From: a virus
DNA: 64,000 nucleotides
Strand: one strand, 5' to 3'
IMG/VR virus record: IMGVR_UViG_3300017987_000071
Span: 1-64,000 of that record
The position numbers were made by a program, and so were the translations under genes. Shown in pieces: positions 1 to 64,000 of the stretch (the first letter of the stretch is position 1; each line of letters starts with the position of its first letter). The notes under the pieces are model-generated. The model did no database searches and had not been told where the DNA came from. It saw only the letters and a list, made by a program, of their open reading frames with translations.

Positions 1-282
1 CAGGGTTTTGTTCTCAAGATAAGAACCAGGTACCCAAATTTCCTCAGTAGCAATTTCCTCAGTACCATCCCCCACACGCTTCTCCACCCACTGAAGGTAA
101 TAAGACTGCGTAGAGTCCAATGATACCAAATCTGTGCCTATGTACTGATAAGCAACAAGCACACCCTTGCTTCCCACACTTAAACCAGTGCTTGGCAAAG
201 CATACAGCGTTTCAGCAGTCAAATCAGATGCAATCTTATCTCGCAAGCGCACTATGCTTGGCAGCAACTTATATAATCGCAT
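1..282 (-). CDS. Tail protein following gpJ (P2 gpI-like position), partial
   Basis: The gene runs off the left edge; 94 codons are visible and open. The ATG at 282 is preceded by AGGAGG with good spacing and lies 12 nt after the stop of the baseplate J gene. The N-terminus (MRLYKLLPSIVRLRD) resembles the opening of tail proteins found directly downstream of gpJ in P2-like and other myophages, which join the baseplate wedge to fibres. Family assignment rests on position and this short N-terminus only, because the rest is outside the window. Confidence 0.6.
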   Translation of the reverse strand, partial: MRLYKLLPSIVRLRDKIASDLTAETLYALPSTGLSVGSKGVLVAYQYIGTDLVSLDSTQSYYLQWVEKRVGDGTEEIATEEIWVPGSYLENKTL

Positions 283-293
283 AATACCTCCTA

Positions 294-2303
294 CTATGCT
301 AAAGCAGCAACAGTAAGTCGCCCCTTTACTGCCAACTGGTCTTCCGCAATCGGAATATCTTCGCTTGCTGATGCTAAGCGTTGAACATATGTAGACCGTA
401 CAGTCAGGCCCACAGAGGGCACCAATGCGAGTGTAAAATCATATGACCCAGTATCGTAATCTATGGTGTTGTTGCCACTAACTGCTACATCACCCGTTAT
501 ATTGCCATTACCATCATCTATCGCAACTTGACTACCTTCAGAAAATGCCAAGGTGCTTTCCACTGCTGGCGGATAATCCAATACACCTTTAATGCGTGCA
601 GAGGACCCATCTGTTGTTGTTTCTTCTTCGCCACGCTGATAAGTAATCACATACCGATAAGTGCAAACAATGTCTGCATCCAAAGCAGGAGCAGCAGCAA
701 AAGTAACATTGTAACTCCCAGTAGTATAATCTATTGTGTTAGTCCCACTAGCATCTATATCACCAGTCAACTTCCCTGAACCGTCGTCCGTCACAGTTTG
801 CGTACCATCTGTTATAACCACAGAAAACTCAACCACAGGAGTCTTAAGCAGAGTGCCAGAAAAGGTTGCCAACACTCCTGTACCAGTACCAATACTCTCA
901 TCCTCTATTTTGTAGGATGCTGTAAGCAGATTTATTATAGCATAGTCTACACCAACCACACCATCCAACACAGCGTACACATCTGATATATGGACATCTC
1001 GCCCAGGTTGCACTAGCGAAGACGAAAACATAGCATTTAATGCTTCTAAAGCACTTGCTACCACTGTAGACGATGCATAAGAAGTTTGTGCTTTCACGGA
1101 CGCATTTATATCCACATAAACAATCTTGCCGTCTTCGACTTCAACCTTAGTGGTAATAAGGCGCACAGCATTTTCACCATCATTAGCAAAGTATTCAGAA
1201 ATAGCATCCTTTAACCCAGTAGAGGGCAACTCAATATTCCCACTCTCATCTCGCCCCCAAACAGCAATCATCACAGTATTCAGTTCCGGGATAGTTTGCT
1301 TCAAGCGAGCGCGAGCGTGTGCTGGGGCGCCATAAATGGGGCTATTAAACAAGGAAGCTAAAGTCGTAAAATCCCATTGTGTTACTGCTCTACCGTTAGT
1401 TGATACCCATCTCGGAATCCAATACTTCGCATGATCAATTGTTTCACGCGGATTGCCACCTGAACCACGATGCTCAGAGTTGTTGAATAGCACATCAACG
1501 TACTCAGTTGGTGCTGTCCCTTCTCGATAGCAAGTATTCGATACTGTAGTCTCGATGTCGTTAAGCGGTATATTGCCGATGACACCACCCCCGACTCGAT
1601 ATTCTGACTCAATAGACGCAGAAGTGGGAGGAATTGCACCACTGTTATTATCCCCAAATTTCAAGGTAGCATAATCGTCAACGTCATAAGAAACCTCATA
1701 TATCTCCGAATCCTCAGTGCCATAAACCAAGGAATCCGTTTTATCCCACTCAACACTATTCACATCAACAACTATCGACCCGTCAATCACCGAAGCCTCT
1801 GCCAAACGAAACTTTTGGAACATATCGCCAGTAGAAGTAAAAGTCTCATTGCGAGTTAACCCTTGCACCATTGTTACATCAGCAGATGTGCTACCAGCGG
1901 GTATCCGTTGCTCTTCTACAACCTCAAAGTCAACACCCTTCTTACTCTTGATTTGTGTCCCCGCAGGTATTACAATAGCTTCAGCGTATACACTATCTAT
2001 AGTAGCTTTTACTGTAACGCTGGCAGCAGTAGGAGGACTAAGTTTGTAGCCTACCAACTCACCCAAAAAGATAATCGACTGTCGATCTTGTGCCGTAGGC
2101 AAAAAGGTTTCGTTTGCTGATACATCTAGGTAGTAATTCAGCAAATCAAACGCATATGCTTGTATCTCCAAAAGCGCCATGCCAAAATGTGATTCCGTAA
2201 AATCCTTCCAAGTTGACGAGAACTTTTGTCGGATTCTAGCGATTAGCATTGCTTTTATTGTGTCAAAATCCCTACCAGTATAATCTATTGCTGGAACGGC
2301 CAT
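294..2303 (-). CDS. Baseplate J / gp6-like wedge protein with two C-terminal beta modules
   Basis: This 669-aa protein has the typical baseplate J start (IDYTGRDFDTIKAML) and the FTESHFGMALLEIQAYAFD stretch of the gpJ/T4 gp6 family, which builds the wedge ring around the tail hub. The ATG at 2303 follows AAGGAGGT. About residues 481-556 and 571-642 are two copies of an added module with the pattern DGxG...G...NTIDYxTGSY, and a third copy sits in the major capsid protein of this phage. The gene lies between gp25/W and the gpI-position gene, the usual order. The wedge assignment is firm; the role of the two modules is unknown. Confidence 0.93.
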   Translation of the reverse strand: MAVPAIDYTGRDFDTIKAMLIARIRQKFSSTWKDFTESHFGMALLEIQAYAFDLLNYYLDVSANETFLPTAQDRQSIIFLGELVGYKLSPPTAASVTVKATIDSVYAEAIVIPAGTQIKSKKGVDFEVVEEQRIPAGSTSADVTMVQGLTRNETFTSTGDMFQKFRLAEASVIDGSIVVDVNSVEWDKTDSLVYGTEDSEIYEVSYDVDDYATLKFGDNNSGAIPPTSASIESEYRVGGGVIGNIPLNDIETTVSNTCYREGTAPTEYVDVLFNNSEHRGSGGNPRETIDHAKYWIPRWVSTNGRAVTQWDFTTLASLFNSPIYGAPAHARARLKQTIPELNTVMIAVWGRDESGNIELPSTGLKDAISEYFANDGENAVRLITTKVEVEDGKIVYVDINASVKAQTSYASSTVVASALEALNAMFSSSLVQPGRDVHISDVYAVLDGVVGVDYAIINLLTASYKIEDESIGTGTGVLATFSGTLLKTPVVEFSVVITDGTQTVTDDGSGKLTGDIDASGTNTIDYTTGSYNVTFAAAPALDADIVCTYRYVITYQRGEEETTTDGSSARIKGVLDYPPAVESTLAFSEGSQVAIDDGNGNITGDVAVSGNNTIDYDTGSYDFTLALVPSVGLTVRSTYVQRLASASEDIPIAEDQLAVKGRLTVAALA

Positions 2304-2317
2304 CGTTCATTACCTCC

Positions 2318-2704
2318 TTAATACACGTTCTCAGGTGATACAGTAACCTCCACCGTCGCTATATCCCTCGCCAGCGGGTCTTCCACATTCTGAAACTTTA
2401 CCTTTACCGTTATTGTATGCTCGCCGATTTCGATATCTGCGCCCAAAAACTCCACGCGGTCATCCCACTCTTCGACCGCCTCCTGCACAGCATTCCTAAT
2501 GCTTTCTTCAGTCACAATATCATTGGGTTCAAAAACAGCATCGGGTACATCGGACCCAAAGGTAGGAAGCATAACACGCTCCCTTTTCCGAGTAAGCAAT
2601 ATCCATATGATAGAAGACCGCAGTACATCAATGTCCTCTTTAGGCTCGACCAAGGTGGCTAATGTACCATCCCAAGGCAAGGCCATACCACTGTATTGTC
2701 CCAT
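2318..2704 (-). CDS. Baseplate wedge protein, GPW/gp25 family
   Basis: This 128-aa protein has the GPW/gp25 family layout: RSSIIWILLTRKRERVMLPTFGSD near the start, then VTEESIRNAVQEAVEEWDDRV and a beta-rich end. gp25/W is a wedge component that contacts the sheath in contractile tails and injection machines. Length matches the family (about 110-140 aa). GGAG lies upstream of the ATG at 2704. It is directly upstream of the J gene in transcription order, as in P2-like baseplates. Confidence 0.93.
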   Translation of the reverse strand: MGQYSGMALPWDGTLATLVEPKEDIDVLRSSIIWILLTRKRERVMLPTFGSDVPDAVFEPNDIVTEESIRNAVQEAVEEWDDRVEFLGADIEIGEHTITVKVKFQNVEDPLARDIATVEVTVSPENVY

Positions 2705-2773
2705 TAATTCTTCTCCTTAACCACTGGCACAAACCTACTTACAACACAAGGTGGTTGTAGAACCACCGAAAAC

Positions 2774-3619
2774 CTAACCTGCTGGAGGGTGTCCACCCTT
2801 TGGCGGGTGATAAAAAGCGCCAGCAACGCCCCCACTGCCTAATATCGTTCCACTAGATACAACAACTCTCTGGCCCCCTACAATTTGTACAGTATCTGCT
2901 TGCAGAGTTATGTTGCCTGTGCCTTCCTCCGTAACCGCTTGTGCTACAATCGTCGGAGACGTAAGCACTACTTGCACATCTGAATCCACTTTAACCCTAT
3001 AGTCTTTAGAATGCACTCGTATCTGCGGAGGTTCGTTCTCCGGCGAATTACCGGATGAGTCTAACTCAATATAATTATCCTTGTCTAAATAGATATCAAT
3101 CCGCTTATCGCTCACAAACCTAATCATCATTGACTTAGCGTCCCCCGCTTTGCTTTGCCCTTGCCAAACTGTAAGTTCGGGGTACTCAGTGCCAGTTCTG
3201 TTTTTTTCCTCCTCTTCAGGATCTCTGCAAGCATCGGGCAATTCAGTCTCTTCGTTATTACTGGCAGGAGCACCATAGCATGTTCCAAGCCATACAGGGG
3301 ATTGCATATCCCCTTGCTCAAACATCACCCAGACCTGTGCACCAACTCGAGGTATGCTAACCAGTCCTTCTGGTTTTTGATCCTTTTTAGTACCCCCAAA
3401 AGGAAAGCAAGGCCATGCCCAAGGCAAATCAGCTTCTTGCACATTTTCGCCATATACCTGGGGGACTAACACACGTAGTCTACCCAAGGGGCCATACTCA
3501 TCCTCTGCTTGCCCCCCATCGTCCGTAGGCCGGTCATCATTTTGCTTTACGATACCCCGATAAACACCAGGGAACTTAGTTTGCAATTGGGGGGGTTGAA
3601 TTATGCTTTCTTCGATCAC
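2774..3619 (-). CDS. Baseplate spike/hub protein, gpV/gp5 OB-fold type
   Basis: The N-terminal half matches the gpV/gp5 OB domain: FPGVYRGIVKQNDD, GPLGRLRVLVPQVYG, then VSIPRVGAQVWVMFEQGD and SPVWLGTCY. The C-terminal part is beta-rich (RIDIYLDKDNYIELD, QIRVHSKDYRVKVDSD) and ends in a Gly/His/Pro-rich YHPPKGGHPPAG that resembles a tip or PAAR-type contact. I chose GTG at 3619 because GAGGAGG lies 8 nt upstream and the preceding gene stops at 3624; the longer in-frame start at 3682 would overlap that gene by 59 nt with no ribosome site. The spike pierces the outer membrane during contraction (family knowledge). Confidence 0.88.
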   Translation of the reverse strand: MIEESIIQPPQLQTKFPGVYRGIVKQNDDRPTDDGGQAEDEYGPLGRLRVLVPQVYGENVQEADLPWAWPCFPFGGTKKDQKPEGLVSIPRVGAQVWVMFEQGDMQSPVWLGTCYGAPASNNEETELPDACRDPEEEEKNRTGTEYPELTVWQGQSKAGDAKSMMIRFVSDKRIDIYLDKDNYIELDSSGNSPENEPPQIRVHSKDYRVKVDSDVQVVLTSPTIVAQAVTEEGTGNITLQADTVQIVGGQRVVVSSGTILGSGGVAGAFYHPPKGGHPPAG

Positions 3620-3623
3620 GCTA

Positions 3624-4754
3624 CTAACCTCCTCGCTGGCTTGTTCTACGCTCCAGATACACAATGGTCCTAAATTCACCACCGGTAATCCTTTGCTTAA
3701 CCCCGCGCACTAAATACTTCCCGGTAGTAAAATGAGGCCGCCCATCTTGGTCTGTAATATCTAAACTACTTACCGTAAAGGGCTTCAATTTTACCTGGGG
3801 GGAAACGTCAATCGTTACTCGATAAAGCGTCCGAGCATTAGCGCCCCAGATAGCCTTAGCAGTGTTTTCGACATCCTCCTCTTCATATTTCGGAAAATAC
3901 GGGGCCGTAGTTAACCACACCCTAGCAGGTTCTTGGGGCAACGAAGGACCCTTGGAGGACAACTTCTTAAAGTTAACCGTATTATCATCTGCCTTAAACG
4001 ATACTGGCTTAACCTTAATAGGGTCAAAACCCCGCACCTCAGTAGATAAACCCCCTAGAGGACCAAGTGTCACCCTGCGGTATTCCAACTCCAATAAGCG
4101 AATGTTATTCGGTTCTTCCTCTTCTGGTGCTACAGTAAGCACAAAACTAGTACCACTACCAGCAAGCGTTGGCGGTTTGAATACCAACTTATTGCCATCA
4201 GCAATAAAGAAGTAATAATTAGGATCACCACCCTGCGAAACTGCTCTAGGCAACAACACATACTTTATAAACCAAGCATCTGGCAAATTCCCTTGCATAA
4301 TATGGTATTTGCCTTTTGTGGACTCAACCTCCGCAGTTATCCCTACATTACTAGCAATATCAGATACCATATCCGAAATGCTCATATCCTTATAGGATTT
4401 AGAATCTCGAAAAGACTCATTCAATTGCTGTCCTAAATCTAATCCCTCAAGGAATATTTCTGCGTTGGTAGGAGAATAGCGAATGCGTAAGAAGGAAGCG
4501 TCTACATGACGCCAATCTGAATCGGTACGCTGACCACCGACAGCAAAACCCCATCGCACAAGAATATCAGTATCAGGATTAGTGATCACCTGATCGAAAT
4601 CTTGCCAATTAGCCTTGTCGCAATGGAGTATAAACTGTGCTGACCCATATATATGCTCGAAGTAAACAAAATCAATGATCCCATCTTCATCCACCCGTAA
4701 TGAGCGGCCTCCGACCAACAGGTCAACATGAAACGTTCCTGCATCATGAGCCAT
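3624..4754 (-). CDS. Baseplate hub protein, gpD / gp27-like
   Basis: This 376-aa protein has the organisation of late-control D/gp27 hub proteins. A first beta domain (FHVDLLVGGRSLRVDEDG, FVYFEHIYGSAQFILHCD) is followed by a part with AEIFLEGLDLGQQL and YKDMSISDMVSDIASNVGI, the subdomain where these proteins recruit the spike. The C-terminus closes with TTGKYLVRGVKQRI. It sits directly upstream of the spike gene in transcription, the conserved hub-spike order. The ATG at 4754 comes 3 nt after the LysM gene stop. Exact subfamily is uncertain. Confidence 0.85.
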   Translation of the reverse strand: MAHDAGTFHVDLLVGGRSLRVDEDGIIDFVYFEHIYGSAQFILHCDKANWQDFDQVITNPDTDILVRWGFAVGGQRTDSDWRHVDASFLRIRYSPTNAEIFLEGLDLGQQLNESFRDSKSYKDMSISDMVSDIASNVGITAEVESTKGKYHIMQGNLPDAWFIKYVLLPRAVSQGGDPNYYFFIADGNKLVFKPPTLAGSGTSFVLTVAPEEEEPNNIRLLELEYRRVTLGPLGGLSTEVRGFDPIKVKPVSFKADDNTVNFKKLSSKGPSLPQEPARVWLTTAPYFPKYEEEDVENTAKAIWGANARTLYRVTIDVSPQVKLKPFTVSSLDITDQDGRPHFTTGKYLVRGVKQRITGGEFRTIVYLERRTSQRGG

Positions 4755-4757
4755 TTG

Positions 4758-5129
4758 TTATACCTGAAGTTTTGTTTGGCGCTCTGCCAAAGCCTCCATA
4801 ATGTCTTCCCTTGTTGGGATTATCAAGGTATCACCGGGCACCAAATCAGTCAATGGATTCTTGATATTATTGGCCAAAGCAATCGCCCACCAATAGTTTA
4901 CAGTGCCATAAGCATCGTAAGAGATCAAATCAATGCGACCAACTTCTCCTGGGGAGACGACATGCCTACCATAACTCTCTAACTTTAATTCCGGTTTAAT
5001 CCAGATGCCAAACCGCCTGCGGCCAGGCACAACTAATTGATCTATCGTTACCTTGGTTAAGCCATACCGACTCTCTTCGCTAGTCGTATTTTCCAAGTAT
5101 GGCTGCTCAACCACCTGTCTAAAAAGCAT
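4758..5129 (-). CDS. LysM-domain baseplate protein (gp53-like)
   Basis: This 123-aa protein carries one LysM-like domain in its second half: VNYWWAIALANNIKNPLTD followed by LVPGDTLIIPT. T4 gp53-like and P2 gpX-like proteins use this fold in the baseplate near the hub. The first half (SRYGLTKVTIDQLVVPGRR) matches gp53-like proteins that link wedge and hub. The ATG at 5129 follows AGGGGG. It lies between two hub genes, which supports a structural role rather than cell-wall lysis. Confidence 0.8.
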   Translation of the reverse strand: MLFRQVVEQPYLENTTSEESRYGLTKVTIDQLVVPGRRRFGIWIKPELKLESYGRHVVSPGEVGRIDLISYDAYGTVNYWWAIALANNIKNPLTDLVPGDTLIIPTREDIMEALAERQTKLQV

Positions 5130-5137
5130 AATGCCCC

Positions 5138-5611
5138 CTAAAATCTAAAAGAGAACTTAGAAGCAGTCGGTCGTCGTTTAGCTGTAAACGTAGGTGTAAT
5201 CGTAAACTGCACATCAGCAACCAGTGGGTTACCTTGAGCATCCCACGGTTTTGCCCATGATACCGTCCAACCAGTCATCAATCCCTTCAAGCCAAACCAT
5301 GTACCAATACGCACACGAATCGACTTAACTTCATTTTCCCCTTCGGGGGGAAATCCCATCATCGCCATCGTTTCAATCACATTACGCAAATCGCGAGAAC
5401 TTTGGATGGGGCCTTCCTCAAGCACCCCTAACTTAAGACTAAAAGTCATGTCCGAAAACTCGCCCTTTTCCCACAAAAAGCGGGCGGGGTGAGCTTTCCG
5501 CTTCTCTGAATTAGCTCTAAAGTTATTAGTGTAAGACACATCAAAATTCTCCAGGTGCAACGGAATCTTAATGGTCTTAATTCCCTGGATAAGTATCATT
5601 GGCACAGCCAC
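5138..5611 (-). CDS. Baseplate/tail-end protein downstream of tape measure
   Basis: This 157-aa protein has alternating beta-strand character (GIKTIKIPLHLENFDVSY, FSDMTFSLKLGVLEEG, GLMTGWTVSWAKPWD, VADVQFTITPTF), typical of tail tube or distal-tail initiator proteins. The start is GTG at 5611, with AGGAGG 8 nt upstream; an upstream GTG at 5620 overlaps that ribosome site and is unlikely. It is the first gene after the tape measure and precedes the LysM and hub genes, the position of tube-initiator proteins such as T4 gp48/gp54. Function is inferred from position and fold character. Confidence 0.65.
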   Translation of the reverse strand: MAVPMILIQGIKTIKIPLHLENFDVSYTNNFRANSEKRKAHPARFLWEKGEFSDMTFSLKLGVLEEGPIQSSRDLRNVIETMAMMGFPPEGENEVKSIRVRIGTWFGLKGLMTGWTVSWAKPWDAQGNPLVADVQFTITPTFTAKRRPTASKFSFRF

Positions 5612-5623
5612 AACACGCACCTC

Positions 5624-8419
5624 CTAAATCTGGAACCTAGCAAAAACGCTGGCGTCGTGACGCAATTCCGTTTTTTGTCTACTTAGTTCAAGCAATGTAA
5701 ACCGAACATCCTTACTCAAACGTTCCACAGCACTCACTACAGGATCAGCAATAAGAGCAGTATAATCAGGTTGCTTAAAGTATGACTTTACAAACTTTGG
5801 AATCGGAATATCGGATAACGATCCTTGCACCTTCGCTTCAAATTGCCCACTGCCTTTGTCTACACCAGTAGCCAAATTCTCCATAATGCGAGCACCGGAC
5901 TTCTTTAAGCCTTTCAAAGGACCCTTCTTAGGTTCAGAATGGGGCAACATATCAGAAACAGCACTGAAAGCTCCACCGGCAATCTTTGACAGTACGCTGG
6001 TAGCCTTCTTTAAGCCAGATGCAAAATCCGTAACCGTTGTGCTGCCAGACTCAACAATCTTCTTTTTCTCATTGTCGTCGGGGACGCCAAACATTCGCTT
6101 CATCCAACCTGGCATCCAATTGGTCACGGTCTTCTTCACATCATTTAACCCTTTAGTAACGGATTCGACCCACTTAGTAGGATCAAACATCGAGGAAAGC
6201 GTATTCCCAATCTTATCACCAACCCACTTAAGTCCTTTCCATAGGTACTCAAAAGCATCAACCACCCACTCTATGCTTTTCCTCAAAACTTTAAAGTAGG
6301 CAATCAAAGGAAACAAACCAATTAGCATAAAAAACTTACTATGCTTCTTAACAAAATTGAATGCCTTGCCGATAGCTTCCAACGCCATCTTGATCGGCCA
6401 TAGCACCACATCCAACACCACCTTACCAACATCCCATATTGCTTCCAACGCTACATCCCAACCCCAGATAGCATCAACCAGAAAGTATACCGCTGCTACA
6501 ACCAACGCAATAATTCCCAATATCCACACCAACGGATTGGCAAACAATACAGCATTCAAAGCAGCAAATGCCCCAGTAAGTATACCAGTCGTAAACGCTA
6601 AAATTCCTTGAGCAGCAGCAACAGCATAAGATGCAATTGCTCCAGCGATTAATACTCCCTTATTAACCACCATTGCTACTGTATTGGCAATAAAACCCCC
6701 GGTCAACCCTGTCATGGATGCAATAGTTGCCCCCAAAGCTGTTATCCTCGCCCACAAACCTACAGTGGATGCAGTAGTAACTGTTGTATTTGCTCCTACA
6801 GCAGTTGTATTTGCAGTAACCGCAGCAGCAGCCGTACTAGCAGACGTTGCTTGTGCAGTCATTGCTGTAGTATTTGCAACGGAAGCTACTGAATTGGCAG
6901 CAGTTGCTGTAGTGTTTGCTGTCGTAGCTACTGTCTGTCCAGTTAGCATAGCTACAGCGGACTTGCCCCAACCAATATAGGATTTTAAACCGGTGACTAC
7001 CCACTTAAACATTCCAATACCAAACGCTATTGTTGCTTTAGCAGCACCAAGCAAAGCAGGAATAAGTGCTATGCCCAGGGTTACTGCTAAACCATTTGCC
7101 ACAATTTCGTTTTTGGTTAATGCTTCTATCACCTCTGCAATATACTCAAAAACGGGGGCTAAAATCTGAGCAAGAGACGTGAAAACTCTTGCTAGTTTTA
7201 ACCCCACAGGCAGGAACGCTTCTATTAAAGCAACGAACGGAGGTACGATCGCCTGCGCAAAAGCTCCAATAACCCTTGATAAAGGTGTAACCAATTTGGA
7301 CAGAGGTGTAACAATTTCTGACACCGCATCGGCTAATGGAATAAACAAGGGTTCCAATGTCCATTCTAAAAACTCTATCACAGAAGCAAAAGCCTTATAA
7401 AGCAAATTGCCCAGAGCAAATGCTCCCAACGCAGCTGCTGTAACTTTAAGCAGTCCTGCTTTGAAATCTCCTAGTGTTCCTGATACCCACTTCTTAGTGG
7501 CTTTCCCCACCATTGCTTCCGACTCGTCGATTAACTCCCCCATAGGGCGCTTCCACAACGGTATTGTACCTTCTGCTAATGCCTTCCCAACATCTTGCAC
7601 AAAAGCACTACGAGCACGATCGCTGCCCAACGTTTCATAGAAACTCTCTGCTAATTTGGGGTCCTGAAAATGCTCCGCTGCTAAAGTATTAATAAACTCT
7701 CGTTGGCCTCGTTTGCTCTTTGCTAACGCAGACCAAAACTCATAAGTCAGTGCTTCATCACCCAACGTTATCTTCAGTTGGCGAACCAATGCTTTTATAT
7801 CATCATAAGATGCAGTCCCCAAAGCTTCCATCAACTGTGGTGACTGCAACTTCTCAGACCAAAAAGTAGTCCAAAAAGCAGAACCCACTTCTTTTCCAAG
7901 AGCACGACCAACTTCATCATACTGCCCAAAATCTTCTACAGCAGGACGCTGTTCTGCTATCATCTTAGCGGCGGAAGCTAAAGAAGCAAATTCACCCCCA
8001 ACACTAACTGGCGCTAAAGGTGTTGGTGTAGCAGTTGTGGGCAACATACCCTCCATAGCCGACTTAGTTTCTAACGCTGCTGCACTCTGCTTAGTTAGCA
8101 TTTGAGTATTAGACGCAATCTCAGCATCTAAAGCAGTCAATTCAGCATTGAATGTATCAACCACGCCACTCAAATCACTAATCTGACCAAAAGCAGACCC
8201 ACCAGCAGACACCATATCCATCATGGAATCTTCCATCGTATCTGCTACTTTGCCAGCGCTCATTGCAGCATCCTCAAGAGCATTAGATGCTGAATCAAAA
8301 TTCTGCTGAGCAGCATTAAAAGCCGAAGTTGCTTCGTCTTCAAATCCTAACCTAAAAATAGAAGCCCCTGCCTCCAGCGAAGGCGAGGAGCCTGTTATTT
8401 CGGGTCCGTATTCTGGCAT
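5624..8419 (-). CDS. Tail tape measure protein
   Basis: This 931-aa protein is the longest complete product here and lies directly after the tail chaperone pair. It has a helical N-terminal third, several long hydrophobic stretches (around LLKVTAAALGAFALGNLLY and ANPLVWILGIIALVVAAVYF), and a low-complexity Ala/Thr/Asn region near the middle with repeated ANTTA units. Tape measure proteins set tail length and are ejected ahead of the DNA; the hydrophobic parts probably help form a membrane channel. The ATG at 8419 follows GAAGGGG. The start overlaps the stop of the frame-2 chaperone ORF by one base. Confidence 0.92.
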   Translation of the reverse strand: MPEYGPEITGSSPSLEAGASIFRLGFEDEATSAFNAAQQNFDSASNALEDAAMSAGKVADTMEDSMMDMVSAGGSAFGQISDLSGVVDTFNAELTALDAEIASNTQMLTKQSAAALETKSAMEGMLPTTATPTPLAPVSVGGEFASLASAAKMIAEQRPAVEDFGQYDEVGRALGKEVGSAFWTTFWSEKLQSPQLMEALGTASYDDIKALVRQLKITLGDEALTYEFWSALAKSKRGQREFINTLAAEHFQDPKLAESFYETLGSDRARSAFVQDVGKALAEGTIPLWKRPMGELIDESEAMVGKATKKWVSGTLGDFKAGLLKVTAAALGAFALGNLLYKAFASVIEFLEWTLEPLFIPLADAVSEIVTPLSKLVTPLSRVIGAFAQAIVPPFVALIEAFLPVGLKLARVFTSLAQILAPVFEYIAEVIEALTKNEIVANGLAVTLGIALIPALLGAAKATIAFGIGMFKWVVTGLKSYIGWGKSAVAMLTGQTVATTANTTATAANSVASVANTTAMTAQATSASTAAAAVTANTTAVGANTTVTTASTVGLWARITALGATIASMTGLTGGFIANTVAMVVNKGVLIAGAIASYAVAAAQGILAFTTGILTGAFAALNAVLFANPLVWILGIIALVVAAVYFLVDAIWGWDVALEAIWDVGKVVLDVVLWPIKMALEAIGKAFNFVKKHSKFFMLIGLFPLIAYFKVLRKSIEWVVDAFEYLWKGLKWVGDKIGNTLSSMFDPTKWVESVTKGLNDVKKTVTNWMPGWMKRMFGVPDDNEKKKIVESGSTTVTDFASGLKKATSVLSKIAGGAFSAVSDMLPHSEPKKGPLKGLKKSGARIMENLATGVDKGSGQFEAKVQGSLSDIPIPKFVKSYFKQPDYTALIADPVVSAVERLSKDVRFTLLELSRQKTELRHDASVFARFQI

Positions 8420-8655
8420 TATCGTCCCCTTCGTATACGCGCCGCAAAACCTCGAAAAGCACTGTTCGCAGCTTCTTGGCGTTTTGCTTCTGCTTCTCTC
8501 TCTTTCTTCACTTCATCCATTGTCTCTTCTACGTAGTACCTCCGGTCCAACGGGTAAAAATCATCAGAAGCATCAGGCGAAATCCCACCATATTTTGCTA
8601 ACAATCTCTGTTGCTCTAGCAAATTACGATAAGTCACCTTCGGACCGGCTTGCAC
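8419..8655 (-). CDS. Tail chaperone extension ORF, probably made by frameshifting
   Basis: This 78-codon frame is short, charged and helical (EETMDEVKKEREAEAKRQEA). It overlaps the end of the 264-aa tail chaperone gene by 32 nt. Its first possible initiator, GTG at 8655, has only a weak purine stretch and no clear ribosome site, unlike nearly every other gene here. The frame joins the upstream gene exactly at a TTTTTTC run. I therefore read it as the shifted C-terminal extension of the chaperone, the counterpart of lambda gpT in gpGT. Independent initiation is the alternative. Confidence 0.75.
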   Translation of the reverse strand: MQAGPKVTYRNLLEQQRLLAKYGGISPDASDDFYPLDRRYYVEETMDEVKKEREAEAKRQEAANSAFRGFAARIRRGR

Positions 8656-9418
8656 GAAAAAAGTCTTCAGTAAACTGGAATCGAGACCTACTTCGTTTGC
8701 AACAACGAGGGCATTGAGGTTCTAAAACCAGATTAACACCACAATCGTTATCCTCAATAACAGCTTTCACCATTCCAGTATCGCGAGTATACAAATTCTC
8801 AACAAACTCAATAGTCTCTCGCCAGTCAACCTCCTTATCATCTATACTCACTATAAACTTAGCAATACGAGCTTCATAACTGGGATCGCCCACGTCTGTT
8901 GGTACTGTTAAACGCTCAGCAAACTTGCGAATATCTCGCTCATCTTTTACTCTAAGCAACTTCAAACCTACTCGCTTTTTGCTTAAAGGCAAAGTGCAAA
9001 AAAATGGTTCCTCAAAACGCTTCGGCGTTGAACCATCCACCATCGTAGTGTTGCCATCTGGCAGAATTCTCATCTCAAAACCTTCAGGCACTTGCATCCG
9101 ATGTATAAACTCATATGTGCATTTTGGACAAGTAAGTTGAAAACTGTAATCGGGGCCATAACTAAGGTTGCGAATTGCTAATAACATATAAAAGTAATCT
9201 GCTACCAAATACTCCTCTAAAGGCATTACCTTAGTAAGCAGACAACGATCAACGATAGTCTCTAACACCTTAAGTTTGTCACCATGCTGACTGGCTAACA
9301 GTTTTTCCTCTTTTGTACGCATAGGAGCAATTTTAACAATGCCCCCAGGGAGCAAATCACCGTAAGGCAATCCGCAGGATGGCAATACGGTTTCTTCAAT
9401 AATCGTGTGTTCAAACAT
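8624..9418 (-). CDS. Tail assembly chaperone / gp26-like baseplate protein with zinc knuckles
   Basis: This 264-aa protein resembles the T4 gp26-like family seen next to tape measure genes in large myophages. It has MRTKEEKLLASQHGDKLKVL early, then LTCPKC and a later QCPRCC that together form a probable four-cysteine zinc site. Position directly between tube and tape measure genes fits the tail assembly chaperone. The C-terminal end overlaps the next frame at TTTTTTC. The ATG at 9418 has GGAGGT upstream. Whether it acts as chaperone, baseplate part or both cannot be told from sequence. Confidence 0.75.
   Translation of the reverse strand: MFEHTIIEETVLPSCGLPYGDLLPGGIVKIAPMRTKEEKLLASQHGDKLKVLETIVDRCLLTKVMPLEEYLVADYFYMLLAIRNLSYGPDYSFQLTCPKCTYEFIHRMQVPEGFEMRILPDGNTTMVDGSTPKRFEEPFFCTLPLSKKRVGLKLLRVKDERDIRKFAERLTVPTDVGDPSYEARIAKFIVSIDDKEVDWRETIEFVENLYTRDTGMVKAVIEDNDCGVNLVLEPQCPRCCKRSRSRFQFTEDFFRASRSEGDLS
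8656..8662 (-). promoter_or_regulatory. Candidate programmed frameshift site TTTTTTC
   Basis: On the minus strand the zero-frame codons are GAC TTT TTT CGT. A +1 slip of the P-site Phe tRNA from TTT to TTC puts GTG in the A site and continues into the 78-codon frame; a -2 slip gives the same frame. The site lies 32 nt before the zero-frame stop and just upstream of the tape measure gene, where tailed phages usually carry such a shift. Confidence 0.6.
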
Positions 9419-9439
9419 ATGCCCACCTCCTATTTTAGA

Positions 9440-9958
9440 TTACTCTTCTTTGATGCCGTCCATCGTTATAGTGCCAGTAATCATAACAATCTCTTGTTTG
9501 GCCCCCATATCGAAACCATCACCAAGAGGAGAAAGTTGAGATAACCAAGCACCTAGAAGCTTCCATTGCTTAACTGCTTCACCATTTGGCTTAGCAGAAA
9601 TCAGAGTACAATCGAACTTGCAATCTTTTGCTTCGCCTACTTCTCCCGTCTCAGGATTGTTACCTAGCTTATACCAGTTGTACAACGCCGTAGATACTTT
9701 ACCTTCCATATCGTCAAAGCAAGCAAACGTTATATCGTCAATTTCACCCGCAGAAGGCATCTTCTTTTCTTGATTCCCATAAGGAATCCTTATTGGCGAG
9801 TTACTCAGAGTAGGAGCATCACAACGTTGCAGGGTCCACCGTGCTACATCAAACTGTGCAGGGAAAACCAGCAAAAAGTTGTTCTTCCGGCGCCCCTCAT
9901 AACTGCCACTTCCTTTTCCGCCAGCGATATGGCAAGCGGTAATAGGTACATTAACCAT
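9440..9958 (-). CDS. Tail tube protein (gp19-like)
   Basis: This 172-aa protein has the length and beta-barrel character of T4 gp19-family tube proteins: NNFLLVFPAQFDVARWTLQR, IDDITFACFDDMEGKVSTAL, YNWYKLGNNPETG and a closing EIVMITGTITMDGI. Tube rings stack inside the sheath and carry the DNA. It lies directly after the sheath gene, the standard order. The ATG at 9958 follows GGAGGT. Confidence 0.9.
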   Translation of the reverse strand: MVNVPITACHIAGGKGSGSYEGRRKNNFLLVFPAQFDVARWTLQRCDAPTLSNSPIRIPYGNQEKKMPSAGEIDDITFACFDDMEGKVSTALYNWYKLGNNPETGEVGEAKDCKFDCTLISAKPNGEAVKQWKLLGAWLSQLSPLGDGFDMGAKQEIVMITGTITMDGIKEE

Positions 9959-9960
9959 TT

Positions 9961-11523
9961 CTAACCTCCGTACTCTTCAAAGGATGCTCCAGTAGGAAGC
10001 ACAGTAAACTCAATCTCTAGTTGCTCTGCGGCCTTAGTCGGCTTCAAAAACAACTTACCAAGCATAGTATTTTGGTCAATCAACGTAGGCGTATTCGTTG
10101 TATCATCACAGACAACCCTAAAATCGTACAACCCACGATTGTTAGCAATCTCGCGTAGATATGGGTTCACAAGGTCTGTAAACTGAATCCATGTTATTGA
10201 ATCATTTGGCTCAAAAACCAAATCAAGAGTTGCTGTTGCAATAACTTTACGAGCATAAAGCAACAAGCGCCTTACGTTAACTCGGTCTGTAGCAGTAGCT
10301 GAACGCTGTAAAGTTCGCTGCCCCCAAAGAGCAATGCCTCTTGTGCTAAAATTAACAAACGGATTCAAGGCATTACCACCTGAATACATTAGGTCTCGTT
10401 CACCTTGCCTTGGGGAGTATTCAAGGTCTAAAGCATCTACGATGCGTGCTCTCTGGAACCCCGCAGGAGCATACCACGGGAACGCCACCGAATCGGTATA
10501 AGCACAAATTCGAGCAAGTATACCAGACGGTGGAACCCACACTTTATCGTTATTATACCCATCAAAAAACTGAACCCAAGGCCATCCGGCAAACCCATAA
10601 GAGGAGTTAAGAGCAGCAGCAGGATAATCCACACCCGCCAGATCACCATTATGGAAATCAATAGCATCTTGCACAGAAGTTAGACCGAGCGGAAGGTCAG
10701 GCAGTGCCAAACAATCGCCACGAGTCTCTCCAATACTAAGCAACTCAGCAATAACACTTGCTTCATAACGCCCTGGAGCTGCCAGCAAATTAACGTCTAC
10801 AGATTCAGGATCATCGAAAATCTGAAGACCTGTACGAGTGCTACCACTTACTGTACCGACTACATCACCAATATCAGCATCTTCGCCATCATCTCCACCA
10901 GTTAAATCGGTGGTGGCTAACTGAAGTGTAGTTTCTGTAGTAGCAGTAACGTAAATATAAACAGACTTGCCTATACCAGTTGAACCTGCTCCTTGATTGA
11001 TGCGAGTTTCGATGTAATCCGCATCACTAGCATTACCGGTACCAATAACCAAATTGTCATGGACCTCAACGATAAATGATCCATCTTTAACCGTCAACTT
11101 ATATGTACCACTGCGAGTACCATTGGTAACGATTACACTTATATCGTTATAACCAGAACCTGGGTACAGCGACCTTACCACCACACTATTTTGGGTATCT
11201 GTAGCATTTCGCAGGTTGGCAGTAGCATATGCTTCATACGTCCCTACACGAACATACCACAACTGATTGCCAGCCTTCAGGTACTGGATTGCTGCCAGTA
11301 GCGCCTGATGGTTGCTGGTTTTAACATCAGCACTTATTGTTTTCAAATCTGGAGCACCAAACTTCTCAATCAACTGCCCCTCGGATGCTATAAACGTTTT
11401 CTTGTTCATAGGACCGCGGGATGCTGTCCCCACAACCCCAAATATGCTTGAGGATAACTGAGGAACGTACAGCGATAAATCTCTCTCAGTTGTGTATGCC
11501 CCTGGCGATACATGTATTGCCAT
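9961..11523 (-). CDS. Tail sheath protein
   Basis: This 520-aa sheath protein begins with the family-typical VSPGAYTTERDLSLYVPQ and FGVVGTASRGPMNKKT. It has a central variable domain (about residues 100-250) and a conserved C-terminal polymerisation domain with RGIALWGQRTLQ, TDRVNVRRLLLYARKVI and NPYLREIANNRGLYDFRVV. The C-terminal strand and the N-terminal arm link neighbouring subunits during contraction (family knowledge). AGGAGG lies 5 nt before the ATG. Length is within the usual range. Confidence 0.96.
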   Translation of the reverse strand: MAIHVSPGAYTTERDLSLYVPQLSSSIFGVVGTASRGPMNKKTFIASEGQLIEKFGAPDLKTISADVKTSNHQALLAAIQYLKAGNQLWYVRVGTYEAYATANLRNATDTQNSVVVRSLYPGSGYNDISVIVTNGTRSGTYKLTVKDGSFIVEVHDNLVIGTGNASDADYIETRINQGAGSTGIGKSVYIYVTATTETTLQLATTDLTGGDDGEDADIGDVVGTVSGSTRTGLQIFDDPESVDVNLLAAPGRYEASVIAELLSIGETRGDCLALPDLPLGLTSVQDAIDFHNGDLAGVDYPAAALNSSYGFAGWPWVQFFDGYNNDKVWVPPSGILARICAYTDSVAFPWYAPAGFQRARIVDALDLEYSPRQGERDLMYSGGNALNPFVNFSTRGIALWGQRTLQRSATATDRVNVRRLLLYARKVIATATLDLVFEPNDSITWIQFTDLVNPYLREIANNRGLYDFRVVCDDTTNTPTLIDQNTMLGKLFLKPTKAAEQLEIEFTVLPTGASFEEYGG

Positions 11524-12345
11524 CTATGCCTCCTGAATAATATCAGTTCCGTATTGCTCCACAATGTCATTAGGTTGGACGTTATCCAAGTCCGCCGTTG
11601 TCTTAACAGCACACTTATCCAACTTGACTTGCAAAACACTGCGTCTGTTTATTGCGCGTCGGGGTATCCACCCCCGAACCGTAAAATTGAACATAACCCG
11701 TAGATCCCGTTGCTGATCAGCACCCGGCTCCAAGTTATCTCCGAAATTCGTCCCTGCCCATTCAACCGACACAGACACCTCTCCCAATCTGCGGGGCAAG
11801 TCAACGGTTATAAATAACTCATCTGCGTACCAACCTGCCAATACACACTGCTCCCAAAACACCTTACGCTCATTATCCGTTCTGCACCATATCTGAAACG
11901 TATATGGTATATTGAATGGAGCAGGCCATTCATGCATCAATACATCCTTGCCATCATAAGATAACCCCTTAGATATTACTGTTCGGTTATCTCTACGCGG
12001 GTCTGGTATTGGATCACCACTCATCAACGACCCAAATGGCAATGGTACACCTTTCACTGGTACTCCCAACTGCCTTGCCATAGCAGCAAATGCTCGGTCG
12101 GGAGTAGCAAAAGTCCGTCTTAAAGTCTTATAGTCTATTGTGTTTCCGTCTGCGGAGACTTGCGTCTGCCTGAATATCTCACCCATAAGATCAGACATCG
12201 CTTTGTCGTATATATCATAAATGCTACTGCGAGAATCAGAGTCTACGGTAGTTGGAGGGGTAGCTCTTGCAATCTGGTGTATTACCACATTGGTCTTTGT
12301 CTGATATTCGTTCCCCTGTGCTGTTACTCGCTGATGATTTACCAC
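11524..12345 (-). CDS. Tail terminator/sheath-stabiliser candidate (gp15-like)
   Basis: This 273-aa protein precedes the sheath in transcription. The C-terminal part (FQIWCRTDNERKVFWEQC, then DLRVMFNFTVRGWIPRRAI) resembles T4 gp15-type sheath stabilisers, which cap the tail at the neck. I chose GTG at 12345, with AGGAGG 9 nt upstream and the TAG of the preceding gene overlapping it as TAGTG; a TTG at 12372 lies inside that ribosome site. The family call is moderate. Confidence 0.6.
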   Translation of the reverse strand: MVNHQRVTAQGNEYQTKTNVVIHQIARATPPTTVDSDSRSSIYDIYDKAMSDLMGEIFRQTQVSADGNTIDYKTLRRTFATPDRAFAAMARQLGVPVKGVPLPFGSLMSGDPIPDPRRDNRTVISKGLSYDGKDVLMHEWPAPFNIPYTFQIWCRTDNERKVFWEQCVLAGWYADELFITVDLPRRLGEVSVSVEWAGTNFGDNLEPGADQQRDLRVMFNFTVRGWIPRRAINRRSVLQVKLDKCAVKTTADLDNVQPNDIVEQYGTDIIQEA

Positions 12346-13106
12346 TAGAAGTAGCCTCCTCCGCTTTGCCAACTCTCTTGAAGCGCTTCCTTTACGCTTC
12401 TAGTTTTATTTGATTCCTTTTTGCGAGCCAATATCTTTTCCCATCTGGCTTTCTCTCTTTGAAAATACCGCAATATCTTAGGTACATACCGTCGTACCAT
12501 CTTATCCCAAACCTTGCTTCTCTCTTTATCATACCAATCGTCCAACTCCTCCACAGCACGACCTTCTTCCTCCGTCCAATCTCGAAACTCTTCTGGTTCA
12601 ATCTTCTCTCGCTTAGCTTTGTAGATTGGATCAATCCCCGACATTGCCTCCTTCATAGCAAGTTTTGCTTCATCCCACAACTTGCTTTTAGCATCCTGTA
12701 CTTTTTCGTAAGCATACTTAGGGACATTGCGCCGAAACCAATCATCTATGCTATCCATTTCCTTCTGCATTTTTTCTGCTTCGGGGCTACTTGCTTCTTT
12801 CTTCTCAAGCAACTCAGCATCCAGCGACTCATCTTTACGCTTTCCCAACCCTTTCAGCATTTGTCTTCGCTTTGCTACCTTCTTCTTTAACTCCTCGCGT
12901 CTCTTTTGCAAACGCTCAACTTCGCTAGTATTCCCGGCTTTCTTTGCTTGGCGAATTGCAGCAGTCAACTTTGCTTGCTCTTTTCCATAAGCACTCATTG
13001 CTGTTTGCTCTTCCGCCAGCATTCGCTTTTCTCTTGCTTCAATTAATTCTGTTTGCAACCCACCAAAAAAATTTGCTATATCTGTGCCTGCTGACTCATT
13101 ACGCAT
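12345..13106 (-). CDS. Charged coiled-coil protein, structural module, unknown
   Basis: This 253-aa protein is very rich in Lys, Glu and Arg and predicted to be almost wholly helical (EVERLQKRREELKKKVAKRR). A C-terminal stretch with DDWYDKE, YVPKILRYF and EKARWEKILARKK repeats in the next gene downstream (RRWYKGE, WLPTVLKLY, EKRRWEQILAKRK), so the two are related in part. The ATG at 13106 follows AGGAGG. It sits in the neck/connector gene block. No known family was recognised. Confidence 0.6.
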   Translation of the reverse strand: MRNESAGTDIANFFGGLQTELIEAREKRMLAEEQTAMSAYGKEQAKLTAAIRQAKKAGNTSEVERLQKRREELKKKVAKRRQMLKGLGKRKDESLDAELLEKKEASSPEAEKMQKEMDSIDDWFRRNVPKYAYEKVQDAKSKLWDEAKLAMKEAMSGIDPIYKAKREKIEPEEFRDWTEEEGRAVEELDDWYDKERSKVWDKMVRRYVPKILRYFQREKARWEKILARKKESNKTRSVKEALQESWQSGGGYF

Positions 13107-13116
13107 AACACACCTC

Positions 13117-14082
13117 CTACGCTGCTTTAGACATCAATTCCTGAAGCGTAACAACATGCCTACGCAACTGCTTCAAAGCATCCAGCACACGATCTAAACC
13201 CACAGGATACCGTCCCTTGAAAGCATCCCCCAAAAATTCATCAGCAGCGGCCTTTGCTTTCTCTTGCCATTTTCGATAATCTCTAATATCCTGATCTAAC
13301 GCCCGACGCAAATCGGTAATGTCACCACGATATCGCCTAAGCAATCTTGCAAGCGTTGGCATATCCACAGCACCAGATTCCAGTTTGCCACCTAGCACCT
13401 TGAATACTTCTGATAACTGATCTTGATACTCTTCCACTGGAGGCAACGCAGCACGCATAGCTGCCTCCGCTGCCATCCACTTTTGTCCTCGTCCCAACTT
13501 ATGGCGTAACCAACCCCAGAGGGCAACAAAAGCAGTGCCTCCTGCGGCAGCGTATTGCCAATAGTTTCTAACAAGATTCAACGCAACGTCGAACCAGTTC
13601 TCATCCAAGCGTGACTCTTTTACAATTAACCTAGCAGCCCCCTCTGGAGATATTGCTTCGTACATCACCAGATCAACATATAAGCTCCTATGCATCATGC
13701 TCTCCTCGTTTTGCCGTTTTGATTTTCTCTTTGCCAATATTTGCTCCCAGCGTCTTTTCTCAGAGCGATAAAGTTTCAGAACCGTTGGCAACCATTTTAC
13801 ATACACTTCTTCAGTAATTCTATCCTTCTCACCCTTATACCAACGACGCAAGGCATCATATTCGTTAGGCTTTGCTTCTGATTGGCCTAACTTCCTGCGT
13901 TTCTTCTCATACTCTACTTTCGCTTTTGCGAATCTCTTTTTCTTATCAAGCGACATCCACTCCCTAATTGCATTTCGCTTTGTAACAACTCGCTGCCAAG
14001 GGCCATCCCAAGTCTGAAACCAATCAGCAATACGATTCAACTCCTTGTTAATGGTTTCCACTTTTCCTTCTACTAAGTTCAT
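13117..14082 (-). CDS. Unknown helical protein with internal tag-like motif
   Basis: This 321-aa protein has a basic coiled N-terminal third that shares the EKRRWEQILAKRK module with its neighbour. It is followed by a segment starting HRSLYVDLVMYEAISPEGA and continuing ARLIVKES that resembles the recurrent terminal tag of this phage. A hydrophobic patch (YAAAGGTAFVALWGWL) comes next, then a long helical C-terminus. The tag-like part begins after MM (about residue 129), so this could be a coiled-coil domain joined to a tagged protein. The ATG at 14082 follows AAGGAG. Function unknown. Confidence 0.6.
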   Translation of the reverse strand: MNLVEGKVETINKELNRIADWFQTWDGPWQRVVTKRNAIREWMSLDKKKRFAKAKVEYEKKRRKLGQSEAKPNEYDALRRWYKGEKDRITEEVYVKWLPTVLKLYRSEKRRWEQILAKRKSKRQNEESMMHRSLYVDLVMYEAISPEGAARLIVKESRLDENWFDVALNLVRNYWQYAAAGGTAFVALWGWLRHKLGRGQKWMAAEAAMRAALPPVEEYQDQLSEVFKVLGGKLESGAVDMPTLARLLRRYRGDITDLRRALDQDIRDYRKWQEKAKAAADEFLGDAFKGRYPVGLDRVLDALKQLRRHVVTLQELMSKAA

Positions 14083-14615
14083 TTCAACTCCTTAGTAATC
14101 TCCTTCACGCCGCGATCTATAGCAAGAAGGTCCCTTAACACCTCAATGCGAATCCGCTCAGCGTGCTGTGGCATACGTACTTTAAATCGCTCCCAGACGG
14201 GACGCCAGTGTGGTCGAGCAGGCATCTTGCGTGTACCATACTCCAACCACAACATCAATTGAGCAAATGCGACCTTCGCTCTCGAATGGGGTTTATTGGG
14301 AAACCCTACCGAAACCTCGAAAGTCCCCCCTCTGCTTCTAGGGGTTGGTGTCTCAATTACGCTTATGTTATCTACGTATTCCTGCGTCATAACAAGAATA
14401 CGCAAATCGTAACCCTCCCGACGCTTTCGCTCAAGCCAAGCGTCAGACAAGGGAGGTTTTATATTGATCTGATACAGAATTGTATCCTGTACCGACTCAG
14501 CAAGCAAAGTAGCAACTTTTCGCAAATAACGAGTGCTACCCTCGAACACCGCTTTGCGAATGCCTTGCACGAAAGGCTTTGCCTTCTTATACCGCTTCGT
14601 CACCCTCGATGGCAT
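14079..14615 (-). CDS. Head-tail connector / HK97 gp10-like tail completion protein
   Basis: This 178-aa protein has the HK97 gp10-like signature: a basic helical start, then LMLWLEYGTRKMPARPHWRP, where an E-Y-G-T stretch precedes a proline/tryptophan motif. Such proteins close the gap between head and tail. It overlaps the next gene by ATGA and lies in the neck block between capsid and sheath genes. Length agrees with the family. Confidence 0.7.
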   Translation of the reverse strand: MPSRVTKRYKKAKPFVQGIRKAVFEGSTRYLRKVATLLAESVQDTILYQINIKPPLSDAWLERKRREGYDLRILVMTQEYVDNISVIETPTPRSRGGTFEVSVGFPNKPHSRAKVAFAQLMLWLEYGTRKMPARPHWRPVWERFKVRMPQHAERIRIEVLRDLLAIDRGVKEITKELK

Positions 14616-14663
14616 AATCTAAGTTCCAAACAATCTACACACACTTTTAAAGAAAAAAGGAGA

Positions 14664-14888
14664 TCATGATTCAACCATTGCTGGATTAGCATTGAAATTC
14701 GTAAAGAAGATACCAACGTTGTTCGGCAGCCCCTTGCCTTCTGCTAAATCCGCGAATAAATTCGCTAAAGCCCCATACAACTCATTCTCCGTTTTGTATG
14801 CACCGTATCCATCCATACGGAATCGAAAAATGGTTCCGTCCACTGTACCTCCAGCGTCCTTCAATCCCTGCACTATTAAATTAGTCAT
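14664..14888 (-). CDS. Small unknown protein of the neck block
   Basis: This 74-aa product (IVQGLKDAGGTVDGTIFRF, then GIFFTNFNANP) has no motif I recognise. Its start forms a TAATG junction with the stop of the preceding gene, so it is probably translationally coupled. The neighbours are two neck-type genes, which suggests a small structural or assembly role. Confidence 0.55.
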   Translation of the reverse strand: MTNLIVQGLKDAGGTVDGTIFRFRMDGYGAYKTENELYGALANLFADLAEGKGLPNNVGIFFTNFNANPAMVES

Positions 14889-15442
14889 TATTCACACGTT
14901 ACAGGCGATGGCAACCCCTGCGATAAATCACGCAAGATTTGCCCGGTTATTGCTATATAAACTGGCAAATTTGAGACGCCGTGATACTTCTCACGATGAA
15001 AATCCCGCACCTCAAATTCCTTATCGTCAAAAACAAATTTGTCTCCTGGCTTTACCAAGATCACCGGTGATGAGACTGGGCTACGCGGGTTGCTTAAAGT
15101 CGCCAACCCAACATCAACCAGCTTAACCACTGATGGAATTAAAACAATGTCCCGCTTCTCATCTATACCATAGCGATTCAAGTCCTTCTCAGTCGGATTA
15201 AGGTTAACAAACGTATGCAAATCAACTGGCTCGCTCCACGTCTTTAGATGCTCTTCTATTTCCTGATGTACAGCATCCAATGCATCTTGCACAGTCGACA
15301 AACTATAATACGGAATTATCGGCAAATGCTGCTCTGACCATTCCTTGATATACTCCATATCACGAGCATAATCAATACTCAAGTTAGGCCACTGATAGCC
15401 CCACCGTTTATTCTTTACTGGCGTATTATAATTGCGCGACAT
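14888..15442 (-). CDS. Putative neck protein
   Basis: This 184-aa protein ends with the pattern RYGIDEKRDIVLIPSVV, GDKFVFDDKEFEVRDFHR and NLPVYIAITGQ. This is the style of phage neck proteins (T4 gp14-like), in which a bounded beta domain checks head completion. AAGGT lies upstream of the ATG at 15442. The family call is by pattern and position between capsid and sheath genes, not certain. Confidence 0.5.
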   Translation of the reverse strand: MSRNYNTPVKNKRWGYQWPNLSIDYARDMEYIKEWSEQHLPIIPYYSLSTVQDALDAVHQEIEEHLKTWSEPVDLHTFVNLNPTEKDLNRYGIDEKRDIVLIPSVVKLVDVGLATLSNPRSPVSSPVILVKPGDKFVFDDKEFEVRDFHREKYHGVSNLPVYIAITGQILRDLSQGLPSPVTCE

Positions 15443-15451
15443 CTTTTTACC

Positions 15452-15931
15452 TTAACGCAAGGGACCCATTTTCAAATCTCTTACAAACTCGTTATAATTC
15501 TCAACCAACTGTCGCAAGCGCCCCACTTCATCCCTCTTAGACTCAACAACACTTTGATACACAAGTTCTGCTTGTTCCAACTTATCACGGTGCATTTGCA
15601 CCAATTCCTCTAAGAGGCCTTTAATATCAGGTTGCGAAATCTTATGAGCACTCTGCTGATAAAACCTATTTATTCCATTAAAAGAACGCTTTGTGGCTTC
15701 AACTAACCCACGAGCCAACCCAAGCATACCATCCCAATCACTACCTGCTTTCCATTGCTTCACAACACTAGCAACTGCTTTCAATCCAGCAGCATCCGCA
15801 GGAGGCAACTGAAATCCCTCATCAAGCCTCTCAGCTACCTTTGGCAAATTACCATGTAGCAAACCGCTAACATGTGCATTTGCTGGTTCACCACACATTA
15901 TTTTGCTTATAATTGCTCTTGTATCTTCCAC
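15452..15931 (-). CDS. Helical protein with N-terminal tag-like motif
   Basis: This 159-aa protein begins MEDTRAIISKIMCGEPANAH, then VSGLL, a weaker match to the recurrent tag (hydrophobic helix, small residue-G-x-P, hydrophobic pair). The rest is helical (HRDKLEQAELVYQSVVESKR). I chose GTG at 15931, with GGGGG upstream, just after the stop of the preceding gene; an upstream GTG at 15943 overlaps that gene. No family recognised; possibly a scaffold-associated or internal head protein. Confidence 0.55.
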   Translation of the reverse strand: MEDTRAIISKIMCGEPANAHVSGLLHGNLPKVAERLDEGFQLPPADAAGLKAVASVVKQWKAGSDWDGMLGLARGLVEATKRSFNGINRFYQQSAHKISQPDIKGLLEELVQMHRDKLEQAELVYQSVVESKRDEVGRLRQLVENYNEFVRDLKMGPLR

Positions 15932-15933
15932 TA

Positions 15934-16650
15934 CTACCCCCACACAGGTGGCATTGGTTCCTGTATGTTTGCTAAATCCTCTCGAACTCTCTCCATTATA
16001 CGCTCCCCAATCTCACGCTGAGTTGCTCCATCCAATTGGATGTCGCCTGTGGGACCAGGAAGCACATTACCATGCTTACCCCGGATATCGCCCAACGATA
16101 CCCGAATTATTGCTTCTACACAATCCATAAACAACTGCTCATAGGAAACCGGCACAGCCGATACTGTTTCTAACGGATATGCTACTTCGTAACCAATATT
16201 TACGGGGTCGCTAGGAGCATAAATAAACAAACGATAATTAGCAGCATCATACTCCCAATCTGGCTCAGTGCCAAAAACCCTCTCGCGGTTCTGATGGTCT
16301 ATCTTGCGTAGCAAATGATAAACATATCGCCCTTGCCTATAGTAAGGGCGATATTCAAATACATTGAAGTCAGTATACGTAGCAGCACGCTCTTCACGCA
16401 GAAACTTAACCGATAAAACGCCTAACGGGGCAGGGTCGCCAGAAGCATCCCCCTCCGTTACATCAATAAACCCCTTATCCAACACATTCTCAGCAGACTT
16501 TAACTTACGTCCTAAGATGTGTCGTTTAAAGGTGCGAAGAGCACGGTTTATCGCTGCCTGAAAACCTTCAGGTTCTATCTCTAAATCTCTGCGTCCACGA
16601 CCTAACAGCTCGCGGATTTCATGCTCTATTGTTTCAGCCGTCAGCGCCAT
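15934..16650 (-). CDS. Neck protein candidate (gp13-like)
   Basis: This 238-aa protein ends with SLGDIRGKHGNVLPGPTGDI and QLDGATQREIGERIMERV, a pattern typical of gp13-like neck or adaptor proteins of large myophages. The middle (PDWEYDAANYRLFIYAPSD) is beta-rich. It lies two genes after the major capsid gene, in the expected position. AGGA occurs close upstream of the ATG at 16650. Moderate confidence. Confidence 0.6.
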   Translation of the reverse strand: MALTAETIEHEIRELLGRGRRDLEIEPEGFQAAINRALRTFKRHILGRKLKSAENVLDKGFIDVTEGDASGDPAPLGVLSVKFLREERAATYTDFNVFEYRPYYRQGRYVYHLLRKIDHQNRERVFGTEPDWEYDAANYRLFIYAPSDPVNIGYEVAYPLETVSAVPVSYEQLFMDCVEAIIRVSLGDIRGKHGNVLPGPTGDIQLDGATQREIGERIMERVREDLANIQEPMPPVWG

Positions 16651-17107
16651 CTTCCTCGTCCTGCTTATGATATTGATTGAAGTGCCGGATTGCTACATTA
16701 GCATCCTCAGTACTCCAATCACAGTGCTTACAAAAGTACGTTTCGCCGATTTGTACCCAACGATCATCACCAATAACCGCTTGGGTTTCCATCTCGCAAG
16801 CTACCATGCAAGAGGATGCACATGCGGATGCTGATATGCTACCCCGGCGTCCTCGATTACGCTGCCGTTTTCGAGGAGACCACGGTACAAATTCGGTATG
16901 ATTAGCGGCAGTAACCTTTACGCCGCGCTTCCGGCGCGAGGCTAACTCGGAATCCGTTAACGGCTCCCTGGTTAACTGCGTCGGATTGAGAAAGCGACTC
17001 CACCAAATGTTGTCGTCCCATTCCCCTGGTGTAAAAAGCCGACTACCGCCCCGCGAATCCGTAAGGTACAAGGGGTACTTATGTCGGTTTACATACTTAT
17101 ACCGCAT
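16634..17107 (-). CDS. C2H2-type zinc-finger protein next to capsid gene
   Basis: This 157-aa protein has a basic middle (RKRQRNRGRRG) and a C-terminal C2H2-like finger, YFCKHCDWSTEDANVAIRHF followed by NQYH. The ATG at 17107 has GGAGGT upstream; an in-frame TTG at 17134 has none. The N-terminal part (YVNRHKYPLYLTDSRGGSRL) is beta-like. It is encoded directly after the major capsid gene, so a head or DNA-binding role is possible, but this is inference. Confidence 0.6.
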   Translation of the reverse strand: MRYKYVNRHKYPLYLTDSRGGSRLFTPGEWDDNIWWSRFLNPTQLTREPLTDSELASRRKRGVKVTAANHTEFVPWSPRKRQRNRGRRGSISASACASSCMVACEMETQAVIGDDRWVQIGETYFCKHCDWSTEDANVAIRHFNQYHKQDEEDGADG

Positions 17108-17147
17108 AACGCCCACCTCCGTTTTCTTAACCAACTAATATTAGGGG

Positions 17148-18563
17148 TTAGGGTGAGCTTTCGGTTATAGTACCTGTCACATAGTAGTCACTGTTGACAA
17201 CTTTCTGTGCTGTTCTGGTAGCCATACCACGACGAGTCACAAAGTCATCCAGCGTTACGGGTTCTGTGGTATAAAGTCCAATATACGGAGCATGAACATA
17301 ACCGGTATCCAAAATGCCAGTACCCTTATGCCCCATCAGGAACTCATTAGTAGGAAAGTCAGGGTCCTTATAGAACACAGTACCATCAGACAACTGCCCG
17401 GCTTTGTATATACCTAAAGAGCCTTTTGGAGCAGGAAATGCTTTATATCCTGGCATATATTCTACTATGTTTGCACAACCGGTACCACCAATCATCCAAG
17501 GGGTCACAGTTCTCTTAGTAGCATCAAAAATGAGGTTCTTGGCTTCAATGATCTTCAGCAAGAAAGTCTTGTAATGATCATCAAGAGAGATGCCTTCTGG
17601 CTTGGTTTTATCAAACGCAACTGAACCAGCACTCGCGACAGCACGCAAATGCTGAACAATCTTGAAATTGATTTCTTTGCTGATCATGTTCGCCATGAAA
17701 GCAGTTATCTCAACATCAGTTTGAACACCATGATAAGCCTTCATGTCTTGAGCGCCTTCTAAACTCCAACGTGCTCTTAGTTTGTTGGGGCGAGCAACAA
17801 CGGGGCAAGAAGTAAAACTCAGATCAACTTGTGGCACTTGGCTGGAACCTTCTAAATCAAACTGGTAAGTACCAGTAATAGCAGTACCAGAGCCAACAAC
17901 ACTAGAAAAGGTAACAGAATATGCACCGGTATGGTAGTTAACCGTACCACTACCACCACCCTGCAAACCACCTTTACCGTCATCGGTAACTACCTGTGTA
18001 CCATCGGTAATCTCAACGGTTCCGGCTCTAAGGCCTGAAGGACCATAAGCTAAAGTACCAGTATAAGCACCAGCACCACCATTCCCGTTCTGCAAAAACT
18101 CATTCTCCACCAGCTCGTCACTGTAGTGATAACCAGAAGACGGTCCTCGCTTAGCAGAATACATCTTTTCGCCCTTCTTTACATCACCCTTATCGGACCC
18201 ATAAAGAACGTCGAAATAGAAAATCATCCCACTAGGGGAATCCAAGGGTTGTACAGACACGAGATCAGCAGCAACCAAATTGTTCACAATGGCACGTATA
18301 AGTGGAAATACATACTTCTCGAAACTACCTACATGTGTAGTTCGAGTTGTCTCGTCCATATTAGCATACCACTTGCGCTGGTTCTCCATCAAAATAGCAC
18401 AAATGTGACGCTTCCACTCATCCTCAATTCCCTCAAGGAAGTTTACTCTCTTAAAGTTCTCGTACCCGCGGACTGCTCTACCAGGCATATTTGACCATGC
18501 TTCTTGTAGCATTTGCCCTTTCTGGTACATTGCTTCCATTAACTGTTGGGGGTCTTTTCGCAT
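17148..18563 (-). CDS. Major capsid protein, T4 gp23-like, with inserted beta module
   Basis: This 471-aa protein has gp23-type features: a helical N-terminus with the possible prohead protease sites LQE-A (after about residue 21) and FLE-G (after about 44), then VFPLIRAIVNNLVAADLVSV and a C-terminal half with LRARWSLEGAQDMKAYHG and GHKGTGILDTGYVHAPYIG. About residues 167-238 form an added module (DGTQVVTDDGKG, GTVNYHTGAYSVTF) also present twice in the baseplate J protein; it may be exposed on the capsid surface. The ATG at 18563 has AGGAG 10 nt upstream. The protease gene precedes it. Confidence 0.93.
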   Translation of the reverse strand: MRKDPQQLMEAMYQKGQMLQEAWSNMPGRAVRGYENFKRVNFLEGIEDEWKRHICAILMENQRKWYANMDETTRTTHVGSFEKYVFPLIRAIVNNLVAADLVSVQPLDSPSGMIFYFDVLYGSDKGDVKKGEKMYSAKRGPSSGYHYSDELVENEFLQNGNGGAGAYTGTLAYGPSGLRAGTVEITDGTQVVTDDGKGGLQGGGSGTVNYHTGAYSVTFSSVVGSGTAITGTYQFDLEGSSQVPQVDLSFTSCPVVARPNKLRARWSLEGAQDMKAYHGVQTDVEITAFMANMISKEINFKIVQHLRAVASAGSVAFDKTKPEGISLDDHYKTFLLKIIEAKNLIFDATKRTVTPWMIGGTGCANIVEYMPGYKAFPAPKGSLGIYKAGQLSDGTVFYKDPDFPTNEFLMGHKGTGILDTGYVHAPYIGLYTTEPVTLDDFVTRRGMATRTAQKVVNSDYYVTGTITESSP

Positions 18564-18612
18564 CTTACCCACACTCCTATTCTAAAACAAAAGATCGTCC
18601 TAGCACATCCCG

Positions 18613-20040
18613 TTACTTAGAACGCTCTCTCCTTACTATAGCCTGAATCAAATTAGGCTCATCATAACTCCTACACGATTCCGCTGATTCTACCAGCACT
18701 GAAATCTCATGGGATGGTTCTGGTAAGCGTGAGGGATGCATATCCCTAACAGCCCGACTTACCGAAGCAGATTCAGGTAAACTCTTCTTTTTAGCATCTA
18801 CCTGCTTCTTCTCAATTAATCCTTCAGCGATATGCTTCACCTGCATAGCATTAACACACTCTTTTAACGCAGGACGATATCGCTCCAACTCAGGGGAACT
18901 AAAAAGCAACCCCTCAGCAAAAAATGCAGCGCCGTCTTTATGATAGTGCTTCAGCAAACCTGCTGTAACACTCTCACAAGCAACACGCTTCTTTCCCTCC
19001 TCTTCTGCCTTTGCTTTCTTCTTTTTGGCTTCACCAAGCAAAGCCTCAGCTAATGATTCACTAGCACGACATCGCTTTACAAGTGCTTCACATATTTTGT
19101 TTAAAGCATTGTAACGCTTTGTGCGCTCAGCAAGTACTGCTTTAGTTTCAAGCAATTTTGGCAAAAGAGCAGTCACCACTTTTTGCTCAACTACGTTCTT
19201 GTTGTCACCCACAGCTTTATCCTCCCGCTGTGCTTTACGCGGTACTGCTACCGCCTTCTTCTTAACTCTTCGTTCCTTCTTGTAACCCTTTTGGTCCCAA
19301 ATCCGCCTTTCGATCAGCGCTTTTACTTTGTTAGCTTCGATCACCTCAGCGGGTTTTGCTGTAGCAGACTCAACTAAGTCCTTCAAGCGTACCAACGCTT
19401 CCGCTAATGTAACCACATCGGAATTGGATGCTATAAGCACACAGCGGGCAGCATCTATAACTTCAGCAGAAGCTACCTGTTGCCAACAACCCTCTTCTAC
19501 TCGATGCTCCTCTTTTAGAGGGCGAGTCAATGCAATATCAACAGAGGGGGTGCTCACAAAATCGAAGGTCTCCAACTGATAACCCTTCTGCACCTCCTCC
19601 AAACCATCTTGCAAAGGCATAGTCTCACCACGTCCTCTTGAAGACACCGGCACAGGGGCTTTCAACGCAAACAACTCTTTCAAAACTGTTGTGCGAGGCA
19701 CATTTAGTATCACAGCCTTACCAAGCACCAAGTTGTTTCCACCAACTCGAACTTCAGTAACAATATGCGATGTGCGATTGATGTTAGAAATTCCCTTATC
19801 AGGATGCTCCATCTCTCCCCACACCCGCATCTCATTCAACCGCTTGCTAAATATGCTTTCTGCAAGCAGTTGCTCCTCAAAGCGTTCTTTAGGATATACC
19901 CGTTTGTTTTCGTTGGCTACACCATAACGCTGAAAAGGGCCACATACCGACAAACGCTTATCGGTACCGAGAGGCGTATCTACGCTTTCGTTTAAAACCT
20001 CGATGGGTTTGAAAAGGAATGACTCTACCAGTAATTTCAC
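18613..20040 (-). CDS. Prohead protease (gp21-like) fused to scaffold-like domain
   Basis: Residues 1 to about 175 match T4 gp21-type serine proteases: FQRYGVANENKRVYPKE, the histidine motif RVWGEMEHPD (His about 79) and the serine motif PVPVSSRGRGET (Ser 133/134). Residues about 180-475 are Lys/Glu/Ala-rich and helical, with several tag-like pieces (VNAMQVKHIAEGLIEKK, SLAEALLGEAKK), as expected for a scaffold core. Protease and scaffold are separate genes in T4, so this is a fusion. The start is GTG with AGGA upstream. The product should assemble the prohead core and cut itself and other head proteins at L/I-x-E sites (family knowledge). Confidence 0.88.
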   Translation of the reverse strand: MKLLVESFLFKPIEVLNESVDTPLGTDKRLSVCGPFQRYGVANENKRVYPKERFEEQLLAESIFSKRLNEMRVWGEMEHPDKGISNINRTSHIVTEVRVGGNNLVLGKAVILNVPRTTVLKELFALKAPVPVSSRGRGETMPLQDGLEEVQKGYQLETFDFVSTPSVDIALTRPLKEEHRVEEGCWQQVASAEVIDAARCVLIASNSDVVTLAEALVRLKDLVESATAKPAEVIEANKVKALIERRIWDQKGYKKERRVKKKAVAVPRKAQREDKAVGDNKNVVEQKVVTALLPKLLETKAVLAERTKRYNALNKICEALVKRCRASESLAEALLGEAKKKKAKAEEEGKKRVACESVTAGLLKHYHKDGAAFFAEGLLFSSPELERYRPALKECVNAMQVKHIAEGLIEKKQVDAKKKSLPESASVSRAVRDMHPSRLPEPSHEISVLVESAESCRSYDEPNLIQAIVRRERSK

Positions 20041-20311
20041 TTGCTAATCCTGTTAGTTCGCGTGGCGGTTCCATATAGTACTTTCCGATCAACGGAAAAT
20101 AATGCACACGGCGAAAGCTCCACAGATAATCCAAAACCTTATCGTCATCGGCCTTCAAAAACCGCAAGACGTAAAGTCTCAATTGCTCTATGTTCTCAAC
20201 CGGCACTCTATACGAATCCCCCCACTCTACATAATTTACGATAATCGAATCATCAACATCCCGCTCCAAATACAAGTGCTTTGGGTTGCGGTCTGTTGGC
20301 AGCTCCATCAT
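19958..20311 (-). CDS. Small unknown protein upstream of protease
   Basis: This 118-aa product starts at ATG 20311 (MMELPTDRNPKHLYLERD), right after the stop of the preceding gene; the longer in-frame start at 20419 would lie inside that gene. The protein has an acidic N-terminus and a basic tail (RGFKRKRRYASRYR) and overlaps the protease gene by 83 nt in another frame. This resembles small prohead core proteins by position and charge, but no family was recognised. Confidence 0.55.
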   Translation of the reverse strand: MMELPTDRNPKHLYLERDVDDSIIVNYVEWGDSYRVPVENIEQLRLYVLRFLKADDDKVLDYLWSFRRVHYFPLIGKYYMEPPRELTGLASEITGRVIPFQTHRGFKRKRRYASRYR

Positions 20312-20312
20312 A

Positions 20313-20687
20313 TCAATTTTCGCCAATGTTGATGGCGTTTGCAAAGTCGTCGTTGTCAAACACCTGAAATACACCCTGAGTCTTTCCAGAAGCGTAAAAA
20401 CGGAAATGGGTACTGGCACCCTTCACATAGAAAGCATACTGCTCTTCTACACGAACCTTAATGGTCTTACTTCCAGCGGCAACGTCAGTCCAAGGACCAT
20501 CAGCACTCTCGGCCTCCTGTGCCTTAAAAACCATATCTTCAGCGTCGCTGTCTCGACCCACATTGGTCACTACACAATTGAAGCTACGCTTAGGGCCATC
20601 GCCCTGTAGATTCAAAGCATACGGACCTAAAACTACTCCTCCTGCTGTAGCGGAGGAGAATCTTTCTTCTGTTCTTGCTACTTGCAT
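20313..20687 (-). CDS. Beta-rich small virion protein candidate
   Basis: This 124-aa protein is predicted to be mostly beta-strands (FNCVVTNVGRD, KTIKVRVEEQYAFYVKG, THFRFYASGKTQGVFQVFD). The ATG at 20687 follows AAAGGA. The pattern of a sample-like beta sandwich and its neighbour at 20793-21122 (similar VRFYIT and YVRLRISAD strands) suggests a pair of capsid decoration or head-surface proteins. Inference from fold character and position. Confidence 0.55.
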   Translation of the reverse strand: MQVARTEERFSSATAGGVVLGPYALNLQGDGPKRSFNCVVTNVGRDSDAEDMVFKAQEAESADGPWTDVAAGSKTIKVRVEEQYAFYVKGASTHFRFYASGKTQGVFQVFDNDDFANAINIGEN

Positions 20688-20792
20688 TATCAAGTCCTTT
20701 AAATAACGAGAAGAAGAAGCGAAGAGGTGGGACTTACCTTAACGGCACAATCGCCTCTCCTTCCCAAATCGAACAAAGGAAGTGACTAAACG
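20688..20792 (-). other. Intergenic stretch, weak hairpin at upstream stop
   Basis: No gene is seen. A 5-bp hairpin with a 5-nt loop (GTGAC/GTCAC, 20782-20796) overlaps the stop codon of the preceding gene and is followed by a T-rich stretch without a clear T-run. It could be a weak terminator or a processing site; evidence is thin. Confidence 0.3.
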
Positions 20793-21122
20793 TCACGCCG
20801 ATAAGTCGCGGAGAAGTTCCCCACGACTAGGTTGGGTTATATAAAATCTTACTCCGTCCGGTGCATCAGCACTAATACGCAATCGAACATACTTCCGACT
20901 GCTATTAACAAAAAGATGCTGCCATCCTTTAGCAACCACTGCTCCCGAAGTTACATTGGTGTACGCTGTCCCATTCGTACTGTGGTCAACATAAGCAGTA
21001 ACATCAACGTCGCTGTTGTTGAAAACAAAAACGGATGCCCCTACAGGATGAATTGGCTTTAATCCCTCTAAAACAACAGGAGTATCAACCAACCGAACTT
21101 CTTCCTCAATTTTGTTAATCAT
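20793..21122 (-). CDS. Beta-rich small virion protein candidate 2
   Basis: This 109-aa protein is beta-rich (ASVFVFNNSDVDVTAYVDHS, QHLFVNSSRKYVRLRISAD, GVRFYITQPS) and looks like a beta-sandwich related to its downstream neighbour. The ribosome site GGAG before ATG 21122 is partly inside a hairpin (21129-21142). It is flanked by head-related genes; decoration protein is a reasonable guess, not shown. Confidence 0.55.
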   Translation of the reverse strand: MINKIEEEVRLVDTPVVLEGLKPIHPVGASVFVFNNSDVDVTAYVDHSTNGTAYTNVTSGAVVAKGWQHLFVNSSRKYVRLRISADAPDGVRFYITQPSRGELLRDLSA

Positions 21123-21128
21123 ATCGAC

Positions 21129-21142
21129 TCCGATTTCTCGGA
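21129..21142 (-). promoter_or_regulatory. Hairpin with GAAA tetraloop that covers the ribosome site
   Basis: The minus-strand sequence TCCGA-GAAA-TCGGA is a perfect 5-bp stem with a GNRA-type loop. Its 3' arm contains most of the GGAG used by the gene starting at 21122, so folding would hide the ribosome site. A second short stem (GGGCA/TGCCC) lies just upstream. Confidence 0.45.
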
Positions 21143-21180
21143 TTGTGTATATCTTTTCGTGGGCAGATTTTTGCCCTATT

Positions 21181-21651
21181 TCAACCTAAAAATAAATTCA
21201 CCGCTTCTACAGGGTTTACACCCGCAGCAACCTGCTTAAAGCATTCCTCTAATCGCTGCTCTGCGCTTTCAGTCAGCGTAGTATAACGAGAACTACCACA
21301 CTTATTACAACTGTAGTGCATTGCTTTTGGAGCACTAAGTTGCTCATGCAAACAATCAACACACTGCACCACCCAACCAGCAACACTCTCCTCCTTCTTC
21401 TTCTCAGTTTCAGGTGGCGGAGTAGTTGGCTTCTCAGGGGGTGTGTCTACTTTCTCAGCTTCAGGTTCAGGTTCTGCCTCTGGAGGCTCCTCTTCAATTC
21501 GTCTAGCGGTAATCTCAAACTGAGTGCCACATTTTGGGCACTTTATTGTGCAAGCTTCGTTTAAGCGCCCAGTGCCCCGCGACAAATTAATCGCTTCGTC
21601 TAGGCTACATTCCCTTGCACAATCGGGACATGTATAACTTTTTGCTAACAT
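21181..21651 (-). CDS. Double zinc-ribbon protein with C-terminal tag
   Basis: This 156-aa protein has one ribbon at the N-terminus (CPDC...CPKC) and another near the C-terminus (CVDC...CNKC), joined by a Pro/Glu-rich linker. It ends in ECFKQVAAGVNPVEAVNLFL, a clear copy of the recurrent terminal tag, closing one residue later. The ATG at 21651 follows AAAGGA. It is the gene upstream of the two beta-rich head candidates. The tag suggests it is loaded into the prohead; function otherwise unknown. Confidence 0.65.
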   Translation of the reverse strand: MLAKSYTCPDCARECSLDEAINLSRGTGRLNEACTIKCPKCGTQFEITARRIEEEPPEAEPEPEAEKVDTPPEKPTTPPPETEKKKEESVAGWVVQCVDCLHEQLSAPKAMHYSCNKCGSSRYTTLTESAEQRLEECFKQVAAGVNPVEAVNLFLG

Positions 21652-21713
21652 AGAATGTCCTTTCGCTCTAAACTCAATTCTACAAACCTACGCCCCGTCC
21701 GTCAAATAAAAAA

Positions 21714-22376
21714 TTACTTCACAACGATATTTCCAAGCATTTCCACTTCGGCAGGCACAGGCTTTTTCGCGGGCACATTAGCTTCTGGTTCAGTAACATC
21801 AACGGGTTCAGCCAATCGCGTGGGGGCTTGTGGCACCTTAACATCAGGGATAACTTTTTCGCAAGCAACCACCACCCAAAAGCGGATGTTTTGGGGATCA
21901 ACCGTAATTTCGCCAGGAGCACCACGCAAATCATCAGGAGATGCTGCCAACTTTGTACCAGGCAAAAAGGTTTTGATTTGTTCAACAAGTTGCTCTACAG
22001 AATCCTTGTCAGCAGTTTCGTTGATAAAAATGAACAGCACATCGAGGTTGTCATCAACCTCAATCTCTTCCAAATAATCCAATAGGTCTAAAGCATTCAG
22101 CTTCAGCATCACGCCATTAACCAATTCATCATAAGACAACCTCGGTTTACCCTGGGTCAAGTCCTCCAAAATGGTCGACAGTGATGCCCCCTGAATCAAC
22201 TGCTTAACGCTTTCCTCTACACCATCAGTTTTAGCAGCCTCTAAGCCAGCGATAAGCTTCTTGCCTTTATCGGTCATAAAGAAGTACCGTAGCAACTGCC
22301 TAAACTTGGTTCGATTTTGTCGGGTACCAACAGTCTGCAACCGCTGCTGGCGGTAATTCGGTCTTGGGTCACCCAT
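21714..22376 (-). CDS. Unknown acidic protein with internal tag-like motif
   Basis: This 220-aa protein starts with a basic arm, followed by VEESVKQLIQGASLSTILED, which fits the recurrent tag. A beta/alpha region follows (YLEEIEVDDNLDVLFIFINE, IRFWVVVACEKVIP), then a Pro/Ala/Glu-rich tail. AGGAG precedes the ATG at 22376. No family recognised. Context is between the glycosyltransferase island and head-associated genes. Confidence 0.55.
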   Translation of the reverse strand: MGDPRPNYRQQRLQTVGTRQNRTKFRQLLRYFFMTDKGKKLIAGLEAAKTDGVEESVKQLIQGASLSTILEDLTQGKPRLSYDELVNGVMLKLNALDLLDYLEEIEVDDNLDVLFIFINETADKDSVEQLVEQIKTFLPGTKLAASPDDLRGAPGEITVDPQNIRFWVVVACEKVIPDVKVPQAPTRLAEPVDVTEPEANVPAKKPVPAEVEMLGNIVVK

Positions 22377-22385
22377 AACAATCTC

Positions 22386-22694
22386 CTAATAACCTAATGT
22401 CAATGCCACCTCGCATATCTTCTGTGGCAAAAATATCCAATAAATATCCTCTTTTAGCGTACACAACCAGCAAACGGGTATCTTCTTAGAGCGATCTGGC
22501 GTTATAAACACCCTCTCATTAGTGTCATATAGCCAATGGAGGTTTTGGTTTATGTAATCCAGCATCTGGGTATGCCACCCCTCAGCAGGCTCATCGCCAG
22601 CAATAACATCCCCCAAACAAACGTGTATTGGACGAGTCATCGGCGCAAAAGGACCCGAAGCTAAAATGCTATAATCTCGCCACAGTACTACCAT
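22386..22694 (-). CDS. Small unknown protein
   Basis: This 102-aa product (ILASGPFAPMTRPIHVCLGD, then HWLYDTNERVFITPD) overlaps the preceding glycosyltransferase by 7 nt. The ATG at 22694 has GAGGA very close upstream. Nothing links it to a known family; coupling suggests co-expression with the transferase. Confidence 0.5.
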   Translation of the reverse strand: MVVLWRDYSILASGPFAPMTRPIHVCLGDVIAGDEPAEGWHTQMLDYINQNLHWLYDTNERVFITPDRSKKIPVCWLCTLKEDIYWIFLPQKICEVALTLGY

Positions 22695-23521
22695 TCCTCA
22701 GATACCTCTATTTCGTTAAATGGGTCATACTCCTCCCAACCTTCATCTTTCTTAATCTGCCGATACAAACGATCAGACGTTGCTCGAATCTCTCGCCATT
22801 TTGGGTTTCGCTTGATGCCTGAATTAGGTGCTGGATGGGATATGCCACCAACCTGCTTCAACCAAGGCACCTTCGGCAAAAAATACCTCAAGCACAAATA
22901 CGTCCGCCACCCTGCTTGGTTATTCCGCTGAGCAAAAAGGCTGTCAAACCTATAAAAGAAAAATCTCTCATCCCACGCGAAACCAAACATGTCTATGACA
23001 TCAATTAGCGCTGCCGCTCGATGCATATTGCAACAACTAGACACCATCGACACCAAACCATCAGGCATAGTAGGAACATTGCCTATATTCGCTTGTGGCC
23101 AAGCTACAATTCCTGCTTTTGGATAATGCTCCATTACATGAATCATATCGCTTGCCCACCCATCATGCACAAGCACATCCTGGTCAAGAAAAGCAAAATA
23201 CTTCAAATCAGAATACTTCTCTCTAAAATGATCGAAAACCCGATTGCGAGATACGGAGCAGCCAACGTTGTACGGACTGTCGATAACCGTAAATCGCTGG
23301 TCGCCAAACTCCTGAACTGCCTTTACGTTAGTCCTATTATCCTCTGTATTGTCAAAAATGCAGCACTCAAAAGGCACAAAAGTACTGCGTTGGATATGCA
23401 ACATACAGCGGATTAAATCATGCACGCCACCATAAGCAAGAATGCCTATTGCCAAAACAGGCCCAGGATCAATCTCCTTTCGCCAGTTGATTGGTTGGTC
23501 AACTTTATCTAAAGACTTCAC
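22688..23521 (-). CDS. Family 2-like glycosyltransferase
   Basis: This 277-aa protein has a GT-A fold pattern: VLAIGILAYGGVHDLIRCML, FECCIFDNTEDN, SPYNVGCSVSRNRVFD and the metal-binding YFAFLDQDVLV (D-x-D). GT2-like enzymes transfer sugars from nucleotide donors; target here could be LPS, capsule or a virion protein. The GTG at 23521 has GGGGAGAGAAGG upstream and overlaps the preceding methyltransferase by 4 nt (GTGA), so the two are coupled. Confidence 0.82.
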   Translation of the reverse strand: MKSLDKVDQPINWRKEIDPGPVLAIGILAYGGVHDLIRCMLHIQRSTFVPFECCIFDNTEDNRTNVKAVQEFGDQRFTVIDSPYNVGCSVSRNRVFDHFREKYSDLKYFAFLDQDVLVHDGWASDMIHVMEHYPKAGIVAWPQANIGNVPTMPDGLVSMVSSCCNMHRAAALIDVIDMFGFAWDERFFFYRFDSLFAQRNNQAGWRTYLCLRYFLPKVPWLKQVGGISHPAPNSGIKRNPKWREIRATSDRLYRQIKKDEGWEEYDPFNEIEVSEEW

Positions 23522-24177
23522 GCCTTCTCTCCCCTCAATATAAAATGCTCTTGCCCCGACAAGCGCACACCAGCACCCGTAAACTCTAATTCTGGGAACA
23601 TATTCCTGTACTCTGTCTGACTGCGAAACGTCAAATATGGTAGAGAAGCAATCTTTTCTGTATTCTCTACCAAAACAAGCAAGCCTCCGGGGGCCAACAT
23701 TCGATTAAGAAATGCTACAGTTCTCTTTAGCATAGATGGTACAACGATATGCTGCAACACAGTACAGCAAAAAACGATATCAAAAGGACCCTCATTGAAA
23801 GTATTCAAGTCATCCAAAACCACAAAGCGACCTGTTGGATGCTGTTGCCTTGCTAAGCGTATTGCTTCAGGAGTACAATCCACACCCAAATACTGCAAAC
23901 CAGTATATCTTTGAGACAAACCCCAAAAAACAGGAAACCAACGCCCAACCCCGCAACCAAAATCCAACAAGCGAGCACTTCGTTTATTCGCTGAAAGCCA
24001 AATACCCATAGCCCCCTCAACATTAGGTTGCACCGCCAACGCCCACTCAAGTTCCACCTTCCGTTTTGCTTTGTCCGATTTAGTCGAGTTAACATGCAAC
24101 ACAGTATTGCAACCTTGCTTCTTATATCGCTCATCCCAATACCGTTGATGTTCCTCTTCAGTCTGAAATTGCTTCAT
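23518..24177 (-). CDS. Class I SAM-dependent methyltransferase
   Basis: This 219-aa enzyme has motif I ARLLDFGCGVGRWFPVF, motif II LGVDCTPEAIRLAR, motif IV FDIVFCCTVLQHIV and a motif VI-like LAPGGLLVLVE. This is the Methyltransf_25/11 type, usually acting on small molecules or sugars. It sits between radical SAM and glycosyltransferase genes, so a sugar or modified peptide is a likely substrate (inference). Substrate cannot be read from sequence. Confidence 0.85.
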   Translation of the reverse strand: MKQFQTEEEHQRYWDERYKKQGCNTVLHVNSTKSDKAKRKVELEWALAVQPNVEGAMGIWLSANKRSARLLDFGCGVGRWFPVFWGLSQRYTGLQYLGVDCTPEAIRLARQQHPTGRFVVLDDLNTFNEGPFDIVFCCTVLQHIVVPSMLKRTVAFLNRMLAPGGLLVLVENTEKIASLPYLTFRSQTEYRNMFPELEFTGAGVRLSGQEHFILRGEKA

Positions 24178-24183
24178 GTCCCA

Positions 24184-24972
24184 CTACTCCATAAATTCAA
24201 TAGAAGAGTCAATAATGCCATCACAAGCACAGCAACAACCGTACTCGTTACATTCAGTTCTAACTTCCCGTTGAACAAACTGCCAATCAGTTTCCCAGAA
24301 TACTGGGTCAGGCGTCCGCCAACCCCTACGCATATAAGTCACACAAGGGTACCTTGCCCCGTCTGGCCCATACAAGTATATCCTATTCTTGCAAATAACT
24401 CTACGCGGTACGCCACAAGTCTTATGCTTAGCAGAAGTCACCCACTGGTTTTCGGATATCACCAACTTCGTCCCCGAAATGCGATTAAAATGGCGCAGGT
24501 ATGCTACCCGCGAAGGCGACCCATCCACCACAATAAGCACAAAATAATCAACCATATTGGACTTTAGAATCATATCCACATGCGTCCGGTACACATCCAA
24601 ACCACCAGGCGAATGCAAACTGCCTCGGATGCCCACCTCTCGCTTTAACTTTCGCAGTAGGGTATCAGGAGGAATCGTTAAGTTGGTATAAACAATCACG
24701 CCAATAGCAGATGGTATAGCATTAATCAAATCTGCTAAACCAGGATACATCAACGGTTCGCCCCCCGTTATATGTACCCCCGAAAATTGCCCTGATTGCA
24801 AGCGAACTAATCCCTTCACCCATAACTCCGGTTTAGCAGAAGGCAAGCTACCCCCACCAGAACCATTTGAGCAATATGAACATTGCATATTGCATTGAAG
24901 CGTTGGATATATGCGCAGGATTTTATCAGCACTGCCCTTATTCAAATCTACTCTGCGTAATTTCAATTCCAT
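24184..24972 (-). CDS. Radical SAM enzyme
   Basis: This 262-aa protein has the cluster motif CNMQCSYC (C-x3-C-x2-C) followed by the SAM-binding GGEPLMYPG. The C-terminal part has further cysteines (CGVPRRVIC, YPCVTYM, CNEYGCCCAC) that may bind auxiliary iron-sulfur clusters, as in SPASM-like enzymes. I chose ATG at 24972, with GAGAGGTGG upstream, over GTG at 24984. It lies in an island of two transferases and a methyltransferase. Modification of a peptide or sugar is possible; target unknown. Confidence 0.85.
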   Translation of the reverse strand: MELKLRRVDLNKGSADKILRIYPTLQCNMQCSYCSNGSGGGSLPSAKPELWVKGLVRLQSGQFSGVHITGGEPLMYPGLADLINAIPSAIGVIVYTNLTIPPDTLLRKLKREVGIRGSLHSPGGLDVYRTHVDMILKSNMVDYFVLIVVDGSPSRVAYLRHFNRISGTKLVISENQWVTSAKHKTCGVPRRVICKNRIYLYGPDGARYPCVTYMRRGWRTPDPVFWETDWQFVQREVRTECNEYGCCCACDGIIDSSIEFME

Positions 24973-25814
24973 AAAAGCCCCCACCTCTCTCTTATTTTCT
25001 GGTGCACAACAGGGTACGTATCCGTCTCCTCTTGCTGTCTAATAAAACGTACATCCGTAGAAAAGGTTGAGCGAAAAGCAGTCTTAAATCCCTCTTCACC
25101 CTTTGAAACCTTCGCCCACTTCACCAAAAACTCAGTAGTACCCCAAGCAGACTCCAACCTCCGTAAAGGACGCTGATTGCATAATTCCCACATCGGCAAT
25201 AGCAAACCCGACTGGCGATCAAGTTGGCGACCAAAATGCACAGGAAACCGTCGCTTGCGTAAATACAACCCACTTGCTTCCTGTATGCGCAATAACCAAT
25301 CCTCTGCGAGAACTGCATTGCTAAACCGAACATCGAACCAACCCAACTCACCCACCACCCGCATATCCATTGCAAACCCATACCACCAGCATAACCGCTG
25401 TCCGCATTTTGGCACAAGGGAGCACAACACATATCTGCGTTTAGCCTTCATTATATGCCAAACGCTACGTAAAAAAGGACCAGGGGCAACACGCACTTTA
25501 TCCGATACAAAAACAACATAACGAGTACACACACGCAAAAGTGCTTCATTCATCAATTGCGAATCCGATACTCGTCGTCTATGCCATCCTATCTTTACCT
25601 TGGGATGCACACGCTTAGGCCACGTTTGCATGTCTTCGTCGAAATAATGCCCCCTGCGCAGTTGGTATTTAACCCCCCAAGAACCACCGGGCGCTGGGCC
25701 ACTACCTGATATATAGATGGGTATCTTGGGGGGCACATGCGGATGCAATTTCTTCATAACACGCATGCTGCTATCCAAATCATGCCCAATGACGACTATC
25801 GTAAATCGTTGCAT
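24963..25814 (-). CDS. Putative glycosyltransferase (GT-A-like)
   Basis: This 283-aa protein has a Rossmann-like start (RFTIVVIGHDLDSSMRV), then LMNEALLRVCTRYVVFVSDK, which fits the D-x-D-like donor region of GT-A enzymes in altered form. A later stretch has LGWFDVRFSNAVLAEDWLLR, similar to GT2 acceptor loops. Basic throughout. The ribosome site is weak: a 46-bp duplicated segment with AGGAGG lies some 27 nt upstream. Family call moderate. Confidence 0.6.
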   Translation of the reverse strand: MQRFTIVVIGHDLDSSMRVMKKLHPHVPPKIPIYISGSGPAPGGSWGVKYQLRRGHYFDEDMQTWPKRVHPKVKIGWHRRRVSDSQLMNEALLRVCTRYVVFVSDKVRVAPGPFLRSVWHIMKAKRRYVLCSLVPKCGQRLCWWYGFAMDMRVVGELGWFDVRFSNAVLAEDWLLRIQEASGLYLRKRRFPVHFGRQLDRQSGLLLPMWELCNQRPLRRLESAWGTTEFLVKWAKVSKGEEGFKTAFRSTFSTDVRFIRQQEETDTYPVVHQKIRERWGLLWN

Positions 25815-25824
25815 CGTTTCTCAC

Positions 25825-25916
25825 TTTATAAAAGGGTCGTCCCTCCTAAACCATTTATCCTTAGAGGCCCTTTATAAAAGGGTCGTCCTTCCTAAACCAT
25901 TTATCCTTAGAGGCCC
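25825..25916 (-). repeat. 46-bp tandem duplication at gene end
   Basis: Two adjacent 46-bp copies (25825-25870 and 25871-25916) differ at one position. The upstream (minus-strand) copy encodes the C-terminal residues SKDKWFRKDDPFIK of the tagged helical protein. The second copy is 46, not a multiple of 3, so it shifts frame and gives stop TAA two codons later. Without the duplication the gene would end in FIK followed by TGA. Confidence 0.85.
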
Positions 25917-26556
25917 ATTGCTGCCAACCCTCAGCAACACCAAGCACCAAGTCCACTGCGCTAACTTTAGGTATTGCTAACCCTCTACGGGCCCAATCAG
26001 CAGCCATTTCATTAACCTCCTCTATTTTGGGTTGTATCCTCCTATTAAATTCAGTGAAGCCTCGCATATAACCAGTCAAAACACGATCCAATTGATTAAA
26101 TGGACCCCCCTTAACCATCACATTCGGTTGTCTACGCTTCAACCCCAAAATCTCGCGCCGAACATCCTTATACTTTCGTTGCATACTAGCAAACACCTTT
26201 GACCAAGCATTCAACACTTCAATTGCATCATCTGACCAAGCGTATTTTACCTCATGCACCCAATCCAGCATCAGTTTGCCCAACGCTTTTATTCTACGCT
26301 CAACAAACCAAGTTGCACGCTCTTCGCGAGTCCCAACCCGCAACAGTTTACGAATGCCATTAAACAATTTACCCAAGTAATGAAAAATCTCTTGCACCTG
26401 AGCAGCCAGCATCCGCAATCCCCCGGACTGTAGAAAACTTGCCCAAAAATCAGGAGCAGTAAAGTTCTCACTTAGCACATCAGCAACTAGCGTTCTTGCT
26501 TCCTCAACAGGAGACCCGCCAGCAACTACACGATCTACAGATTCTGCTATCTCCAT
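25861..26556 (-). CDS. Tagged helical protein, family B
   Basis: This 231-aa protein opens with MEIAESVDRVVAGGSPVEEA, a clear N-terminal tag, followed by RTLVADVLSE (an L-S-E site). The body is helical and amphipathic, with hydrophobic patches near residue 50-70 and basic coiled regions later (FASMQRKYKDVRREILGLKR). Shares general layout with genes at 31371, 39993 and 52480. GGAG lies before ATG 26556. Its end was altered by a 46-bp duplication. Function unknown; internal virion protein proposed. Confidence 0.6.
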   Translation of the reverse strand: MEIAESVDRVVAGGSPVEEARTLVADVLSENFTAPDFWASFLQSGGLRMLAAQVQEIFHYLGKLFNGIRKLLRVGTREERATWFVERRIKALGKLMLDWVHEVKYAWSDDAIEVLNAWSKVFASMQRKYKDVRREILGLKRRQPNVMVKGGPFNQLDRVLTGYMRGFTEFNRRIQPKIEEVNEMAADWARRGLAIPKVSAVDLVLGVAEGWQQWASKDKWFRKDDPFIKGL

Positions 26557-26565
26557 AACAATCTC

Positions 26566-27846
26566 CTAGACATCTAACTCAAAACGACGTACACCACCCC
26601 ATTCTTTGCCGGTTAACTCCTGCCCGACCTCTTCTCGTCCTAAGCCAATCGCTTCGGGGGGTTTGCCCTTACCACGACTCCATTGCCATTTTCTCCACCA
26701 CCAAACAAGCTTGCCCCACAAACCTAAATCCTTTGGCTTACCAGCAATTGAAACGGTCGCCTGAGCAATACGCTTGATGGTAACATCATAAGTAGGAACA
26801 TCCATGAAACCAACTTTGCTATCAAACGACACCCACAAGCCAAAAAGCACATCGCGGGTCTTAACCGTAACGTACCCTTCAGCAGAGATGTAAGCAAAGC
26901 AATTCACAGCATCCAAACGCTTAAGCACCGCCTTTTCTAAGAATCCTCGCTCATACCGAATAAACTCAATCTCCTTGGCCAACTTATCTGGAGATATGTC
27001 CTTTTTTCTATATGGTCCTTTCAACACCATTAATATGTTATATGCTAAATGAAAAGCCATAACATCATGCGAAGGACCATCTGTTCTAAAGAACGCTACA
27101 GCATCCCGCAGATTCTCTATAAGTCGCTTCTTCTGTAATAATGGCAGAGGCAAATTGTCTTCATCAGGAAGGGGATGCGGAACTTCATTCTTGCTAAGAG
27201 GTACATTAGGATCATATCCCGCAGCAGTTTTTAATTGATCATAGGAATACGGAGCAGCGACCGTCTTACCGGTTTTCTCGTCCTGCATCATTGGCTCTTG
27301 ATAAAGCTCCCCAGTCACAAAGAATAACTTAATAAACTCAACATTGATTTCTTGCACTAACTCGTTCAGATTCCTTTGCAACATTGTCTCGCGAGTTGCA
27401 AGTTCGGTCATCTTACGCTTGATGGTAACATTAATCTCTTCACTACGCTTCTGTGTTGCCTGATAATCATGCACCAACTTAAGCAATTCTGCTTCATCCT
27501 TAACGTCAAGATAAGGAGAAATGAGCATCACCCTACGCAAATCATCACGAGATAAACTAGCAGCACCAGGAGCATCACCAGCAGGATGCGCTCCGATCTT
27601 AGCGGTAGATACTTCCTTAACCGATAAAAGCATCTGTATCCACACATTGATCTTGCGAGCATAATCAGGCACCGACCTCACCGAAGCCAAAGCCAGAGGA
27701 CGATCTCTAGGAATGCTTTCATATAGCAAATTGCCCCCAAGCGCTCGCGGGAAAAAGGTTTGAGGAATCTCATCACAAACCAACACCACAGTCTCCTCAA
27801 TCGGCTGCACCGCTGCATGTACTACTTCTACGTTATGGTTATGCAT
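26566..27846 (-). CDS. Large unknown protein
   Basis: This 426-aa protein has a helical middle (DYQATQKRSEEINVTIKRKM, ETMLQRNLNELVQEINVEFI), beta-type segments (YISAEGYVTVKTRDVLFGLW) and a Trp-rich basic stretch (LVWWWRKWQWSRGKG) near the C-terminus. AAGGAG precedes ATG 27846. It overlaps the next gene by 8 nt. The gene forms a series with 27839-28993 and 29002-29766. No family recognised. Confidence 0.55.
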   Translation of the reverse strand: MHNHNVEVVHAAVQPIEETVVLVCDEIPQTFFPRALGGNLLYESIPRDRPLALASVRSVPDYARKINVWIQMLLSVKEVSTAKIGAHPAGDAPGAASLSRDDLRRVMLISPYLDVKDEAELLKLVHDYQATQKRSEEINVTIKRKMTELATRETMLQRNLNELVQEINVEFIKLFFVTGELYQEPMMQDEKTGKTVAAPYSYDQLKTAAGYDPNVPLSKNEVPHPLPDEDNLPLPLLQKKRLIENLRDAVAFFRTDGPSHDVMAFHLAYNILMVLKGPYRKKDISPDKLAKEIEFIRYERGFLEKAVLKRLDAVNCFAYISAEGYVTVKTRDVLFGLWVSFDSKVGFMDVPTYDVTIKRIAQATVSIAGKPKDLGLWGKLVWWWRKWQWSRGKGKPPEAIGLGREEVGQELTGKEWGGVRRFELDV

Positions 27847-28993
27847 AACTTGGCTCCTTAAATGCTAATTCCTTATCAGCGAGTGGAAAACTGAACTTAA
27901 CAATCTTCAATTCATGATCAGTACTGCCTAACGCTCTGCCAAACATAACACGATCTATAAAATGTGCTCTTACAGTCACACTCTTAGGGCGCCCAGGTTT
28001 CGGATGTAGCATCAACGTATAATCTCCACTGAACTCATAAGTAGTATGCCCACTCTGCTCTACACGCGTAATCTTAACAAGCACACGTTGAGGGCGTAAA
28101 TCTTTACCCAACAAATCACCACCATACTTCATAGGAATACCAGCAGTAAACTCATCTACCAGACGCATCCACATATTCCCTGTGCGGTTTTCCTTCTCGT
28201 CGGGCACAGACACACCACCACTCAGTTCTGGGGAGCGAGATAAACCATCAGCACCACAAGGCAACTTATGCTCATCCACATTCACAGCAACTTGCCTCAT
28301 AGTTAATGCTAAATCAAGTTGACGCCGAATTGCTTCAGGAGCATCGCTGTACTTTAAAACTCCCACCTCTACAGCACCACCTACCTTCTTAGTCAATCGA
28401 GCAACGATAGTGTGCACAACCTTATCGTTGCCGATTTTTTTTGCTCGCGCCCAAGCATCCAACTTATCCTTAAGCACATACAGTTTGCCAAACGCCTTCC
28501 GTATCTCAGCAATCTGCTTACGCAAACCATCCACAAAGTTTCTTTTCTCATCAATGTAGTCCTTTAACTCCGCCGTAAGCAAAGGGGCTAAATCACCCTC
28601 ACTTATCTTAAACAGAATATCATTCTCAAGAGTCGAAAAAACTCTATCCAGCGTTTTGCCAACCACCTTGCCTTGTGCTTCTGGTGTCATAATGGGGAAT
28701 TTGCGTTTGCCCGAAGGAATTGGCTCCTTTTTAAACAAACCCTTTGCCATATTCCACCACCGTTTTACGGTAGATACAACAGGCTCAATAAACTCATCCA
28801 AGCGTTCGGGGTCAACACCCTCCTTAAGCAACTCTTGCTTTATCCAGGCCTCATCGAGCACCTCAATAAGGTTCTTAGTCATCTCCTGCTGAACTGCATC
28901 CTCAGTGATGAATTTCGCTTTTAACTCAACCGGAGACGCCGACTGCTGCCCATGCAATATGTTCAGCATACAATTCTTTTCTTTACTGTCCAT
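27839..28993 (-). CDS. Large unknown protein with beta-rich C-terminus
   Basis: This 384-aa protein has a helical N-terminal half (KLYVLKDKLDAWARAKKIGN) and a beta-rich C-terminal half (RVLVKITRVEQSGHTTYEFS, SVTVRAHFIDRVMFG). AGGAGG lies before ATG 28993. The C-terminal domain recalls that of the gene at 29002 in its long strands. Early residues include LIEVLDEAWIKQELLKEGVD, a remote echo of the tag. Likely part of the same complex as its neighbours. Confidence 0.55.
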   Translation of the reverse strand: MDSKEKNCMLNILHGQQSASPVELKAKFITEDAVQQEMTKNLIEVLDEAWIKQELLKEGVDPERLDEFIEPVVSTVKRWWNMAKGLFKKEPIPSGKRKFPIMTPEAQGKVVGKTLDRVFSTLENDILFKISEGDLAPLLTAELKDYIDEKRNFVDGLRKQIAEIRKAFGKLYVLKDKLDAWARAKKIGNDKVVHTIVARLTKKVGGAVEVGVLKYSDAPEAIRRQLDLALTMRQVAVNVDEHKLPCGADGLSRSPELSGGVSVPDEKENRTGNMWMRLVDEFTAGIPMKYGGDLLGKDLRPQRVLVKITRVEQSGHTTYEFSGDYTLMLHPKPGRPKSVTVRAHFIDRVMFGRALGSTDHELKIVKFSFPLADKELAFKEPSYA

Positions 28994-29001
28994 AAACCCT
29001 C

Positions 29002-29766
29002 CTACAGTTTGCGCTTAAGCACTATACCATCGACCTCGATAGGGCGAGCCAACAAGGCACTATAAAGACGCTTTTCACCCCCCACGCCATGAGCAGCATT
29101 CAGGGTTAACGTAACCAAAATATCTACTTCATGCATTTCTGTGCGAGTAGATGCCTTCTTCGTCCTGCGATCTCGCAAGGTTAGTATACATGGCATAGCC
29201 AAACGAACTTGTATACCCGACTCAGGATCAACAACATTCTTAGGTACAACTTGCGTAACCCGTAGATTAGATTGCATATTCATCTCTACAAAAGAAAAGT
29301 TGCGTTCTACAGCAAAAGCCAAAGCCTTGGAAATGCCAATCTTTATAACCTCCTTGCCAAACTTCCGCTCACTCCGTTGTATCGACTTTAAAACATTTAA
29401 AGCCAACAGCAAAATGCTAGGCACAACATTAGGAAAACGATAACCCGGATCATCCATCTTTTTGCTGGACCTTATAGCTTTTGCTTCAGCATCCTCTAGG
29501 GCCCGTTTCAGATCAGCAACTTCTTGCGCTATTGCTTTATATCGCCCCTCTGCTTTACGCACATCCTGGTTTAACCTTCTCACCGCAGCAAGATCACTTC
29601 GCCATCGAGTACGCAAAGCCTCCCATTCGCCAGACCCAGACTTATACTCTGCCTCTAACGACCTAAGAGCATCCGATACTGGAATGCTTTTTTCTGGTTC
29701 TCTTAATTCTGGTGGGATAAGCGCTTCCTCCAAGCAAGTTATCCACGCTTTTAGATTCTCAGCCAT
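29002..29766 (-). CDS. Unknown protein, coiled coil plus beta domain
   Basis: This 254-aa protein has a coiled coil around residues 40-95 (VRKAEGRYKAIAQEVADLKR) and a beta-rich C-terminal half (FSFVEMNMQSNLRVTQVV, EVDILVTLTLNAAHGVGG). GGAG precedes the ATG at 29766. Starts 8 nt inside the preceding GT9 gene. Third of three consecutive large unknown proteins. No known family. Confidence 0.55.
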   Translation of the reverse strand: MAENLKAWITCLEEALIPPELREPEKSIPVSDALRSLEAEYKSGSGEWEALRTRWRSDLAAVRRLNQDVRKAEGRYKAIAQEVADLKRALEDAEAKAIRSSKKMDDPGYRFPNVVPSILLLALNVLKSIQRSERKFGKEVIKIGISKALAFAVERNFSFVEMNMQSNLRVTQVVPKNVVDPESGIQVRLAMPCILTLRDRRTKKASTRTEMHEVDILVTLTLNAAHGVGGEKRLYSALLARPIEVDGIVLKRKL

Positions 29767-30634
29767 CTATGTCTCCAAAGACCTCCAGCACATCAGCAAC
29801 TGTAGGATCAACCAAAGCATGCCCATTAGAGCACCAAGGCTTATTCTTTATGGGATTCGAGATCCCTTCTCGAAATATGCCTATTACAGTCTTACCATAC
29901 GCTGCCGCTACATGCATCAAGCCACTGTCATTCCCGATATAATAATCTGATCCCATTATAACCGAAAGCACAGTACCAAGTCCAGTCCCACATAAACTTT
30001 TGCAACCACTACGCTTCTGAATATCCTCTCCATCTGCCTTCTGATCCTTATGATCCCCCACCAAAACCGGTATAGCTCCTCGCTCCTTAAGTTCTTGTAT
30101 CAGTTGCACATACTTAAAATTGCCCCAATGCTTCTGCCTCCACCAAGGGTGATCCTTAAGGTAACCAATGCCAATAGCCACCTGCACCTTATTTTTATCA
30201 GATGTGAAGCGTGTAGGTGGCTGCGACTCGCAATATAACTGCATGTCCTCATCAGTTATTTCTCTACTAATCAAACCTTCACTTAACCGAAGACATGCCG
30301 TAACCTCATGCTCCGAAAACCGAAACGGATACTTCTTATCCTGCTTGTCCTTATCAGTTGGTATAACCCGTTGGTGACGAAATTGTCCCTTTGGGGGACG
30401 AATTCGCCCCGGCGGATGGCAATAAAGAACATAATCGTAAACCATATCAAACAACAGGGGGTTGTCTTTAAGCAAGCAACCCGCCTTCGTTAGCATGTTA
30501 ATAATAAGCCACCCCGCCACCCGATTGGAGCTAACTATGATGTCTACGTGGTGTTCACGCGACAAGACCCTGATCAACGGGGTGGTTAAAATCAAATTAC
30601 CTATTCCATATTCCTGTACTACAAGAATCTTCAT
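29759..30634 (-). CDS. GT9 (heptosyltransferase-like) glycosyltransferase
   Basis: This 292-aa protein has the GT9 layout: KILVVQEYGIGNLILTTPLI at the start, VQVAIGIGYLKDHPWWRQKH in the middle, GAIPVLVGDHKDQ, then SVIMGSDYYIGNDSGLMHVA and KTVIGIFRE, which is the ADP-heptose binding region in LPS heptosyltransferases. I chose ATG 30634, with AGGAG 8 nt upstream; a start at 30688 would overlap the preceding gene further. Together with GmhA- and HldE-like genes 20 kb away this suggests transfer of heptose. Acceptor unknown. Confidence 0.85.
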   Translation of the reverse strand: MKILVVQEYGIGNLILTTPLIRVLSREHHVDIIVSSNRVAGWLIINMLTKAGCLLKDNPLLFDMVYDYVLYCHPPGRIRPPKGQFRHQRVIPTDKDKQDKKYPFRFSEHEVTACLRLSEGLISREITDEDMQLYCESQPPTRFTSDKNKVQVAIGIGYLKDHPWWRQKHWGNFKYVQLIQELKERGAIPVLVGDHKDQKADGEDIQKRSGCKSLCGTGLGTVLSVIMGSDYYIGNDSGLMHVAAAYGKTVIGIFREGISNPIKNKPWCSNGHALVDPTVADVLEVFGDIDG

Positions 30635-30857
30635 TAGGGGTCTCCTGCATAAATGACCTGCATACCCGTATATCTTGGGAGTTGCCACACGCTGGGCAAA
30701 TTATTGTCCCCTGGATCGGAGAATCCGCTGAGCGAAAACCTCTGTATGGTACCTGCACAATAACATTAAGATGCAACCTTTGCCCGCACGCACAGATCAC
30801 ATCGCCAGTGGTCTTCTGCTTTCCAAGTCTACTCATCCTAACTACCTGCATACTCAT
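30597..30857 (-). CDS. Small zinc-ribbon protein
   Basis: This 86-aa protein has a four-cysteine ribbon (VICACGQ...IICPACGN) and few other features. AGGAGG is upstream of the ATG at 30857. It overlaps the start of the GT9 gene by 38 nt. It belongs to the many small zinc-ribbon proteins of this genome; role unknown, regulator or assembly factor are options. Confidence 0.6.
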   Translation of the reverse strand: MSMQVVRMSRLGKQKTTGDVICACGQRLHLNVIVQVPYRGFRSADSPIQGTIICPACGNSQDIRVCRSFMQETPNEDSCSTGIWNR

Positions 30858-31374
30858 ACCAAACCTCCTGCAAGCGCAAGCGGACTGCCACCTTCCAGTA
30901 TTAAGTCTATTGTGTCACTTACGCTAGACTCTAAGTAGCGTTTTGCGGTTGCTTTTGGCTGGACGCCCATCCGACTCCAGCGATCAAGGTCTGCTTTTCT
31001 CAAACCAACATCCTCATAAGCACCACCAATCTGATGCGCTGTATTCAACGCTACGTTAATTGCCAACAACTTAGCAGGAATACCTTGCTTAAGACTAACA
31101 TTAAGACGATCCACCGCTTTAGCATACACCAAATTGTATTTCAAACGCCTACGATACACACCTTGCATAACATCACTCGGTTGCTGGTATCGCTTAACAG
31201 AGGCAACAGCAGACCCACTATACGGAAACTTAATCTGTGCTATTCGAGCATTTCGCTCAGTTTGCCCTATAAGCCGTTATCCTGCACCCAACCTTCATGC
31301 TCCAACTCATAACGTAATTTCGAGTACCAAGGCTCCAGTACATATATCGCTTCGATATCTCGTCTAAGCGTCAT
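30854..31374 (-). pseudogene. Family A gene with internal deletion
   Basis: The 5' end from ATG 31374 reads MTLRRDIEAIYVLEPWYSK and stops about 34 codons in, just after WVQDN. Then a different frame reads TERNARIAQIKFPYSGSAVA, continues through LLAINVALNTAH, RWSRMGVQPKATAKRYLES and ends with the tag TIDLILEGGSPLALAGGLV. Compared with the 31958-32869 copy, about 130 residues of the middle are missing and the frame has shifted. An ATG at 31168 could still yield a 104-aa C-terminal piece that keeps the tag. Confidence 0.85.
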
Positions 31375-31961
31375 GCTATAATTCTCCTACGCAACTTCCT
31401 CAAATCCTGCTGCAATGCAACCTTACGCTCTTTGATGAAGCGAGTATCATAAAGCATATCCCGAAAGTCGCTCTCCACCTTCCAGAACATTTCGCCTTGA
31501 GCATACCCCTTAGCATCCAACCGCTCACCGGTACGCTTAAAGCGGCCATGTAAACTAACCAACGCCCCACGCAACTTCAATGCTGACTCTATTACCTTAA
31601 CAACATCAGCAGGCCTCGGAGGGGTTTTAGGTTTGCCGTTGGTGTAACCCAACGCACGAACTTGCTTAATCAAATCCGCTAACCACTCTTGCAACTTCTC
31701 AAGCCTTTCGCCGTAAGCATCAGCAAGTTCCTCAAACTCAGGGTCCTCAACGATCTCTCGCCGTTTGCGAAGTGCTTGGAGTTTACGACCCCAATTAGGT
31801 CGTCTTCGACGCCTGGCAGCATGCCAAGCAGCAGCCCCAAAAGCAGGCAAGAACTCCTCTAGGTTGGTAGCATTCACTAAACTCTCTGCTACCCCCACAG
31901 CAGATTTGCTAACCAGCAGTCCGCTGACCGCTTCTGCTATATTGTGTTCTGTTAGTTTCAT
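31371..31961 (-). CDS. Tagged helical protein, family B
   Basis: This 196-aa protein begins with EHNIAEAVSGLLVSKSAVGV followed by AESLVNATN, an N-terminal tag variant in which SKSA replaces EGxSP. After an aromatic/basic stretch (WHAARRRRRPNWGRKL) comes a DPEFEELADAYGERLEKLQE segment similar to the one in the genes at 39993 and 52480. GGAG precedes the ATG at 31961. No enzymatic motif. Proposed internal virion protein. Confidence 0.6.
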   Translation of the reverse strand: MKLTEHNIAEAVSGLLVSKSAVGVAESLVNATNLEEFLPAFGAAAWHAARRRRRPNWGRKLQALRKRREIVEDPEFEELADAYGERLEKLQEWLADLIKQVRALGYTNGKPKTPPRPADVVKVIESALKLRGALVSLHGRFKRTGERLDAKGYAQGEMFWKVESDFRDMLYDTRFIKERKVALQQDLRKLRRRIIA

Positions 31962-32869
31962 ACCATAGTCTCCACAAGGCTACCCGCCATCCGCTGGGGG
32001 CTAACACCATCCAAAATTAAGTCTATTGCATCTAGCACACTAGATTCAAGGTAGCGTTTTGCTGTCGCTTTTGACTGGACGCCCATCCGACTCCAGCGAT
32101 CCAAGTCTGCTTTGCTAAGTCCAATTACCCCCCCAACACTCCAATTCCGATGCGCCGTATTTAATGCTACGTTGATAGCAAGTATCCGCTCAGGAATCTT
32201 ACTCCCACTTTTGGATGCTTTATTAAGATAATCCGCCGCTTTAGCAAAAAGCAAACTAAACCCATAAAGCTCCCGCCCTTCAGCACCCCCATAAAACCCC
32301 TGTAACGCTTTCTCTTGCCGTCTTTGAACTTTTTGCACTGCGCTTCCAGTATAAGGGAACTTCATTTGCTTAGCGCGCTCGTCTCTCTCAGTCCTTAACA
32401 AGCGATCCATACCACTCAAAAAGCGTTGTACATGTGGGCCTGTAACTGTCCACCCATTATAATGGGCCCCACCAAAACTCTGCACAGATTTCAAAAAATC
32501 TAGTATAGGAAGCGTCACAAAATACAAAAGGCGATTCTTATAACTACCATACTCACCCTTTTGTGGAAAACACGGGTACGATAACCTTATAGTATCTGGA
32601 GCAAGAACCTCCAAACCAGTCAAATACAAAAAATCCCAGTCATCAACCTTAGGAGACCCCAAATCTGGCCAGCCACCACGCCAAACACCGCCTAGCACTG
32701 TCGGCCCTAACCATCGAATAACTCGCTGCGTCAACCGATCAAGCGACCGCTTCAACTGCTCCCAAAAAACGTTGTCTTGTACCCACCCTTCAGTTTCATA
32801 CTCGTATCGCAACTTGCTATACCAAGGCTCCAGTACATATATTGCTTCGATATCCCGCTTTAAACTCAT
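31958..32869 (-). CDS. Multi-copy family A protein with C-terminal tag
   Basis: This 303-aa protein shows the family A pattern: conserved N-terminus (RDIEAIYVLEPWYSKLRYE, WVQDNVFWEQLKRSLDRLT), variable centre, KFPYTGSAV, then IPERILAINVALNTAH, DLDRWSRMGVQSKATAKRYL and the tag DAIDLILDGVSPQRMAGSLV, ending in an L-V-E site. The DRWSRMGV...ATAKRYL part looks like a helix-turn-helix segment. Paralogs lie at 34217, 38792 and 55591 and a broken copy at 30854. Function unknown. Overlaps its neighbour by 4 nt. Confidence 0.7.
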   Translation of the reverse strand: MSLKRDIEAIYVLEPWYSKLRYEYETEGWVQDNVFWEQLKRSLDRLTQRVIRWLGPTVLGGVWRGGWPDLGSPKVDDWDFLYLTGLEVLAPDTIRLSYPCFPQKGEYGSYKNRLLYFVTLPILDFLKSVQSFGGAHYNGWTVTGPHVQRFLSGMDRLLRTERDERAKQMKFPYTGSAVQKVQRRQEKALQGFYGGAEGRELYGFSLLFAKAADYLNKASKSGSKIPERILAINVALNTAHRNWSVGGVIGLSKADLDRWSRMGVQSKATAKRYLESSVLDAIDLILDGVSPQRMAGSLVETMV

Positions 32870-32878
32870 AACGATACC

Positions 32879-33583
32879 CTACCAATTCCAAACATCATTT
32901 GCTTCCCCCGCATCCATTCGCCGAAGGTATTTTGCTACTTGCTCTGGCTCCTTATATGTTTCCCAGTCAATTGTAACTACTTGTGTGCCCATATCCTCAA
33001 CCGCAGGCAGCACAACGCCCTCATATACCGATTGCAAATCGGCTAAATACTCAAGTTTTACTCCGACCTCATATTTGTTTTCACGCTCCCGCAATCGCTT
33101 CAGGCAGGTCGCTGGGGACGCTTTGAGATAAATACAAAGGGAGGGGCGAGTTCTGCATATTCCCTCCATGTAAAGACGTTGCATATCCATATATGTCTTG
33201 TAGTCATCATCTTGGATGTAACCGTCATCATGTAGCAACTCAACAAATGCCCGATCCCCAGGCAAAGAGCGATCATGCAAGGTATGAACACGCACAGATT
33301 TGTTGGGGTTATTTGCTACTTCATAACCCACACCATCAAAATGCTGCCAAAAGCGATCAGCAAGCACACGAAACTGCAAACGAAACGCATGAAAAGACGG
33401 TTTAACTTCATTAAGCAAATCAGCATAAAACGGTGTAAGAAACGCTGGACGCACCGTCTCAGCATAAACCTTATTGGGTTTAGCAGTCGGAACAACCGTC
33501 TTAATCTTAGCATTCAGATACTCAGCAAACGGTTTGATAAATGTACTCTTACCAACACCAATGCAACCCTCTACATAAATCAT
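32879..33583 (-). CDS. Deoxynucleoside kinase
   Basis: This 234-aa enzyme has the P-loop EGCIGVGKSTF, the DRS-type motif LHDRSLPGDRAFVE (substrate and catalytic arginine region) and a lid-like RLRERENKYE, the pattern of dNK/TK2-family kinases that phosphorylate deoxynucleosides. ATG 33583 overlaps the stop of thymidine kinase (TAATG), with AAGGAAG upstream; the longer start at 33646 would lie inside that gene. The pair makes a nucleotide salvage cassette for phage DNA synthesis. Confidence 0.88.
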   Translation of the reverse strand: MIYVEGCIGVGKSTFIKPFAEYLNAKIKTVVPTAKPNKVYAETVRPAFLTPFYADLLNEVKPSFHAFRLQFRVLADRFWQHFDGVGYEVANNPNKSVRVHTLHDRSLPGDRAFVELLHDDGYIQDDDYKTYMDMQRLYMEGICRTRPSLCIYLKASPATCLKRLRERENKYEVGVKLEYLADLQSVYEGVVLPAVEDMGTQVVTIDWETYKEPEQVAKYLRRMDAGEANDVWNW

Positions 33584-34206
33584 TATGCTTCCTTTCCCTC
33601 TAGTGAACCAACATAACCTTGTTTGTCCACTACAGCATGATAGCAACTACGACACATAGGAGCATACTCTGCCCCTTTCTCGACCTCAGCAACCAACTCA
33701 GTGCCCCCAGACAACCTATACGAGTAACGAGCCACGGCACCGCACAACTCACATTCCCCTTGCCGTGCTTTAAGCACCTCATCAGCATACATCGCTAACC
33801 AGGGAAGATTCTCAGCAGGTTTGCCGTTGAAGGTCACATCAAAACCAGAGACAAACACACGCTTGCCATACTGCTCGCTAAGCGTTAGCACCCCCACTGC
33901 CCGCTGCTCATCTAAAAACTGCACCTCATCAATAGCAAACACATCATAATCATCCCGCACCCAACGATCCAAGAAGTTGAAGGTTGGTGGGACCAGAAAA
34001 GCATGATTAGTTTCCAGCACCATACCATCCCACGACCGCACCCCCTTCTCCAGCAATGTCTTCTCCTTTACGAATGTTGCTATCTGAAAATAGCCAACTC
34101 GCATCTTCCTCCTCAGCAACCCATTCAACCGAGCCACCAGCATATTAGTTTTTCCGCTTTTCATTGGCCCGCATATAACCGTCAACCACTTATCTTTGTT
34201 CATCAT
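33583..34206 (-). CDS. tdk: Thymidine kinase (type II)
   Basis: This 207-aa enzyme has Walker A GPMKSGKTNML, the DEVQFLDE Walker B-like motif, the substrate loop around LTLSEQYGKRVFVSGFDVTF, and a C-terminal zinc site (CELCG...CRSC). These are the features of bacterial and phage type II thymidine kinases. AAAGGAG lies before tandem ATGs at 34206. It is followed without gap by the deoxynucleoside kinase. Confidence 0.95.
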   Translation of the reverse strand: MMNKDKWLTVICGPMKSGKTNMLVARLNGLLRRKMRVGYFQIATFVKEKTLLEKGVRSWDGMVLETNHAFLVPPTFNFLDRWVRDDYDVFAIDEVQFLDEQRAVGVLTLSEQYGKRVFVSGFDVTFNGKPAENLPWLAMYADEVLKARQGECELCGAVARYSYRLSGGTELVAEVEKGAEYAPMCRSCYHAVVDKQGYVGSLEGKEA

Positions 34207-34216
34207 AACTCCTTTG

Positions 34217-35116
34217 CTACACCAGCAGACCGCACACCGCGGTCCGCAAACTTTGTCCTTCTAAAAGTTGGTCTATCGCCCCACGAACACTCAATGACTC
34301 TAAGTAGCGTTTTGCCGTTGCTTTTGACTGGACGCCCATCTTGCTCCAACGGCCAAGAATATCCTTATCTATATTCCATAATAAATCTGCTACGGAAAGA
34401 GTTTCATCCGTATGTACTGTATTCAAAGCTACATTAACTGCTAAAATACGACTTGGGATACGATCTCGATAACTTGCTTTCAACCTATCCGCAGCAACAA
34501 GCAACCGTACACCCGCATCCAGCAAATACTTCGGCATCGAAATACCTTTATACCACCGAACCTGACTAGATGCACTAAACTTACAACGATCTTGCACACT
34601 TACTAAACCACGCCTAATTATAGCAGTAAATTCCGCTAAAAACTTCGCACCAAGATACCAAACCAACTTTCCGTCTCTACGTTGTATAACATCTGGCTTC
34701 AATCGCTTAAACAATGCCACAACAGGATACAAAAATAACGGTGACTGCAAACGTTCTACGCGATCCCAGTTATCAATAACCTTTCTATAAAAAAGCGACA
34801 CGGGTTGCTCACCCCAACCATATACATCAGGATCAAAAAATACCCGTTTACCCTTCCAAATCAAATCCAACCCACCCAATAAATTCAGTGTATAAGCATC
34901 TAAATCAAAATCCTCGACCAACGCACCTATAGCATACGTCGCTAAACTCTCCGCTAAGGGTGGAATAACCCTCTTCGTTAATCGCTCCAGCGAATGCTTT
35001 AATTGCTCCCAGAAAACATTATCCTGCACCCAACCCTCATGCTTCAGTTCATAACGCAATTTCGAGTACCACGGCTCCAACACGTATATCGCTTCAATAT
35101 CCCGTTTTAAGCTCAT
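34217..35116 (-). CDS. Multi-copy family A protein with C-terminal tag
   Basis: This 299-aa paralog starts MSLKRDIEAIYVLEPWYSKL and VQDNVFWEQLKHSLERLTKR, nearly identical to the 31958 copy. The central 200 residues differ strongly. The end is conserved again: IPSRILAVNVALNTVH, LGRWSKMGVQSKATAKRYLE and tag GAIDQLLEGQSLRTAVCGLL. AGGAG lies before ATG 35116, overlapping the stop of a 50-aa ORF (ATGA). Function unknown. Confidence 0.7.
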   Translation of the reverse strand: MSLKRDIEAIYVLEPWYSKLRYELKHEGWVQDNVFWEQLKHSLERLTKRVIPPLAESLATYAIGALVEDFDLDAYTLNLLGGLDLIWKGKRVFFDPDVYGWGEQPVSLFYRKVIDNWDRVERLQSPLFLYPVVALFKRLKPDVIQRRDGKLVWYLGAKFLAEFTAIIRRGLVSVQDRCKFSASSQVRWYKGISMPKYLLDAGVRLLVAADRLKASYRDRIPSRILAVNVALNTVHTDETLSVADLLWNIDKDILGRWSKMGVQSKATAKRYLESLSVRGAIDQLLEGQSLRTAVCGLLV

Positions 35117-35265
35117 TTCTTACTCCTATAAATCCAAGCGACCTTGCTACCCGCTGGCAGCCAGCGACTTACAACAGTAGGCTTTAGGATGTAGGCGCTA
35201 AGCCCCATTGCACCGTGTGAATTTCCACTAAAGAATGGAACACAACGAGTTACGCTGGTTTGCAT
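35113..35265 (-). CDS. Small 50-aa ORF between TylF-like gene and family A gene
   Basis: ATG at 35265 has GGGAGG 9 nt upstream, and the 50 codons (MQTSVTRCVPFFSGNSHG, WLPAGSKVAWIYRSKK) end in a TGA that overlaps the next ATG as ATGA. This coupling and the filling of an otherwise empty gap support a real gene. A 6-bp hairpin (CGCTGG/CCAGCG, 35152-35166) lies inside it. No family recognised. Confidence 0.5.
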   Translation of the reverse strand: MQTSVTRCVPFFSGNSHGAMGLSAYILKPTVVSRWLPAGSKVAWIYRSKK

Positions 35266-35918
35266 AGTGGTGGTCCTCCCAATTGCTCCCGGTTATGCTG
35301 CTTGCCTTTAACCCAATAAAGCCGACTATGCCCAAAGCGCTCCACCAGAGGGCGCTCAGCAATCTGGTGGACGAAATCGTAGAAAGCCCGCCTTGCCCCC
35401 TCCCAATGCCCAAAATCATCTATAACGATTATGCCCCCTTGATGAACTAAAGGGTAAAACGTAAAGAGGGTATTAAGCACACTCTCGTACCAATCGCAGT
35501 CCACATGAAGCAAAGCTACCCGCTTAGGCAAAACGTCCTCAAATGAGTCCTTAAACCACCCTTCTCGAATGACTACACGCTCCACTGGGAACTCTGCAAT
35601 AGCCAGCGCTTCCATAACTCTCTTTTTGCTGCCTATTGCTTTACCAGCATAAGCATATGCTTCAGGGGTATCTTGGAAGGTAGGCATCGGTAACCCTTGA
35701 AAGGAGTCGTAAAGCCAGAGTTGCCTATCGCTTTTTGCAACCGGCAAGGAAAGAACAGCAGCCGACCCGCCGTCTCTAACTCCACACTCTACGATGTCGC
35801 CTGGGATGTGCCTGGTAACAATATCCTCTGATAAATCGTAAAGCGTAAACAATGCTTCCAACGAACTAACAGAGTAAGCATTAAGTTTTTCAACCTTCAT
35901 GTTATTTATGTAATCCAT
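35250..35918 (-). CDS. TylF/macrocin O-methyltransferase-like enzyme
   Basis: This 222-aa protein has TylF-type features: IVECGVRDGGSAAVLSLPV (motif I region), LWLYDSFQGLPMP, LLHVDCDWYESVLNTLFTFY (metal-binding acidic cluster) and GGIIVIDDFGHWEGARRAF. Such enzymes methylate sugar hydroxyls using SAM and a divalent metal. AGGAG precedes the ATG at 35918. Next to a sulfotransferase, so both may decorate the same glycan (inference). Confidence 0.85.
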   Translation of the reverse strand: MDYINNMKVEKLNAYSVSSLEALFTLYDLSEDIVTRHIPGDIVECGVRDGGSAAVLSLPVAKSDRQLWLYDSFQGLPMPTFQDTPEAYAYAGKAIGSKKRVMEALAIAEFPVERVVIREGWFKDSFEDVLPKRVALLHVDCDWYESVLNTLFTFYPLVHQGGIIVIDDFGHWEGARRAFYDFVHQIAERPLVERFGHSRLYWVKGKQHNREQLGGPPLCKPA

Positions 35919-36713
35919 CTACTGCTCCTGCACCTGACACATTGCTTGACAACAAGAAGCACAAGGAATAATATCTGTATCAACAGTTACATAATACGTA
36001 TCTAACCAATCGCTAAAAGCACAGCAGATATCATTGGCTTGCTTCTTGGTAAGAGTCTTTAGGTAAGTCCCAACACCACCATCGGTAATATGCCCTGGAG
36101 TCAAAAGCGTAATGGGGTCATAAGTGCTGGCGGTTTTCGGTGGAGGTTTTAAAGCTTCCACCGCTTTGCTCACCGCAGTGGCTAAACAAAGACCAGTTAT
36201 ACACACACCTTTAACCTTAGCGCTACCCTCCACTGCCAACTTGGATTTGGGGGTCCGCAACAATGATGTCAAAATCCTAACCTTAGCATTCCCCCTCACC
36301 GCCAACCCAAGATGTTGCATAACAGCACTGGTAGCCTCGATCTTATCCTTATGGATATCTTCGTAAGCAAGAGTCAGACTAGCAAACCTACGCCACTGAT
36401 CATACCTTGCCACCGTAGTATTGAGAAAAGGAATAATATCCTTATGCTTAATCTTTCCCACTCGTATAGCAGAAGCAGCAACATCCCGAAGGTCTCGCTT
36501 AGTCATAATAACCAAGCCTGCCTTCTTCCGCAAGTCCTCACGAAAAACATGCGTCTTCACCACATGCCAATCAGCTTCACCCTTAGCATCATACTTAGAT
36601 TCAGTATCAGCATAAACCGAAAAGCCTGCCTTAAGCAACGCCAAGCGTACCGTGTTATAAAGCCAAGTGCTACCTGACCGATACATCCCAGCACAAACAA
36701 CTAATCTACTCAT
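35919..36713 (-). CDS. Sulfotransferase-like protein
   Basis: This 264-aa protein has the PAPS 5'-phosphosulfate loop CAGMYRSGSTWLYNTVR and a 3'-phosphate site VIMTKRDLRDVAASAIR, the two signatures of P-loop sulfotransferases. The remainder includes a Cys-rich tail (IIPCASCCQAMCQ). GGAG lies before ATG 36713. Such enzymes sulfate sugars or proteins; target unknown. Located beside a TylF-like methyltransferase. Confidence 0.8.
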   Translation of the reverse strand: MSRLVVCAGMYRSGSTWLYNTVRLALLKAGFSVYADTESKYDAKGEADWHVVKTHVFREDLRKKAGLVIMTKRDLRDVAASAIRVGKIKHKDIIPFLNTTVARYDQWRRFASLTLAYEDIHKDKIEATSAVMQHLGLAVRGNAKVRILTSLLRTPKSKLAVEGSAKVKGVCITGLCLATAVSKAVEALKPPPKTASTYDPITLLTPGHITDGGVGTYLKTLTKKQANDICCAFSDWLDTYYVTVDTDIIPCASCCQAMCQVQEQ

Positions 36714-37765
36714 AGGTTACTCCACAGCGTCGTGCATTTATCACGAATTCTTGCTATAGCCATTTTACAATATTCTGTGCTTAGTTCAATGCCTAAATAT
36801 TTGCGAGCATACCTTCCACATACAACCCCCGTAGTTCCCGCACCGAAGAATGGGTCCAAAACTGTGTCCCCTTCTCTGCTCCCTGCAAGAATGCAAGGGG
36901 TAATAAGTTTTTCTGGAAACACAGCAAAATGAGCATCCTTAAACTTAGCCGTTGAGACTTGCCAAACGGACCTCTTATTTCTAGTTGGGTAGACCCCACC
37001 CTTGCGGATGCCGGATATCACAGCAGTTGGCTTTCGCTTACGCTTATTGCCTCTGTTGAGGTCGTTGGGATGCTTGGATGGCTCCGCAATAGCATCCTTG
37101 TCATAATAATACTTGCGAGACTTCGCCAGCAGAAAGATGTATTCGTGTGCTCTTGTTGGACGATCCTTAACCGATTCCGGCATAGCATTCTTGCTCCAGA
37201 TGATATCTTGTCTAAGATACCACCCATCCGCCTGAAGAGCAAAAGCAACACGCCACGGAATGCCAACGAGGTCCTTTGGCTTCAAAATAGCATGAGGCCG
37301 ATCAGATGGACGAATATCCCCATATTCCTTGAAAAAGGAATGGTGTTTTTTGTTCAATGTCTTCCTGTCAAAGTGTGTACTACTATAACGACAAGAACTT
37401 CGCCCCTTACCTCCGTAAAACGAGTCTCCAAGGTTAAGCCACAGCGTCCCATCGTCCCGCAACACTCGCTTAACCTCACTAAAGATTTCTGTTAGATGCT
37501 CGATATAAAGGTCCGGCGTTGGTTCCAAACCCAAACTGCCCAACCACGCCCCGCAAAAGCAGGTGGAGTCTTCTCGTCCCCACATATGCTCACAATCCGG
37601 CGACCCGCCCCAAACGAGGGGTGGCGTGCCGTAGTCTCTAAGCGACCAGTAGGGTGGAGAAGTTACACAACACTGCACCGAAGCATCCGGCAACCGCCGG
37701 AGCACCTCAAGCACATGCCCGTTGTAGATGTCACCAAAATTGTCAGTATGATATGGGGTTAGCAT
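36710..37765 (-). CDS. DNA methyltransferase, beta-class N4/N6 type
   Basis: This 351-aa protein has motif IV TSPPYWSLRDYG near residue 35-46 and motif I-like DPFFGAGTTGVVCGRYARKY near residue 310, so the order is that of beta-class amino methyltransferases. TSPPY is common in N4-cytosine enzymes, but N6-adenine cannot be excluded. The middle holds a basic target-recognition region. GAGGA precedes ATG 37765. No restriction partner is nearby, so protection of phage DNA from host enzymes is likely. Confidence 0.9.
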   Translation of the reverse strand: MLTPYHTDNFGDIYNGHVLEVLRRLPDASVQCCVTSPPYWSLRDYGTPPLVWGGSPDCEHMWGREDSTCFCGAWLGSLGLEPTPDLYIEHLTEIFSEVKRVLRDDGTLWLNLGDSFYGGKGRSSCRYSSTHFDRKTLNKKHHSFFKEYGDIRPSDRPHAILKPKDLVGIPWRVAFALQADGWYLRQDIIWSKNAMPESVKDRPTRAHEYIFLLAKSRKYYYDKDAIAEPSKHPNDLNRGNKRKRKPTAVISGIRKGGVYPTRNKRSVWQVSTAKFKDAHFAVFPEKLITPCILAGSREGDTVLDPFFGAGTTGVVCGRYARKYLGIELSTEYCKMAIARIRDKCTTLWSNL

Positions 37766-38772
37766 TGCTTATCCTCGTTTGCCTTATCTGCTTGTTGCCC
37801 CTGCGTTGGCTTACACACCTTAGCAACATCAACAGCAGAGTTGCTGGTAGCATCTTGCTTATCCTGCAAATTCGCAAGGCCAACTCGATAAGCAGCACTA
37901 GCAGCATCAAAACCACTATACCACTCTCTGCGCAACGCATCCTCGGTATACGGATTAGTACCCCTGCTAATACCTTGATTAAATGAATTGAAACCACAAG
38001 TAAAAGCAACCGTTACTAAATCCGGCAGAAGAGATTGTCCCACAACCAAATCCGCAGGAGTTGACCGAGAAGCCACCATAGCATACCCAGCATCCCAGGC
38101 AACATGCTCAGGACAATCACAATCAGTAAAAGGATTATGTTCTACCTTAAGTCCTACCGCAAATGAATCCACACCTGCCTGGAACGCTTCTGGATGCCGC
38201 GCACCACAATCCATATCTGTCTTTGCAGTAACACTACCCAATGTATGCTTATAGCACCCTATTTTAACCCCTGCAACCAAAACACCACAATACTTCCGCA
38301 ACAACTCAACCACTGCCTTAGCCCGTGGTTGCTTCTCCAACTTAGCCAAGTTGTACTCCCAAAAGTCTTCCAGATTCCCACCTTTCTGGATTGTCCTCGC
38401 CAACCAGTCGAAGAACATAGAGATAACACACTCCAACGGCATCTCCTGCTCCTTAGCATCCCAATACTCTGGGTGATGCGGATTATTGAGAACATGGTGC
38501 TGAATTGCATCCGACTTAAAATGCTTCTGGTAGTCCTCATCCGTCCCGCTTTTAGCTTTAGCCAATGACTCTTGGGAGTTAAGAAAAGCCTCATACTCCT
38601 CTGCTGAAAACTTGGAAGCGTCATGCTCAATTGCTTGCTTCATAAGCAACTGGCAAAACTCCCAGGTCAATTCCTGTACCAGCGACACATGCTTGAGTTG
38701 TGTCTGGTTGAACTTGATTACTCTCTCCATCAACGCCCCCTGCTCAGCGTCCATCAAATCTTGTATATCCAT
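37759..38772 (-). CDS. DUF5662-like domain joined to two RMF-like modules
   Basis: This 337-aa protein has an N-terminal DUF5662-type part with HDASKFS (residues 50-56) and HHVLNNPHHPEYW (92-104), which suggests a metal site. Its C-terminal part has two modules of the form G-F/Y...NP-F/Y...W..G-F/Y..A (about 198-235, HNPFTD...AWDAGYAMVA; about 257-294, TNPYTE...EWYSGFDAAS) like ribosome modulation factor. ATG 38772 has AAGGAGG upstream. The longer start has no site. Function unknown. Confidence 0.65.
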   Translation of the reverse strand: MDIQDLMDAEQGALMERVIKFNQTQLKHVSLVQELTWEFCQLLMKQAIEHDASKFSAEEYEAFLNSQESLAKAKSGTDEDYQKHFKSDAIQHHVLNNPHHPEYWDAKEQEMPLECVISMFFDWLARTIQKGGNLEDFWEYNLAKLEKQPRAKAVVELLRKYCGVLVAGVKIGCYKHTLGSVTAKTDMDCGARHPEAFQAGVDSFAVGLKVEHNPFTDCDCPEHVAWDAGYAMVASRSTPADLVVGQSLLPDLVTVAFTCGFNSFNQGISRGTNPYTEDALRREWYSGFDAASAAYRVGLANLQDKQDATSNSAVDVAKVCKPTQGQQADKANEDKQC

Positions 38773-38791
38773 AATCGTACCTCCTTTTGCT

Positions 38792-39727
38792 TTATACAAT
38801 CTGGCATGCAACCACACTAGGCAGCACGCCCTCCACTATCATATCCACTGCCAGCCCTACGCTTTCTAAGAAGCGTTTTGCTGTCGCTTTAGGCAATACG
38901 CCCATGCTCGACAAGCGATTCAACAAACCATAAGACAACCCAATCTCATCTGCTACTGTAGTCTCCACAGCATAACCTCCATGCACAGTATTAACTGCCA
39001 CATGAAAAGCTATTATACGCTGAGGGATGCTTTTGCCATACGCACGACTAAGCATATCTATAGCTTTAGCATAACGCAAATCACCAGCATTAACTTCCCC
39101 CGAACCTCGGCCTGTAGTATATTTCCTAATAGCTGCTTCAGCACTAAATGAGTAGGGGAACTGATGCAACTTGTTATTAGCAATCTCCGCTTTCTGCAAA
39201 TAGCTTCTAAGCTCAGCATACAATCGCTTAGAAACATCCTTTGGCACATGATAAAAGCCATCGTCTCCCAACACCGCTGTATGCTTCATCTCCAAAAAGA
39301 TGCGGCCTAACGGAATCCGCACGCCAAAAATACCAAAATACCAATCATCATACAGAGCTTCTTCCCAAAATGCTGCACGACATACACGTTCATAATCCCA
39401 ACCCTTAACCCCAAACACAAACTCGTCTCGATCCCAATTGACCCCCCAATAATAAGTCTTAAGAAAAGCATGTACATTCACCCCCCAATGGTTGCGAGGC
39501 TCTACCCCATCGAGGTAAAAAGCATGGTAAGCCATATAGAGAGCCATCGTAGGAGCAATACGATCAAGCAACCTATCCAACGAGCGATTCAGTTGCTCCC
39601 AAAACACATTATCACTAACCCACCCCTCTCTTTCGTATTCGTACCGCAACCTGCTATAATGAGGTTCCAAAACATAAACTGCCTCCACATCCCGAGATAT
39701 CTCTCTCCCACGCTTGCTTCGTTGCAT
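38792..39727 (-). CDS. Multi-copy family A protein with C-terminal tag
   Basis: This 311-aa paralog starts at ATG 39727 (MQRSKRGREISRDVEAV), with AGGGGG upstream; a TTG start at 39754 would overlap the preceding gene. It has YVLEPHYSRLRYEYEREGW, DNVFWEQLNRSLDRLLDRI, FPYSFSAEAAI, IPQRIIAFHVAVNTVH, LLNRLSSMGVLPKATAKRFL and tag LAVDMIVEGVLPSVVACQIV at the very end. More diverged than the copies at 31958 and 34217. Function unknown. Confidence 0.7.
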   Translation of the reverse strand: MQRSKRGREISRDVEAVYVLEPHYSRLRYEYEREGWVSDNVFWEQLNRSLDRLLDRIAPTMALYMAYHAFYLDGVEPRNHWGVNVHAFLKTYYWGVNWDRDEFVFGVKGWDYERVCRAAFWEEALYDDWYFGIFGVRIPLGRIFLEMKHTAVLGDDGFYHVPKDVSKRLYAELRSYLQKAEIANNKLHQFPYSFSAEAAIRKYTTGRGSGEVNAGDLRYAKAIDMLSRAYGKSIPQRIIAFHVAVNTVHGGYAVETTVADEIGLSYGLLNRLSSMGVLPKATAKRFLESVGLAVDMIVEGVLPSVVACQIV

Positions 39728-39729
39728 AC

Positions 39730-39996
39730 TCAACCCCCTATTATCATTGAGCAAGGCAACCGCCTAAACACGCGGATGACCTTGCATCTTGGGCAAACAA
39801 GAAATCCTACCTCTGGCGGGTTTGGATGTGCTATTTGATAGCCTGCCACCAGCGTCTCATATTCTTCAATCTTCTGGCAGCAACTACAACGGTAGAGTGC
39901 TGGCACACGGGGCAGCATAACTATCCGTAAAGCATCACCCGGTTCACGATTACCGGTATCTTGTTCACGAAACCCGCCCCTTTGTTCACACATCAA
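39730..39996 (-). CDS. Small zinc-ribbon protein
   Basis: This 88-aa protein has a four-cysteine ribbon (YRCSCCQK...LVCPRCKV) with a 30-residue loop. It sits between a family A and a family B gene and overlaps the latter by 4 nt. The start is uncertain; several initiators lie close together. Role unknown. Confidence 0.55.
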   Translation of the reverse strand: MMCEQRGGFREQDTGNREPGDALRIVMLPRVPALYRCSCCQKIEEYETLVAGYQIAHPNPPEVGFLVCPRCKVIRVFRRLPCSMIIGG

Positions 39997-40535
39997 ATGT
40001 CTCCAAACTTAACGTCCTTAAACCTCTTCTTAAGGGATTTCATAAGCACACCCAATGTTTCCCACTTAGCCTTAACATCCTCAAGATTGCTGCCTTCAAT
40101 AGCACTCGGCAAATCTATATTAAGACTCTTATACTTATCCCAAAACGCTTGGTCGGCCCGCTCATAATCATCTTCCAACGCCAGCACCCCCTGCACCAAG
40201 CGAGTCTGGTATTCGGGGTCGCTTCTTCCACCCTTCTTAGCAAGTCCTTTAAGTTCCCTTAGAAAAATGTCTGCCTCACGCCCTGCTTTCTTGGCAAGGC
40301 GCTCATATTCTTTATGGCCTTTGACCCTGGGTCTCGTCGGCAGGCGACCAGCATCTCGAATCTTCTTGACTACCCATTCTGCAACCTTTCCAAGCGTCCA
40401 CCCGCCCAGCGCAATTGCTCCTGCCCCCACCAAACCAATCTCATCGAGTTGCTTTTCGACGAGGCGTCCAGCGAGGTGCTTGGGGTTTTTGCCTTCCAGT
40501 ACTTGATCCACACATGCACTAATTGCTTGATTCAT
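39993..40535 (-). CDS. Tagged helical protein, family B
   Basis: This 180-aa protein opens with MNQAISACVDQVLEGKNPKH followed by LAGRLVEKQ, a textbook copy of the N-terminal tag with an L-V-E site. A Gly/Ala hydrophobic patch follows (LVGAGAIALGGWTLGKVAEW), then a helical body with HKEYERLAKKAGREADIFLR and DDYERADQAFWDKYKS. AAAGGAG lies before ATG 40535. Resembles 52480-53037 throughout. Function unknown. Confidence 0.65.
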   Translation of the reverse strand: MNQAISACVDQVLEGKNPKHLAGRLVEKQLDEIGLVGAGAIALGGWTLGKVAEWVVKKIRDAGRLPTRPRVKGHKEYERLAKKAGREADIFLRELKGLAKKGGRSDPEYQTRLVQGVLALEDDYERADQAFWDKYKSLNIDLPSAIEGSNLEDVKAKWETLGVLMKSLKKRFKDVKFGDI

Positions 40536-40538
40536 CGC

Positions 40539-41213
40539 TTAGCTCCTTTTGCTAATCCTATGGATAATTGCTAACCCGTAACTATGCGGGTAATGCTTCA
40601 CAACGTAATAGCCTGTAGAGGTTTGGAAACCTCTAACGAAAGCGGCCTTCTCGTCCAGCGTCCCAAGCGCTACCTCTAGGAGGTGTTTCTCGATGGCTTG
40701 GATCACGCCACGATCAGGTTTATTGGTATCATGAAATATCATTATACCACCTTGCCTAACAAAAGGCAACCATGCAAGTATTTCTCTGCGGGTCATCTCT
40801 GGTTGGTGGCAGGTATCGAGCATCCAAACGTCGATATCTATGGGGTTGCGCTCATCGGAAGAGCGTGTAGCTCCCCAATACTCTTGGCACCATTGTGGGA
40901 AGCGCTTAGCAAACTGCACGCTATCTGCCTGTACAAAGGTCCATTCTGAATAAGAGCACACAGAATCACAATTTACGTGATCAACGCTTAGCAAAGCGCT
41001 AGAGACGTACTGTGCTACTTGGGCAAGAGCGAATGTACTTTCGCCGGAGCGGACACCGAGTTCTACGATGAGCGTAGGCTGAATTGTGATAGTTTCTTGG
41101 GCAATTGCTAGGAGATGATCGCTTATATCTGACGGGTGTGTGTTGGCGTAATGCTGGACGGCAGCGAGGACGTTGGCTTTGTTCAGTAATACAGACTTTT
41201 TATTGTTCTTCAT
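40539..41213 (-). CDS. Class I methyltransferase, CmcI/Methyltransf_24-like
   Basis: This 224-aa protein has LIVELGVRSGESTFALAQV (motif I), LLSVDHVNCDS, a central WTFVQADSVQFA, then IDVWMLDTCHQPEMTRREIL and GGIMIFHDTNKPDRGV, the pattern of cephalosporin-hydroxylase/TylF-related SAM enzymes. GGAAG precedes the ATG at 41213. One of three related enzymes in this region. Substrate unknown, probably sugar. Confidence 0.75.
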   Translation of the reverse strand: MKNNKKSVLLNKANVLAAVQHYANTHPSDISDHLLAIAQETITIQPTLIVELGVRSGESTFALAQVAQYVSSALLSVDHVNCDSVCSYSEWTFVQADSVQFAKRFPQWCQEYWGATRSSDERNPIDIDVWMLDTCHQPEMTRREILAWLPFVRQGGIMIFHDTNKPDRGVIQAIEKHLLEVALGTLDEKAAFVRGFQTSTGYYVVKHYPHSYGLAIIHRISKRS

Positions 41214-41215
41214 TG

Positions 41216-41608
41216 CTAATCTTCCCAGCGCAAACCTGGGTTATCATCTCGCTTCCAGCGTTCCACGCAAGGGTCCTTAATCCCCTTGCTAACACGGTCA
41301 ACATGTTGGTACATTTGCTTAACGTCTTCAGCAGGATACCACCCACCTTTTAAGCAGACCATCTTGGATTTATATTCTTTACCCAAAATGATGAGGAGTT
41401 TCCAGATACGTATGACTCTAGCGAAGACCTTAACACCGGGTCGCTCACTGCATACCTCATAGGAGTGCTGACTAAAGAACGTAGAATGCTTTTCCTTAGC
41501 AAGTTTAAACGTAGGAGGCCACCACTTGCGTATTTCTTTACCTTGCCATGTGCTACCACACAGCGGGCAATGATGTGTACCGTTATCGTTTACTGATATA
41601 TGCTTCAT
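41216..41608 (-). CDS. Small cysteine-containing unknown protein
   Basis: This 130-aa protein begins with a half zinc-ribbon (HHCPLCGSTW), and has later single cysteines (YEVCSER, MVCLKGG, DPCVERW). AAAGGAG lies before ATG 41608. It overlaps the next gene upstream by 26 nt. No family recognised. Confidence 0.5.
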   Translation of the reverse strand: MKHISVNDNGTHHCPLCGSTWQGKEIRKWWPPTFKLAKEKHSTFFSQHSYEVCSERPGVKVFARVIRIWKLLIILGKEYKSKMVCLKGGWYPAEDVKQMYQHVDRVSKGIKDPCVERWKRDDNPGLRWED

Positions 41609-41897
41609 CTTTTTTACTCCTTTGTTCTAATTCCTTGCGCCAAGCAGAAAGTTGTGCTTTCAGGTTTTGCCTTCTGCCAGATACTGTAACCTCATCAGAG
41701 CGACGCACAGATAGAGTCCAAAAGATACGTTTATTCTCCCAGTCACCGCGTAACCATCCGCACACCTCACAGCAACCGCTCTGCCCCCGGTCAAAACGTA
41801 GGGCGCTAACTAACGTTGCCACAGAAGTGGGGCAAGTATCACTAACGTATTCAAGTTTATGCTCCTCAAAGCATGTCTCACAAGCATATAGTCCCAT
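41583..41897 (-). CDS. Small zinc-ribbon protein
   Basis: This 104-aa protein has LYACETCFEE at the N-terminus and CCEVCGW about 40 residues later, making a four-cysteine ribbon. Its C-terminus is basic and helical (QLSAWRKELEQRSKKDE). I chose ATG 41897, with AAGGAG upstream, over 41951, which lies in the preceding gene. Role unknown. Confidence 0.55.
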   Translation of the reverse strand: MGLYACETCFEEHKLEYVSDTCPTSVATLVSALRFDRGQSGCCEVCGWLRGDWENKRIFWTLSVRRSDEVTVSGRRQNLKAQLSAWRKELEQRSKKDEAYISKR

Positions 41898-41916
41898 TAG
41901 GTTCTCCTTTTTATGC

Positions 41917-42120
41917 TTACGCCTCCGCTTTTGCAATCTTAAGCGTACCAACCAAGGGTTGTATACTCCGACGTGCTGCTTGCCTATTTTCTGCCTGCTG
42001 TGCTAAATCATTCAACACTTGCCTCTGCGTTCTGCTATAAGGAAACAACTTACAGTCATCGCAATCCTTATCAAAACATACGCAAAAAGAACCATAACGC
42101 TTTCCGTTATCAATCCCCAT
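41917..42120 (-). CDS. Small unknown protein with cysteine cluster
   Basis: This 67-aa product has FCVCFDKDCDDCKLFPYSRT, a compact four-cysteine cluster, then a helical tail (VLNDLAQQAENRQAARRS). AGGAG precedes ATG 42120. A small metal-binding protein is likely, function unknown. Confidence 0.55.
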   Translation of the reverse strand: MGIDNGKRYGSFCVCFDKDCDDCKLFPYSRTQRQVLNDLAQQAENRQAARRSIQPLVGTLKIAKAEA

Positions 42121-42122
42121 GT

Positions 42123-42353
42123 TTATACTCCTAAACCCAACCTTGCTAAATCGTATCTGGTTGCAAAACGCTTGGCTGCATCTAGCAATGTAGTGACACG
42201 CTTTGCGATTGGGAATGATTCACGAATAGTGAATGCAAACTCCCAAGCGGGTTGCACTAGCATTGTGCCTGTTACTTTATTATCCTCAAAAACGATGCCC
42301 TCAAAACTAACATTAGTTACTGGTCTTATGTTAATATCACTTAGTGCCTTCAT
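42123..42353 (-). CDS. Small unknown protein
   Basis: This 76-aa product has a beta-rich first half (VSFEGIVFEDNKVTGTMLVQ) and a helical end (TTLLDAAKRFATRYDLARL). AAGGT lies before ATG 42353. It overlaps the zinc-ribbon gene upstream by 17 nt. No known family. Confidence 0.5.
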   Translation of the reverse strand: MKALSDINIRPVTNVSFEGIVFEDNKVTGTMLVQPAWEFAFTIRESFPIAKRVTTLLDAAKRFATRYDLARLGLGV

Positions 42354-42987
42354 TTGCTACCTTCTGAAGTGCTTCATAGCTTTTGAGTATTGCTTCTGCT
42401 TCTTCCAAGGTAATGGGATGCGGAGGGTTATCATCCTCCATAACCCAAATCTGCCCAGTGCATCCCCTATTCTTATACCAGGACATAACAACATAACCCT
42501 TTACCACATCCTCAGCAGCACTAGGAACCCTCAACACACCAAACGACCCAGCAGCCAAATCATCTCTGCATTTCCACCCATTACTATCAGATGCCACGTT
42601 TACCAAACCACGCAAGGCACTAGCAGTAGCACAGTTCCAATTATCCCTAGTAAAGACACCATTAGAGAAAGCACACTTCGGGTCCGACCCTTCCCAATCC
42701 TTGCCTTGTTGCTTACAGCGTGGGCAACACTTAGGTTGTGGTTCTGCTACTTCCTTAAGCAACTTGCATACAACATAAGCATCCTCATGAGTATCTTTAA
42801 GACCTGTCACCTTAAAAAGCAAGGCATCATCAAGAGCCACAGCGAAAGAATGTTGGCAATGAGAACAACGAATCTTAACATCAAAACATATACCACGTTG
42901 AGACAGGGTTGAGAAAAACTCACCTGAAATTGGTATCGAAACGGTGGCAGGCGTACCACAAACCGAACAGCATATTTCTTTAATCAT
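42337..42987 (-). CDS. Multi-cysteine zinc-binding unknown protein
   Basis: This 216-aa protein begins with a ribbon (CCSVCGT...IRCSHCQHSF), then CCPRCKQQG and further cysteines (CAFSNG, WNCATAS, WKCRDD, GCTGQ). The C-terminus is helical (ITLEEAEAILKSYEALQKVA). AGGAG precedes ATG 42987, which overlaps the stop of the 46-aa ribbon gene. The opposite strand has a 297-codon frame here, but without a ribosome site. Confidence 0.55.
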   Translation of the reverse strand: MIKEICCSVCGTPATVSIPISGEFFSTLSQRGICFDVKIRCSHCQHSFAVALDDALLFKVTGLKDTHEDAYVVCKLLKEVAEPQPKCCPRCKQQGKDWEGSDPKCAFSNGVFTRDNWNCATASALRGLVNVASDSNGWKCRDDLAAGSFGVLRVPSAAEDVVKGYVVMSWYKNRGCTGQIWVMEDDNPPHPITLEEAEAILKSYEALQKVANEGTK

Positions 42988-43124
42988 TTGTTACTCCTCT
43001 TATCCGTCATCACAATCTCCTTCCTGCACTTAGAGCAAAAGAAACCGTAATGCACACTGCCATCTGCTTGCTCAGCACTCCACAATAATGGAGACATAAA
43101 ATGGTTACAAACTGGGCATCTCAT
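42984..43124 (-). CDS. Tiny zinc-ribbon protein, 46 aa
   Basis: The 46-codon gene reads MRCPVCNHFMSPLL, then GFFCSKCRKEIVMTDKR, a minimal two-knuckle ribbon. The ATG overlaps the stop of the preceding ribbon gene (ATGA) and the stop overlaps the next ATG (ATGA), so it is perfectly spaced in the operon. Confidence 0.65.
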   Translation of the reverse strand: MRCPVCNHFMSPLLWSAEQADGSVHYGFFCSKCRKEIVMTDKRSNK

Positions 43125-43321
43125 TGTTCTACCCTAACGCCCAGCGACTCATCTACACTTATGGTAAATGGCTTCAAGCAACGTGGGCAATCTGGCTCAA
43201 CAGTCGAATTGCTTTTAGCATTTAAAACTATACTGCCAGGCAGCACCACATGCTTCTTGCAGTGTGGGCAGCGAAGTGTTATGCTTTCGTTTATCGGGTC
43301 GATACGGTTTACGTCAGTCAT
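43121..43321 (-). CDS. Small zinc-ribbon protein
   Basis: This 66-aa protein is a single ribbon with LRCPHCKKHV and DCPRCLKPF joined by a 24-residue beta loop. GGAGG lies before ATG 43321. It overlaps its neighbours on both sides by a few bases. Role unknown. Confidence 0.6.
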   Translation of the reverse strand: MTDVNRIDPINESITLRCPHCKKHVVLPGSIVLNAKSNSTVEPDCPRCLKPFTISVDESLGVRVEQ

Positions 43322-43592
43322 CACTGTCCTCCTCGCATACCTTCACACCATGCTTCTCAAGTTCTGCCTTCCAAGCGTCCTGCATTTCTTTAGAGCAGTG
43401 TGCCATAGCGTCTAGCCAAGTCGGATATCTCCCATATGTATTCTGAAATAACACACTGTAATACATAGACTGCTTATTATGTGGCATCCTTGGGTCATGC
43501 TTAGTAGCACAAACCTGGCAATGACCCTGGGGAGGAGAAAGCATGTACATACCTGCCCCCTCACTTTTAGTAGTAGTAGTATTTGAACTCAC
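43314..43592 (-). CDS. Small conserved-looking phage protein, Cys and His rich
   Basis: This 92-aa protein has CQVCATKHDPRMPHNKQSMY followed by RYPTWLDAMAHCS. I recognise this pattern from uncharacterised phage proteins, where spaced Cys and His may bind zinc. I chose GTG 43592, with AAAGGA upstream, just after the preceding stop at 43594; longer starts overlap the methyltransferase gene. Confidence 0.55.
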   Translation of the reverse strand: MSSNTTTTKSEGAGMYMLSPPQGHCQVCATKHDPRMPHNKQSMYYSVLFQNTYGRYPTWLDAMAHCSKEMQDAWKAELEKHGVKVCEEDSDD

Positions 43593-43593
43593 C

Positions 43594-44172
43594 TCAAATT
43601 CCTTTACGCAAACGCTTAGGGGTAACAAACCCCAAGCAACCAACACCATGCCCCTTGCGATACAAGAGGCTAAACTTTGTTTTATGTTTCTGCTTCATAG
43701 CAAACTTTTCCCAAACCTCTGCCAGTTTGTGACCAGGATGGTAAAGATCATCGAAAACGATCACGTCAGCAAACTCACTAACGTTCAGCAAATCTGTCAT
43801 TGCTGGCACAGGATCATGATCCCCATCAACGGTAACCAAATCTATCCTTGTATTCGGATTCGCTCGACGCCATTGGGGTATAACTATTTTGCTATCTCCA
43901 TCCAGATACGTAACTTCACCCTTAAAGTCTCTAAGTCTATCATCAACATGCTGATGATTCGTGGCACCACAACCACCATGCTTTCCGGTCCACGAATCAC
44001 AAACATAAATCTGCTCCAACTTAGGAGCATTATCTACAACAGCAAATAAACTTCGACCGGTTGCTACCCCAATCTCCATATAGGAGCGAATGTCAAACTT
44101 CTTGACGTAGTTTATCAAGAAGTTACTTAGGTAGTGGTCGGAGTACCGCTGGTTAACTACTCGTAGTTTCAT
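43594..44172 (-). CDS. Class I methyltransferase, CmcI-like
   Basis: This 192-aa enzyme has SYMEIGVATGRSLFAVVDNA (motif I), YVCDSWTGKHGGCGATNH, IDLVTVDGDHDPVPAMTDLL and ADVIVFDDLYHPGHKLAEVW, typical of the TylF/CmcI/Methyltransf_24 clan with its acidic metal site. ATG 44172 follows AAGGAG, so the longer start at 44385 is rejected. It is the third related enzyme in this region. Substrate unknown, possibly sugar. Confidence 0.78.
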   Translation of the reverse strand: MKLRVVNQRYSDHYLSNFLINYVKKFDIRSYMEIGVATGRSLFAVVDNAPKLEQIYVCDSWTGKHGGCGATNHQHVDDRLRDFKGEVTYLDGDSKIVIPQWRRANPNTRIDLVTVDGDHDPVPAMTDLLNVSEFADVIVFDDLYHPGHKLAEVWEKFAMKQKHKTKFSLLYRKGHGVGCLGFVTPKRLRKGI

Positions 44173-44176
44173 CCTC

Positions 44177-44416
44177 TTACTCCTTATGCTTTCCATACCC
44201 ATTAGGAAACCGCCAACGCATTTCTTCAAAGTCAGCGGCCAACCGCAAAACTTCATGCTTTGCGATATCACTAACCTCCCCCGAATCCCGGTCGCCACGA
44301 TTATGCTGGACGACATAATCGTGGAACTCACGGGTATCAAACTCTGGATTCTTTTCAAGAAAACGAGAGTAATATCGCCCACCATAAAAGTTATAATAAT
44401 CGTAAGGCATAACCAT
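44177..44416 (-). CDS. Small unknown protein
   Basis: This 79-aa product (VMPYDYYNFYGGRYYSRFLE, then HEVLRLAADFEEMRWRFPNG) is aromatic at the start and helical after. The start is uncertain, since ATGs at 44416 and 44410 both lie near GAGGTGG. No family recognised. Confidence 0.5.
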   Translation of the reverse strand: MVMPYDYYNFYGGRYYSRFLEKNPEFDTREFHDYVVQHNRGDRDSGEVSDIAKHEVLRLAADFEEMRWRFPNGYGKHKE

Positions 44417-44424
44417 AAACCACC

Positions 44425-44841
44425 TCAATTCAACCGAAAATCACCAACAAGATTCATCACACCTTGCTTTATTTGATCGCGCTTCTGCGTAAGATCAAAG
44501 TAATACTTAGACGCTACAGGATCACCACAACAACAACAACACATATAACAAACACAAATAACAACATCAATAGTCTCATGCAAAAACAACTGAATAATAT
44601 CTGCAAGGCGTGCTGTCTGAACAGGTACACCCGCTTTACCCAAACTACCTATAGCATCAAAAATAATCACACCCGGCTCCCGCCCACCAAAGTATGAAAG
44701 CAACTCGGACTCCATCCCTATAACCGCAGTATCATACTCCAACACGCCAATCTTGCCCTCCTCCATAACAGGCACAAACCCACTACCATTAACTGCCTGT
44801 ACATAGCATGGGCAAGGTTCTCTCATTTTAACATTATCCAT
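44425..44841 (-). CDS. Unknown protein with pentacysteine run
   Basis: This 138-aa protein has an unusual ICVCYMCCCCCGDPVA stretch near its C-terminus, coded by a TGT-rich repeat on the minus strand (about 44527-44560). The first half holds EEGKIGVLEYDTAVIGM and EPGVIIFDAIGSLGKA, a beta/alpha pattern. GGGAG precedes ATG 44841. The cysteine run might bind metal or be a repeat expansion. Function unknown. Confidence 0.5.
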   Translation of the reverse strand: MDNVKMREPCPCYVQAVNGSGFVPVMEEGKIGVLEYDTAVIGMESELLSYFGGREPGVIIFDAIGSLGKAGVPVQTARLADIIQLFLHETIDVVICVCYMCCCCCGDPVASKYYFDLTQKRDQIKQGVMNLVGDFRLN

Positions 44842-45085
44842 CTATCCACTCCCTTGGTATATCAAACATTTCCAGTGAAACATCCACATCACCTCTGCTT
44901 ATCGCCCCCTGCAAATAGTAGTTCGTAAAGCAACAATGAGCAAACTTTGGTTTAGTGGGGTCATAATCATCCACCATGCCCGTCGCTAAAGGAAACACCT
45001 TAGCACCTGTTTGCGTTTTCCTGTAGATATTTTGTCCCGTTATAGCATATATTGCCTGCCAATCGTTATGCTTCAAATAATACAC
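44834..45085 (-). CDS. Small unknown protein
   Basis: This 83-aa product starts at GTG 45085 (VYYLKHNDWQAIYAITGQNI), with AGGAAG upstream. Later it has FAHCCFTNYYLQGAISRGDV. It overlaps the zinc-ribbon gene upstream by 20 nt and the Cys-run gene downstream by 8 nt. No known family. Confidence 0.5.
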   Translation of the reverse strand: MYYLKHNDWQAIYAITGQNIYRKTQTGAKVFPLATGMVDDYDPTKPKFAHCCFTNYYLQGAISRGDVDVSLEMFDIPREWIDG

Positions 45086-45257
45086 GCTTAGCTTCCTCAC
45101 TTAACTCAATCCCATTACCACAAAACGGGCAAAAGACAACCCGCTCAACAGTTGGTTGCTCAGGAGTAAAATCCCAGAAGGCAACGCCACCACCAAGCGT
45201 AGGCAATTCATCACTAAGCACGTCACGCTGGCAGCTATTACAATAACCTACTTTCAT
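45066..45257 (-). CDS. Small zinc-ribbon protein
   Basis: This 63-aa protein is a ribbon with GYCNSCQRDV at one end and VVFCPFCGNGIELSEE at the other, which looks like a rubredoxin-type or transcription-factor-like knuckle pair. GGAGGAG lies before ATG 45257. Role unknown. Confidence 0.6.
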   Translation of the reverse strand: MKVGYCNSCQRDVLSDELPTLGGGVAFWDFTPEQPTVERVVFCPFCGNGIELSEEAKRVLFEA

Positions 45258-45481
45258 CCATCAGTTCTCCTCCACGACCCACCTCGCTTATGCTCAGGCA
45301 GACTTGCCATAAACTTATATTCTGCTTTCTTACAATTGTGAGGGTTGCCACTGCAATATTTTACCCAAGGCAAACCGCCACCCATATAAACATCCTTACC
45401 TGCTACCACCTCATAGAAGCTACACACCGAGCCACAATTCTGTGGCTTACTAGGATTATGTCTTGGCTTTCCCTTCCCCAT
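45254..45481 (-). CDS. Small four-cysteine protein
   Basis: This 75-aa protein has NCGSVCSFYE and VKYCSGNPHNCKKAEYK, four cysteines with spacing unlike a standard ribbon. ATG 45481 has GGAGG 8 nt upstream; the longer start lies in the preceding gene. The opposite frame also encodes a real stop overlap of 4 nt with the next ribbon gene. Unknown role. Confidence 0.55.
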   Translation of the reverse strand: MGKGKPRHNPSKPQNCGSVCSFYEVVAGKDVYMGGGLPWVKYCSGNPHNCKKAEYKFMASLPEHKRGGSWRRTDG

Positions 45482-45788
45482 GCTCGTTGCCTCCACGCTT
45501 AACAGGATGTTTAGGGTCCCTATATATCCAAGCATCTGGCGATGTAGCCCCACCAGTTTCTTGTACGCCCATAGCAGCAACCAACTTCTTATCAGGTAAC
45601 CCCTTTATGAAGTCCTGCCACGCTTCATCCACATCCACCGTATCCTTAATCTCGGATATCTCTTGCGGTTTGCCTTCGCGTTCTACCTCCTCATGGTAGT
45701 CCGCCAGCAACCGCAAAGCATCCGACAACCCACCGTTAAAGTCATCAGGTAAAGCAAACGCTATAAACTCAGCATACAATATTTTCAT
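45456..45788 (-). CDS. Small acidic unknown protein
   Basis: This 110-aa product begins MKILYAEFIAFALPDDFNGG and is acidic and helical (LADYHEEVEREGKPQEISEI) before a charged tail. ATG 45788 has AAAGGAG upstream. No known family. It overlaps the four-cysteine gene by 26 nt. Confidence 0.5.
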   Translation of the reverse strand: MKILYAEFIAFALPDDFNGGLSDALRLLADYHEEVEREGKPQEISEIKDTVDVDEAWQDFIKGLPDKKLVAAMGVQETGGATSPDAWIYRDPKHPVKRGGNEHGEGKAKT

Positions 45789-45824
45789 CCAGTCATCTCC
45801 TTTGCAGTTGAACCTCTGCACTAC

Positions 45825-46052
45825 CTATTCTCCCCTAGCACTAAGTCCGTCGCAGCAACCTCTACACCATTCCTCACTCTCTTCAAATGCAATAGTTGCC
45901 CATAACGTAGCAGACACATTGTGAGGATTGTCTTTAAGAGAATCGCCACGCAACCCAGCAACGAAGCCAGCACAATAAGCACCAACATAAATCTCGTTAT
46001 CAGGAAGTGTAAACTCATCGTACCCTTCCAACTCAGCAATTGATAGCGTCAT
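45825..46052 (-). CDS. RMF-like small protein
   Basis: This 75-aa protein has VGAYCAGFVAGLRGDSLKDN followed by PHN and a later CRGCCDGLSA. The G-F-x-A-G...G...N-P pattern is that of ribosome modulation factor and phage relatives. AGGAAG precedes ATG 46052. It may act on ribosomes or RNA (family inference). Two modules of the same type occur at 37759-38772 and one at 46033-46293. Confidence 0.55.
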   Translation of the reverse strand: MTLSIAELEGYDEFTLPDNEIYVGAYCAGFVAGLRGDSLKDNPHNVSATLWATIAFEESEEWCRGCCDGLSARGE

Positions 46053-46293
46053 CTTCAGGCTTCCTATTTAATCTCCACAACCTTATATGTTGCCCAGTCA
46101 TGTTACCATAAAACCAATAACGGCAACACCTAGCGACAAGACTATCCAAATCGCAAGGATGGGGTGGGCCAAACGGATTATGACCACAACCAGCACCAAA
46201 CATACCAGCAATAAAACCTCTGTTATACACAGTAGCAAAAAGAAACTCCTTTGGAGGATCATAACCCTCATATCTCATCAAACCATTACCCAT
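46033..46293 (-). CDS. RMF-like small protein
   Basis: This 86-aa protein has VYNRGFIAGMFGAGCGHNPF, then a 20-residue spacer and RYWFYGNMTG, matching the RMF pattern (G-F-x-A-G-x-x-G...N-P...W..G). ATG 46293 follows GGGGG. It overlaps the next RMF-like gene by 20 nt. Likely paralog of its neighbour; ribosome or nucleic acid binding is inferred. Confidence 0.55.
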   Translation of the reverse strand: MGNGLMRYEGYDPPKEFLFATVYNRGFIAGMFGAGCGHNPFGPPHPCDLDSLVARCCRYWFYGNMTGQHIRLWRLNRKPEDDAINC

Positions 46294-46306
46294 TGAATCC
46301 CCCACC

Positions 46307-46879
46307 CTACTTATTAGGCAAGGGGCAAATATGCTCCTTGTCCTGCGGGTCGCAATACACAAGGTTCTTAAGCATAACATGCTCACCTAAAAAAGGGTTA
46401 TCTACCTTAGACACAGGCAAATAAAACTTCCCCCACCCTGACTGCACATATGCTAAAGTCATATGAGGAATGTACTCATCGTGTGTTGGTGGCACACAAT
46501 CCAACTTGCCAGTAGCATACCCAAACATCGTATGGCAATCCAAGGACTTTACGTCCACTTTAAGCACATCTGCTTCCTCGTTCTCGAATAGCGTAATATT
46601 CTGCAACTCACACCATAACGTGTTAACAGGAGCATTTGCTACTGCTTTACGCACCTCGTTAACCGGGGACTTAATCCCCCATTTAACTGTAATATGTGGT
46701 GGGGACTTATCCAACGCCTCCACTAACCGACTACTAGGAATACGTTTGCCCCAACGTAATACATTATCAGCAATTGCTTTGGGCATCCGTGCTACCAAGC
46801 AACCCACCGATTTGTTCTTTCGCTCCTCAAGGAGCACCGAGCGCCAAAATGTATTTTGGCGTTTTGCAGACTCAATCAT
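46307..46879 (-). CDS. 2H phosphoesterase (ligT/2'-5' RNA ligase-like)
   Basis: This 190-aa protein has two H-x-T/S-x motifs, PPHITVKWG (about residue 62) and PHMTLAYV (about residue 139), separated by 77 residues, the catalytic pair of 2H phosphoesterases. Members cleave cyclic or 2'-5' linked nucleotides; the phage Acb1 anti-CBASS enzyme is one. GAGGAGG lies close before ATG 46879. Whether the target is RNA, ADP-ribose phosphate or a signalling nucleotide cannot be told. Confidence 0.82.
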   Translation of the reverse strand: MIESAKRQNTFWRSVLLEERKNKSVGCLVARMPKAIADNVLRWGKRIPSSRLVEALDKSPPHITVKWGIKSPVNEVRKAVANAPVNTLWCELQNITLFENEEADVLKVDVKSLDCHTMFGYATGKLDCVPPTHDEYIPHMTLAYVQSGWGKFYLPVSKVDNPFLGEHVMLKNLVYCDPQDKEHICPLPNK

Positions 46880-47501
46880 CAACCTCCTCCTGCTTTTGCT
46901 TATATTTAATGCAATGAAAATCGTTATCCACTAAAGCATTGTTCAATAAAAAACATGCTCCTACATGCGAGTTGCAAGGTTCCCAATGCTCACAATTGCC
47001 ACAAGCTTCATAACCATCTATGCTCTTAGCTAAATGCAAAAGTGCATTACAATCAACAAGAAAGTAAGCACAGTAGAAATCAAGGGGAAGATCATGACAA
47101 TCAAGTTGGGAGCAATAACCGTTAGGATGATAATGAATGCAAATATTACAAGCCTCATCCAACAAACCAAGCCTACCTAGCAATTTAGCAGCACGCCCAA
47201 ACTCACCTATAGTTGCTTCCTCCAACTCATTTTCCAATAACTCCTGTATATCCTCCTCTTGCTCTAAATCCTTATTGTATTTCAAATGCTGCCACAACAT
47301 ACACTTTTGCCAATGAACTTCATCAAATATCCTAAGAGACCGCTGTAACTCCCAACGCTCCCCACTCTTGGTTTTCACCTTATAGCGATGAGTCCAACCA
47401 CAAGCTTGCACATCAACAACCTCACCATCCCAGGCACACAACGCTATACCCGGCCTGACAACAGATACACGCTGTCCTTTGCGAAACTCTTGCTTACACA
47501 T
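46872..47501 (-). CDS. Cysteine-rich unknown protein with SH3/KOW-like start
   Basis: This 209-aa protein begins CKQEFRKGQRVSVVRPGIAL and WDGEVVDVQ...HRYKVKTKSGERWEL, like a small beta-barrel RNA-binding domain (KOW-like). Its C-terminal half has many cysteines (CNICIHYHPNGYCSQLDCHD, CGNCEHWEPCNSHVGAC) in two clusters. GGAG precedes ATG 47501; the 266-aa reading is not supported. Function unknown. Confidence 0.55.
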   Translation of the reverse strand: MCKQEFRKGQRVSVVRPGIALCAWDGEVVDVQACGWTHRYKVKTKSGERWELQRSLRIFDEVHWQKCMLWQHLKYNKDLEQEEDIQELLENELEEATIGEFGRAAKLLGRLGLLDEACNICIHYHPNGYCSQLDCHDLPLDFYCAYFLVDCNALLHLAKSIDGYEACGNCEHWEPCNSHVGACFLLNNALVDNDFHCIKYKQKQEEVDD

Positions 47502-47865
47502 TTTGCTGTCTCCAATCAGGGCAAACCTTCTTACCAACCCTATGCCACATATGCAATGTAAAAGGATGCCGAGGTGGGCGACCTTTAGCATAAGCCCACT
47601 GATCATAGTTCTTACATGCCTGCTCATACTCAGTCTGGGGAGGCAACACCAACAATACTTCCTGATTCTCACTGATAAAGTAACCCCTTACATCCTGTAT
47701 ATCTTGCAAACTTGGCAACGCAGAAGCACGACTAACAGATAAATGCTGCCACAAACCATCACTATACTTCTCTTCTGATAAAATCACAGCAAGGCCATCC
47801 TCTTCTCGCGTATAGGCTTTTGCCCCAGGCAAAACCTCCAAAACTCTCTCAACCCACTTACTCAT
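47494..47865 (-). CDS. Unknown small protein
   Basis: This 123-aa product starts at ATG 47865 (MSKWVERVLEVLPGAKAY) after GGGGGG. It has mixed beta and helical parts (VRGYFISENQEVLLVLPPQT) and a basic C-terminal half (KGRPPRHPFTLHMWHRVGKK). No family recognised. Confidence 0.5.
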   Translation of the reverse strand: MSKWVERVLEVLPGAKAYTREEDGLAVILSEEKYSDGLWQHLSVSRASALPSLQDIQDVRGYFISENQEVLLVLPPQTEYEQACKNYDQWAYAKGRPPRHPFTLHMWHRVGKKVCPDWRQQNV

Positions 47866-47935
47866 AATCACCCCCCAACAAAACACTAACGCAGACAGCA
47901 ATGCTAACTGCACATAACCCAACCAAATAATTCAC
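47858..47935 (-). CDS. 25-aa hydrophobic peptide ORF
   Basis: A GTG at 47935 with AAAGGGG upstream opens 25 codons reading NYLVGLCAVSIAVCVSVLLG, a single membrane segment, and stops just after the ATG of the next gene. It may be a membrane peptide coupled to the gene downstream, or chance. Alternative: a longer readthrough of the next gene. Confidence 0.35.
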   Translation of the reverse strand: MNYLVGLCAVSIAVCVSVLLGGDYE

Positions 47936-47950
47936 AGTGTCCCCTTTATT

Positions 47951-48322
47951 CTAGCACAGCAACGACAAAGCAAATAGCAATGCTAGATGCCACACGTTAT
48001 CCACAACAATGACAAATGTAATATACGTTCCTGGAAAATGTTCCTGGAAATGCTTAAACTGGCCACGCCATTGCATCATCAACTGAGGCAACCTCAACCA
48101 GTCCTGAACGCTATGGGTAATCCAAAGAATCAACACACACCACCAAGGCCACCGGCGACCTACAGCATAACCACAACCATAAATGCTTAGAGTAACCAAT
48201 GCCCCATGAAACAGTGCGATAAGCAAACCCAACCAGCGCCGGTTCTTCCATTGCTTATTATTCGCTTCCCAATCAGACTGCAAAATATAATCACCAATCA
48301 ATAACCCAATCAAATAATCCAT
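47951..48322 (-). CDS. DUF3307-like membrane protein
   Basis: This 123-aa protein has DYLIGLLIGDYILQSDWEAN, the usual DUF3307 start, followed by three or four membrane segments (LLIALFHGALVTLSIYGCG, WWCVLILWITHSVQDW, VWHLALLFALSLL). ATG 48322 follows AAAGGAG. The family is widespread in bacteria and phages with no settled role. A perfect 10-bp hairpin lies just upstream of the ribosome site. Confidence 0.75.
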   Translation of the reverse strand: MDYLIGLLIGDYILQSDWEANNKQWKNRRWLGLLIALFHGALVTLSIYGCGYAVGRRWPWWCVLILWITHSVQDWLRLPQLMMQWRGQFKHFQEHFPGTYITFVIVVDNVWHLALLFALSLLC

Positions 48323-48342
48323 ACTTATCTCCTTTGTCCAAC

Positions 48343-48372
48343 GGCAGCAGAGTGCCATGCTTCTCTGCTGCC
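48343..48372 (-). promoter_or_regulatory. Strong hairpin before DUF3307 gene
   Basis: A perfect 10-bp inverted repeat (GGCAGCAGAG/CTCTGCTGCC) with a 10-nt loop lies between the stop of the 48419 gene and the ribosome site of the DUF3307 gene. There is no T-run after it, so it is not a standard terminator; an RNA processing or attenuation element is possible. Confidence 0.45.
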
Positions 48373-48418
48373 CCAAATATAAACTTACCTTCTAGCTTAT
48401 TCTATTATGCCAAAAAGA

Positions 48419-48655
48419 TTATCTAAACCCCGTGGGGTAGTCCACACCTGCAAACAACCCACTGGCAAACCCTCCTAGCGTATACGATTTAACTGTTCTT
48501 TGCTGTTGCGAATTATAAGAAGGTAAGATACACAAGTACCGAAGTTTGTGGATAGGATTACCGTTAGGCAAAATCTTCAAATACTGAATAACACAAACCA
48601 TCACGGCTTTCGGATACTTGCCAAATAATCTATAACCACAATCAAGTTCACTCAT
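48419..48655 (-). CDS. Small unknown protein with Gly-rich end
   Basis: This 78-aa protein has a beta/alpha first half (KAVMVCVIQYLKILPNGNPI, then KLRYLCILPSYNS) and a C-terminal YTLGGFASGLFAGVDYPTGF that is glycine-rich and partly echoes the G-F-x-x-G pattern of RMF-like modules, without the tryptophan. GGTGG lies before ATG 48655. Role unknown. Confidence 0.45.
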   Translation of the reverse strand: MSELDCGYRLFGKYPKAVMVCVIQYLKILPNGNPIHKLRYLCILPSYNSQQQRTVKSYTLGGFASGLFAGVDYPTGFR

Positions 48656-48710
48656 AATCCCACCAAACTACTGTACACAACCTGGGAATTTCGCCATAAA
48701 CGTACACTAG

Positions 48711-49520
48711 TTAGTGCCCAAAAGCACCCATACGCTTAACACCAGTAAACTCAAGTTGAGGGTCTTGAGCATACCCATTGTACTTCACAGAATCCCTTAC
48801 TCGCTTGAACAAAGTAGCACGCTCAACGTTTGGCGCTTTACGAATATGCTTACACATATAGTGGGTTAGCACCCCTTGGTACTTACCACCAATGAAAGCG
48901 TCATATGATACTTGCTTATCCCTACATCCCGCCCATAATATATGAGATTCCGACGTTCTAAACGCATGGCGAACAGTCTTTAGTTCTACATTCTCCCCCT
49001 CCCAACGGCAAGCAATATCCAGAGGTGGAGGAGCAAACTTTGCAATGGAAGCCTCTGGGTCCTTGAATAATGAAAAACTACGGATGCCGGTACCCGAATG
49101 GCAACAGTCTAACACGACTTCAAGCAATGCGCTTTCTGGAACGCGACTAAAGATATCCCGTAAAACATCATCTGTAATCATATGATGTTCCCAATCAACA
49201 TCATACGGGCACAGTATCTCATCCAGCGAATCAGTGAGTTCATCTCCATCGCGATCCCGTACCTGTGACCCATGCCCTGAAAAATGGAACAGTATATAAT
49301 CGCCGGACTTAGCACCGGACACCAACCAATGTAAGCGTTCAAGAATCCCCACGCCAGTTGCCCTAGAATCTGCTAAAACCCTAACATTCTTGTTATCAAA
49401 CCCACCAACATGTGCTTGTAGCACTTGACGCATATTTGCTACATCATTCAAGCATCCACGTAAATCTGGCACATAAGAATGCTTATAGTTATTTATACCA
49501 ACCAGCAACGCTTTGTTCAT
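48711..49520 (-). CDS. Caspase-like cysteine protease (C14, metacaspase type)
   Basis: This 269-aa protein has the p20 signature of metacaspases: ALLVGINNYKHSYVPDLRGC, then HFSGHGSQVRDRDGDE with catalytic His about 83, and LLEVVLDCCHSGTG with catalytic Cys about 140. Acidic specificity region SLDEILCPYDVDW. No propeptide or signal sequence, so the protein is cytoplasmic in the host or in the virion. AAGGAG lies before ATG 49520. Rare in phages; target unknown. Confidence 0.9.
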   Translation of the reverse strand: MNKALLVGINNYKHSYVPDLRGCLNDVANMRQVLQAHVGGFDNKNVRVLADSRATGVGILERLHWLVSGAKSGDYILFHFSGHGSQVRDRDGDELTDSLDEILCPYDVDWEHHMITDDVLRDIFSRVPESALLEVVLDCCHSGTGIRSFSLFKDPEASIAKFAPPPLDIACRWEGENVELKTVRHAFRTSESHILWAGCRDKQVSYDAFIGGKYQGVLTHYMCKHIRKAPNVERATLFKRVRDSVKYNGYAQDPQLEFTGVKRMGAFGH

Positions 49521-49950
49521 CACCACTCCTTATTCTACGCATACCTTTAACAAAGGGTAGCAAATCCAAAAAATATAAACCTAACTCACCAACAGCGTTA
49601 CAACGGTACACAACCGCTATAACGACATCCCTATCTTCCTCAAATGCTTGTTTGCTTAGCACTCTGCCTAAATCGGATAATCTCACTGACAACCCACACT
49701 CATATGCAAACCCGCCCTCTACAACAGACCACAAAGCCACAAACGGAGTTCTACCCCGTAGAGACTTAATCGAAACATTGCCGCCAATAACTCTAAACGA
49801 TTTGTATGTTGGCAATACAAAAGGCAACACAACAAAATATCTACTGTCCTCAAACAAGAAACCAAATGTATAACCCACTCCTCGCATTGCCCGCTTTCGA
49901 TAATCACTATGGGGGGTAAAATAATCGGTAGACAGCAGCCATTTACCCAC
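49489..49950 (-). CDS. Unknown protein coupled to the caspase gene
   Basis: This 153-aa protein begins at GTG 49950, with GAGGG upstream, and overlaps the caspase start by 32 nt. It has beta strands (DSRYFVVLPFVLPTYKSFRV, TPFVALWSVVEGGFAYECGL) and a basic end. The overlap suggests translation together with the caspase, so it might be its partner, substrate or inhibitor. No family recognised. Confidence 0.5.
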   Translation of the reverse strand: MGKWLLSTDYFTPHSDYRKRAMRGVGYTFGFLFEDSRYFVVLPFVLPTYKSFRVIGGNVSIKSLRGRTPFVALWSVVEGGFAYECGLSVRLSDLGRVLSKQAFEEDRDVVIAVVYRCNAVGELGLYFLDLLPFVKGMRRIRSGDEQSVAGWYK

Positions 49951-50119
49951 TTGTCACCCTCAGTTCACACTGATGTGCTGTGCAAGAAACCTGGCAAGCA
50001 TTAGTGCAACCATCACTAATAAGGGCCCAGTGTTCTTCGATACTCACCTTACCCATCTTACCAGTTTGCTCCAACTTACGCACAGCATCACGCAACTTCC
50101 TTTGTTCTTCCTTGCTCAC
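49943..50119 (-). CDS. Small Cys-rich protein, 58 aa
   Basis: GTG 50119 with GGGAG upstream opens 58 codons: basic start (SKEEQRKLRDAVRKLEQTG) and a Cys-rich end (CTNACQVSCTAHQCEL). Start and stop both overlap neighbours by a few bases (GTGA and GTGGGTAA junctions). This fills the gap between sulfotransferase and the next gene. Confidence 0.5.
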   Translation of the reverse strand: MSKEEQRKLRDAVRKLEQTGKMGKVSIEEHWALISDGCTNACQVSCTAHQCELRVTSG

Positions 50120-50652
50120 GTTTTAATCTCCCTTGGGTCAATACACGGAAAGGGTTCATCAAGCAAATGCTTAACATCCTTACCTAAGAATAAACCAAGA
50201 GCGGACCACAAACTTGCATCCGCCCCCTCACAAATATTAAGTATAAGGACATCCTGTCCCCTACCAGCAAAATGCTGAATGATATCTCGTTCCAAAACCC
50301 GCCGTACTTTAGCAAATACAGCAGGATTATAATCTGGTGGGGTACCATAAACCGCACAGCAGTACTCATAAGACCGACGGCCGAAAACTGGTGGTGCTAC
50401 TTCCCATTGCTTCCTGCAACTCGCCATCCAAGTTACTTCATCCCTTACTGTATAAATGAATTTCGACCCAGGATACTTAGCATCTAGCATCTTATAGTTT
50501 GCCACTACAGACAAATCCGCCCCAGCATCCATATCACCATCGAAAACCCGTAAGTCTTTTGGGAAGTGGATAGCCTTGTACCCCAAACGACGCAAGGCAG
50601 CAACCAGCGAATGGGTTCCTGTGCGAGATAAACCAATACCGAATATCTTCAT
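50116..50652 (-). CDS. Sulfotransferase-like protein
   Basis: This 178-aa protein has the P-loop FGIGLSRTGTHSLVAALRRL and a VRDEVTWMASCRKQWE region for PAPS binding. This is the small Sulfotransfer family type. It sits between ADP-heptose genes and the caspase cluster, so it might act on a heptose-containing glycan (inference). AAGGG lies close before ATG 50652. It is unrelated in length to the first sulfotransferase. Confidence 0.8.
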   Translation of the reverse strand: MKIFGIGLSRTGTHSLVAALRRLGYKAIHFPKDLRVFDGDMDAGADLSVVANYKMLDAKYPGSKFIYTVRDEVTWMASCRKQWEVAPPVFGRRSYEYCCAVYGTPPDYNPAVFAKVRRVLERDIIQHFAGRGQDVLILNICEGADASLWSALGLFLGKDVKHLLDEPFPCIDPREIKT

Positions 50653-50655
50653 CCC

Positions 50656-51240
50656 TTAACCCCAGTGAACCAGATAATCTTCCACCTGGCGACAAATACT
50701 ATGTAGTACAAGCAGAGTTGCCTCCTGTATACGAGGAGTTTCTGTGCTTGGAATCACTATTGAATGATCAATAAAGAATGTATCACCTAGCACCTTAGAC
50801 TGCCCCACAATAATGCCTGTAGCAATATCGTTTCTATGTGCCCAAGCCAACGCAGAAGTAACATTAAGCGACTCACCTGAAGTCGTCAAACCCACAACTA
50901 AATCACCTTCACTTGCCTGCGCCTGCAACTGCCGGTCAAACAACTCATCCCAGTCAAAGTCATTGCCCAACGCTGTAAGCAGCCCCGTATTGCTATTCAA
51001 GCAAATCACAGGATAACCCTTTCGATACCGCATAAACTTGCCCACAAGTTCAGTTTGAAAGTGCTCTGCTTGGGATGCTGAACCACCATTCCCAAAAATG
51101 TAAACCTTCCCCTTACGCTGAAAGGTTTTGCAAACAGCCATCGCCAAACTCTTAACAGAGGCAAGGAAACAACCACTGCCCATCTTTGCCAGCAGATCGC
51201 CAAAAGCAGTAAAGTCTGCGAAGATGCTAGTTTTCTTCAT
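50656..51240 (-). CDS. gmhA: Phosphoheptose isomerase-like SIS protein (GmhA-like)
   Basis: This 194-aa protein has the SIS fold with IFGNGGSASQAEHFQTELVG (about residues 48-67; zinc-type His60 and Glu64), LNSNTGLLTALGNDFDWDEL, a sugar-phosphate loop TSGES, and RIQEATLLVLHSICRQVED with the second zinc pair Q...H. GmhA turns sedoheptulose 7-phosphate into heptose 7-phosphate, the first step of ADP-heptose formation. ATG 51240 follows AAGGAG. The HldE-like gene lies 0.8 kb upstream. Confidence 0.88.
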   Translation of the reverse strand: MKKTSIFADFTAFGDLLAKMGSGCFLASVKSLAMAVCKTFQRKGKVYIFGNGGSASQAEHFQTELVGKFMRYRKGYPVICLNSNTGLLTALGNDFDWDELFDRQLQAQASEGDLVVGLTTSGESLNVTSALAWAHRNDIATGIIVGQSKVLGDTFFIDHSIVIPSTETPRIQEATLLVLHSICRQVEDYLVHWG

Positions 51241-51523
51241 TAGCATTCTCCTTATCCCAAGCATTAAATGCCTTCTCGAATTCGCTTATGCCTTGCTCGT
51301 TGTTTAACCAAACATCAAACTCTCTATCGTGATAGGTTTTTTGTGACTCCACTCCAACATCCACATCAATGAATAGCGGGGAAACATCATCTAACGTGTA
51401 CGTAAATCCCGCCAACTTTCGTCTTCGCTTCCTCCACCACCTAGCAACAGCATTCACAAACAGCACAACCAAATAAGCAGCAATGCCACCCAGCACAAAA
51501 CAAATAAACACCAAGTCCCACAT
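51227..51523 (-). CDS. Small membrane-anchored protein
   Basis: This 98-aa protein starts with a membrane segment (LVFICFVLGGIAAYLVVLFV), then a strongly basic patch (RWWRKRRRKL) and an acidic cytoplasmic or periplasmic tail. GGAG lies before ATG 51523. It overlaps the GmhA gene by 14 nt. No known family. Confidence 0.55.
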   Translation of the reverse strand: MWDLVFICFVLGGIAAYLVVLFVNAVARWWRKRRRKLAGFTYTLDDVSPLFIDVDVGVESQKTYHDREFDVWLNNEQGISEFEKAFNAWDKENANEEN

Positions 51524-51828
51524 TACGAATTCTCCTTAAACCACCGTGCCACACGCTTCTCAGCACACTGACCAGCATCAGCATGTTCAGCAACAACTAC
51601 TCGCCCATCGCTTAAAATAGACCAATACACATCACTCTTACGAAGCACACAACGAAATTGCGACACAATGTCAACAATCTCTGGTCGACTCAACCTCTTC
51701 GTATCCAAGGACACACGACGCAAACATGACTTCCGCCAAGCATAAATAGCATCCTGTGCATCTAAGTACCGCACCCCAAGACCGCAGGATATAGCACCCA
51801 CGTTAAAATCAAAAGCAGATAATTTCAT
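51523..51828 (-). CDS. Small unknown protein
   Basis: This 101-aa product (FDFNVGAISCGLGVRYLDAQ, then QFRCVLRKSDVYWSILSDGR) has mixed alpha/beta character. GGAG lies before ATG 51828. Its stop and the start of the next gene share a base. No known family. Confidence 0.5.
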   Translation of the reverse strand: MKLSAFDFNVGAISCGLGVRYLDAQDAIYAWRKSCLRRVSLDTKRLSRPEIVDIVSQFRCVLRKSDVYWSILSDGRVVVAEHADAGQCAEKRVARWFKENS

Positions 51829-52025
51829 AACGAGGACTCCTTCGTCTGTATAGGATCAGGTAGAAACAACGGCACGTAAACACTCTTCATGTTCCTAAAT
51901 GCTTCAAGAGCGTTATGAACCTTAAACACATAACATGTAGTACAAAACGTTATACCAGGCGAAGACTTACTATCCCACTCTGGATGTGTACAGGTCTTCT
52001 GGCGCTCCATAAACTCATCCGTCAT
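51825..52025 (-). CDS. Small zinc-binding candidate
   Basis: This 66-aa product has KTCTHPEWDSKSSPGITFCT and TCYVFKVHNALE; the C-x-H...C-x2-C spacing may bind one zinc. AAAGGGG lies before ATG 52025. Between two ADP-heptose genes, without a known role. Confidence 0.5.
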   Translation of the reverse strand: MTDEFMERQKTCTHPEWDSKSSPGITFCTTCYVFKVHNALEAFRNMKSVYVPLFLPDPIQTKESSL

Positions 52026-52483
52026 AACCCCTTTATCCTTTCTATAAGTGCCGTAGTTGAATAACCCTCCTGCCTCTTATAAAGCAACACACGTCCGCCA
52101 CACTTCTCAACAAGCGCAGCGCCTACCACTGAACCATCCCACTCTGATCCCTTAATAAGCACATCAGGGCGAATCGCTTGAATCAACACCAGTGGAGTAT
52201 CGTCTCTAAAAATGGTAACATAATCAACCATCGACAATGCATCCAGCACTACCGCACGATCCCTGGCAGACACAATAGGGCGCTTAGGTCCCTTCACTTC
52301 ACTTACAGAAGCATCAGAATTGAGACCCACAACCAATATATCCGCCTGAGTCTTACAATAAGTTAAGAAGCGAACATGCCCAGGATGCAAAAGATCAAAG
52401 CATCCATTAGTAAAACAAACAGTTTTCTTCAAACAACGTGCAGCACTAAGATCATCTAACAAATCAGGCAACGACTTTATCAC
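52022..52483 (-). CDS. Heptose 1-phosphate adenylyltransferase, HldE C-terminal-like
   Basis: This 153-aa enzyme has FTNGCFDLLHPGHVRFL (HxGH nucleotidyl-transfer motif, His33/His36), VVGLNSDASVSEVKGPKRPI, DTPLVLIQAIRPDVLIKGSEW and GYSTTALIERI, the full pattern of the RfaE2/HldE adenylyl domain that joins ATP with heptose 1-phosphate to give ADP-heptose. Here it is a stand-alone domain; no kinase half is present. GTG at 52483 with GGAAA upstream. Fits a sugar-supply role together with GmhA. Confidence 0.92.
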   Translation of the reverse strand: MIKSLPDLLDDLSAARCLKKTVCFTNGCFDLLHPGHVRFLTYCKTQADILVVGLNSDASVSEVKGPKRPIVSARDRAVVLDALSMVDYVTIFRDDTPLVLIQAIRPDVLIKGSEWDGSVVGAALVEKCGGRVLLYKRQEGYSTTALIERIKGL

Positions 52484-53037
52484 TTAGGGATTTCCTTTCC
52501 TGCCCGCCCCAGCGTTGTCTTTACACCCTTAACAGTATCCCGCACAAACTCCATCTTTGCCCCCATGCGAGCATCATGAGGCAAATACTTCTTAAGACGC
52601 TTTACCCGCGTCTCAACCTCCTTATAAAGATACTTTGCTGTATTCTTCAACGTATCCAACCTTGTCCGTACTCTAGCAATCTCTTGGTCATCATGAGGAT
52701 CAAACCCACCCTCAACCGATGCGGTATACAGTACCTCCGCATCCCTATAAATCTTCTTCACTTGTCCCCAGAACTTATCAGCAACCTTCTCATATTCTGG
52801 ATTGCCTTCCACACCACTAACTGCCCGTGTGAAATCATCTGCTTTATCTTTCAAATAGTGGTAGGTCTTATAAAGCGTTGTTGCCAACTTCCGATGAATA
52901 GTACGTGGGATGTCTGCTATCTTGCGATATGCCTTAACAGGCAAATCAAGAATGCCCTCATCCACCACAATGCTCTCTGCCAATTCCGATGGCAAAACGC
53001 CCTCAAGTATCAAATCTACTGCCTTAGACGTGTCCAT
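52480..53037 (-). CDS. Tagged helical protein, family B
   Basis: This 185-aa protein begins MDTSKAVDLILEGVLPSELA, then ESIVVDEG, the clearest N-terminal tag here. The body is helical: LPVKAYRKIADIPRTIHRKL, then GNPEYEKVADKFWGQVKKIY like the 39993 gene, and basic coiled segments. AGGAGG lies before ATG 53037. The longer start at 53079 lacks a site. Function unknown; proposed prohead cargo. Confidence 0.65.
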   Translation of the reverse strand: MDTSKAVDLILEGVLPSELAESIVVDEGILDLPVKAYRKIADIPRTIHRKLATTLYKTYHYLKDKADDFTRAVSGVEGNPEYEKVADKFWGQVKKIYRDAEVLYTASVEGGFDPHDDQEIARVRTRLDTLKNTAKYLYKEVETRVKRLKKYLPHDARMGAKMEFVRDTVKGVKTTLGRAGKEIPK

Positions 53038-53045
53038 AAAGCCTC

Positions 53046-53750
53046 CTATAAGGAATGTACTTTCGTTTTTGCACCCCACTCAGGCGCGCAGCGAATCAAC
53101 GGAGACTGCAACTTACCTGGCAGTGCATACCCTATCGCTGGCACCCTATGAGATAATGCCACATAAAACAATAACCCTTCTGGGCCAACAAAAGTGTCCG
53201 CTTCAGCAACAACCTTCATTGCTTCCAAAAGAGAGGTGCGTCCCACCAAATTTATCGTATTGCTAAAAACCCATGATCTGTAGCTCTCATCAGTCCCAAC
53301 CAACACAGGAACAATCTTATAACCCACACGCAAGGATTCCTGTATAATCACCGTACACTGATGCAACACTCGTTGCTTCCCCAAAGCCTTAGCATTGCTG
53401 CCTCTAGTTCCACTGTTAACCTGCACCACACTGTAATGATCAGGAAAACCAAACTTAACTACATTAACTTTGCTAAAATCAACTTGAGGATAGGGTTCAA
53501 GGGGCCACGCCTCGCTATGGTCCTTATAGGTTACATTGATTTCCTTCAACGGAAAGCGCTCAAACACTTCCCTTGTTACAAATTCCACCTTAGATACCTT
53601 GGGGTTTAACCCATAGATATCCTGTATAGCACAGCGATCATGAAATTTCGCATAGTGCATAATACGCAAGGGAGAGTTTGCGTGATACAACTTGCACAGA
53701 GCAACCAAGTATGTATCTCCAAACCCCCCCTTAACTTTAAACTCCATCAT
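53046..53750 (-). CDS. GT9-like glycosyltransferase
   Basis: This 234-aa protein begins VKGGFGDTYLVALCKLYHAN and has YSVVQVNSGTRGSNAKALGK, YKIVPVLVGTDESYR, TSLLEAMKVVAEADTFVGPE and GLLFYVALSHRVPAIGYALP. The last two fit the ADP-heptose binding half of GT9 enzymes. Somewhat short, so perhaps reduced. Neighbour of HldE- and GmhA-like genes, in agreement with heptose transfer. Confidence 0.65.
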   Translation of the reverse strand: MMEFKVKGGFGDTYLVALCKLYHANSPLRIMHYAKFHDRCAIQDIYGLNPKVSKVEFVTREVFERFPLKEINVTYKDHSEAWPLEPYPQVDFSKVNVVKFGFPDHYSVVQVNSGTRGSNAKALGKQRVLHQCTVIIQESLRVGYKIVPVLVGTDESYRSWVFSNTINLVGRTSLLEAMKVVAEADTFVGPEGLLFYVALSHRVPAIGYALPGKLQSPLIRCAPEWGAKTKVHSL

Positions 53751-54873
53751 CCGTCTTTATCGGCAATACGATATAACGAAAATCGCTGCCGATCTCCATT
53801 AAACTTGGACCATTAGCATCAGTGGTCCAACGCCAAACGAATTTATCTTCAGCAAATGCCAACGCTGGTAGTAGCAAATCAGGATCAAATTTAACAGGCA
53901 AGGGAACCATATCCCCCATTGCTGCCTGCATCTCATACTCCGCTTTTCCCCTAGAATTGGTACTGCTAAGTTGCAACTTTCCTGCTGGCGGGCTACTGAA
54001 TGTAAACTCAGCAAATCTATCCATCGCTTTCCCCGACAATGCAGCAATCTGCTTCAGGGGAGATATAAGATCATTAGCATCAATCCTTGCTTCTGGCCCC
54101 CAAACCGAATTCAAAAGCTTCTCGTATGGAGGAAATTGAGAAGTCACTGTCCCAACCGCCAACGTAATATGCTCAGTGTTAAAAACAAAATGGTTGCCTA
54201 CTACAGCAACCTCAACCGCTTCATCCTCCTCGATGTTAGCAATCTTCACCAACTTTGCTACCTGCCTCAAACCTGACCGAGGAACGACCGCTTCCTGTTT
54301 CTTCTTTGGGGTTGGTGTTTGTTTGGTACAAATCGCCAAGCGCTTACCGTCAGTAGCAATAAACGAAACAGAATTACTGCGTGCTTTGACATACACATTG
54401 TCTAAATCGTACTTACTTTCATCTGAAGTACCAGCAAAAATGCTCTTTTCAATAAGCTCCGACAGGTCCTCCCGCGAGATGCTAAAGCAACCCTTGGGTT
54501 GAAACTCTGGCAAATCAGGAAATACATCAGGACTCTGGCCATAAACGACCACTCGCCCCCGTTTCCCAAAGCGAAATTGAGCATTTGTCTCTTGGGAAGT
54601 TATCTCAATCTCCTGGCCCTTCCTCGCATTAACCACCAAATCATAAGTCAACGCTACAGGAAGCACAAGACTCCCACCACTTACTACATCCACGCCACTG
54701 CTCGGCGCGGTATACATAACAGACGTTTCCAGATCACACGCCTGCACATAAAACGAATCCATATCAGCGGACAAATTGACTATATCCGCTGATATACCTT
54801 CTTTCTTAGGGGCAACCGCCCTAGCAAGGGTCAACCCTGCTAAAAGCGATTCCCGACTAATCGTAACTTTCAA
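53737..54873 (-). CDS. dnaN: DNA polymerase sliding clamp, bacterial beta type
   Basis: This 378-aa protein has three repeats and the beta-clamp C-terminal ending RYIVLPIKTDDG. Domain landmarks include LLAGLTLARAVAPKKEGI at the start, YVKARSNSVSFIATDGKRLA in the centre (the typical ATDGHRLA-like loop) and VEVAVVGNHFVFNTEHI. It would tether a DNA polymerase. TTG start at 54873 with GGGGAG upstream. T4-like phages usually have a gp45 clamp, so this bacterial type sits oddly with the T4-like head. Confidence 0.9.
   Translation of the reverse strand: MKVTISRESLLAGLTLARAVAPKKEGISADIVNLSADMDSFYVQACDLETSVMYTAPSSGVDVVSGGSLVLPVALTYDLVVNARKGQEIEITSQETNAQFRFGKRGRVVVYGQSPDVFPDLPEFQPKGCFSISREDLSELIEKSIFAGTSDESKYDLDNVYVKARSNSVSFIATDGKRLAICTKQTPTPKKKQEAVVPRSGLRQVAKLVKIANIEEDEAVEVAVVGNHFVFNTEHITLAVGTVTSQFPPYEKLLNSVWGPEARIDANDLISPLKQIAALSGKAMDRFAEFTFSSPPAGKLQLSSTNSRGKAEYEMQAAMGDMVPLPVKFDPDLLLPALAFAEDKFVWRWTTDANGPSLMEIGSDFRYIVLPIKTDDGV
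54761..54795 (-). repeat. 11-bp perfect inverted repeat inside clamp gene
   Basis: ATATCAGCGGA and TCCGCTGATAT form a perfect 11-bp inverted repeat with a 13-nt spacer near the 5' end of the clamp gene (codons about 27-38), where the protein reads GISADIVNLSADM. It would form a stable hairpin in the mRNA or be a protein-binding site. May be chance. Confidence 0.4.
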
Positions 54874-55379
54874 GTCTGCTCCCCCTGTTTCTCAACCTGC
54901 GGTTGGCTTATCCAGATGTTACCACAAGCAATACAGTATTTTGGTTCTGGCAAACCAGGCATACCAACAGAAAGAAACATTGATCCTGGTGTCTTGCATT
55001 CTGCACAAAAAGGCCCATTAGCAACCTTCGCTTCAAAAGGTTCTGATTTAAGTCCAAAGACTACGAATTTCTTACAAGACCTACAAGCATAAACAGACAA
55101 CAAAGTATCTGAACCACCACTATGCTGTTTTGAAATAAGCAGTGTCATATCATGATCCCAACAAAATGGACAATCGGGATCAACCGTCTTGCTTTTATCT
55201 CTCTGATAAAAACGCAAGGCCTCCGATTCGAGAATCGACAACCCATGCTCATTCACCCAAACAGCACGAAGCACATGTCCATCCACGCTAGGGCATTTAA
55301 CAACATTGCGGACATACCCAAACCTAATAGCGAGTTGTTCTCGCTGTTGCTCCTCGTTTTTCTTGTCAACGAGTTCCAC
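54870..55379 (-). CDS. Multi zinc-ribbon protein
   Basis: This 169-aa protein has three cysteine pairs and a fourth: DPDCPFCWDHD, YACRSCKKFV, PFCAECKTPG, KYCIACGNIW. This makes two zinc ribbons. I chose GTG 55379, with AAGGAGGT 7 nt upstream; ATGs at 55385 and 55400 lie too close to or before that site. The clamp gene starts 4 nt into its end. Transcription or replication accessory role is possible but not shown. Confidence 0.55.
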   Translation of the reverse strand: MELVDKKNEEQQREQLAIRFGYVRNVVKCPSVDGHVLRAVWVNEHGLSILESEALRFYQRDKSKTVDPDCPFCWDHDMTLLISKQHSGGSDTLLSVYACRSCKKFVVFGLKSEPFEAKVANGPFCAECKTPGSMFLSVGMPGLPEPKYCIACGNIWISQPQVEKQGEQT

Positions 55380-55396
55380 GATCATACCTCCTTTGA

Positions 55397-55588
55397 TCAT
55401 CTTGCTCTACGATCCGTTAACCATAGATGACAAGCAAAAAGCACAAGTGCCGCACCAAAATAACCCAAAATAAGTTCAGCTCGTCGAGGGTTAGTGGTTT
55501 CCTCCAAAGCAGCAAACACACCAACAAGTGCTGCCACCAAACAAAAAAACCCAATTCGATGAGACAACAATCTCTCGTCATCAACCAT
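55397..55588 (-). CDS. Small two-segment membrane protein
   Basis: This 63-aa protein has two hydrophobic segments (GFFCLVAALVGVFAALEE and LILGYFGAALVLFACHLWL) separated by a short polar loop (ETTNPRRAE). This is a holin-like layout by shape only. ATG 55588 has AGGA upstream. The stop of the family A gene is at 55591. Function uncertain. Confidence 0.5.
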   Translation of the reverse strand: MVDDERLLSHRIGFFCLVAALVGVFAALEETTNPRRAELILGYFGAALVLFACHLWLTDRRAR

Positions 55589-55590
55589 AT

Positions 55591-56544
55591 CTATCCTACC
55601 AATAACACTACGGTACGAGATAAACTCATACCTTCCAACAAACAATTCACAGCATCCCACACCGAGATGCTTTCCAGATATCGTCTAGCGATCTCCTCTG
55701 CTGTATCTTTAACAGCAAGCAACCGCTTTAAGTATCCAGGTGTAATACCCGACAACGCTACACCACGATACCCAACCCCCATAATAGTCTCTAAAGCACC
55801 CTTTATTGCATAGAAACGATCATAAGGAGGTTTATTATATTCTTTATTCAAATCGTCCACCTTCGCAGCGAGAAGCGCATTCACGATGGTCAATTTACTC
55901 TTAGTGGACGCCAACGGATGATGGTACTTAATATCGTCAACCATCCTACTGGACCCACCATACGGGAACTCAAGTCTGCTACGAGCAAAAGCAAACTGCT
56001 CCTGAGTTAACTTCCATAAATACGGATAGAACTTGCTACGAGCATACTTGGGGTTAAGCTTCCAACGCCCATCATCCTTAACAAACTCTAAAGCCTCAAC
56101 GACCTTCCAAATGTCCAAGCGAGTAGACAACACAGTACGAGTCTGAGGTAGATTTGCTTTAAGAATCGCACGCACATCATCAGCATCTCTAGCATCCTTG
56201 CTATCCAACGCTGACGCAAAACCTACATAAGCAGAAGCATCCGCATTGCGCACCCCTTTAGGAGCACGTAAACCAAAATATGGCAGCAAGAAAGTAATAT
56301 GCTGCCACGGCTTCCACTGTGACGTAGCACTATCCCATATAAGCTTCAGCATACCACGCCCCAAGATATCAGATACTCTCTTAGTCACTTTGTCAAATGA
56401 TGTTTCAACACGCCTTAAAAACGACGCATCCCAAACCCAACCGCCACGCTCTTCGGAAGACTTTTGCTTCATGTACCAAGGATACAAGGCAAACAGAGCC
56501 TCTATATCCTTCCGAGGTAATACAATACGAGATTCTAATAGCAT
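55591..56544 (-). CDS. Multi-copy family A protein with C-terminal tag
   Basis: This 317-aa paralog is the most diverged: RKDIEALFALYPWYMKQK, then GGWVWDASFLRRVETSFDKV, FPYGGSSRMV, FYAIKGALETIMG, a shifted LAVKDTAEEIARRYLES and the tag WDAVNCLLEGMSLSRTVVLL at the end. The family is defined by these conserved ends; the middle is unlike any copy. AGGATAGGGT precedes ATG 56544. Function unknown. Confidence 0.65.
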   Translation of the reverse strand: MLLESRIVLPRKDIEALFALYPWYMKQKSSEERGGWVWDASFLRRVETSFDKVTKRVSDILGRGMLKLIWDSATSQWKPWQHITFLLPYFGLRAPKGVRNADASAYVGFASALDSKDARDADDVRAILKANLPQTRTVLSTRLDIWKVVEALEFVKDDGRWKLNPKYARSKFYPYLWKLTQEQFAFARSRLEFPYGGSSRMVDDIKYHHPLASTKSKLTIVNALLAAKVDDLNKEYNKPPYDRFYAIKGALETIMGVGYRGVALSGITPGYLKRLLAVKDTAEEIARRYLESISVWDAVNCLLEGMSLSRTVVLLVG

Positions 56545-56555
56545 ACCCTATCCTC

Positions 56556-57215
56556 CTATAGCATATCTTGAATATGCTTCATTAACCACATCCAGAGTTT
56601 GCGGATAACCAACCACAATAGAATTACCGCTGTGTAACTAGCAAGCCACAAAGCCCCCATATGTGCTGTGACCAATATCCCCAAGATACCTAAAAGAGCA
56701 GGGACCGCCGTAGAAGAATCACCAAACATCAACAATATCTTATTGATGATGCGTCGAGCTAAACCCTCACTGGATTTAGCCAATCCCATCTCCTGGTCCT
56801 CTATGTTCTGAAGGTAACCATCCACATCCTCGACCTTCTTTTCGACTTCCTTCTGCACATGCTTGGGCGATTTCCTAAAAATACCTGTAACAGCATCCCA
56901 AATGCTACCTAGCATCCCGCGCTTCTTTACCTTCTCTGCTGTCCGCAAGATCGTTCTCTCCACTGCACGCTCAGCGGATGGCAACTCCTTACGAATTTTC
57001 TCTGGTTCAAGTTTGCTAGGGTCAAACTCTATCCGAGTTCCCCGCAAGGTAAACTCACACAATGTTCCCTTTTCCAAACGCTCAATCGCCTGATCGACTA
57101 AACGATTAAAGCACCGCTCAAGCAAACGATCAAACGCAAAAGGATCAACTACTGCTTCAGCAACAGCATTAGGATTAACGCCTATGCTAACCGCAATCTC
57201 GTATATGTTATTCAT
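56556..57215 (-). CDS. Membrane protein with tag-like N-terminus
   Basis: This 219-aa protein starts MNNIYEIAVSIGVNPNAVAE then AVVDPF, a weaker match to the tag. It has a helical middle (ERAVERTILRTAEKVKKRG) and a C-terminal membrane part (ALLGILGILVTAHMGALWL, SYTAVILLWLVIRKLWMWL). GGAG lies before ATG 57215. The ERAVERT/ERAVEKT pattern is shared with the 60019 gene. Possibly an internal protein that inserts in the host membrane on infection (inference). Confidence 0.55.
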   Translation of the reverse strand: MNNIYEIAVSIGVNPNAVAEAVVDPFAFDRLLERCFNRLVDQAIERLEKGTLCEFTLRGTRIEFDPSKLEPEKIRKELPSAERAVERTILRTAEKVKKRGMLGSIWDAVTGIFRKSPKHVQKEVEKKVEDVDGYLQNIEDQEMGLAKSSEGLARRIINKILLMFGDSSTAVPALLGILGILVTAHMGALWLASYTAVILLWLVIRKLWMWLMKHIQDML

Positions 57216-57241
57216 ACTTCTTACTCCACGTACATCGAATA

Positions 57242-58078
57242 CTATCTTACCACGTATGCACAACGCTGTCCAGTAAAAAATCTAGGAAACCTAGAAATAA
57301 TTTTATCCGTCCCAACCTCTCGCCGAACTGCTATATGCTCACCCCCTAATTGCCCACGATATTCCTGCTTAAGCTTCCTTATTATATCCTTATGCGCTTG
57401 GGTTTGCTCCTTGCGATGCTTCCCTGTAATCTGACTTCGATGGCGTCTATACCAATAAAGCACATAATCTACGAAAGCCGTTTGGCACTTCGTAGTCGCC
57501 ATCACCACAGCTAACTGCAAATCTACTGCGTATGGTATACTCACATCTAATCCTGGGCTATCCAAATACTGATCACGGCGAAGCGCCCGTTGATGCTGTC
57601 CGCCCCACCACCTTGTAGTTGTAAACGCTTCAAGGAGAGACATATTCTGAGGGGTGCTTTTCGCCCACCCCTGCATAGTATGTCGCTCACCAAAAGTGCT
57701 ACCATAAACGAACTTCGACCACAGAAAACCAAGTTTCCGTTTACGATACATATGATAGCAAATTATTTCCAACGCATAGGGGTATGAGAAATCGTCAGCG
57801 TCCACCACTGTCACTATTGGTGCTTGAGCAGCAAGGATACCCTGATGAGTCGCAGCAGCACACCCTCTATGCTCACCCTGAAGTATCCTTATACGATCAC
57901 CATGCTCTACAACATCACACACCTCAGCAACCATACGCACTGAAGCATCTGTAGACCCATCGTCCACCACTATCAACTCCCAATCAGCAAACGACTGGTT
58001 AATTATAGAATACACAGCAGTTTGTATATACCGTTCAGCGTTATATACAGGCATCACTACAGAAATAGCAGGCATCAT
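57242..58078 (-). CDS. Glycosyltransferase family 2
   Basis: This 278-aa enzyme has the GT2 signature: ISVVMPVYNAERYIQTAVYS, WELIVVDDGSTDASVRMV, and the D-x-D of VTVVDADDFSYPYALE, followed by an acceptor loop (QHQRALRRDQYL) and a basic C-terminus. Overlaps the preceding gene by 4 nt (ATGA). Probable target: LPS, capsule or virion protein. One of four or five transferases in the window. Confidence 0.92.
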   Translation of the reverse strand: MMPAISVVMPVYNAERYIQTAVYSIINQSFADWELIVVDDGSTDASVRMVAEVCDVVEHGDRIRILQGEHRGCAAATHQGILAAQAPIVTVVDADDFSYPYALEIICYHMYRKRKLGFLWSKFVYGSTFGERHTMQGWAKSTPQNMSLLEAFTTTRWWGGQHQRALRRDQYLDSPGLDVSIPYAVDLQLAVVMATTKCQTAFVDYVLYWYRRHRSQITGKHRKEQTQAHKDIIRKLKQEYRGQLGGEHIAVRREVGTDKIISRFPRFFTGQRCAYVVR

Positions 58079-58800
58079 ATTGCTAACAACCTATCTGCTC
58101 CTACAACCGGAAAGCGATCCAAGGGTATCATAGTTTTACGTGGCAACGCTTTGCGAATCCGCTTACCAACAACCTTGCCCTTTTGCTGCATACGCCGATA
58201 GGCTTGAGTCTTAGTGACATCAATCTCCACTTCCTTATAAGGGTAATACACCGAAATGCGCATCCCAACCTTAGAATGTACCGACAAAAACTTAACCAAG
58301 GCAGCGGCAACCATCCGCACAAACCCTACCGTATCATCACACAATTCAGTTGCCATCTTGGGGGTTAACGCAAACGACCGTCGAAGATGAGGAGTAATCA
58401 CCCAACGATGATACAACCTTACCAACGAATCCCTAGCAGTATCCCACAAACGAAAGCGAGACGACAACAAGTCTCTGACTCCACCACTCCTAATATACAC
58501 AACACAACGCACCCCCAAACTCTCTTCAAGATGCGCAACTAAAGGATCAGCAACAGCCTTAAGAAACTGAGTACAAAGGCCAGCCAAGTACGGACCTCTA
58601 CGACCAGGTGGCATAGTACTACCCCACTCCCTTACAATACCCACCAACTCATCAACATAATTGGGGGGTAACGCAGAAAGGGCGTCCTCTCCATCATCAA
58701 TCATAACCTCTTTTGCATAAAAGAATCGACGACGGCGGACGCCCTCTATACCTTCCTGTAACAACGAACCAAACACTGCAATATCTTCATGCATGGACAT
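58075..58800 (-). CDS. Unknown basic protein
   Basis: This 241-aa protein is basic and helical (FAKEV... in the start, SLVRLYHRWVITPHLRRSFA, KVVGKRIRKALPRKTM). ATG 58800 follows three tandem GGAGAATAA ribosome sites. The C-terminal part is beta-rich (SKVGMRISVYYPYKEVEIDV). No known family. Confidence 0.55.
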   Translation of the reverse strand: MSMHEDIAVFGSLLQEGIEGVRRRRFFYAKEVMIDDGEDALSALPPNYVDELVGIVREWGSTMPPGRRGPYLAGLCTQFLKAVADPLVAHLEESLGVRCVVYIRSGGVRDLLSSRFRLWDTARDSLVRLYHRWVITPHLRRSFALTPKMATELCDDTVGFVRMVAAALVKFLSVHSKVGMRISVYYPYKEVEIDVTKTQAYRRMQQKGKVVGKRIRKALPRKTMIPLDRFPVVGADRLLAI

Positions 58801-58801
58801 C

Positions 58802-58828
58802 TTATTCTCCTTATTCTCCTTATTCTCC
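58802..58828 (-). promoter_or_regulatory. Three tandem ribosome binding sites
   Basis: The minus strand reads GGAGAATAA three times without gap, directly before G-ATG at 58800. Only the last copy is at proper spacing; the others may be standby sites or the result of slipped replication. Confidence 0.6.
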
Positions 58829-58836
58829 TAAAAAAC

Positions 58837-59676
58837 CTACACTGCATAACAATCTTTCTCCGTCAACGGGGGTCGTCCCCGCAACCGTCTAAAATAATTC
58901 CTACACTTAATTTCCTCAGCAAAACCCGGCACATCCCGATTAACCTTTGTAGGATGAAATACCCGCAGTCCCTTAGCAAGAAACCGCTGGTACCCCAACG
59001 AAGTCCGCCAAGCAAAATACCCCAAGTCTCTACATGACTCTATGCCAAACCCAGCACAACGAACTAGCAATGCTAACCAGGGATCATCTGCAAGGTCTAT
59101 CTTACCTCTAATATCTCTATAAGGATCATCAAGAAACTTATGCTCACGCAAACCCTGCACGCCTTGCTTTGTTAACCACATAAAGCAACCTAGCACACTT
59201 TCGCCAGGTGTATATGTATTTGGCACATCCAATATCTTGGTGACTTCCTCACGACTTTTGTAATACCGACTACGCCAGTTTGCTGAGTCACCAACGTAGC
59301 CCCCAGCAAGTCCGATATCCGTATCAGCATAACGTTCCAAAAGCAAAGTATCTATACCCCTTGCTATAAAATAAGTATCGTAGTCTATTGATACCAACGC
59401 ATCATAAGTGTATTGCTTATCCACCCACTTTATAGTATCTGCCAACAAACCATAAAGGCCGCTGCCCCAACCCCACTGCTGCTGAGAGCAAAAAACTTCC
59501 ACCTGTGGAAAGCGTTCAAGGGTAGGCAAGCGAACTGCTGGATTATTGTCTATAGACAAAACGACCAACGGCATGCTTAAGCAGTATGTAAAAACTGTCT
59601 CAACGGTATCTAGCACTAGCATCGGCCACTGATGACACCGCAAAACTACAACCAACGGAAAATGTTTACGTCCCAC
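58837..59676 (-). CDS. Glycosyltransferase-like protein (GT-A)
   Basis: This 279-aa protein has MPLVVLSIDNNPAVRLPT, a Trp/Gly-rich QQQWGWGSGLYGLLADTI, ALVSIDYDTYFIARGIDTLL (D-x-D-like metal site) and an acceptor part DDPWLALLVRCAGFG. GTG 59676 has GGGAG upstream. The fold is that of GT-A enzymes but no close family is recognised. Sits downstream of two small membrane genes. Confidence 0.7.
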   Translation of the reverse strand: MGRKHFPLVVVLRCHQWPMLVLDTVETVFTYCLSMPLVVLSIDNNPAVRLPTLERFPQVEVFCSQQQWGWGSGLYGLLADTIKWVDKQYTYDALVSIDYDTYFIARGIDTLLLERYADTDIGLAGGYVGDSANWRSRYYKSREEVTKILDVPNTYTPGESVLGCFMWLTKQGVQGLREHKFLDDPYRDIRGKIDLADDPWLALLVRCAGFGIESCRDLGYFAWRTSLGYQRFLAKGLRVFHPTKVNRDVPGFAEEIKCRNYFRRLRGRPPLTEKDCYAV

Positions 59677-59690
59677 TATAACGTCTCCCG

Positions 59691-59945
59691 CTATTTATCT
59701 AACTTCGCCTCCAGTCGATCCAACCTACGTGTTAACTCATTCAAGGATGCAAGCATACACCCTAAAGGATCACTAACATCCTCAGACACAGAAGCATCCT
59801 TCGTTAATTTCTTCTTAGCCACTAGCAACGGGCAAATTATACTCCCATTAGTGCGTTTATCCAGCACATACTTCGCAAAACGAAAGGCAGCGGTCACCAC
59901 TAAAGCAATCAAAGTAACAGTAGTTAACCCGACCTGTTGCTCCAT
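59691..59945 (-). CDS. Membrane-anchored coiled-coil small protein
   Basis: This 84-aa protein has one N-terminal membrane segment (GLTTVTLIALVVTAAFRFA) and a C-terminal coiled coil (LASLNELTRRLDRLEAKL). Such type layouts occur in holin partners and spanin-like proteins, but no lysis genes are clearly present here. GGAG lies before the ATG. Confidence 0.5.
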   Translation of the reverse strand: MEQQVGLTTVTLIALVVTAAFRFAKYVLDKRTNGSIICPLLVAKKKLTKDASVSEDVSDPLGCMLASLNELTRRLDRLEAKLDK

Positions 59946-60040
59946 ACTTTCTCCTTTATGTAACGATAAGTAGACTCCATCAAATCAACTAACGAATACA
60001 CCGCCACAAACAAGGATGCTACAGCAAACACGGCTTCCAT
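59924..60040 (-). CDS. 38-aa membrane peptide ORF
   Basis: ATG 60040, with GAGGAG 5 nt upstream, opens 38 codons (MEAVFAVASLFVAVYSLVDL, ESTYRYIKEKV) with one membrane segment and a basic tail. It overlaps the preceding gene by 22 nt and the next gene by 22 nt. The ribosome site supports translation; possible holin-like or signal peptide. Confidence 0.5.
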   Translation of the reverse strand: MEAVFAVASLFVAVYSLVDLMESTYRYIKEKVWSNRSG

Positions 60041-60984
60041 AATGACTCCTCGTATAACCAGGTTCTCAATTCCTTATCAAAAACACCAGGTCCCTTAGCA
60101 AGCACCCCTATACCAGCATCATGCACCGCCTTAGCAATCACAATACCTAAAGAAATGCCAAACACCGCCTCCAAAGCTATACCAGTAGCACCCAATAGTG
60201 AAGCAATAAATTTCATCATAGCAGGAAACCACATGTATGGACTAATTGGTGTAAAAGGGGGGACCAACATCAACACACCAATTACCATTAACAGTGGACT
60301 CTTATGAAACCGTAAAAATAGAAGATTAACTACCCGCTTAGCCAAGCCAACTATAAAACGCCAAAGCGCTCGCAATATCCCATAAATTGCAGAGCCAATC
60401 TTCCCAATAATTGACCCTTTCACCTTTACCTCTAATTCCTGCTCAAGACGCTTTTGCTCCTGCTCCAAAGTACGTAATGAATGCTTCACAGCAGCAAGCA
60501 ACGCCCTAACAATTTCGTCTGGAGAAGCATCATTCGGCAAATTCAAACCTTGCTTAAACTCATTAGTAAAGATGAATCTTTGCAAAAACTCAGCAGCGTC
60601 TTGCTTAGTACGCAAATCAGGAACACCCATATCCTTCAAGGTCTTCTCCACAGCACGCTCGACCTCAACAGCAGCGCCCTCCAAAAGAAGCACTTCCTCA
60701 ACGAGATTGTTCAACGAATATTCGCCATGCACCACAGCATTAACTGCTTCTCGCAAACTCTTCTCGTAACTTGTTTCATATAAAAAATCTGCTTGCATAA
60801 CCGATTCCTGTAACGAATACCCGTAAAACCTACAGCGCTTAGTAAGTTCTGGCAAGGCAGAAGCATCATCAACTTCAACAAAATCCTTGCCTGTGATGGG
60901 GTCTGCCCGCAATCGCACAGGCAAACCAGCAACTACCGAACTAAGCGAAGCCGTAGGCTCCACAGGTACAACCTGAAGAACCAT
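60019..60984 (-). CDS. Unknown membrane protein, helical N-terminus
   Basis: This 321-aa protein has a helical part (EKSLREAVNAVVHGEYSLNN, LVEEVLLLEG; tag-like with an L-V-E site), a coiled coil (SLRTLEQEQKRLEQELEVK), then at least three membrane segments (LLMVIGVLMLVPPFTPI, FIASLLGATGIALEAVFGI, LGIVIAKAV). ATG 60984 lies just after the preceding stop. Similar layout to 56556. May be a virion-delivered membrane protein (inference). Confidence 0.55.
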   Translation of the reverse strand: MVLQVVPVEPTASLSSVVAGLPVRLRADPITGKDFVEVDDASALPELTKRCRFYGYSLQESVMQADFLYETSYEKSLREAVNAVVHGEYSLNNLVEEVLLLEGAAVEVERAVEKTLKDMGVPDLRTKQDAAEFLQRFIFTNEFKQGLNLPNDASPDEIVRALLAAVKHSLRTLEQEQKRLEQELEVKVKGSIIGKIGSAIYGILRALWRFIVGLAKRVVNLLFLRFHKSPLLMVIGVLMLVPPFTPISPYMWFPAMMKFIASLLGATGIALEAVFGISLGIVIAKAVHDAGIGVLAKGPGVFDKELRTWLYEESLWKPCLL

Positions 60985-60985
60985 C

Positions 60986-62197
60986 CTAGAACCTGCTAGT
61001 TTCAGCAATCAATTGGCGCACAGCAAGAGAAGGATTAACACCACGCATAACTTTTCTAACAGCACTTTCTACCGCTGTTTTCTTCATATCAGCACCCGCA
61101 GGCAACGGTTGCTCACCTTCTACCTCTCTACCAGCAGAAGTTGACGCAGGATCATCCTTATCAAGAGGATCAGTTGTCTGCTCAGGACCCGGCACTGCGG
61201 TAGTAGTTTTAGGGTCAACAGCTTGATTATCCCCACCACCCTTAGTAGTCAATTCGTCAGCAGTAGGCGCAATAGGTGTCTTAGCACCCTCGTCCTCACC
61301 AAGCCAATAACCATCCCAATCATTTAAAGATTCCATCTCTGGTTCATCCTCCTCATCCTCTTCGGGGGGCAACTCTGGTTCTGGTTCTTCATCAGGTTCC
61401 TTATCATCAACTGGGTCTTCCTCTTCCCAAATTACAGAATTCAAATAGTCCACATAGGACTCCTTCTTACAATCCTCCCCCTTTACATCCTTCTTACTTG
61501 CCTTCTTTTTCTTCTCTTCCTCTGCCTTAGTTGCCTCTGACTTCACCTCAAAAAGCCCATTGTAAATTGAATGTGACTCCACAGCAGCAATGCCTGGAGT
61601 AGTTGACGTTGTAGTAACCACAGAAGGAGTAGTTATCATTGGCGCTGTAGGCTCCTCATCTGGAACAACAGGCGCATCAACTTCATCACCAACCTTGGAA
61701 AGGTCCCCAGGGTGAGTGCTAACTACATTCTGCTCTGATGTAGGCATTACTACACCGTCAACTACTCCATGCGTATGAGTATAACTCTGTGGACCTGTAG
61801 CTGGATCGGTAGTACCATCACCATCCATATCAAGGTCAACATAATGAGTATGTCCATCAGCAGGATCAGGAGAAGTCACATAACGAGTAGTCACAACGTC
61901 AGGCAAAGTCTCTTCAAGTAAATAAGGAGACCTTGCAAAAAAAGACTCTTTCTTTTGACTGCCATTTACAGCAGCAGCAGTAACAGGAGTAGCGCCAACT
62001 TCGGGTGGAGCAGCCCCCTCCTTTTGAACTTGGTCTGTTGTCAATAGTACGATCTGGTCGTTGAACGGACCACTGCTAACACATTTCACCTTTAACTGGG
62101 TAGCCTCAGCGCCCTCTTCTCCTACTTCCACAACAGAACCTCTCAACTGCAAACCGTCCTTATTAGTCCACAGTACAGAATCACCAACGTTTATCAT
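60986..62197 (-). CDS. Acidic disordered protein with HTH-DxDGDG metal motif and C-terminal tag
   Basis: This 403-aa protein is Asp/Glu/Pro/Thr-rich and probably disordered, with a small beta start (DSVLWTNKDGLQLRGSVVEV). It holds a DGHTHYVDLDMDGDGTTD and SYTHTHGV stretch, which looks like a metal-binding motif known from phage structural proteins. The C-terminus is a clear tag: ESAVRKVMRGVNPSLAVRQL then IAETSRF (I-A-E site). AGGAG lies before ATG 62197. Scaffold or internal head role proposed. Confidence 0.6.
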   Translation of the reverse strand: MINVGDSVLWTNKDGLQLRGSVVEVGEEGAEATQLKVKCVSSGPFNDQIVLLTTDQVQKEGAAPPEVGATPVTAAAVNGSQKKESFFARSPYLLEETLPDVVTTRYVTSPDPADGHTHYVDLDMDGDGTTDPATGPQSYTHTHGVVDGVVMPTSEQNVVSTHPGDLSKVGDEVDAPVVPDEEPTAPMITTPSVVTTTSTTPGIAAVESHSIYNGLFEVKSEATKAEEEKKKKASKKDVKGEDCKKESYVDYLNSVIWEEEDPVDDKEPDEEPEPELPPEEDEEDEPEMESLNDWDGYWLGEDEGAKTPIAPTADELTTKGGGDNQAVDPKTTTAVPGPEQTTDPLDKDDPASTSAGREVEGEQPLPAGADMKKTAVESAVRKVMRGVNPSLAVRQLIAETSRF

Positions 62198-62207
62198 TGA
62201 TAGTCTC

Positions 62208-64000
62208 CTATCTTAAACCAAATCGTGATCTCAGATGATGCCTTGAAACGACAGGCGCTTGCTTCTTCAAAGTTGCAACCGCAGCCCGCACAGCATCAGG
62301 CGCCACCTTCTTAAACATCTTATTGATAAGCGCATCTCTACGCTTCTTTAAATAATCCTCAAACTCTCTACGCTGCTGGTCTAAAGCAGCAAAACCCAAC
62401 TGAGCAGGGGGCACACCAAATTCATATTCCCCCATACTCTTATTTACCATAGCATCAGCCAACTTGCTTGAAACAAGTTCCAAAATAGATGGATACTTAC
62501 CCATCGTTGTCACACGCGAAACAGTACCCCCGGAACTAAATGCTTGCTTAAGAAAACCAGCAGCACGCTTATCCTTAACGTTAATCATCTTAATGCGATT
62601 AGATGCTATATCCACACCTTGAACTCTCCCACGAATCAATTCCCCTTGCATAAACTCTGTCATCTTAAACGGATAAAGCAAAAGATAGTAAACCAACGAA
62701 TCTATATCCTTCCCTTTAGCTTCATCTGTCAACAACCTTGCACCCTTAAGTACTCGAATCACAGAGCGAAACATATTGAATGTTGGATTATTAGCACGAC
62801 CAACAATATTCTTTAAATCCCCACCCTTCATTCTCTTAATTATCTTATCAACCTTATTCTTGTCCACTGCTTGTGCTAATCCCAACTGCCCACGAAGAAC
62901 AATAGACCTATTAAACGCATTACCTTTAGTCTGAACATGATACAATTTAGCATCCGCTGCGGAGGGGTCCCCAGATAAATACCAGTCTATTGCACTAGGA
63001 TAAATAGTTGGTCGCAATCTAGGTTGGTCAGAATAGGCTAACTCTGCTTTAATCTCCCCTAAAAGCTTCTCCTCCCCAGACCAATCCTGCTCCACGACCT
63101 CCACAAATAAAAAATGCCCAACCGCTTCATCCACTTCCTGTTTCAACAAAGGATGTGTAGCCAAATGACCTGATATCTTCTTCTTCAACACATAAGCAAC
63201 CTGATCCTTATTCTTTAGCAGAATTGCATTACCCCGCACAGCAGCATCTCGCCTATCCTTTACAACTTCAGCAGAATGCTTACTAAAGTCAGCACCAGCA
63301 ACATCACGCAACCTATCCTCAACCTCACGATATTGTGGACTACCAGGGGTTGTCCGCCGCATAAAATCCTTCAACTCCCCAATTTTTTGTTTACGCTCCT
63401 TTGCTTGACGCTTAGCTACCTTTGACACTTGCTTCTTACCACCTGAAGTCGTTGGGTCAATCTCAGCAGAGCGTAATAACTGTACATCACTATCATGACT
63501 CAAGTTAACCTTAGTGCATAATACATCGGACTGATAACCATAAGTGTTCACCAAATGAACTCTTAAGTCATCTACCGTTTTCAGTGTCTCACCTTTTCCA
63601 AAAATCGTATGAATCACGATATCATCCATTTGACTAAATACTGTTTTAAAAGATGGAGAGCCACACAGATCGCCAAAGCCAATCTGCCAAGGGTCTTTTG
63701 GCAACTTCTGTTTAAGCAAAGTTACCAACATACGAGCTTCATCGTCTTCCTGATCTGGCAAATCAACTAACCTACTACGAGCAAGTCTAATCTGCTCTTC
63801 CAATTGAGAGTTTAAACTCTCAATTACCAGCAGAGTCTCCTCCCCATTCTTAAACAACTCATGATAAAAACTCCGCAGATTTGCTAACTTTCCCCTATCA
63901 TACTCTTTGACAAAAAACCCACCAACACCGAGCAAACGACGAGCTTTCCCGCCTATAACATCCCCTTTATCTTGGTTATCAAAAACATCCTTAGCCAAAC
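62208..64000 (-). CDS. Large unknown protein, may run past right edge
   Basis: At least 596 aa are visible. The first readable start is TTG at 63998, two bases from the edge, so the true start may lie outside. The protein is helical and basic (VAKRQAKERKQKIGELKDFM), with a beta-rich centre (NRSIVLRGQLGLAQA) and MVNKSMGEYEFGVPPAQLGF near the C-terminus. No motif recognised. A terminase or portal motif was not seen. Large structural or internal protein is likely. Confidence 0.5.
   Translation of the reverse strand, partial: LAKDVFDNQDKGDVIGGKARRLLGVGGFFVKEYDRGKLANLRSFYHELFKNGEETLLVIESLNSQLEEQIRLARSRLVDLPDQEDDEARMLVTLLKQKLPKDPWQIGFGDLCGSPSFKTVFSQMDDIVIHTIFGKGETLKTVDDLRVHLVNTYGYQSDVLCTKVNLSHDSDVQLLRSAEIDPTTSGGKKQVSKVAKRQAKERKQKIGELKDFMRRTTPGSPQYREVEDRLRDVAGADFSKHSAEVVKDRRDAAVRGNAILLKNKDQVAYVLKKKISGHLATHPLLKQEVDEAVGHFLFVEVVEQDWSGEEKLLGEIKAELAYSDQPRLRPTIYPSAIDWYLSGDPSAADAKLYHVQTKGNAFNRSIVLRGQLGLAQAVDKNKVDKIIKRMKGGDLKNIVGRANNPTFNMFRSVIRVLKGARLLTDEAKGKDIDSLVYYLLLYPFKMTEFMQGELIRGRVQGVDIASNRIKMINVKDKRAAGFLKQAFSSGGTVSRVTTMGKYPSILELVSSKLADAMVNKSMGEYEFGVPPAQLGFAALDQQRREFEDYLKKRRDALINKMFKKVAPDAVRAAVATLKKQAPVVSRHHLRSRFGLR

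Follow-up and report, generated by a model that had tools for sequence, protein, structure and literature searches.

The major capsid proteins of phages P1 and T4 contain an insertion (I) domain. In P1, this domain is rich in β-sheet and protrudes outward, neighbouring I-domains interact with each other, and each also touches the P-domain of the next capsomer (PMC12810830). The T4 I domain lies within the E loop and rests on the adjacent subunit (PMC9958956). In the T4 baseplate, the C-terminal part of gp6 forms the inter-wedge dimer of the ring (PMC3004832). Beta domains scattered over virion proteins are already known, and they include the Ig-like domains (PMC9022992) and the additional domains of tail sheath proteins, which are often Ig-like β-sandwiches (PMC9230969). 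The phage considered here is represented by an 83.7-kb IMG/VR record; the window, i.e., the whole stretch of DNA under analysis, comprises 64,000 nt of it, and 19.7 kb lie outside. Its major capsid protein (MCP) contains one copy of a β module of ~72 residues, and its baseplate J protein contains two, J1 and J2 (Table 1).

Table 1. Genes and module copies in the 64,000-nt window.
Feature	Size or residues	Window position	Strand	Basis
MCP gene, gp23 family	474 aa	17148-18572	-	Pfam Gp23 5e-50; phrog_138 major head protein 3e-53; Foldseek best matches P1 and T4 capsid proteins
Baseplate J / gp6-like wedge protein gene	669 aa	294-2303	-	Pfam Baseplate_J 2e-12; phrog_219 baseplate wedge 9e-34; Foldseek best match T4-type gp6
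MCP module copy, I-domain slot	MCP aa 168-238	17859-18071	-	HMM 7e-24; slot alignment with T4 gp23 and P1 gp23; predicted strands
J1 module copy	J aa 479-551	651-869	-	HMM 2e-30; predicted strands
J2 module copy	J aa 569-641	381-599	-	HMM 3e-24; predicted strands
Family 2 glycosyltransferase gene		22688-23521	-	Pfam
Methyltransferase gene		23518-24177	-	Pfam

One module in two virion proteins

The three copies are one homologous module. In a BLASTP comparison of the MCP with J, the two modules of J give the sole significant matches (40% identity, E 2e-13, and 31% identity, E 2e-8), and the copies are 34-44% identical to each other, with the MCP copy and J1 reaching 44%. Smith-Waterman scores of 131, 108 and 165 correspond to z values of 18, 15.5 and 24 relative to shuffles of the same composition (2000 shuffles, means near 29, standard deviation about 5.5, best shuffle 63). 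The original prediction, that a common pattern recurs in the capsid protein and twice in J and that these are structurally unrelated virion proteins, is therefore upheld: aligned, the copies are homologous over ~72 residues, and their carriers belong to Gp23 and Baseplate_J. Further copies, which it proposed to seek in tail fibres outside the window, were not encountered, as a profile search of the 83.7-kb record, including the remaining 19.7 kb, detected no fourth one.

AlphaFold2 models built from 26 MCP and 15 J sequences have a mean pLDDT of 85 and 83, respectively, with values of about 90 and 94 in the modules. All three modules share the strand string EEEEE, a single-residue bridge, EEE, EEEE, EEEE, a short strand or bridge, EEEEEE and EEEEEEEE, and they differ only by small loop differences; the predicted strand order, equal in all copies, gives no sign of the different folds that would have counted against a common module. 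The placement of the J modules relative to the J core is uncertain because the pTM of the J model is only 0.54. A search of BFVD structures with this model returned solely J-like proteins as best matches and did not single out the module. For the MCP model, Foldseek placed the P1 capsid protein first (9ukm, E 9e-25) and T4 gp23 next, and also matched the HK97 capsid protein; together with the Pfam assignment this identifies the carrier as a gp23-type capsid protein with the HK97 fold.

The capsid copy and the I-domain of P1

In alignments, the MCP module occupies the slot of the I-domain in both T4 gp23 and P1 gp23, and the MCP-family profile aligns to P1 gp23 continuously across the module. 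A profile built on 57 modules, drawn from the full range of carriers, matched just one sequence when compared with the whole PDB, namely P1 gp23, at residues 227-293 (E 2e-4), which is a modest score. To avoid circularity, a second profile was restricted to 42 modules from carriers other than gp23-type capsid proteins. This non-capsid profile matches P1 gp23 at the same place (E 8e-6 in a search space of 1000 sequences), and it matches the capsid proteins of SP-15 (a phage of Bacillus subtilis), LIS04, phiXF1, QdP_Psa3, GXN1 and Colly_1 more strongly than P1 gp23, while reversed-sequence decoys gave nothing better than E 1.4. Homology to a region of solved I-domain structure was thus found for P1 gp23, and this, together with the shared slot, the Foldseek ranking and the published descriptions, makes a P1-type I-domain the very probable identity of the capsid module. 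P1 gp23 itself belongs to phrog_1014 (E 1.6e-252), which explains the matches of both the MCP and the module to that family.

The MCP copy and the P1 I-domain (PDB 9ukm, 9vl4; phrog_1014) share the slot, detectable homology and richness in β-structure. However, the matched stretch of P1 has a longer loop ahead of the NY-x-x-G motif. The two phages also differ in the baseplate: the J-like protein of P1, BplA, has only 477 aa, whereas J of this phage contains two homologues of the capsid module. The I domain of T4 gp23 and gp24 resembles the MCP copy in its slot, its size (about 60 residues) and its location at the surface of the capsid, above the adjacent subunit, but shows no detectable sequence similarity to it. 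Neither T4 gp23 nor T4 gp24 nor Syn19 gp23 was matched by the module profiles, including the non-capsid one, so either the slot is differently filled in these proteins or the domain has diverged beyond detection.

A family spread over virion proteins

Clustering of the carriers with the module masked gives more than 20 groups that are unrelated to one another. These comprise gp23-type MCPs, J proteins, tail sheath proteins, virion structural proteins (phrog_3287), a Tail_P2_I protein, proteins partly similar to internal virion proteins (phrog_511) and others; phrog_6128 proteins have up to five copies. Scans of viral contigs and of bacterial genomes, the latter with a smaller module alignment, found the module on numerous phage contigs from the environment and in a few bacterial assemblies, part of which may represent prophages. 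Two Acidobacteria bins contain homologous carriers (L139:2131-3405 and L140), and the former begins with an N-terminal methylation motif as in pilins, which suggests that the module may also occur outside phages.

No family in Pfam or NCBIfam covers the module. Like the Ig-like domains of phage virions (Big, I-set, FN3), it is a small β domain that recurs across unrelated phages in proteins of the capsid, the tail and the baseplate (PMC9022992). Unlike them, it has no convincing match to the Ig-like Pfam families: a scan of the 57 copies gave scattered single weak matches, with one of the 57 reaching 4e-4 for one family, and membership was rejected on these scores. Membership in the phage tail protein family DUF2460 was likewise rejected (best score 21.4 bits and J 14.1 bits, against a curated cut-off of 30.4). 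In the scan of the 57 copies, no carbohydrate-binding family matched. A tblastn search of phages with a typed consensus module found nothing, for which low-complexity filtering is possibly responsible. The additional β domains of tail sheaths are a further parallel, as large sheath proteins can contain inserted members of the module family. The sheath carriers of other phages have one to three copies, whereas the sheath protein encoded here (window 9961-11523, minus strand) has none.

The capsid copy itself is a known kind of domain. What appears to be new, as far as our searches and the open-access literature show, is that one uncatalogued family connects, at the level of sequence, the P1-type capsid I-domain with J, the sheath and further virion proteins.

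Age and probable role of the copies

When relatives were searched for again with the module-free parts of the MCP and of J, all full-length relatives recovered had the module at the same site, in one copy in the MCP and two in J; a distant J-like protein (L051) has more than two. Five MCP frames that seemed module-free were rejected as such: two (L099, L112) are truncated at contig ends, and three (L098, L110, L111) are pieces of interrupted genes, the other piece of which contains the module. In a tree of 56 modules, the copies group by carrier site and not by genome. The J2 copies form one clade (support 98/92) and 22 MCP copies another (98/94), and the three site labels need 4 changes compared with 23.8 when shuffled, although the deeper order is not resolved by only 73 columns. 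Four genomes that encode both proteins were compared, and in these the MCP copy resembles the J copies of its own genome no more than those of the others. Third codon positions are 31-41% identical between module copies and are saturated.

Several of the relatives have interrupted genes. The capsid gene is split in L098, L110 and L111, where Rfam detects group I introns, and also in L083 and L085; in SP-15 its annotation comprises two exons and an internal endonuclease gene. In alignments, three J genes (L007:2571-5618, L012:2532-5666 and L016:2991-5642) have an insert of 200-350 residues near the conserved ANE motif; it begins with Cys and, in two of the three, ends with His-Asn before Cys, as in inteins. 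On a separate 38.7-kb contig, IMGVR_UViG_3300029267_004484, the C-terminal part of the MCP is 100% identical to that in the window and the module score is equal, indicating the same or a very close virus.

The original prediction held that the module had moved within the genome. Recent movement of this kind is not borne out: the fixed sites, the site-wise tree, the equal distance to foreign J copies and the divergence at third codon positions together indicate that each copy is old and was inherited at its site. That the module was recently copied from one of these two genes to the other might be suspected from the location of J and MCP in one genome and from the 44% identity of the MCP copy and J1, but the same four observations speak against it and leave it a negligible probability. 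Convergence of short turn-rich β motifs is scarcely more credible. Chance likeness is made easier by the shortness of the motif and its many glycine, aspartate and threonine residues, but the likeness extends over ~72 residues with equal strands in equal order, the scores far exceed those of shuffles of equal composition (z 15-24), and the lone PDB-wide match falls at the homologous capsid site. The presence of the module in unrelated proteins means that an ancient transfer between genes must have occurred, not necessarily in this lineage. We regard the module as a structural spare part of long standing, not as the product of a recent jump.

Taken together, the explanation that we consider probable is that the module is a small all-β domain serving as an interchangeable building block in the virion proteins of tailed phages. 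In the MCP it would be a P1-type I-domain, projecting outward from the shell and helping to keep neighbouring subunits together; by analogy with P1 and T4, both the surface position and this clamp role are rather likely for the capsid copy. In J, a gp6-like wedge protein, the two tandem copies would prolong the C-terminus, carried on β-strand linkers. There they would most likely reinforce or dock wedge contacts, a plausible role given the position of the T4 gp6 C-terminal part, but one that we put forward tentatively.

The surface role expected by the original prediction is retained in part. Judged by its homologue in P1, the capsid copy is part of a domain that points outward; host binding and decoration found no direct support, and the I-domain is described as holding subunits together. 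The modules might instead be ornaments of the virion surface, acquired by capsid and baseplate to aid adsorption through the binding of host or environmental glycans. This would agree with the outward orientation of the homologous P1 I-domain and with the presence of the module in several exposed virion proteins such as the sheath. Reviews have also proposed adhesion for Ig-like (PMC9022992) and sheath domains (PMC9230969). However, among MCPs found through their C-terminal part, the mean pairwise identity of the module is 44%, against 42% for the C-terminal core. A module as conserved as the capsid core, and not hypervariable, is more in keeping with a structural role than with a diversifying surface for receptor binding; the slot has a described structural role in P1 and T4, and the carbohydrate-binding families gave no match. 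Adsorption is therefore an unlikely purpose, and for the capsid copy a structural clamp, favoured by the homology with the P1 and T4 I-domains, fits better than host binding.

Glycans might alternatively be attached to the modules by the products of neighbouring genes. The family 2 glycosyltransferase and methyltransferase genes are located on the strand of the MCP gene, 4-6 kb upstream of it, and the genes that follow resemble a radical-SAM protein and more glycosyltransferases by inspection, but such a neighbourhood is circumstantial, and we regard attachment as very unlikely. A possible glycan-modification gene group spans window 22688-25814 and 29759-30688 (minus strand); beyond the methyltransferase, inspection of the sequence suggests radical-SAM-like, second glycosyltransferase-like and heptosyltransferase-like proteins. 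It is also conceivable, though quite unlikely, that all copies, i.e., the capsid I-domain and the wedge, sheath and other extensions, share one ligand or one mode of self-association and so functionally couple the surfaces of head and tail. If this were true, the P1/T4-type capsid I-domain of a large phage branch and the baseplate and sheath extensions would be one β-domain family coupling head and tail.

Given that Pfam and NCBIfam lack the family, many carriers are left unannotated or are matched to each other through the module alone, as in phrog_6128. The module offers a testable case of tailed phages reusing one small domain across different parts of the particle.
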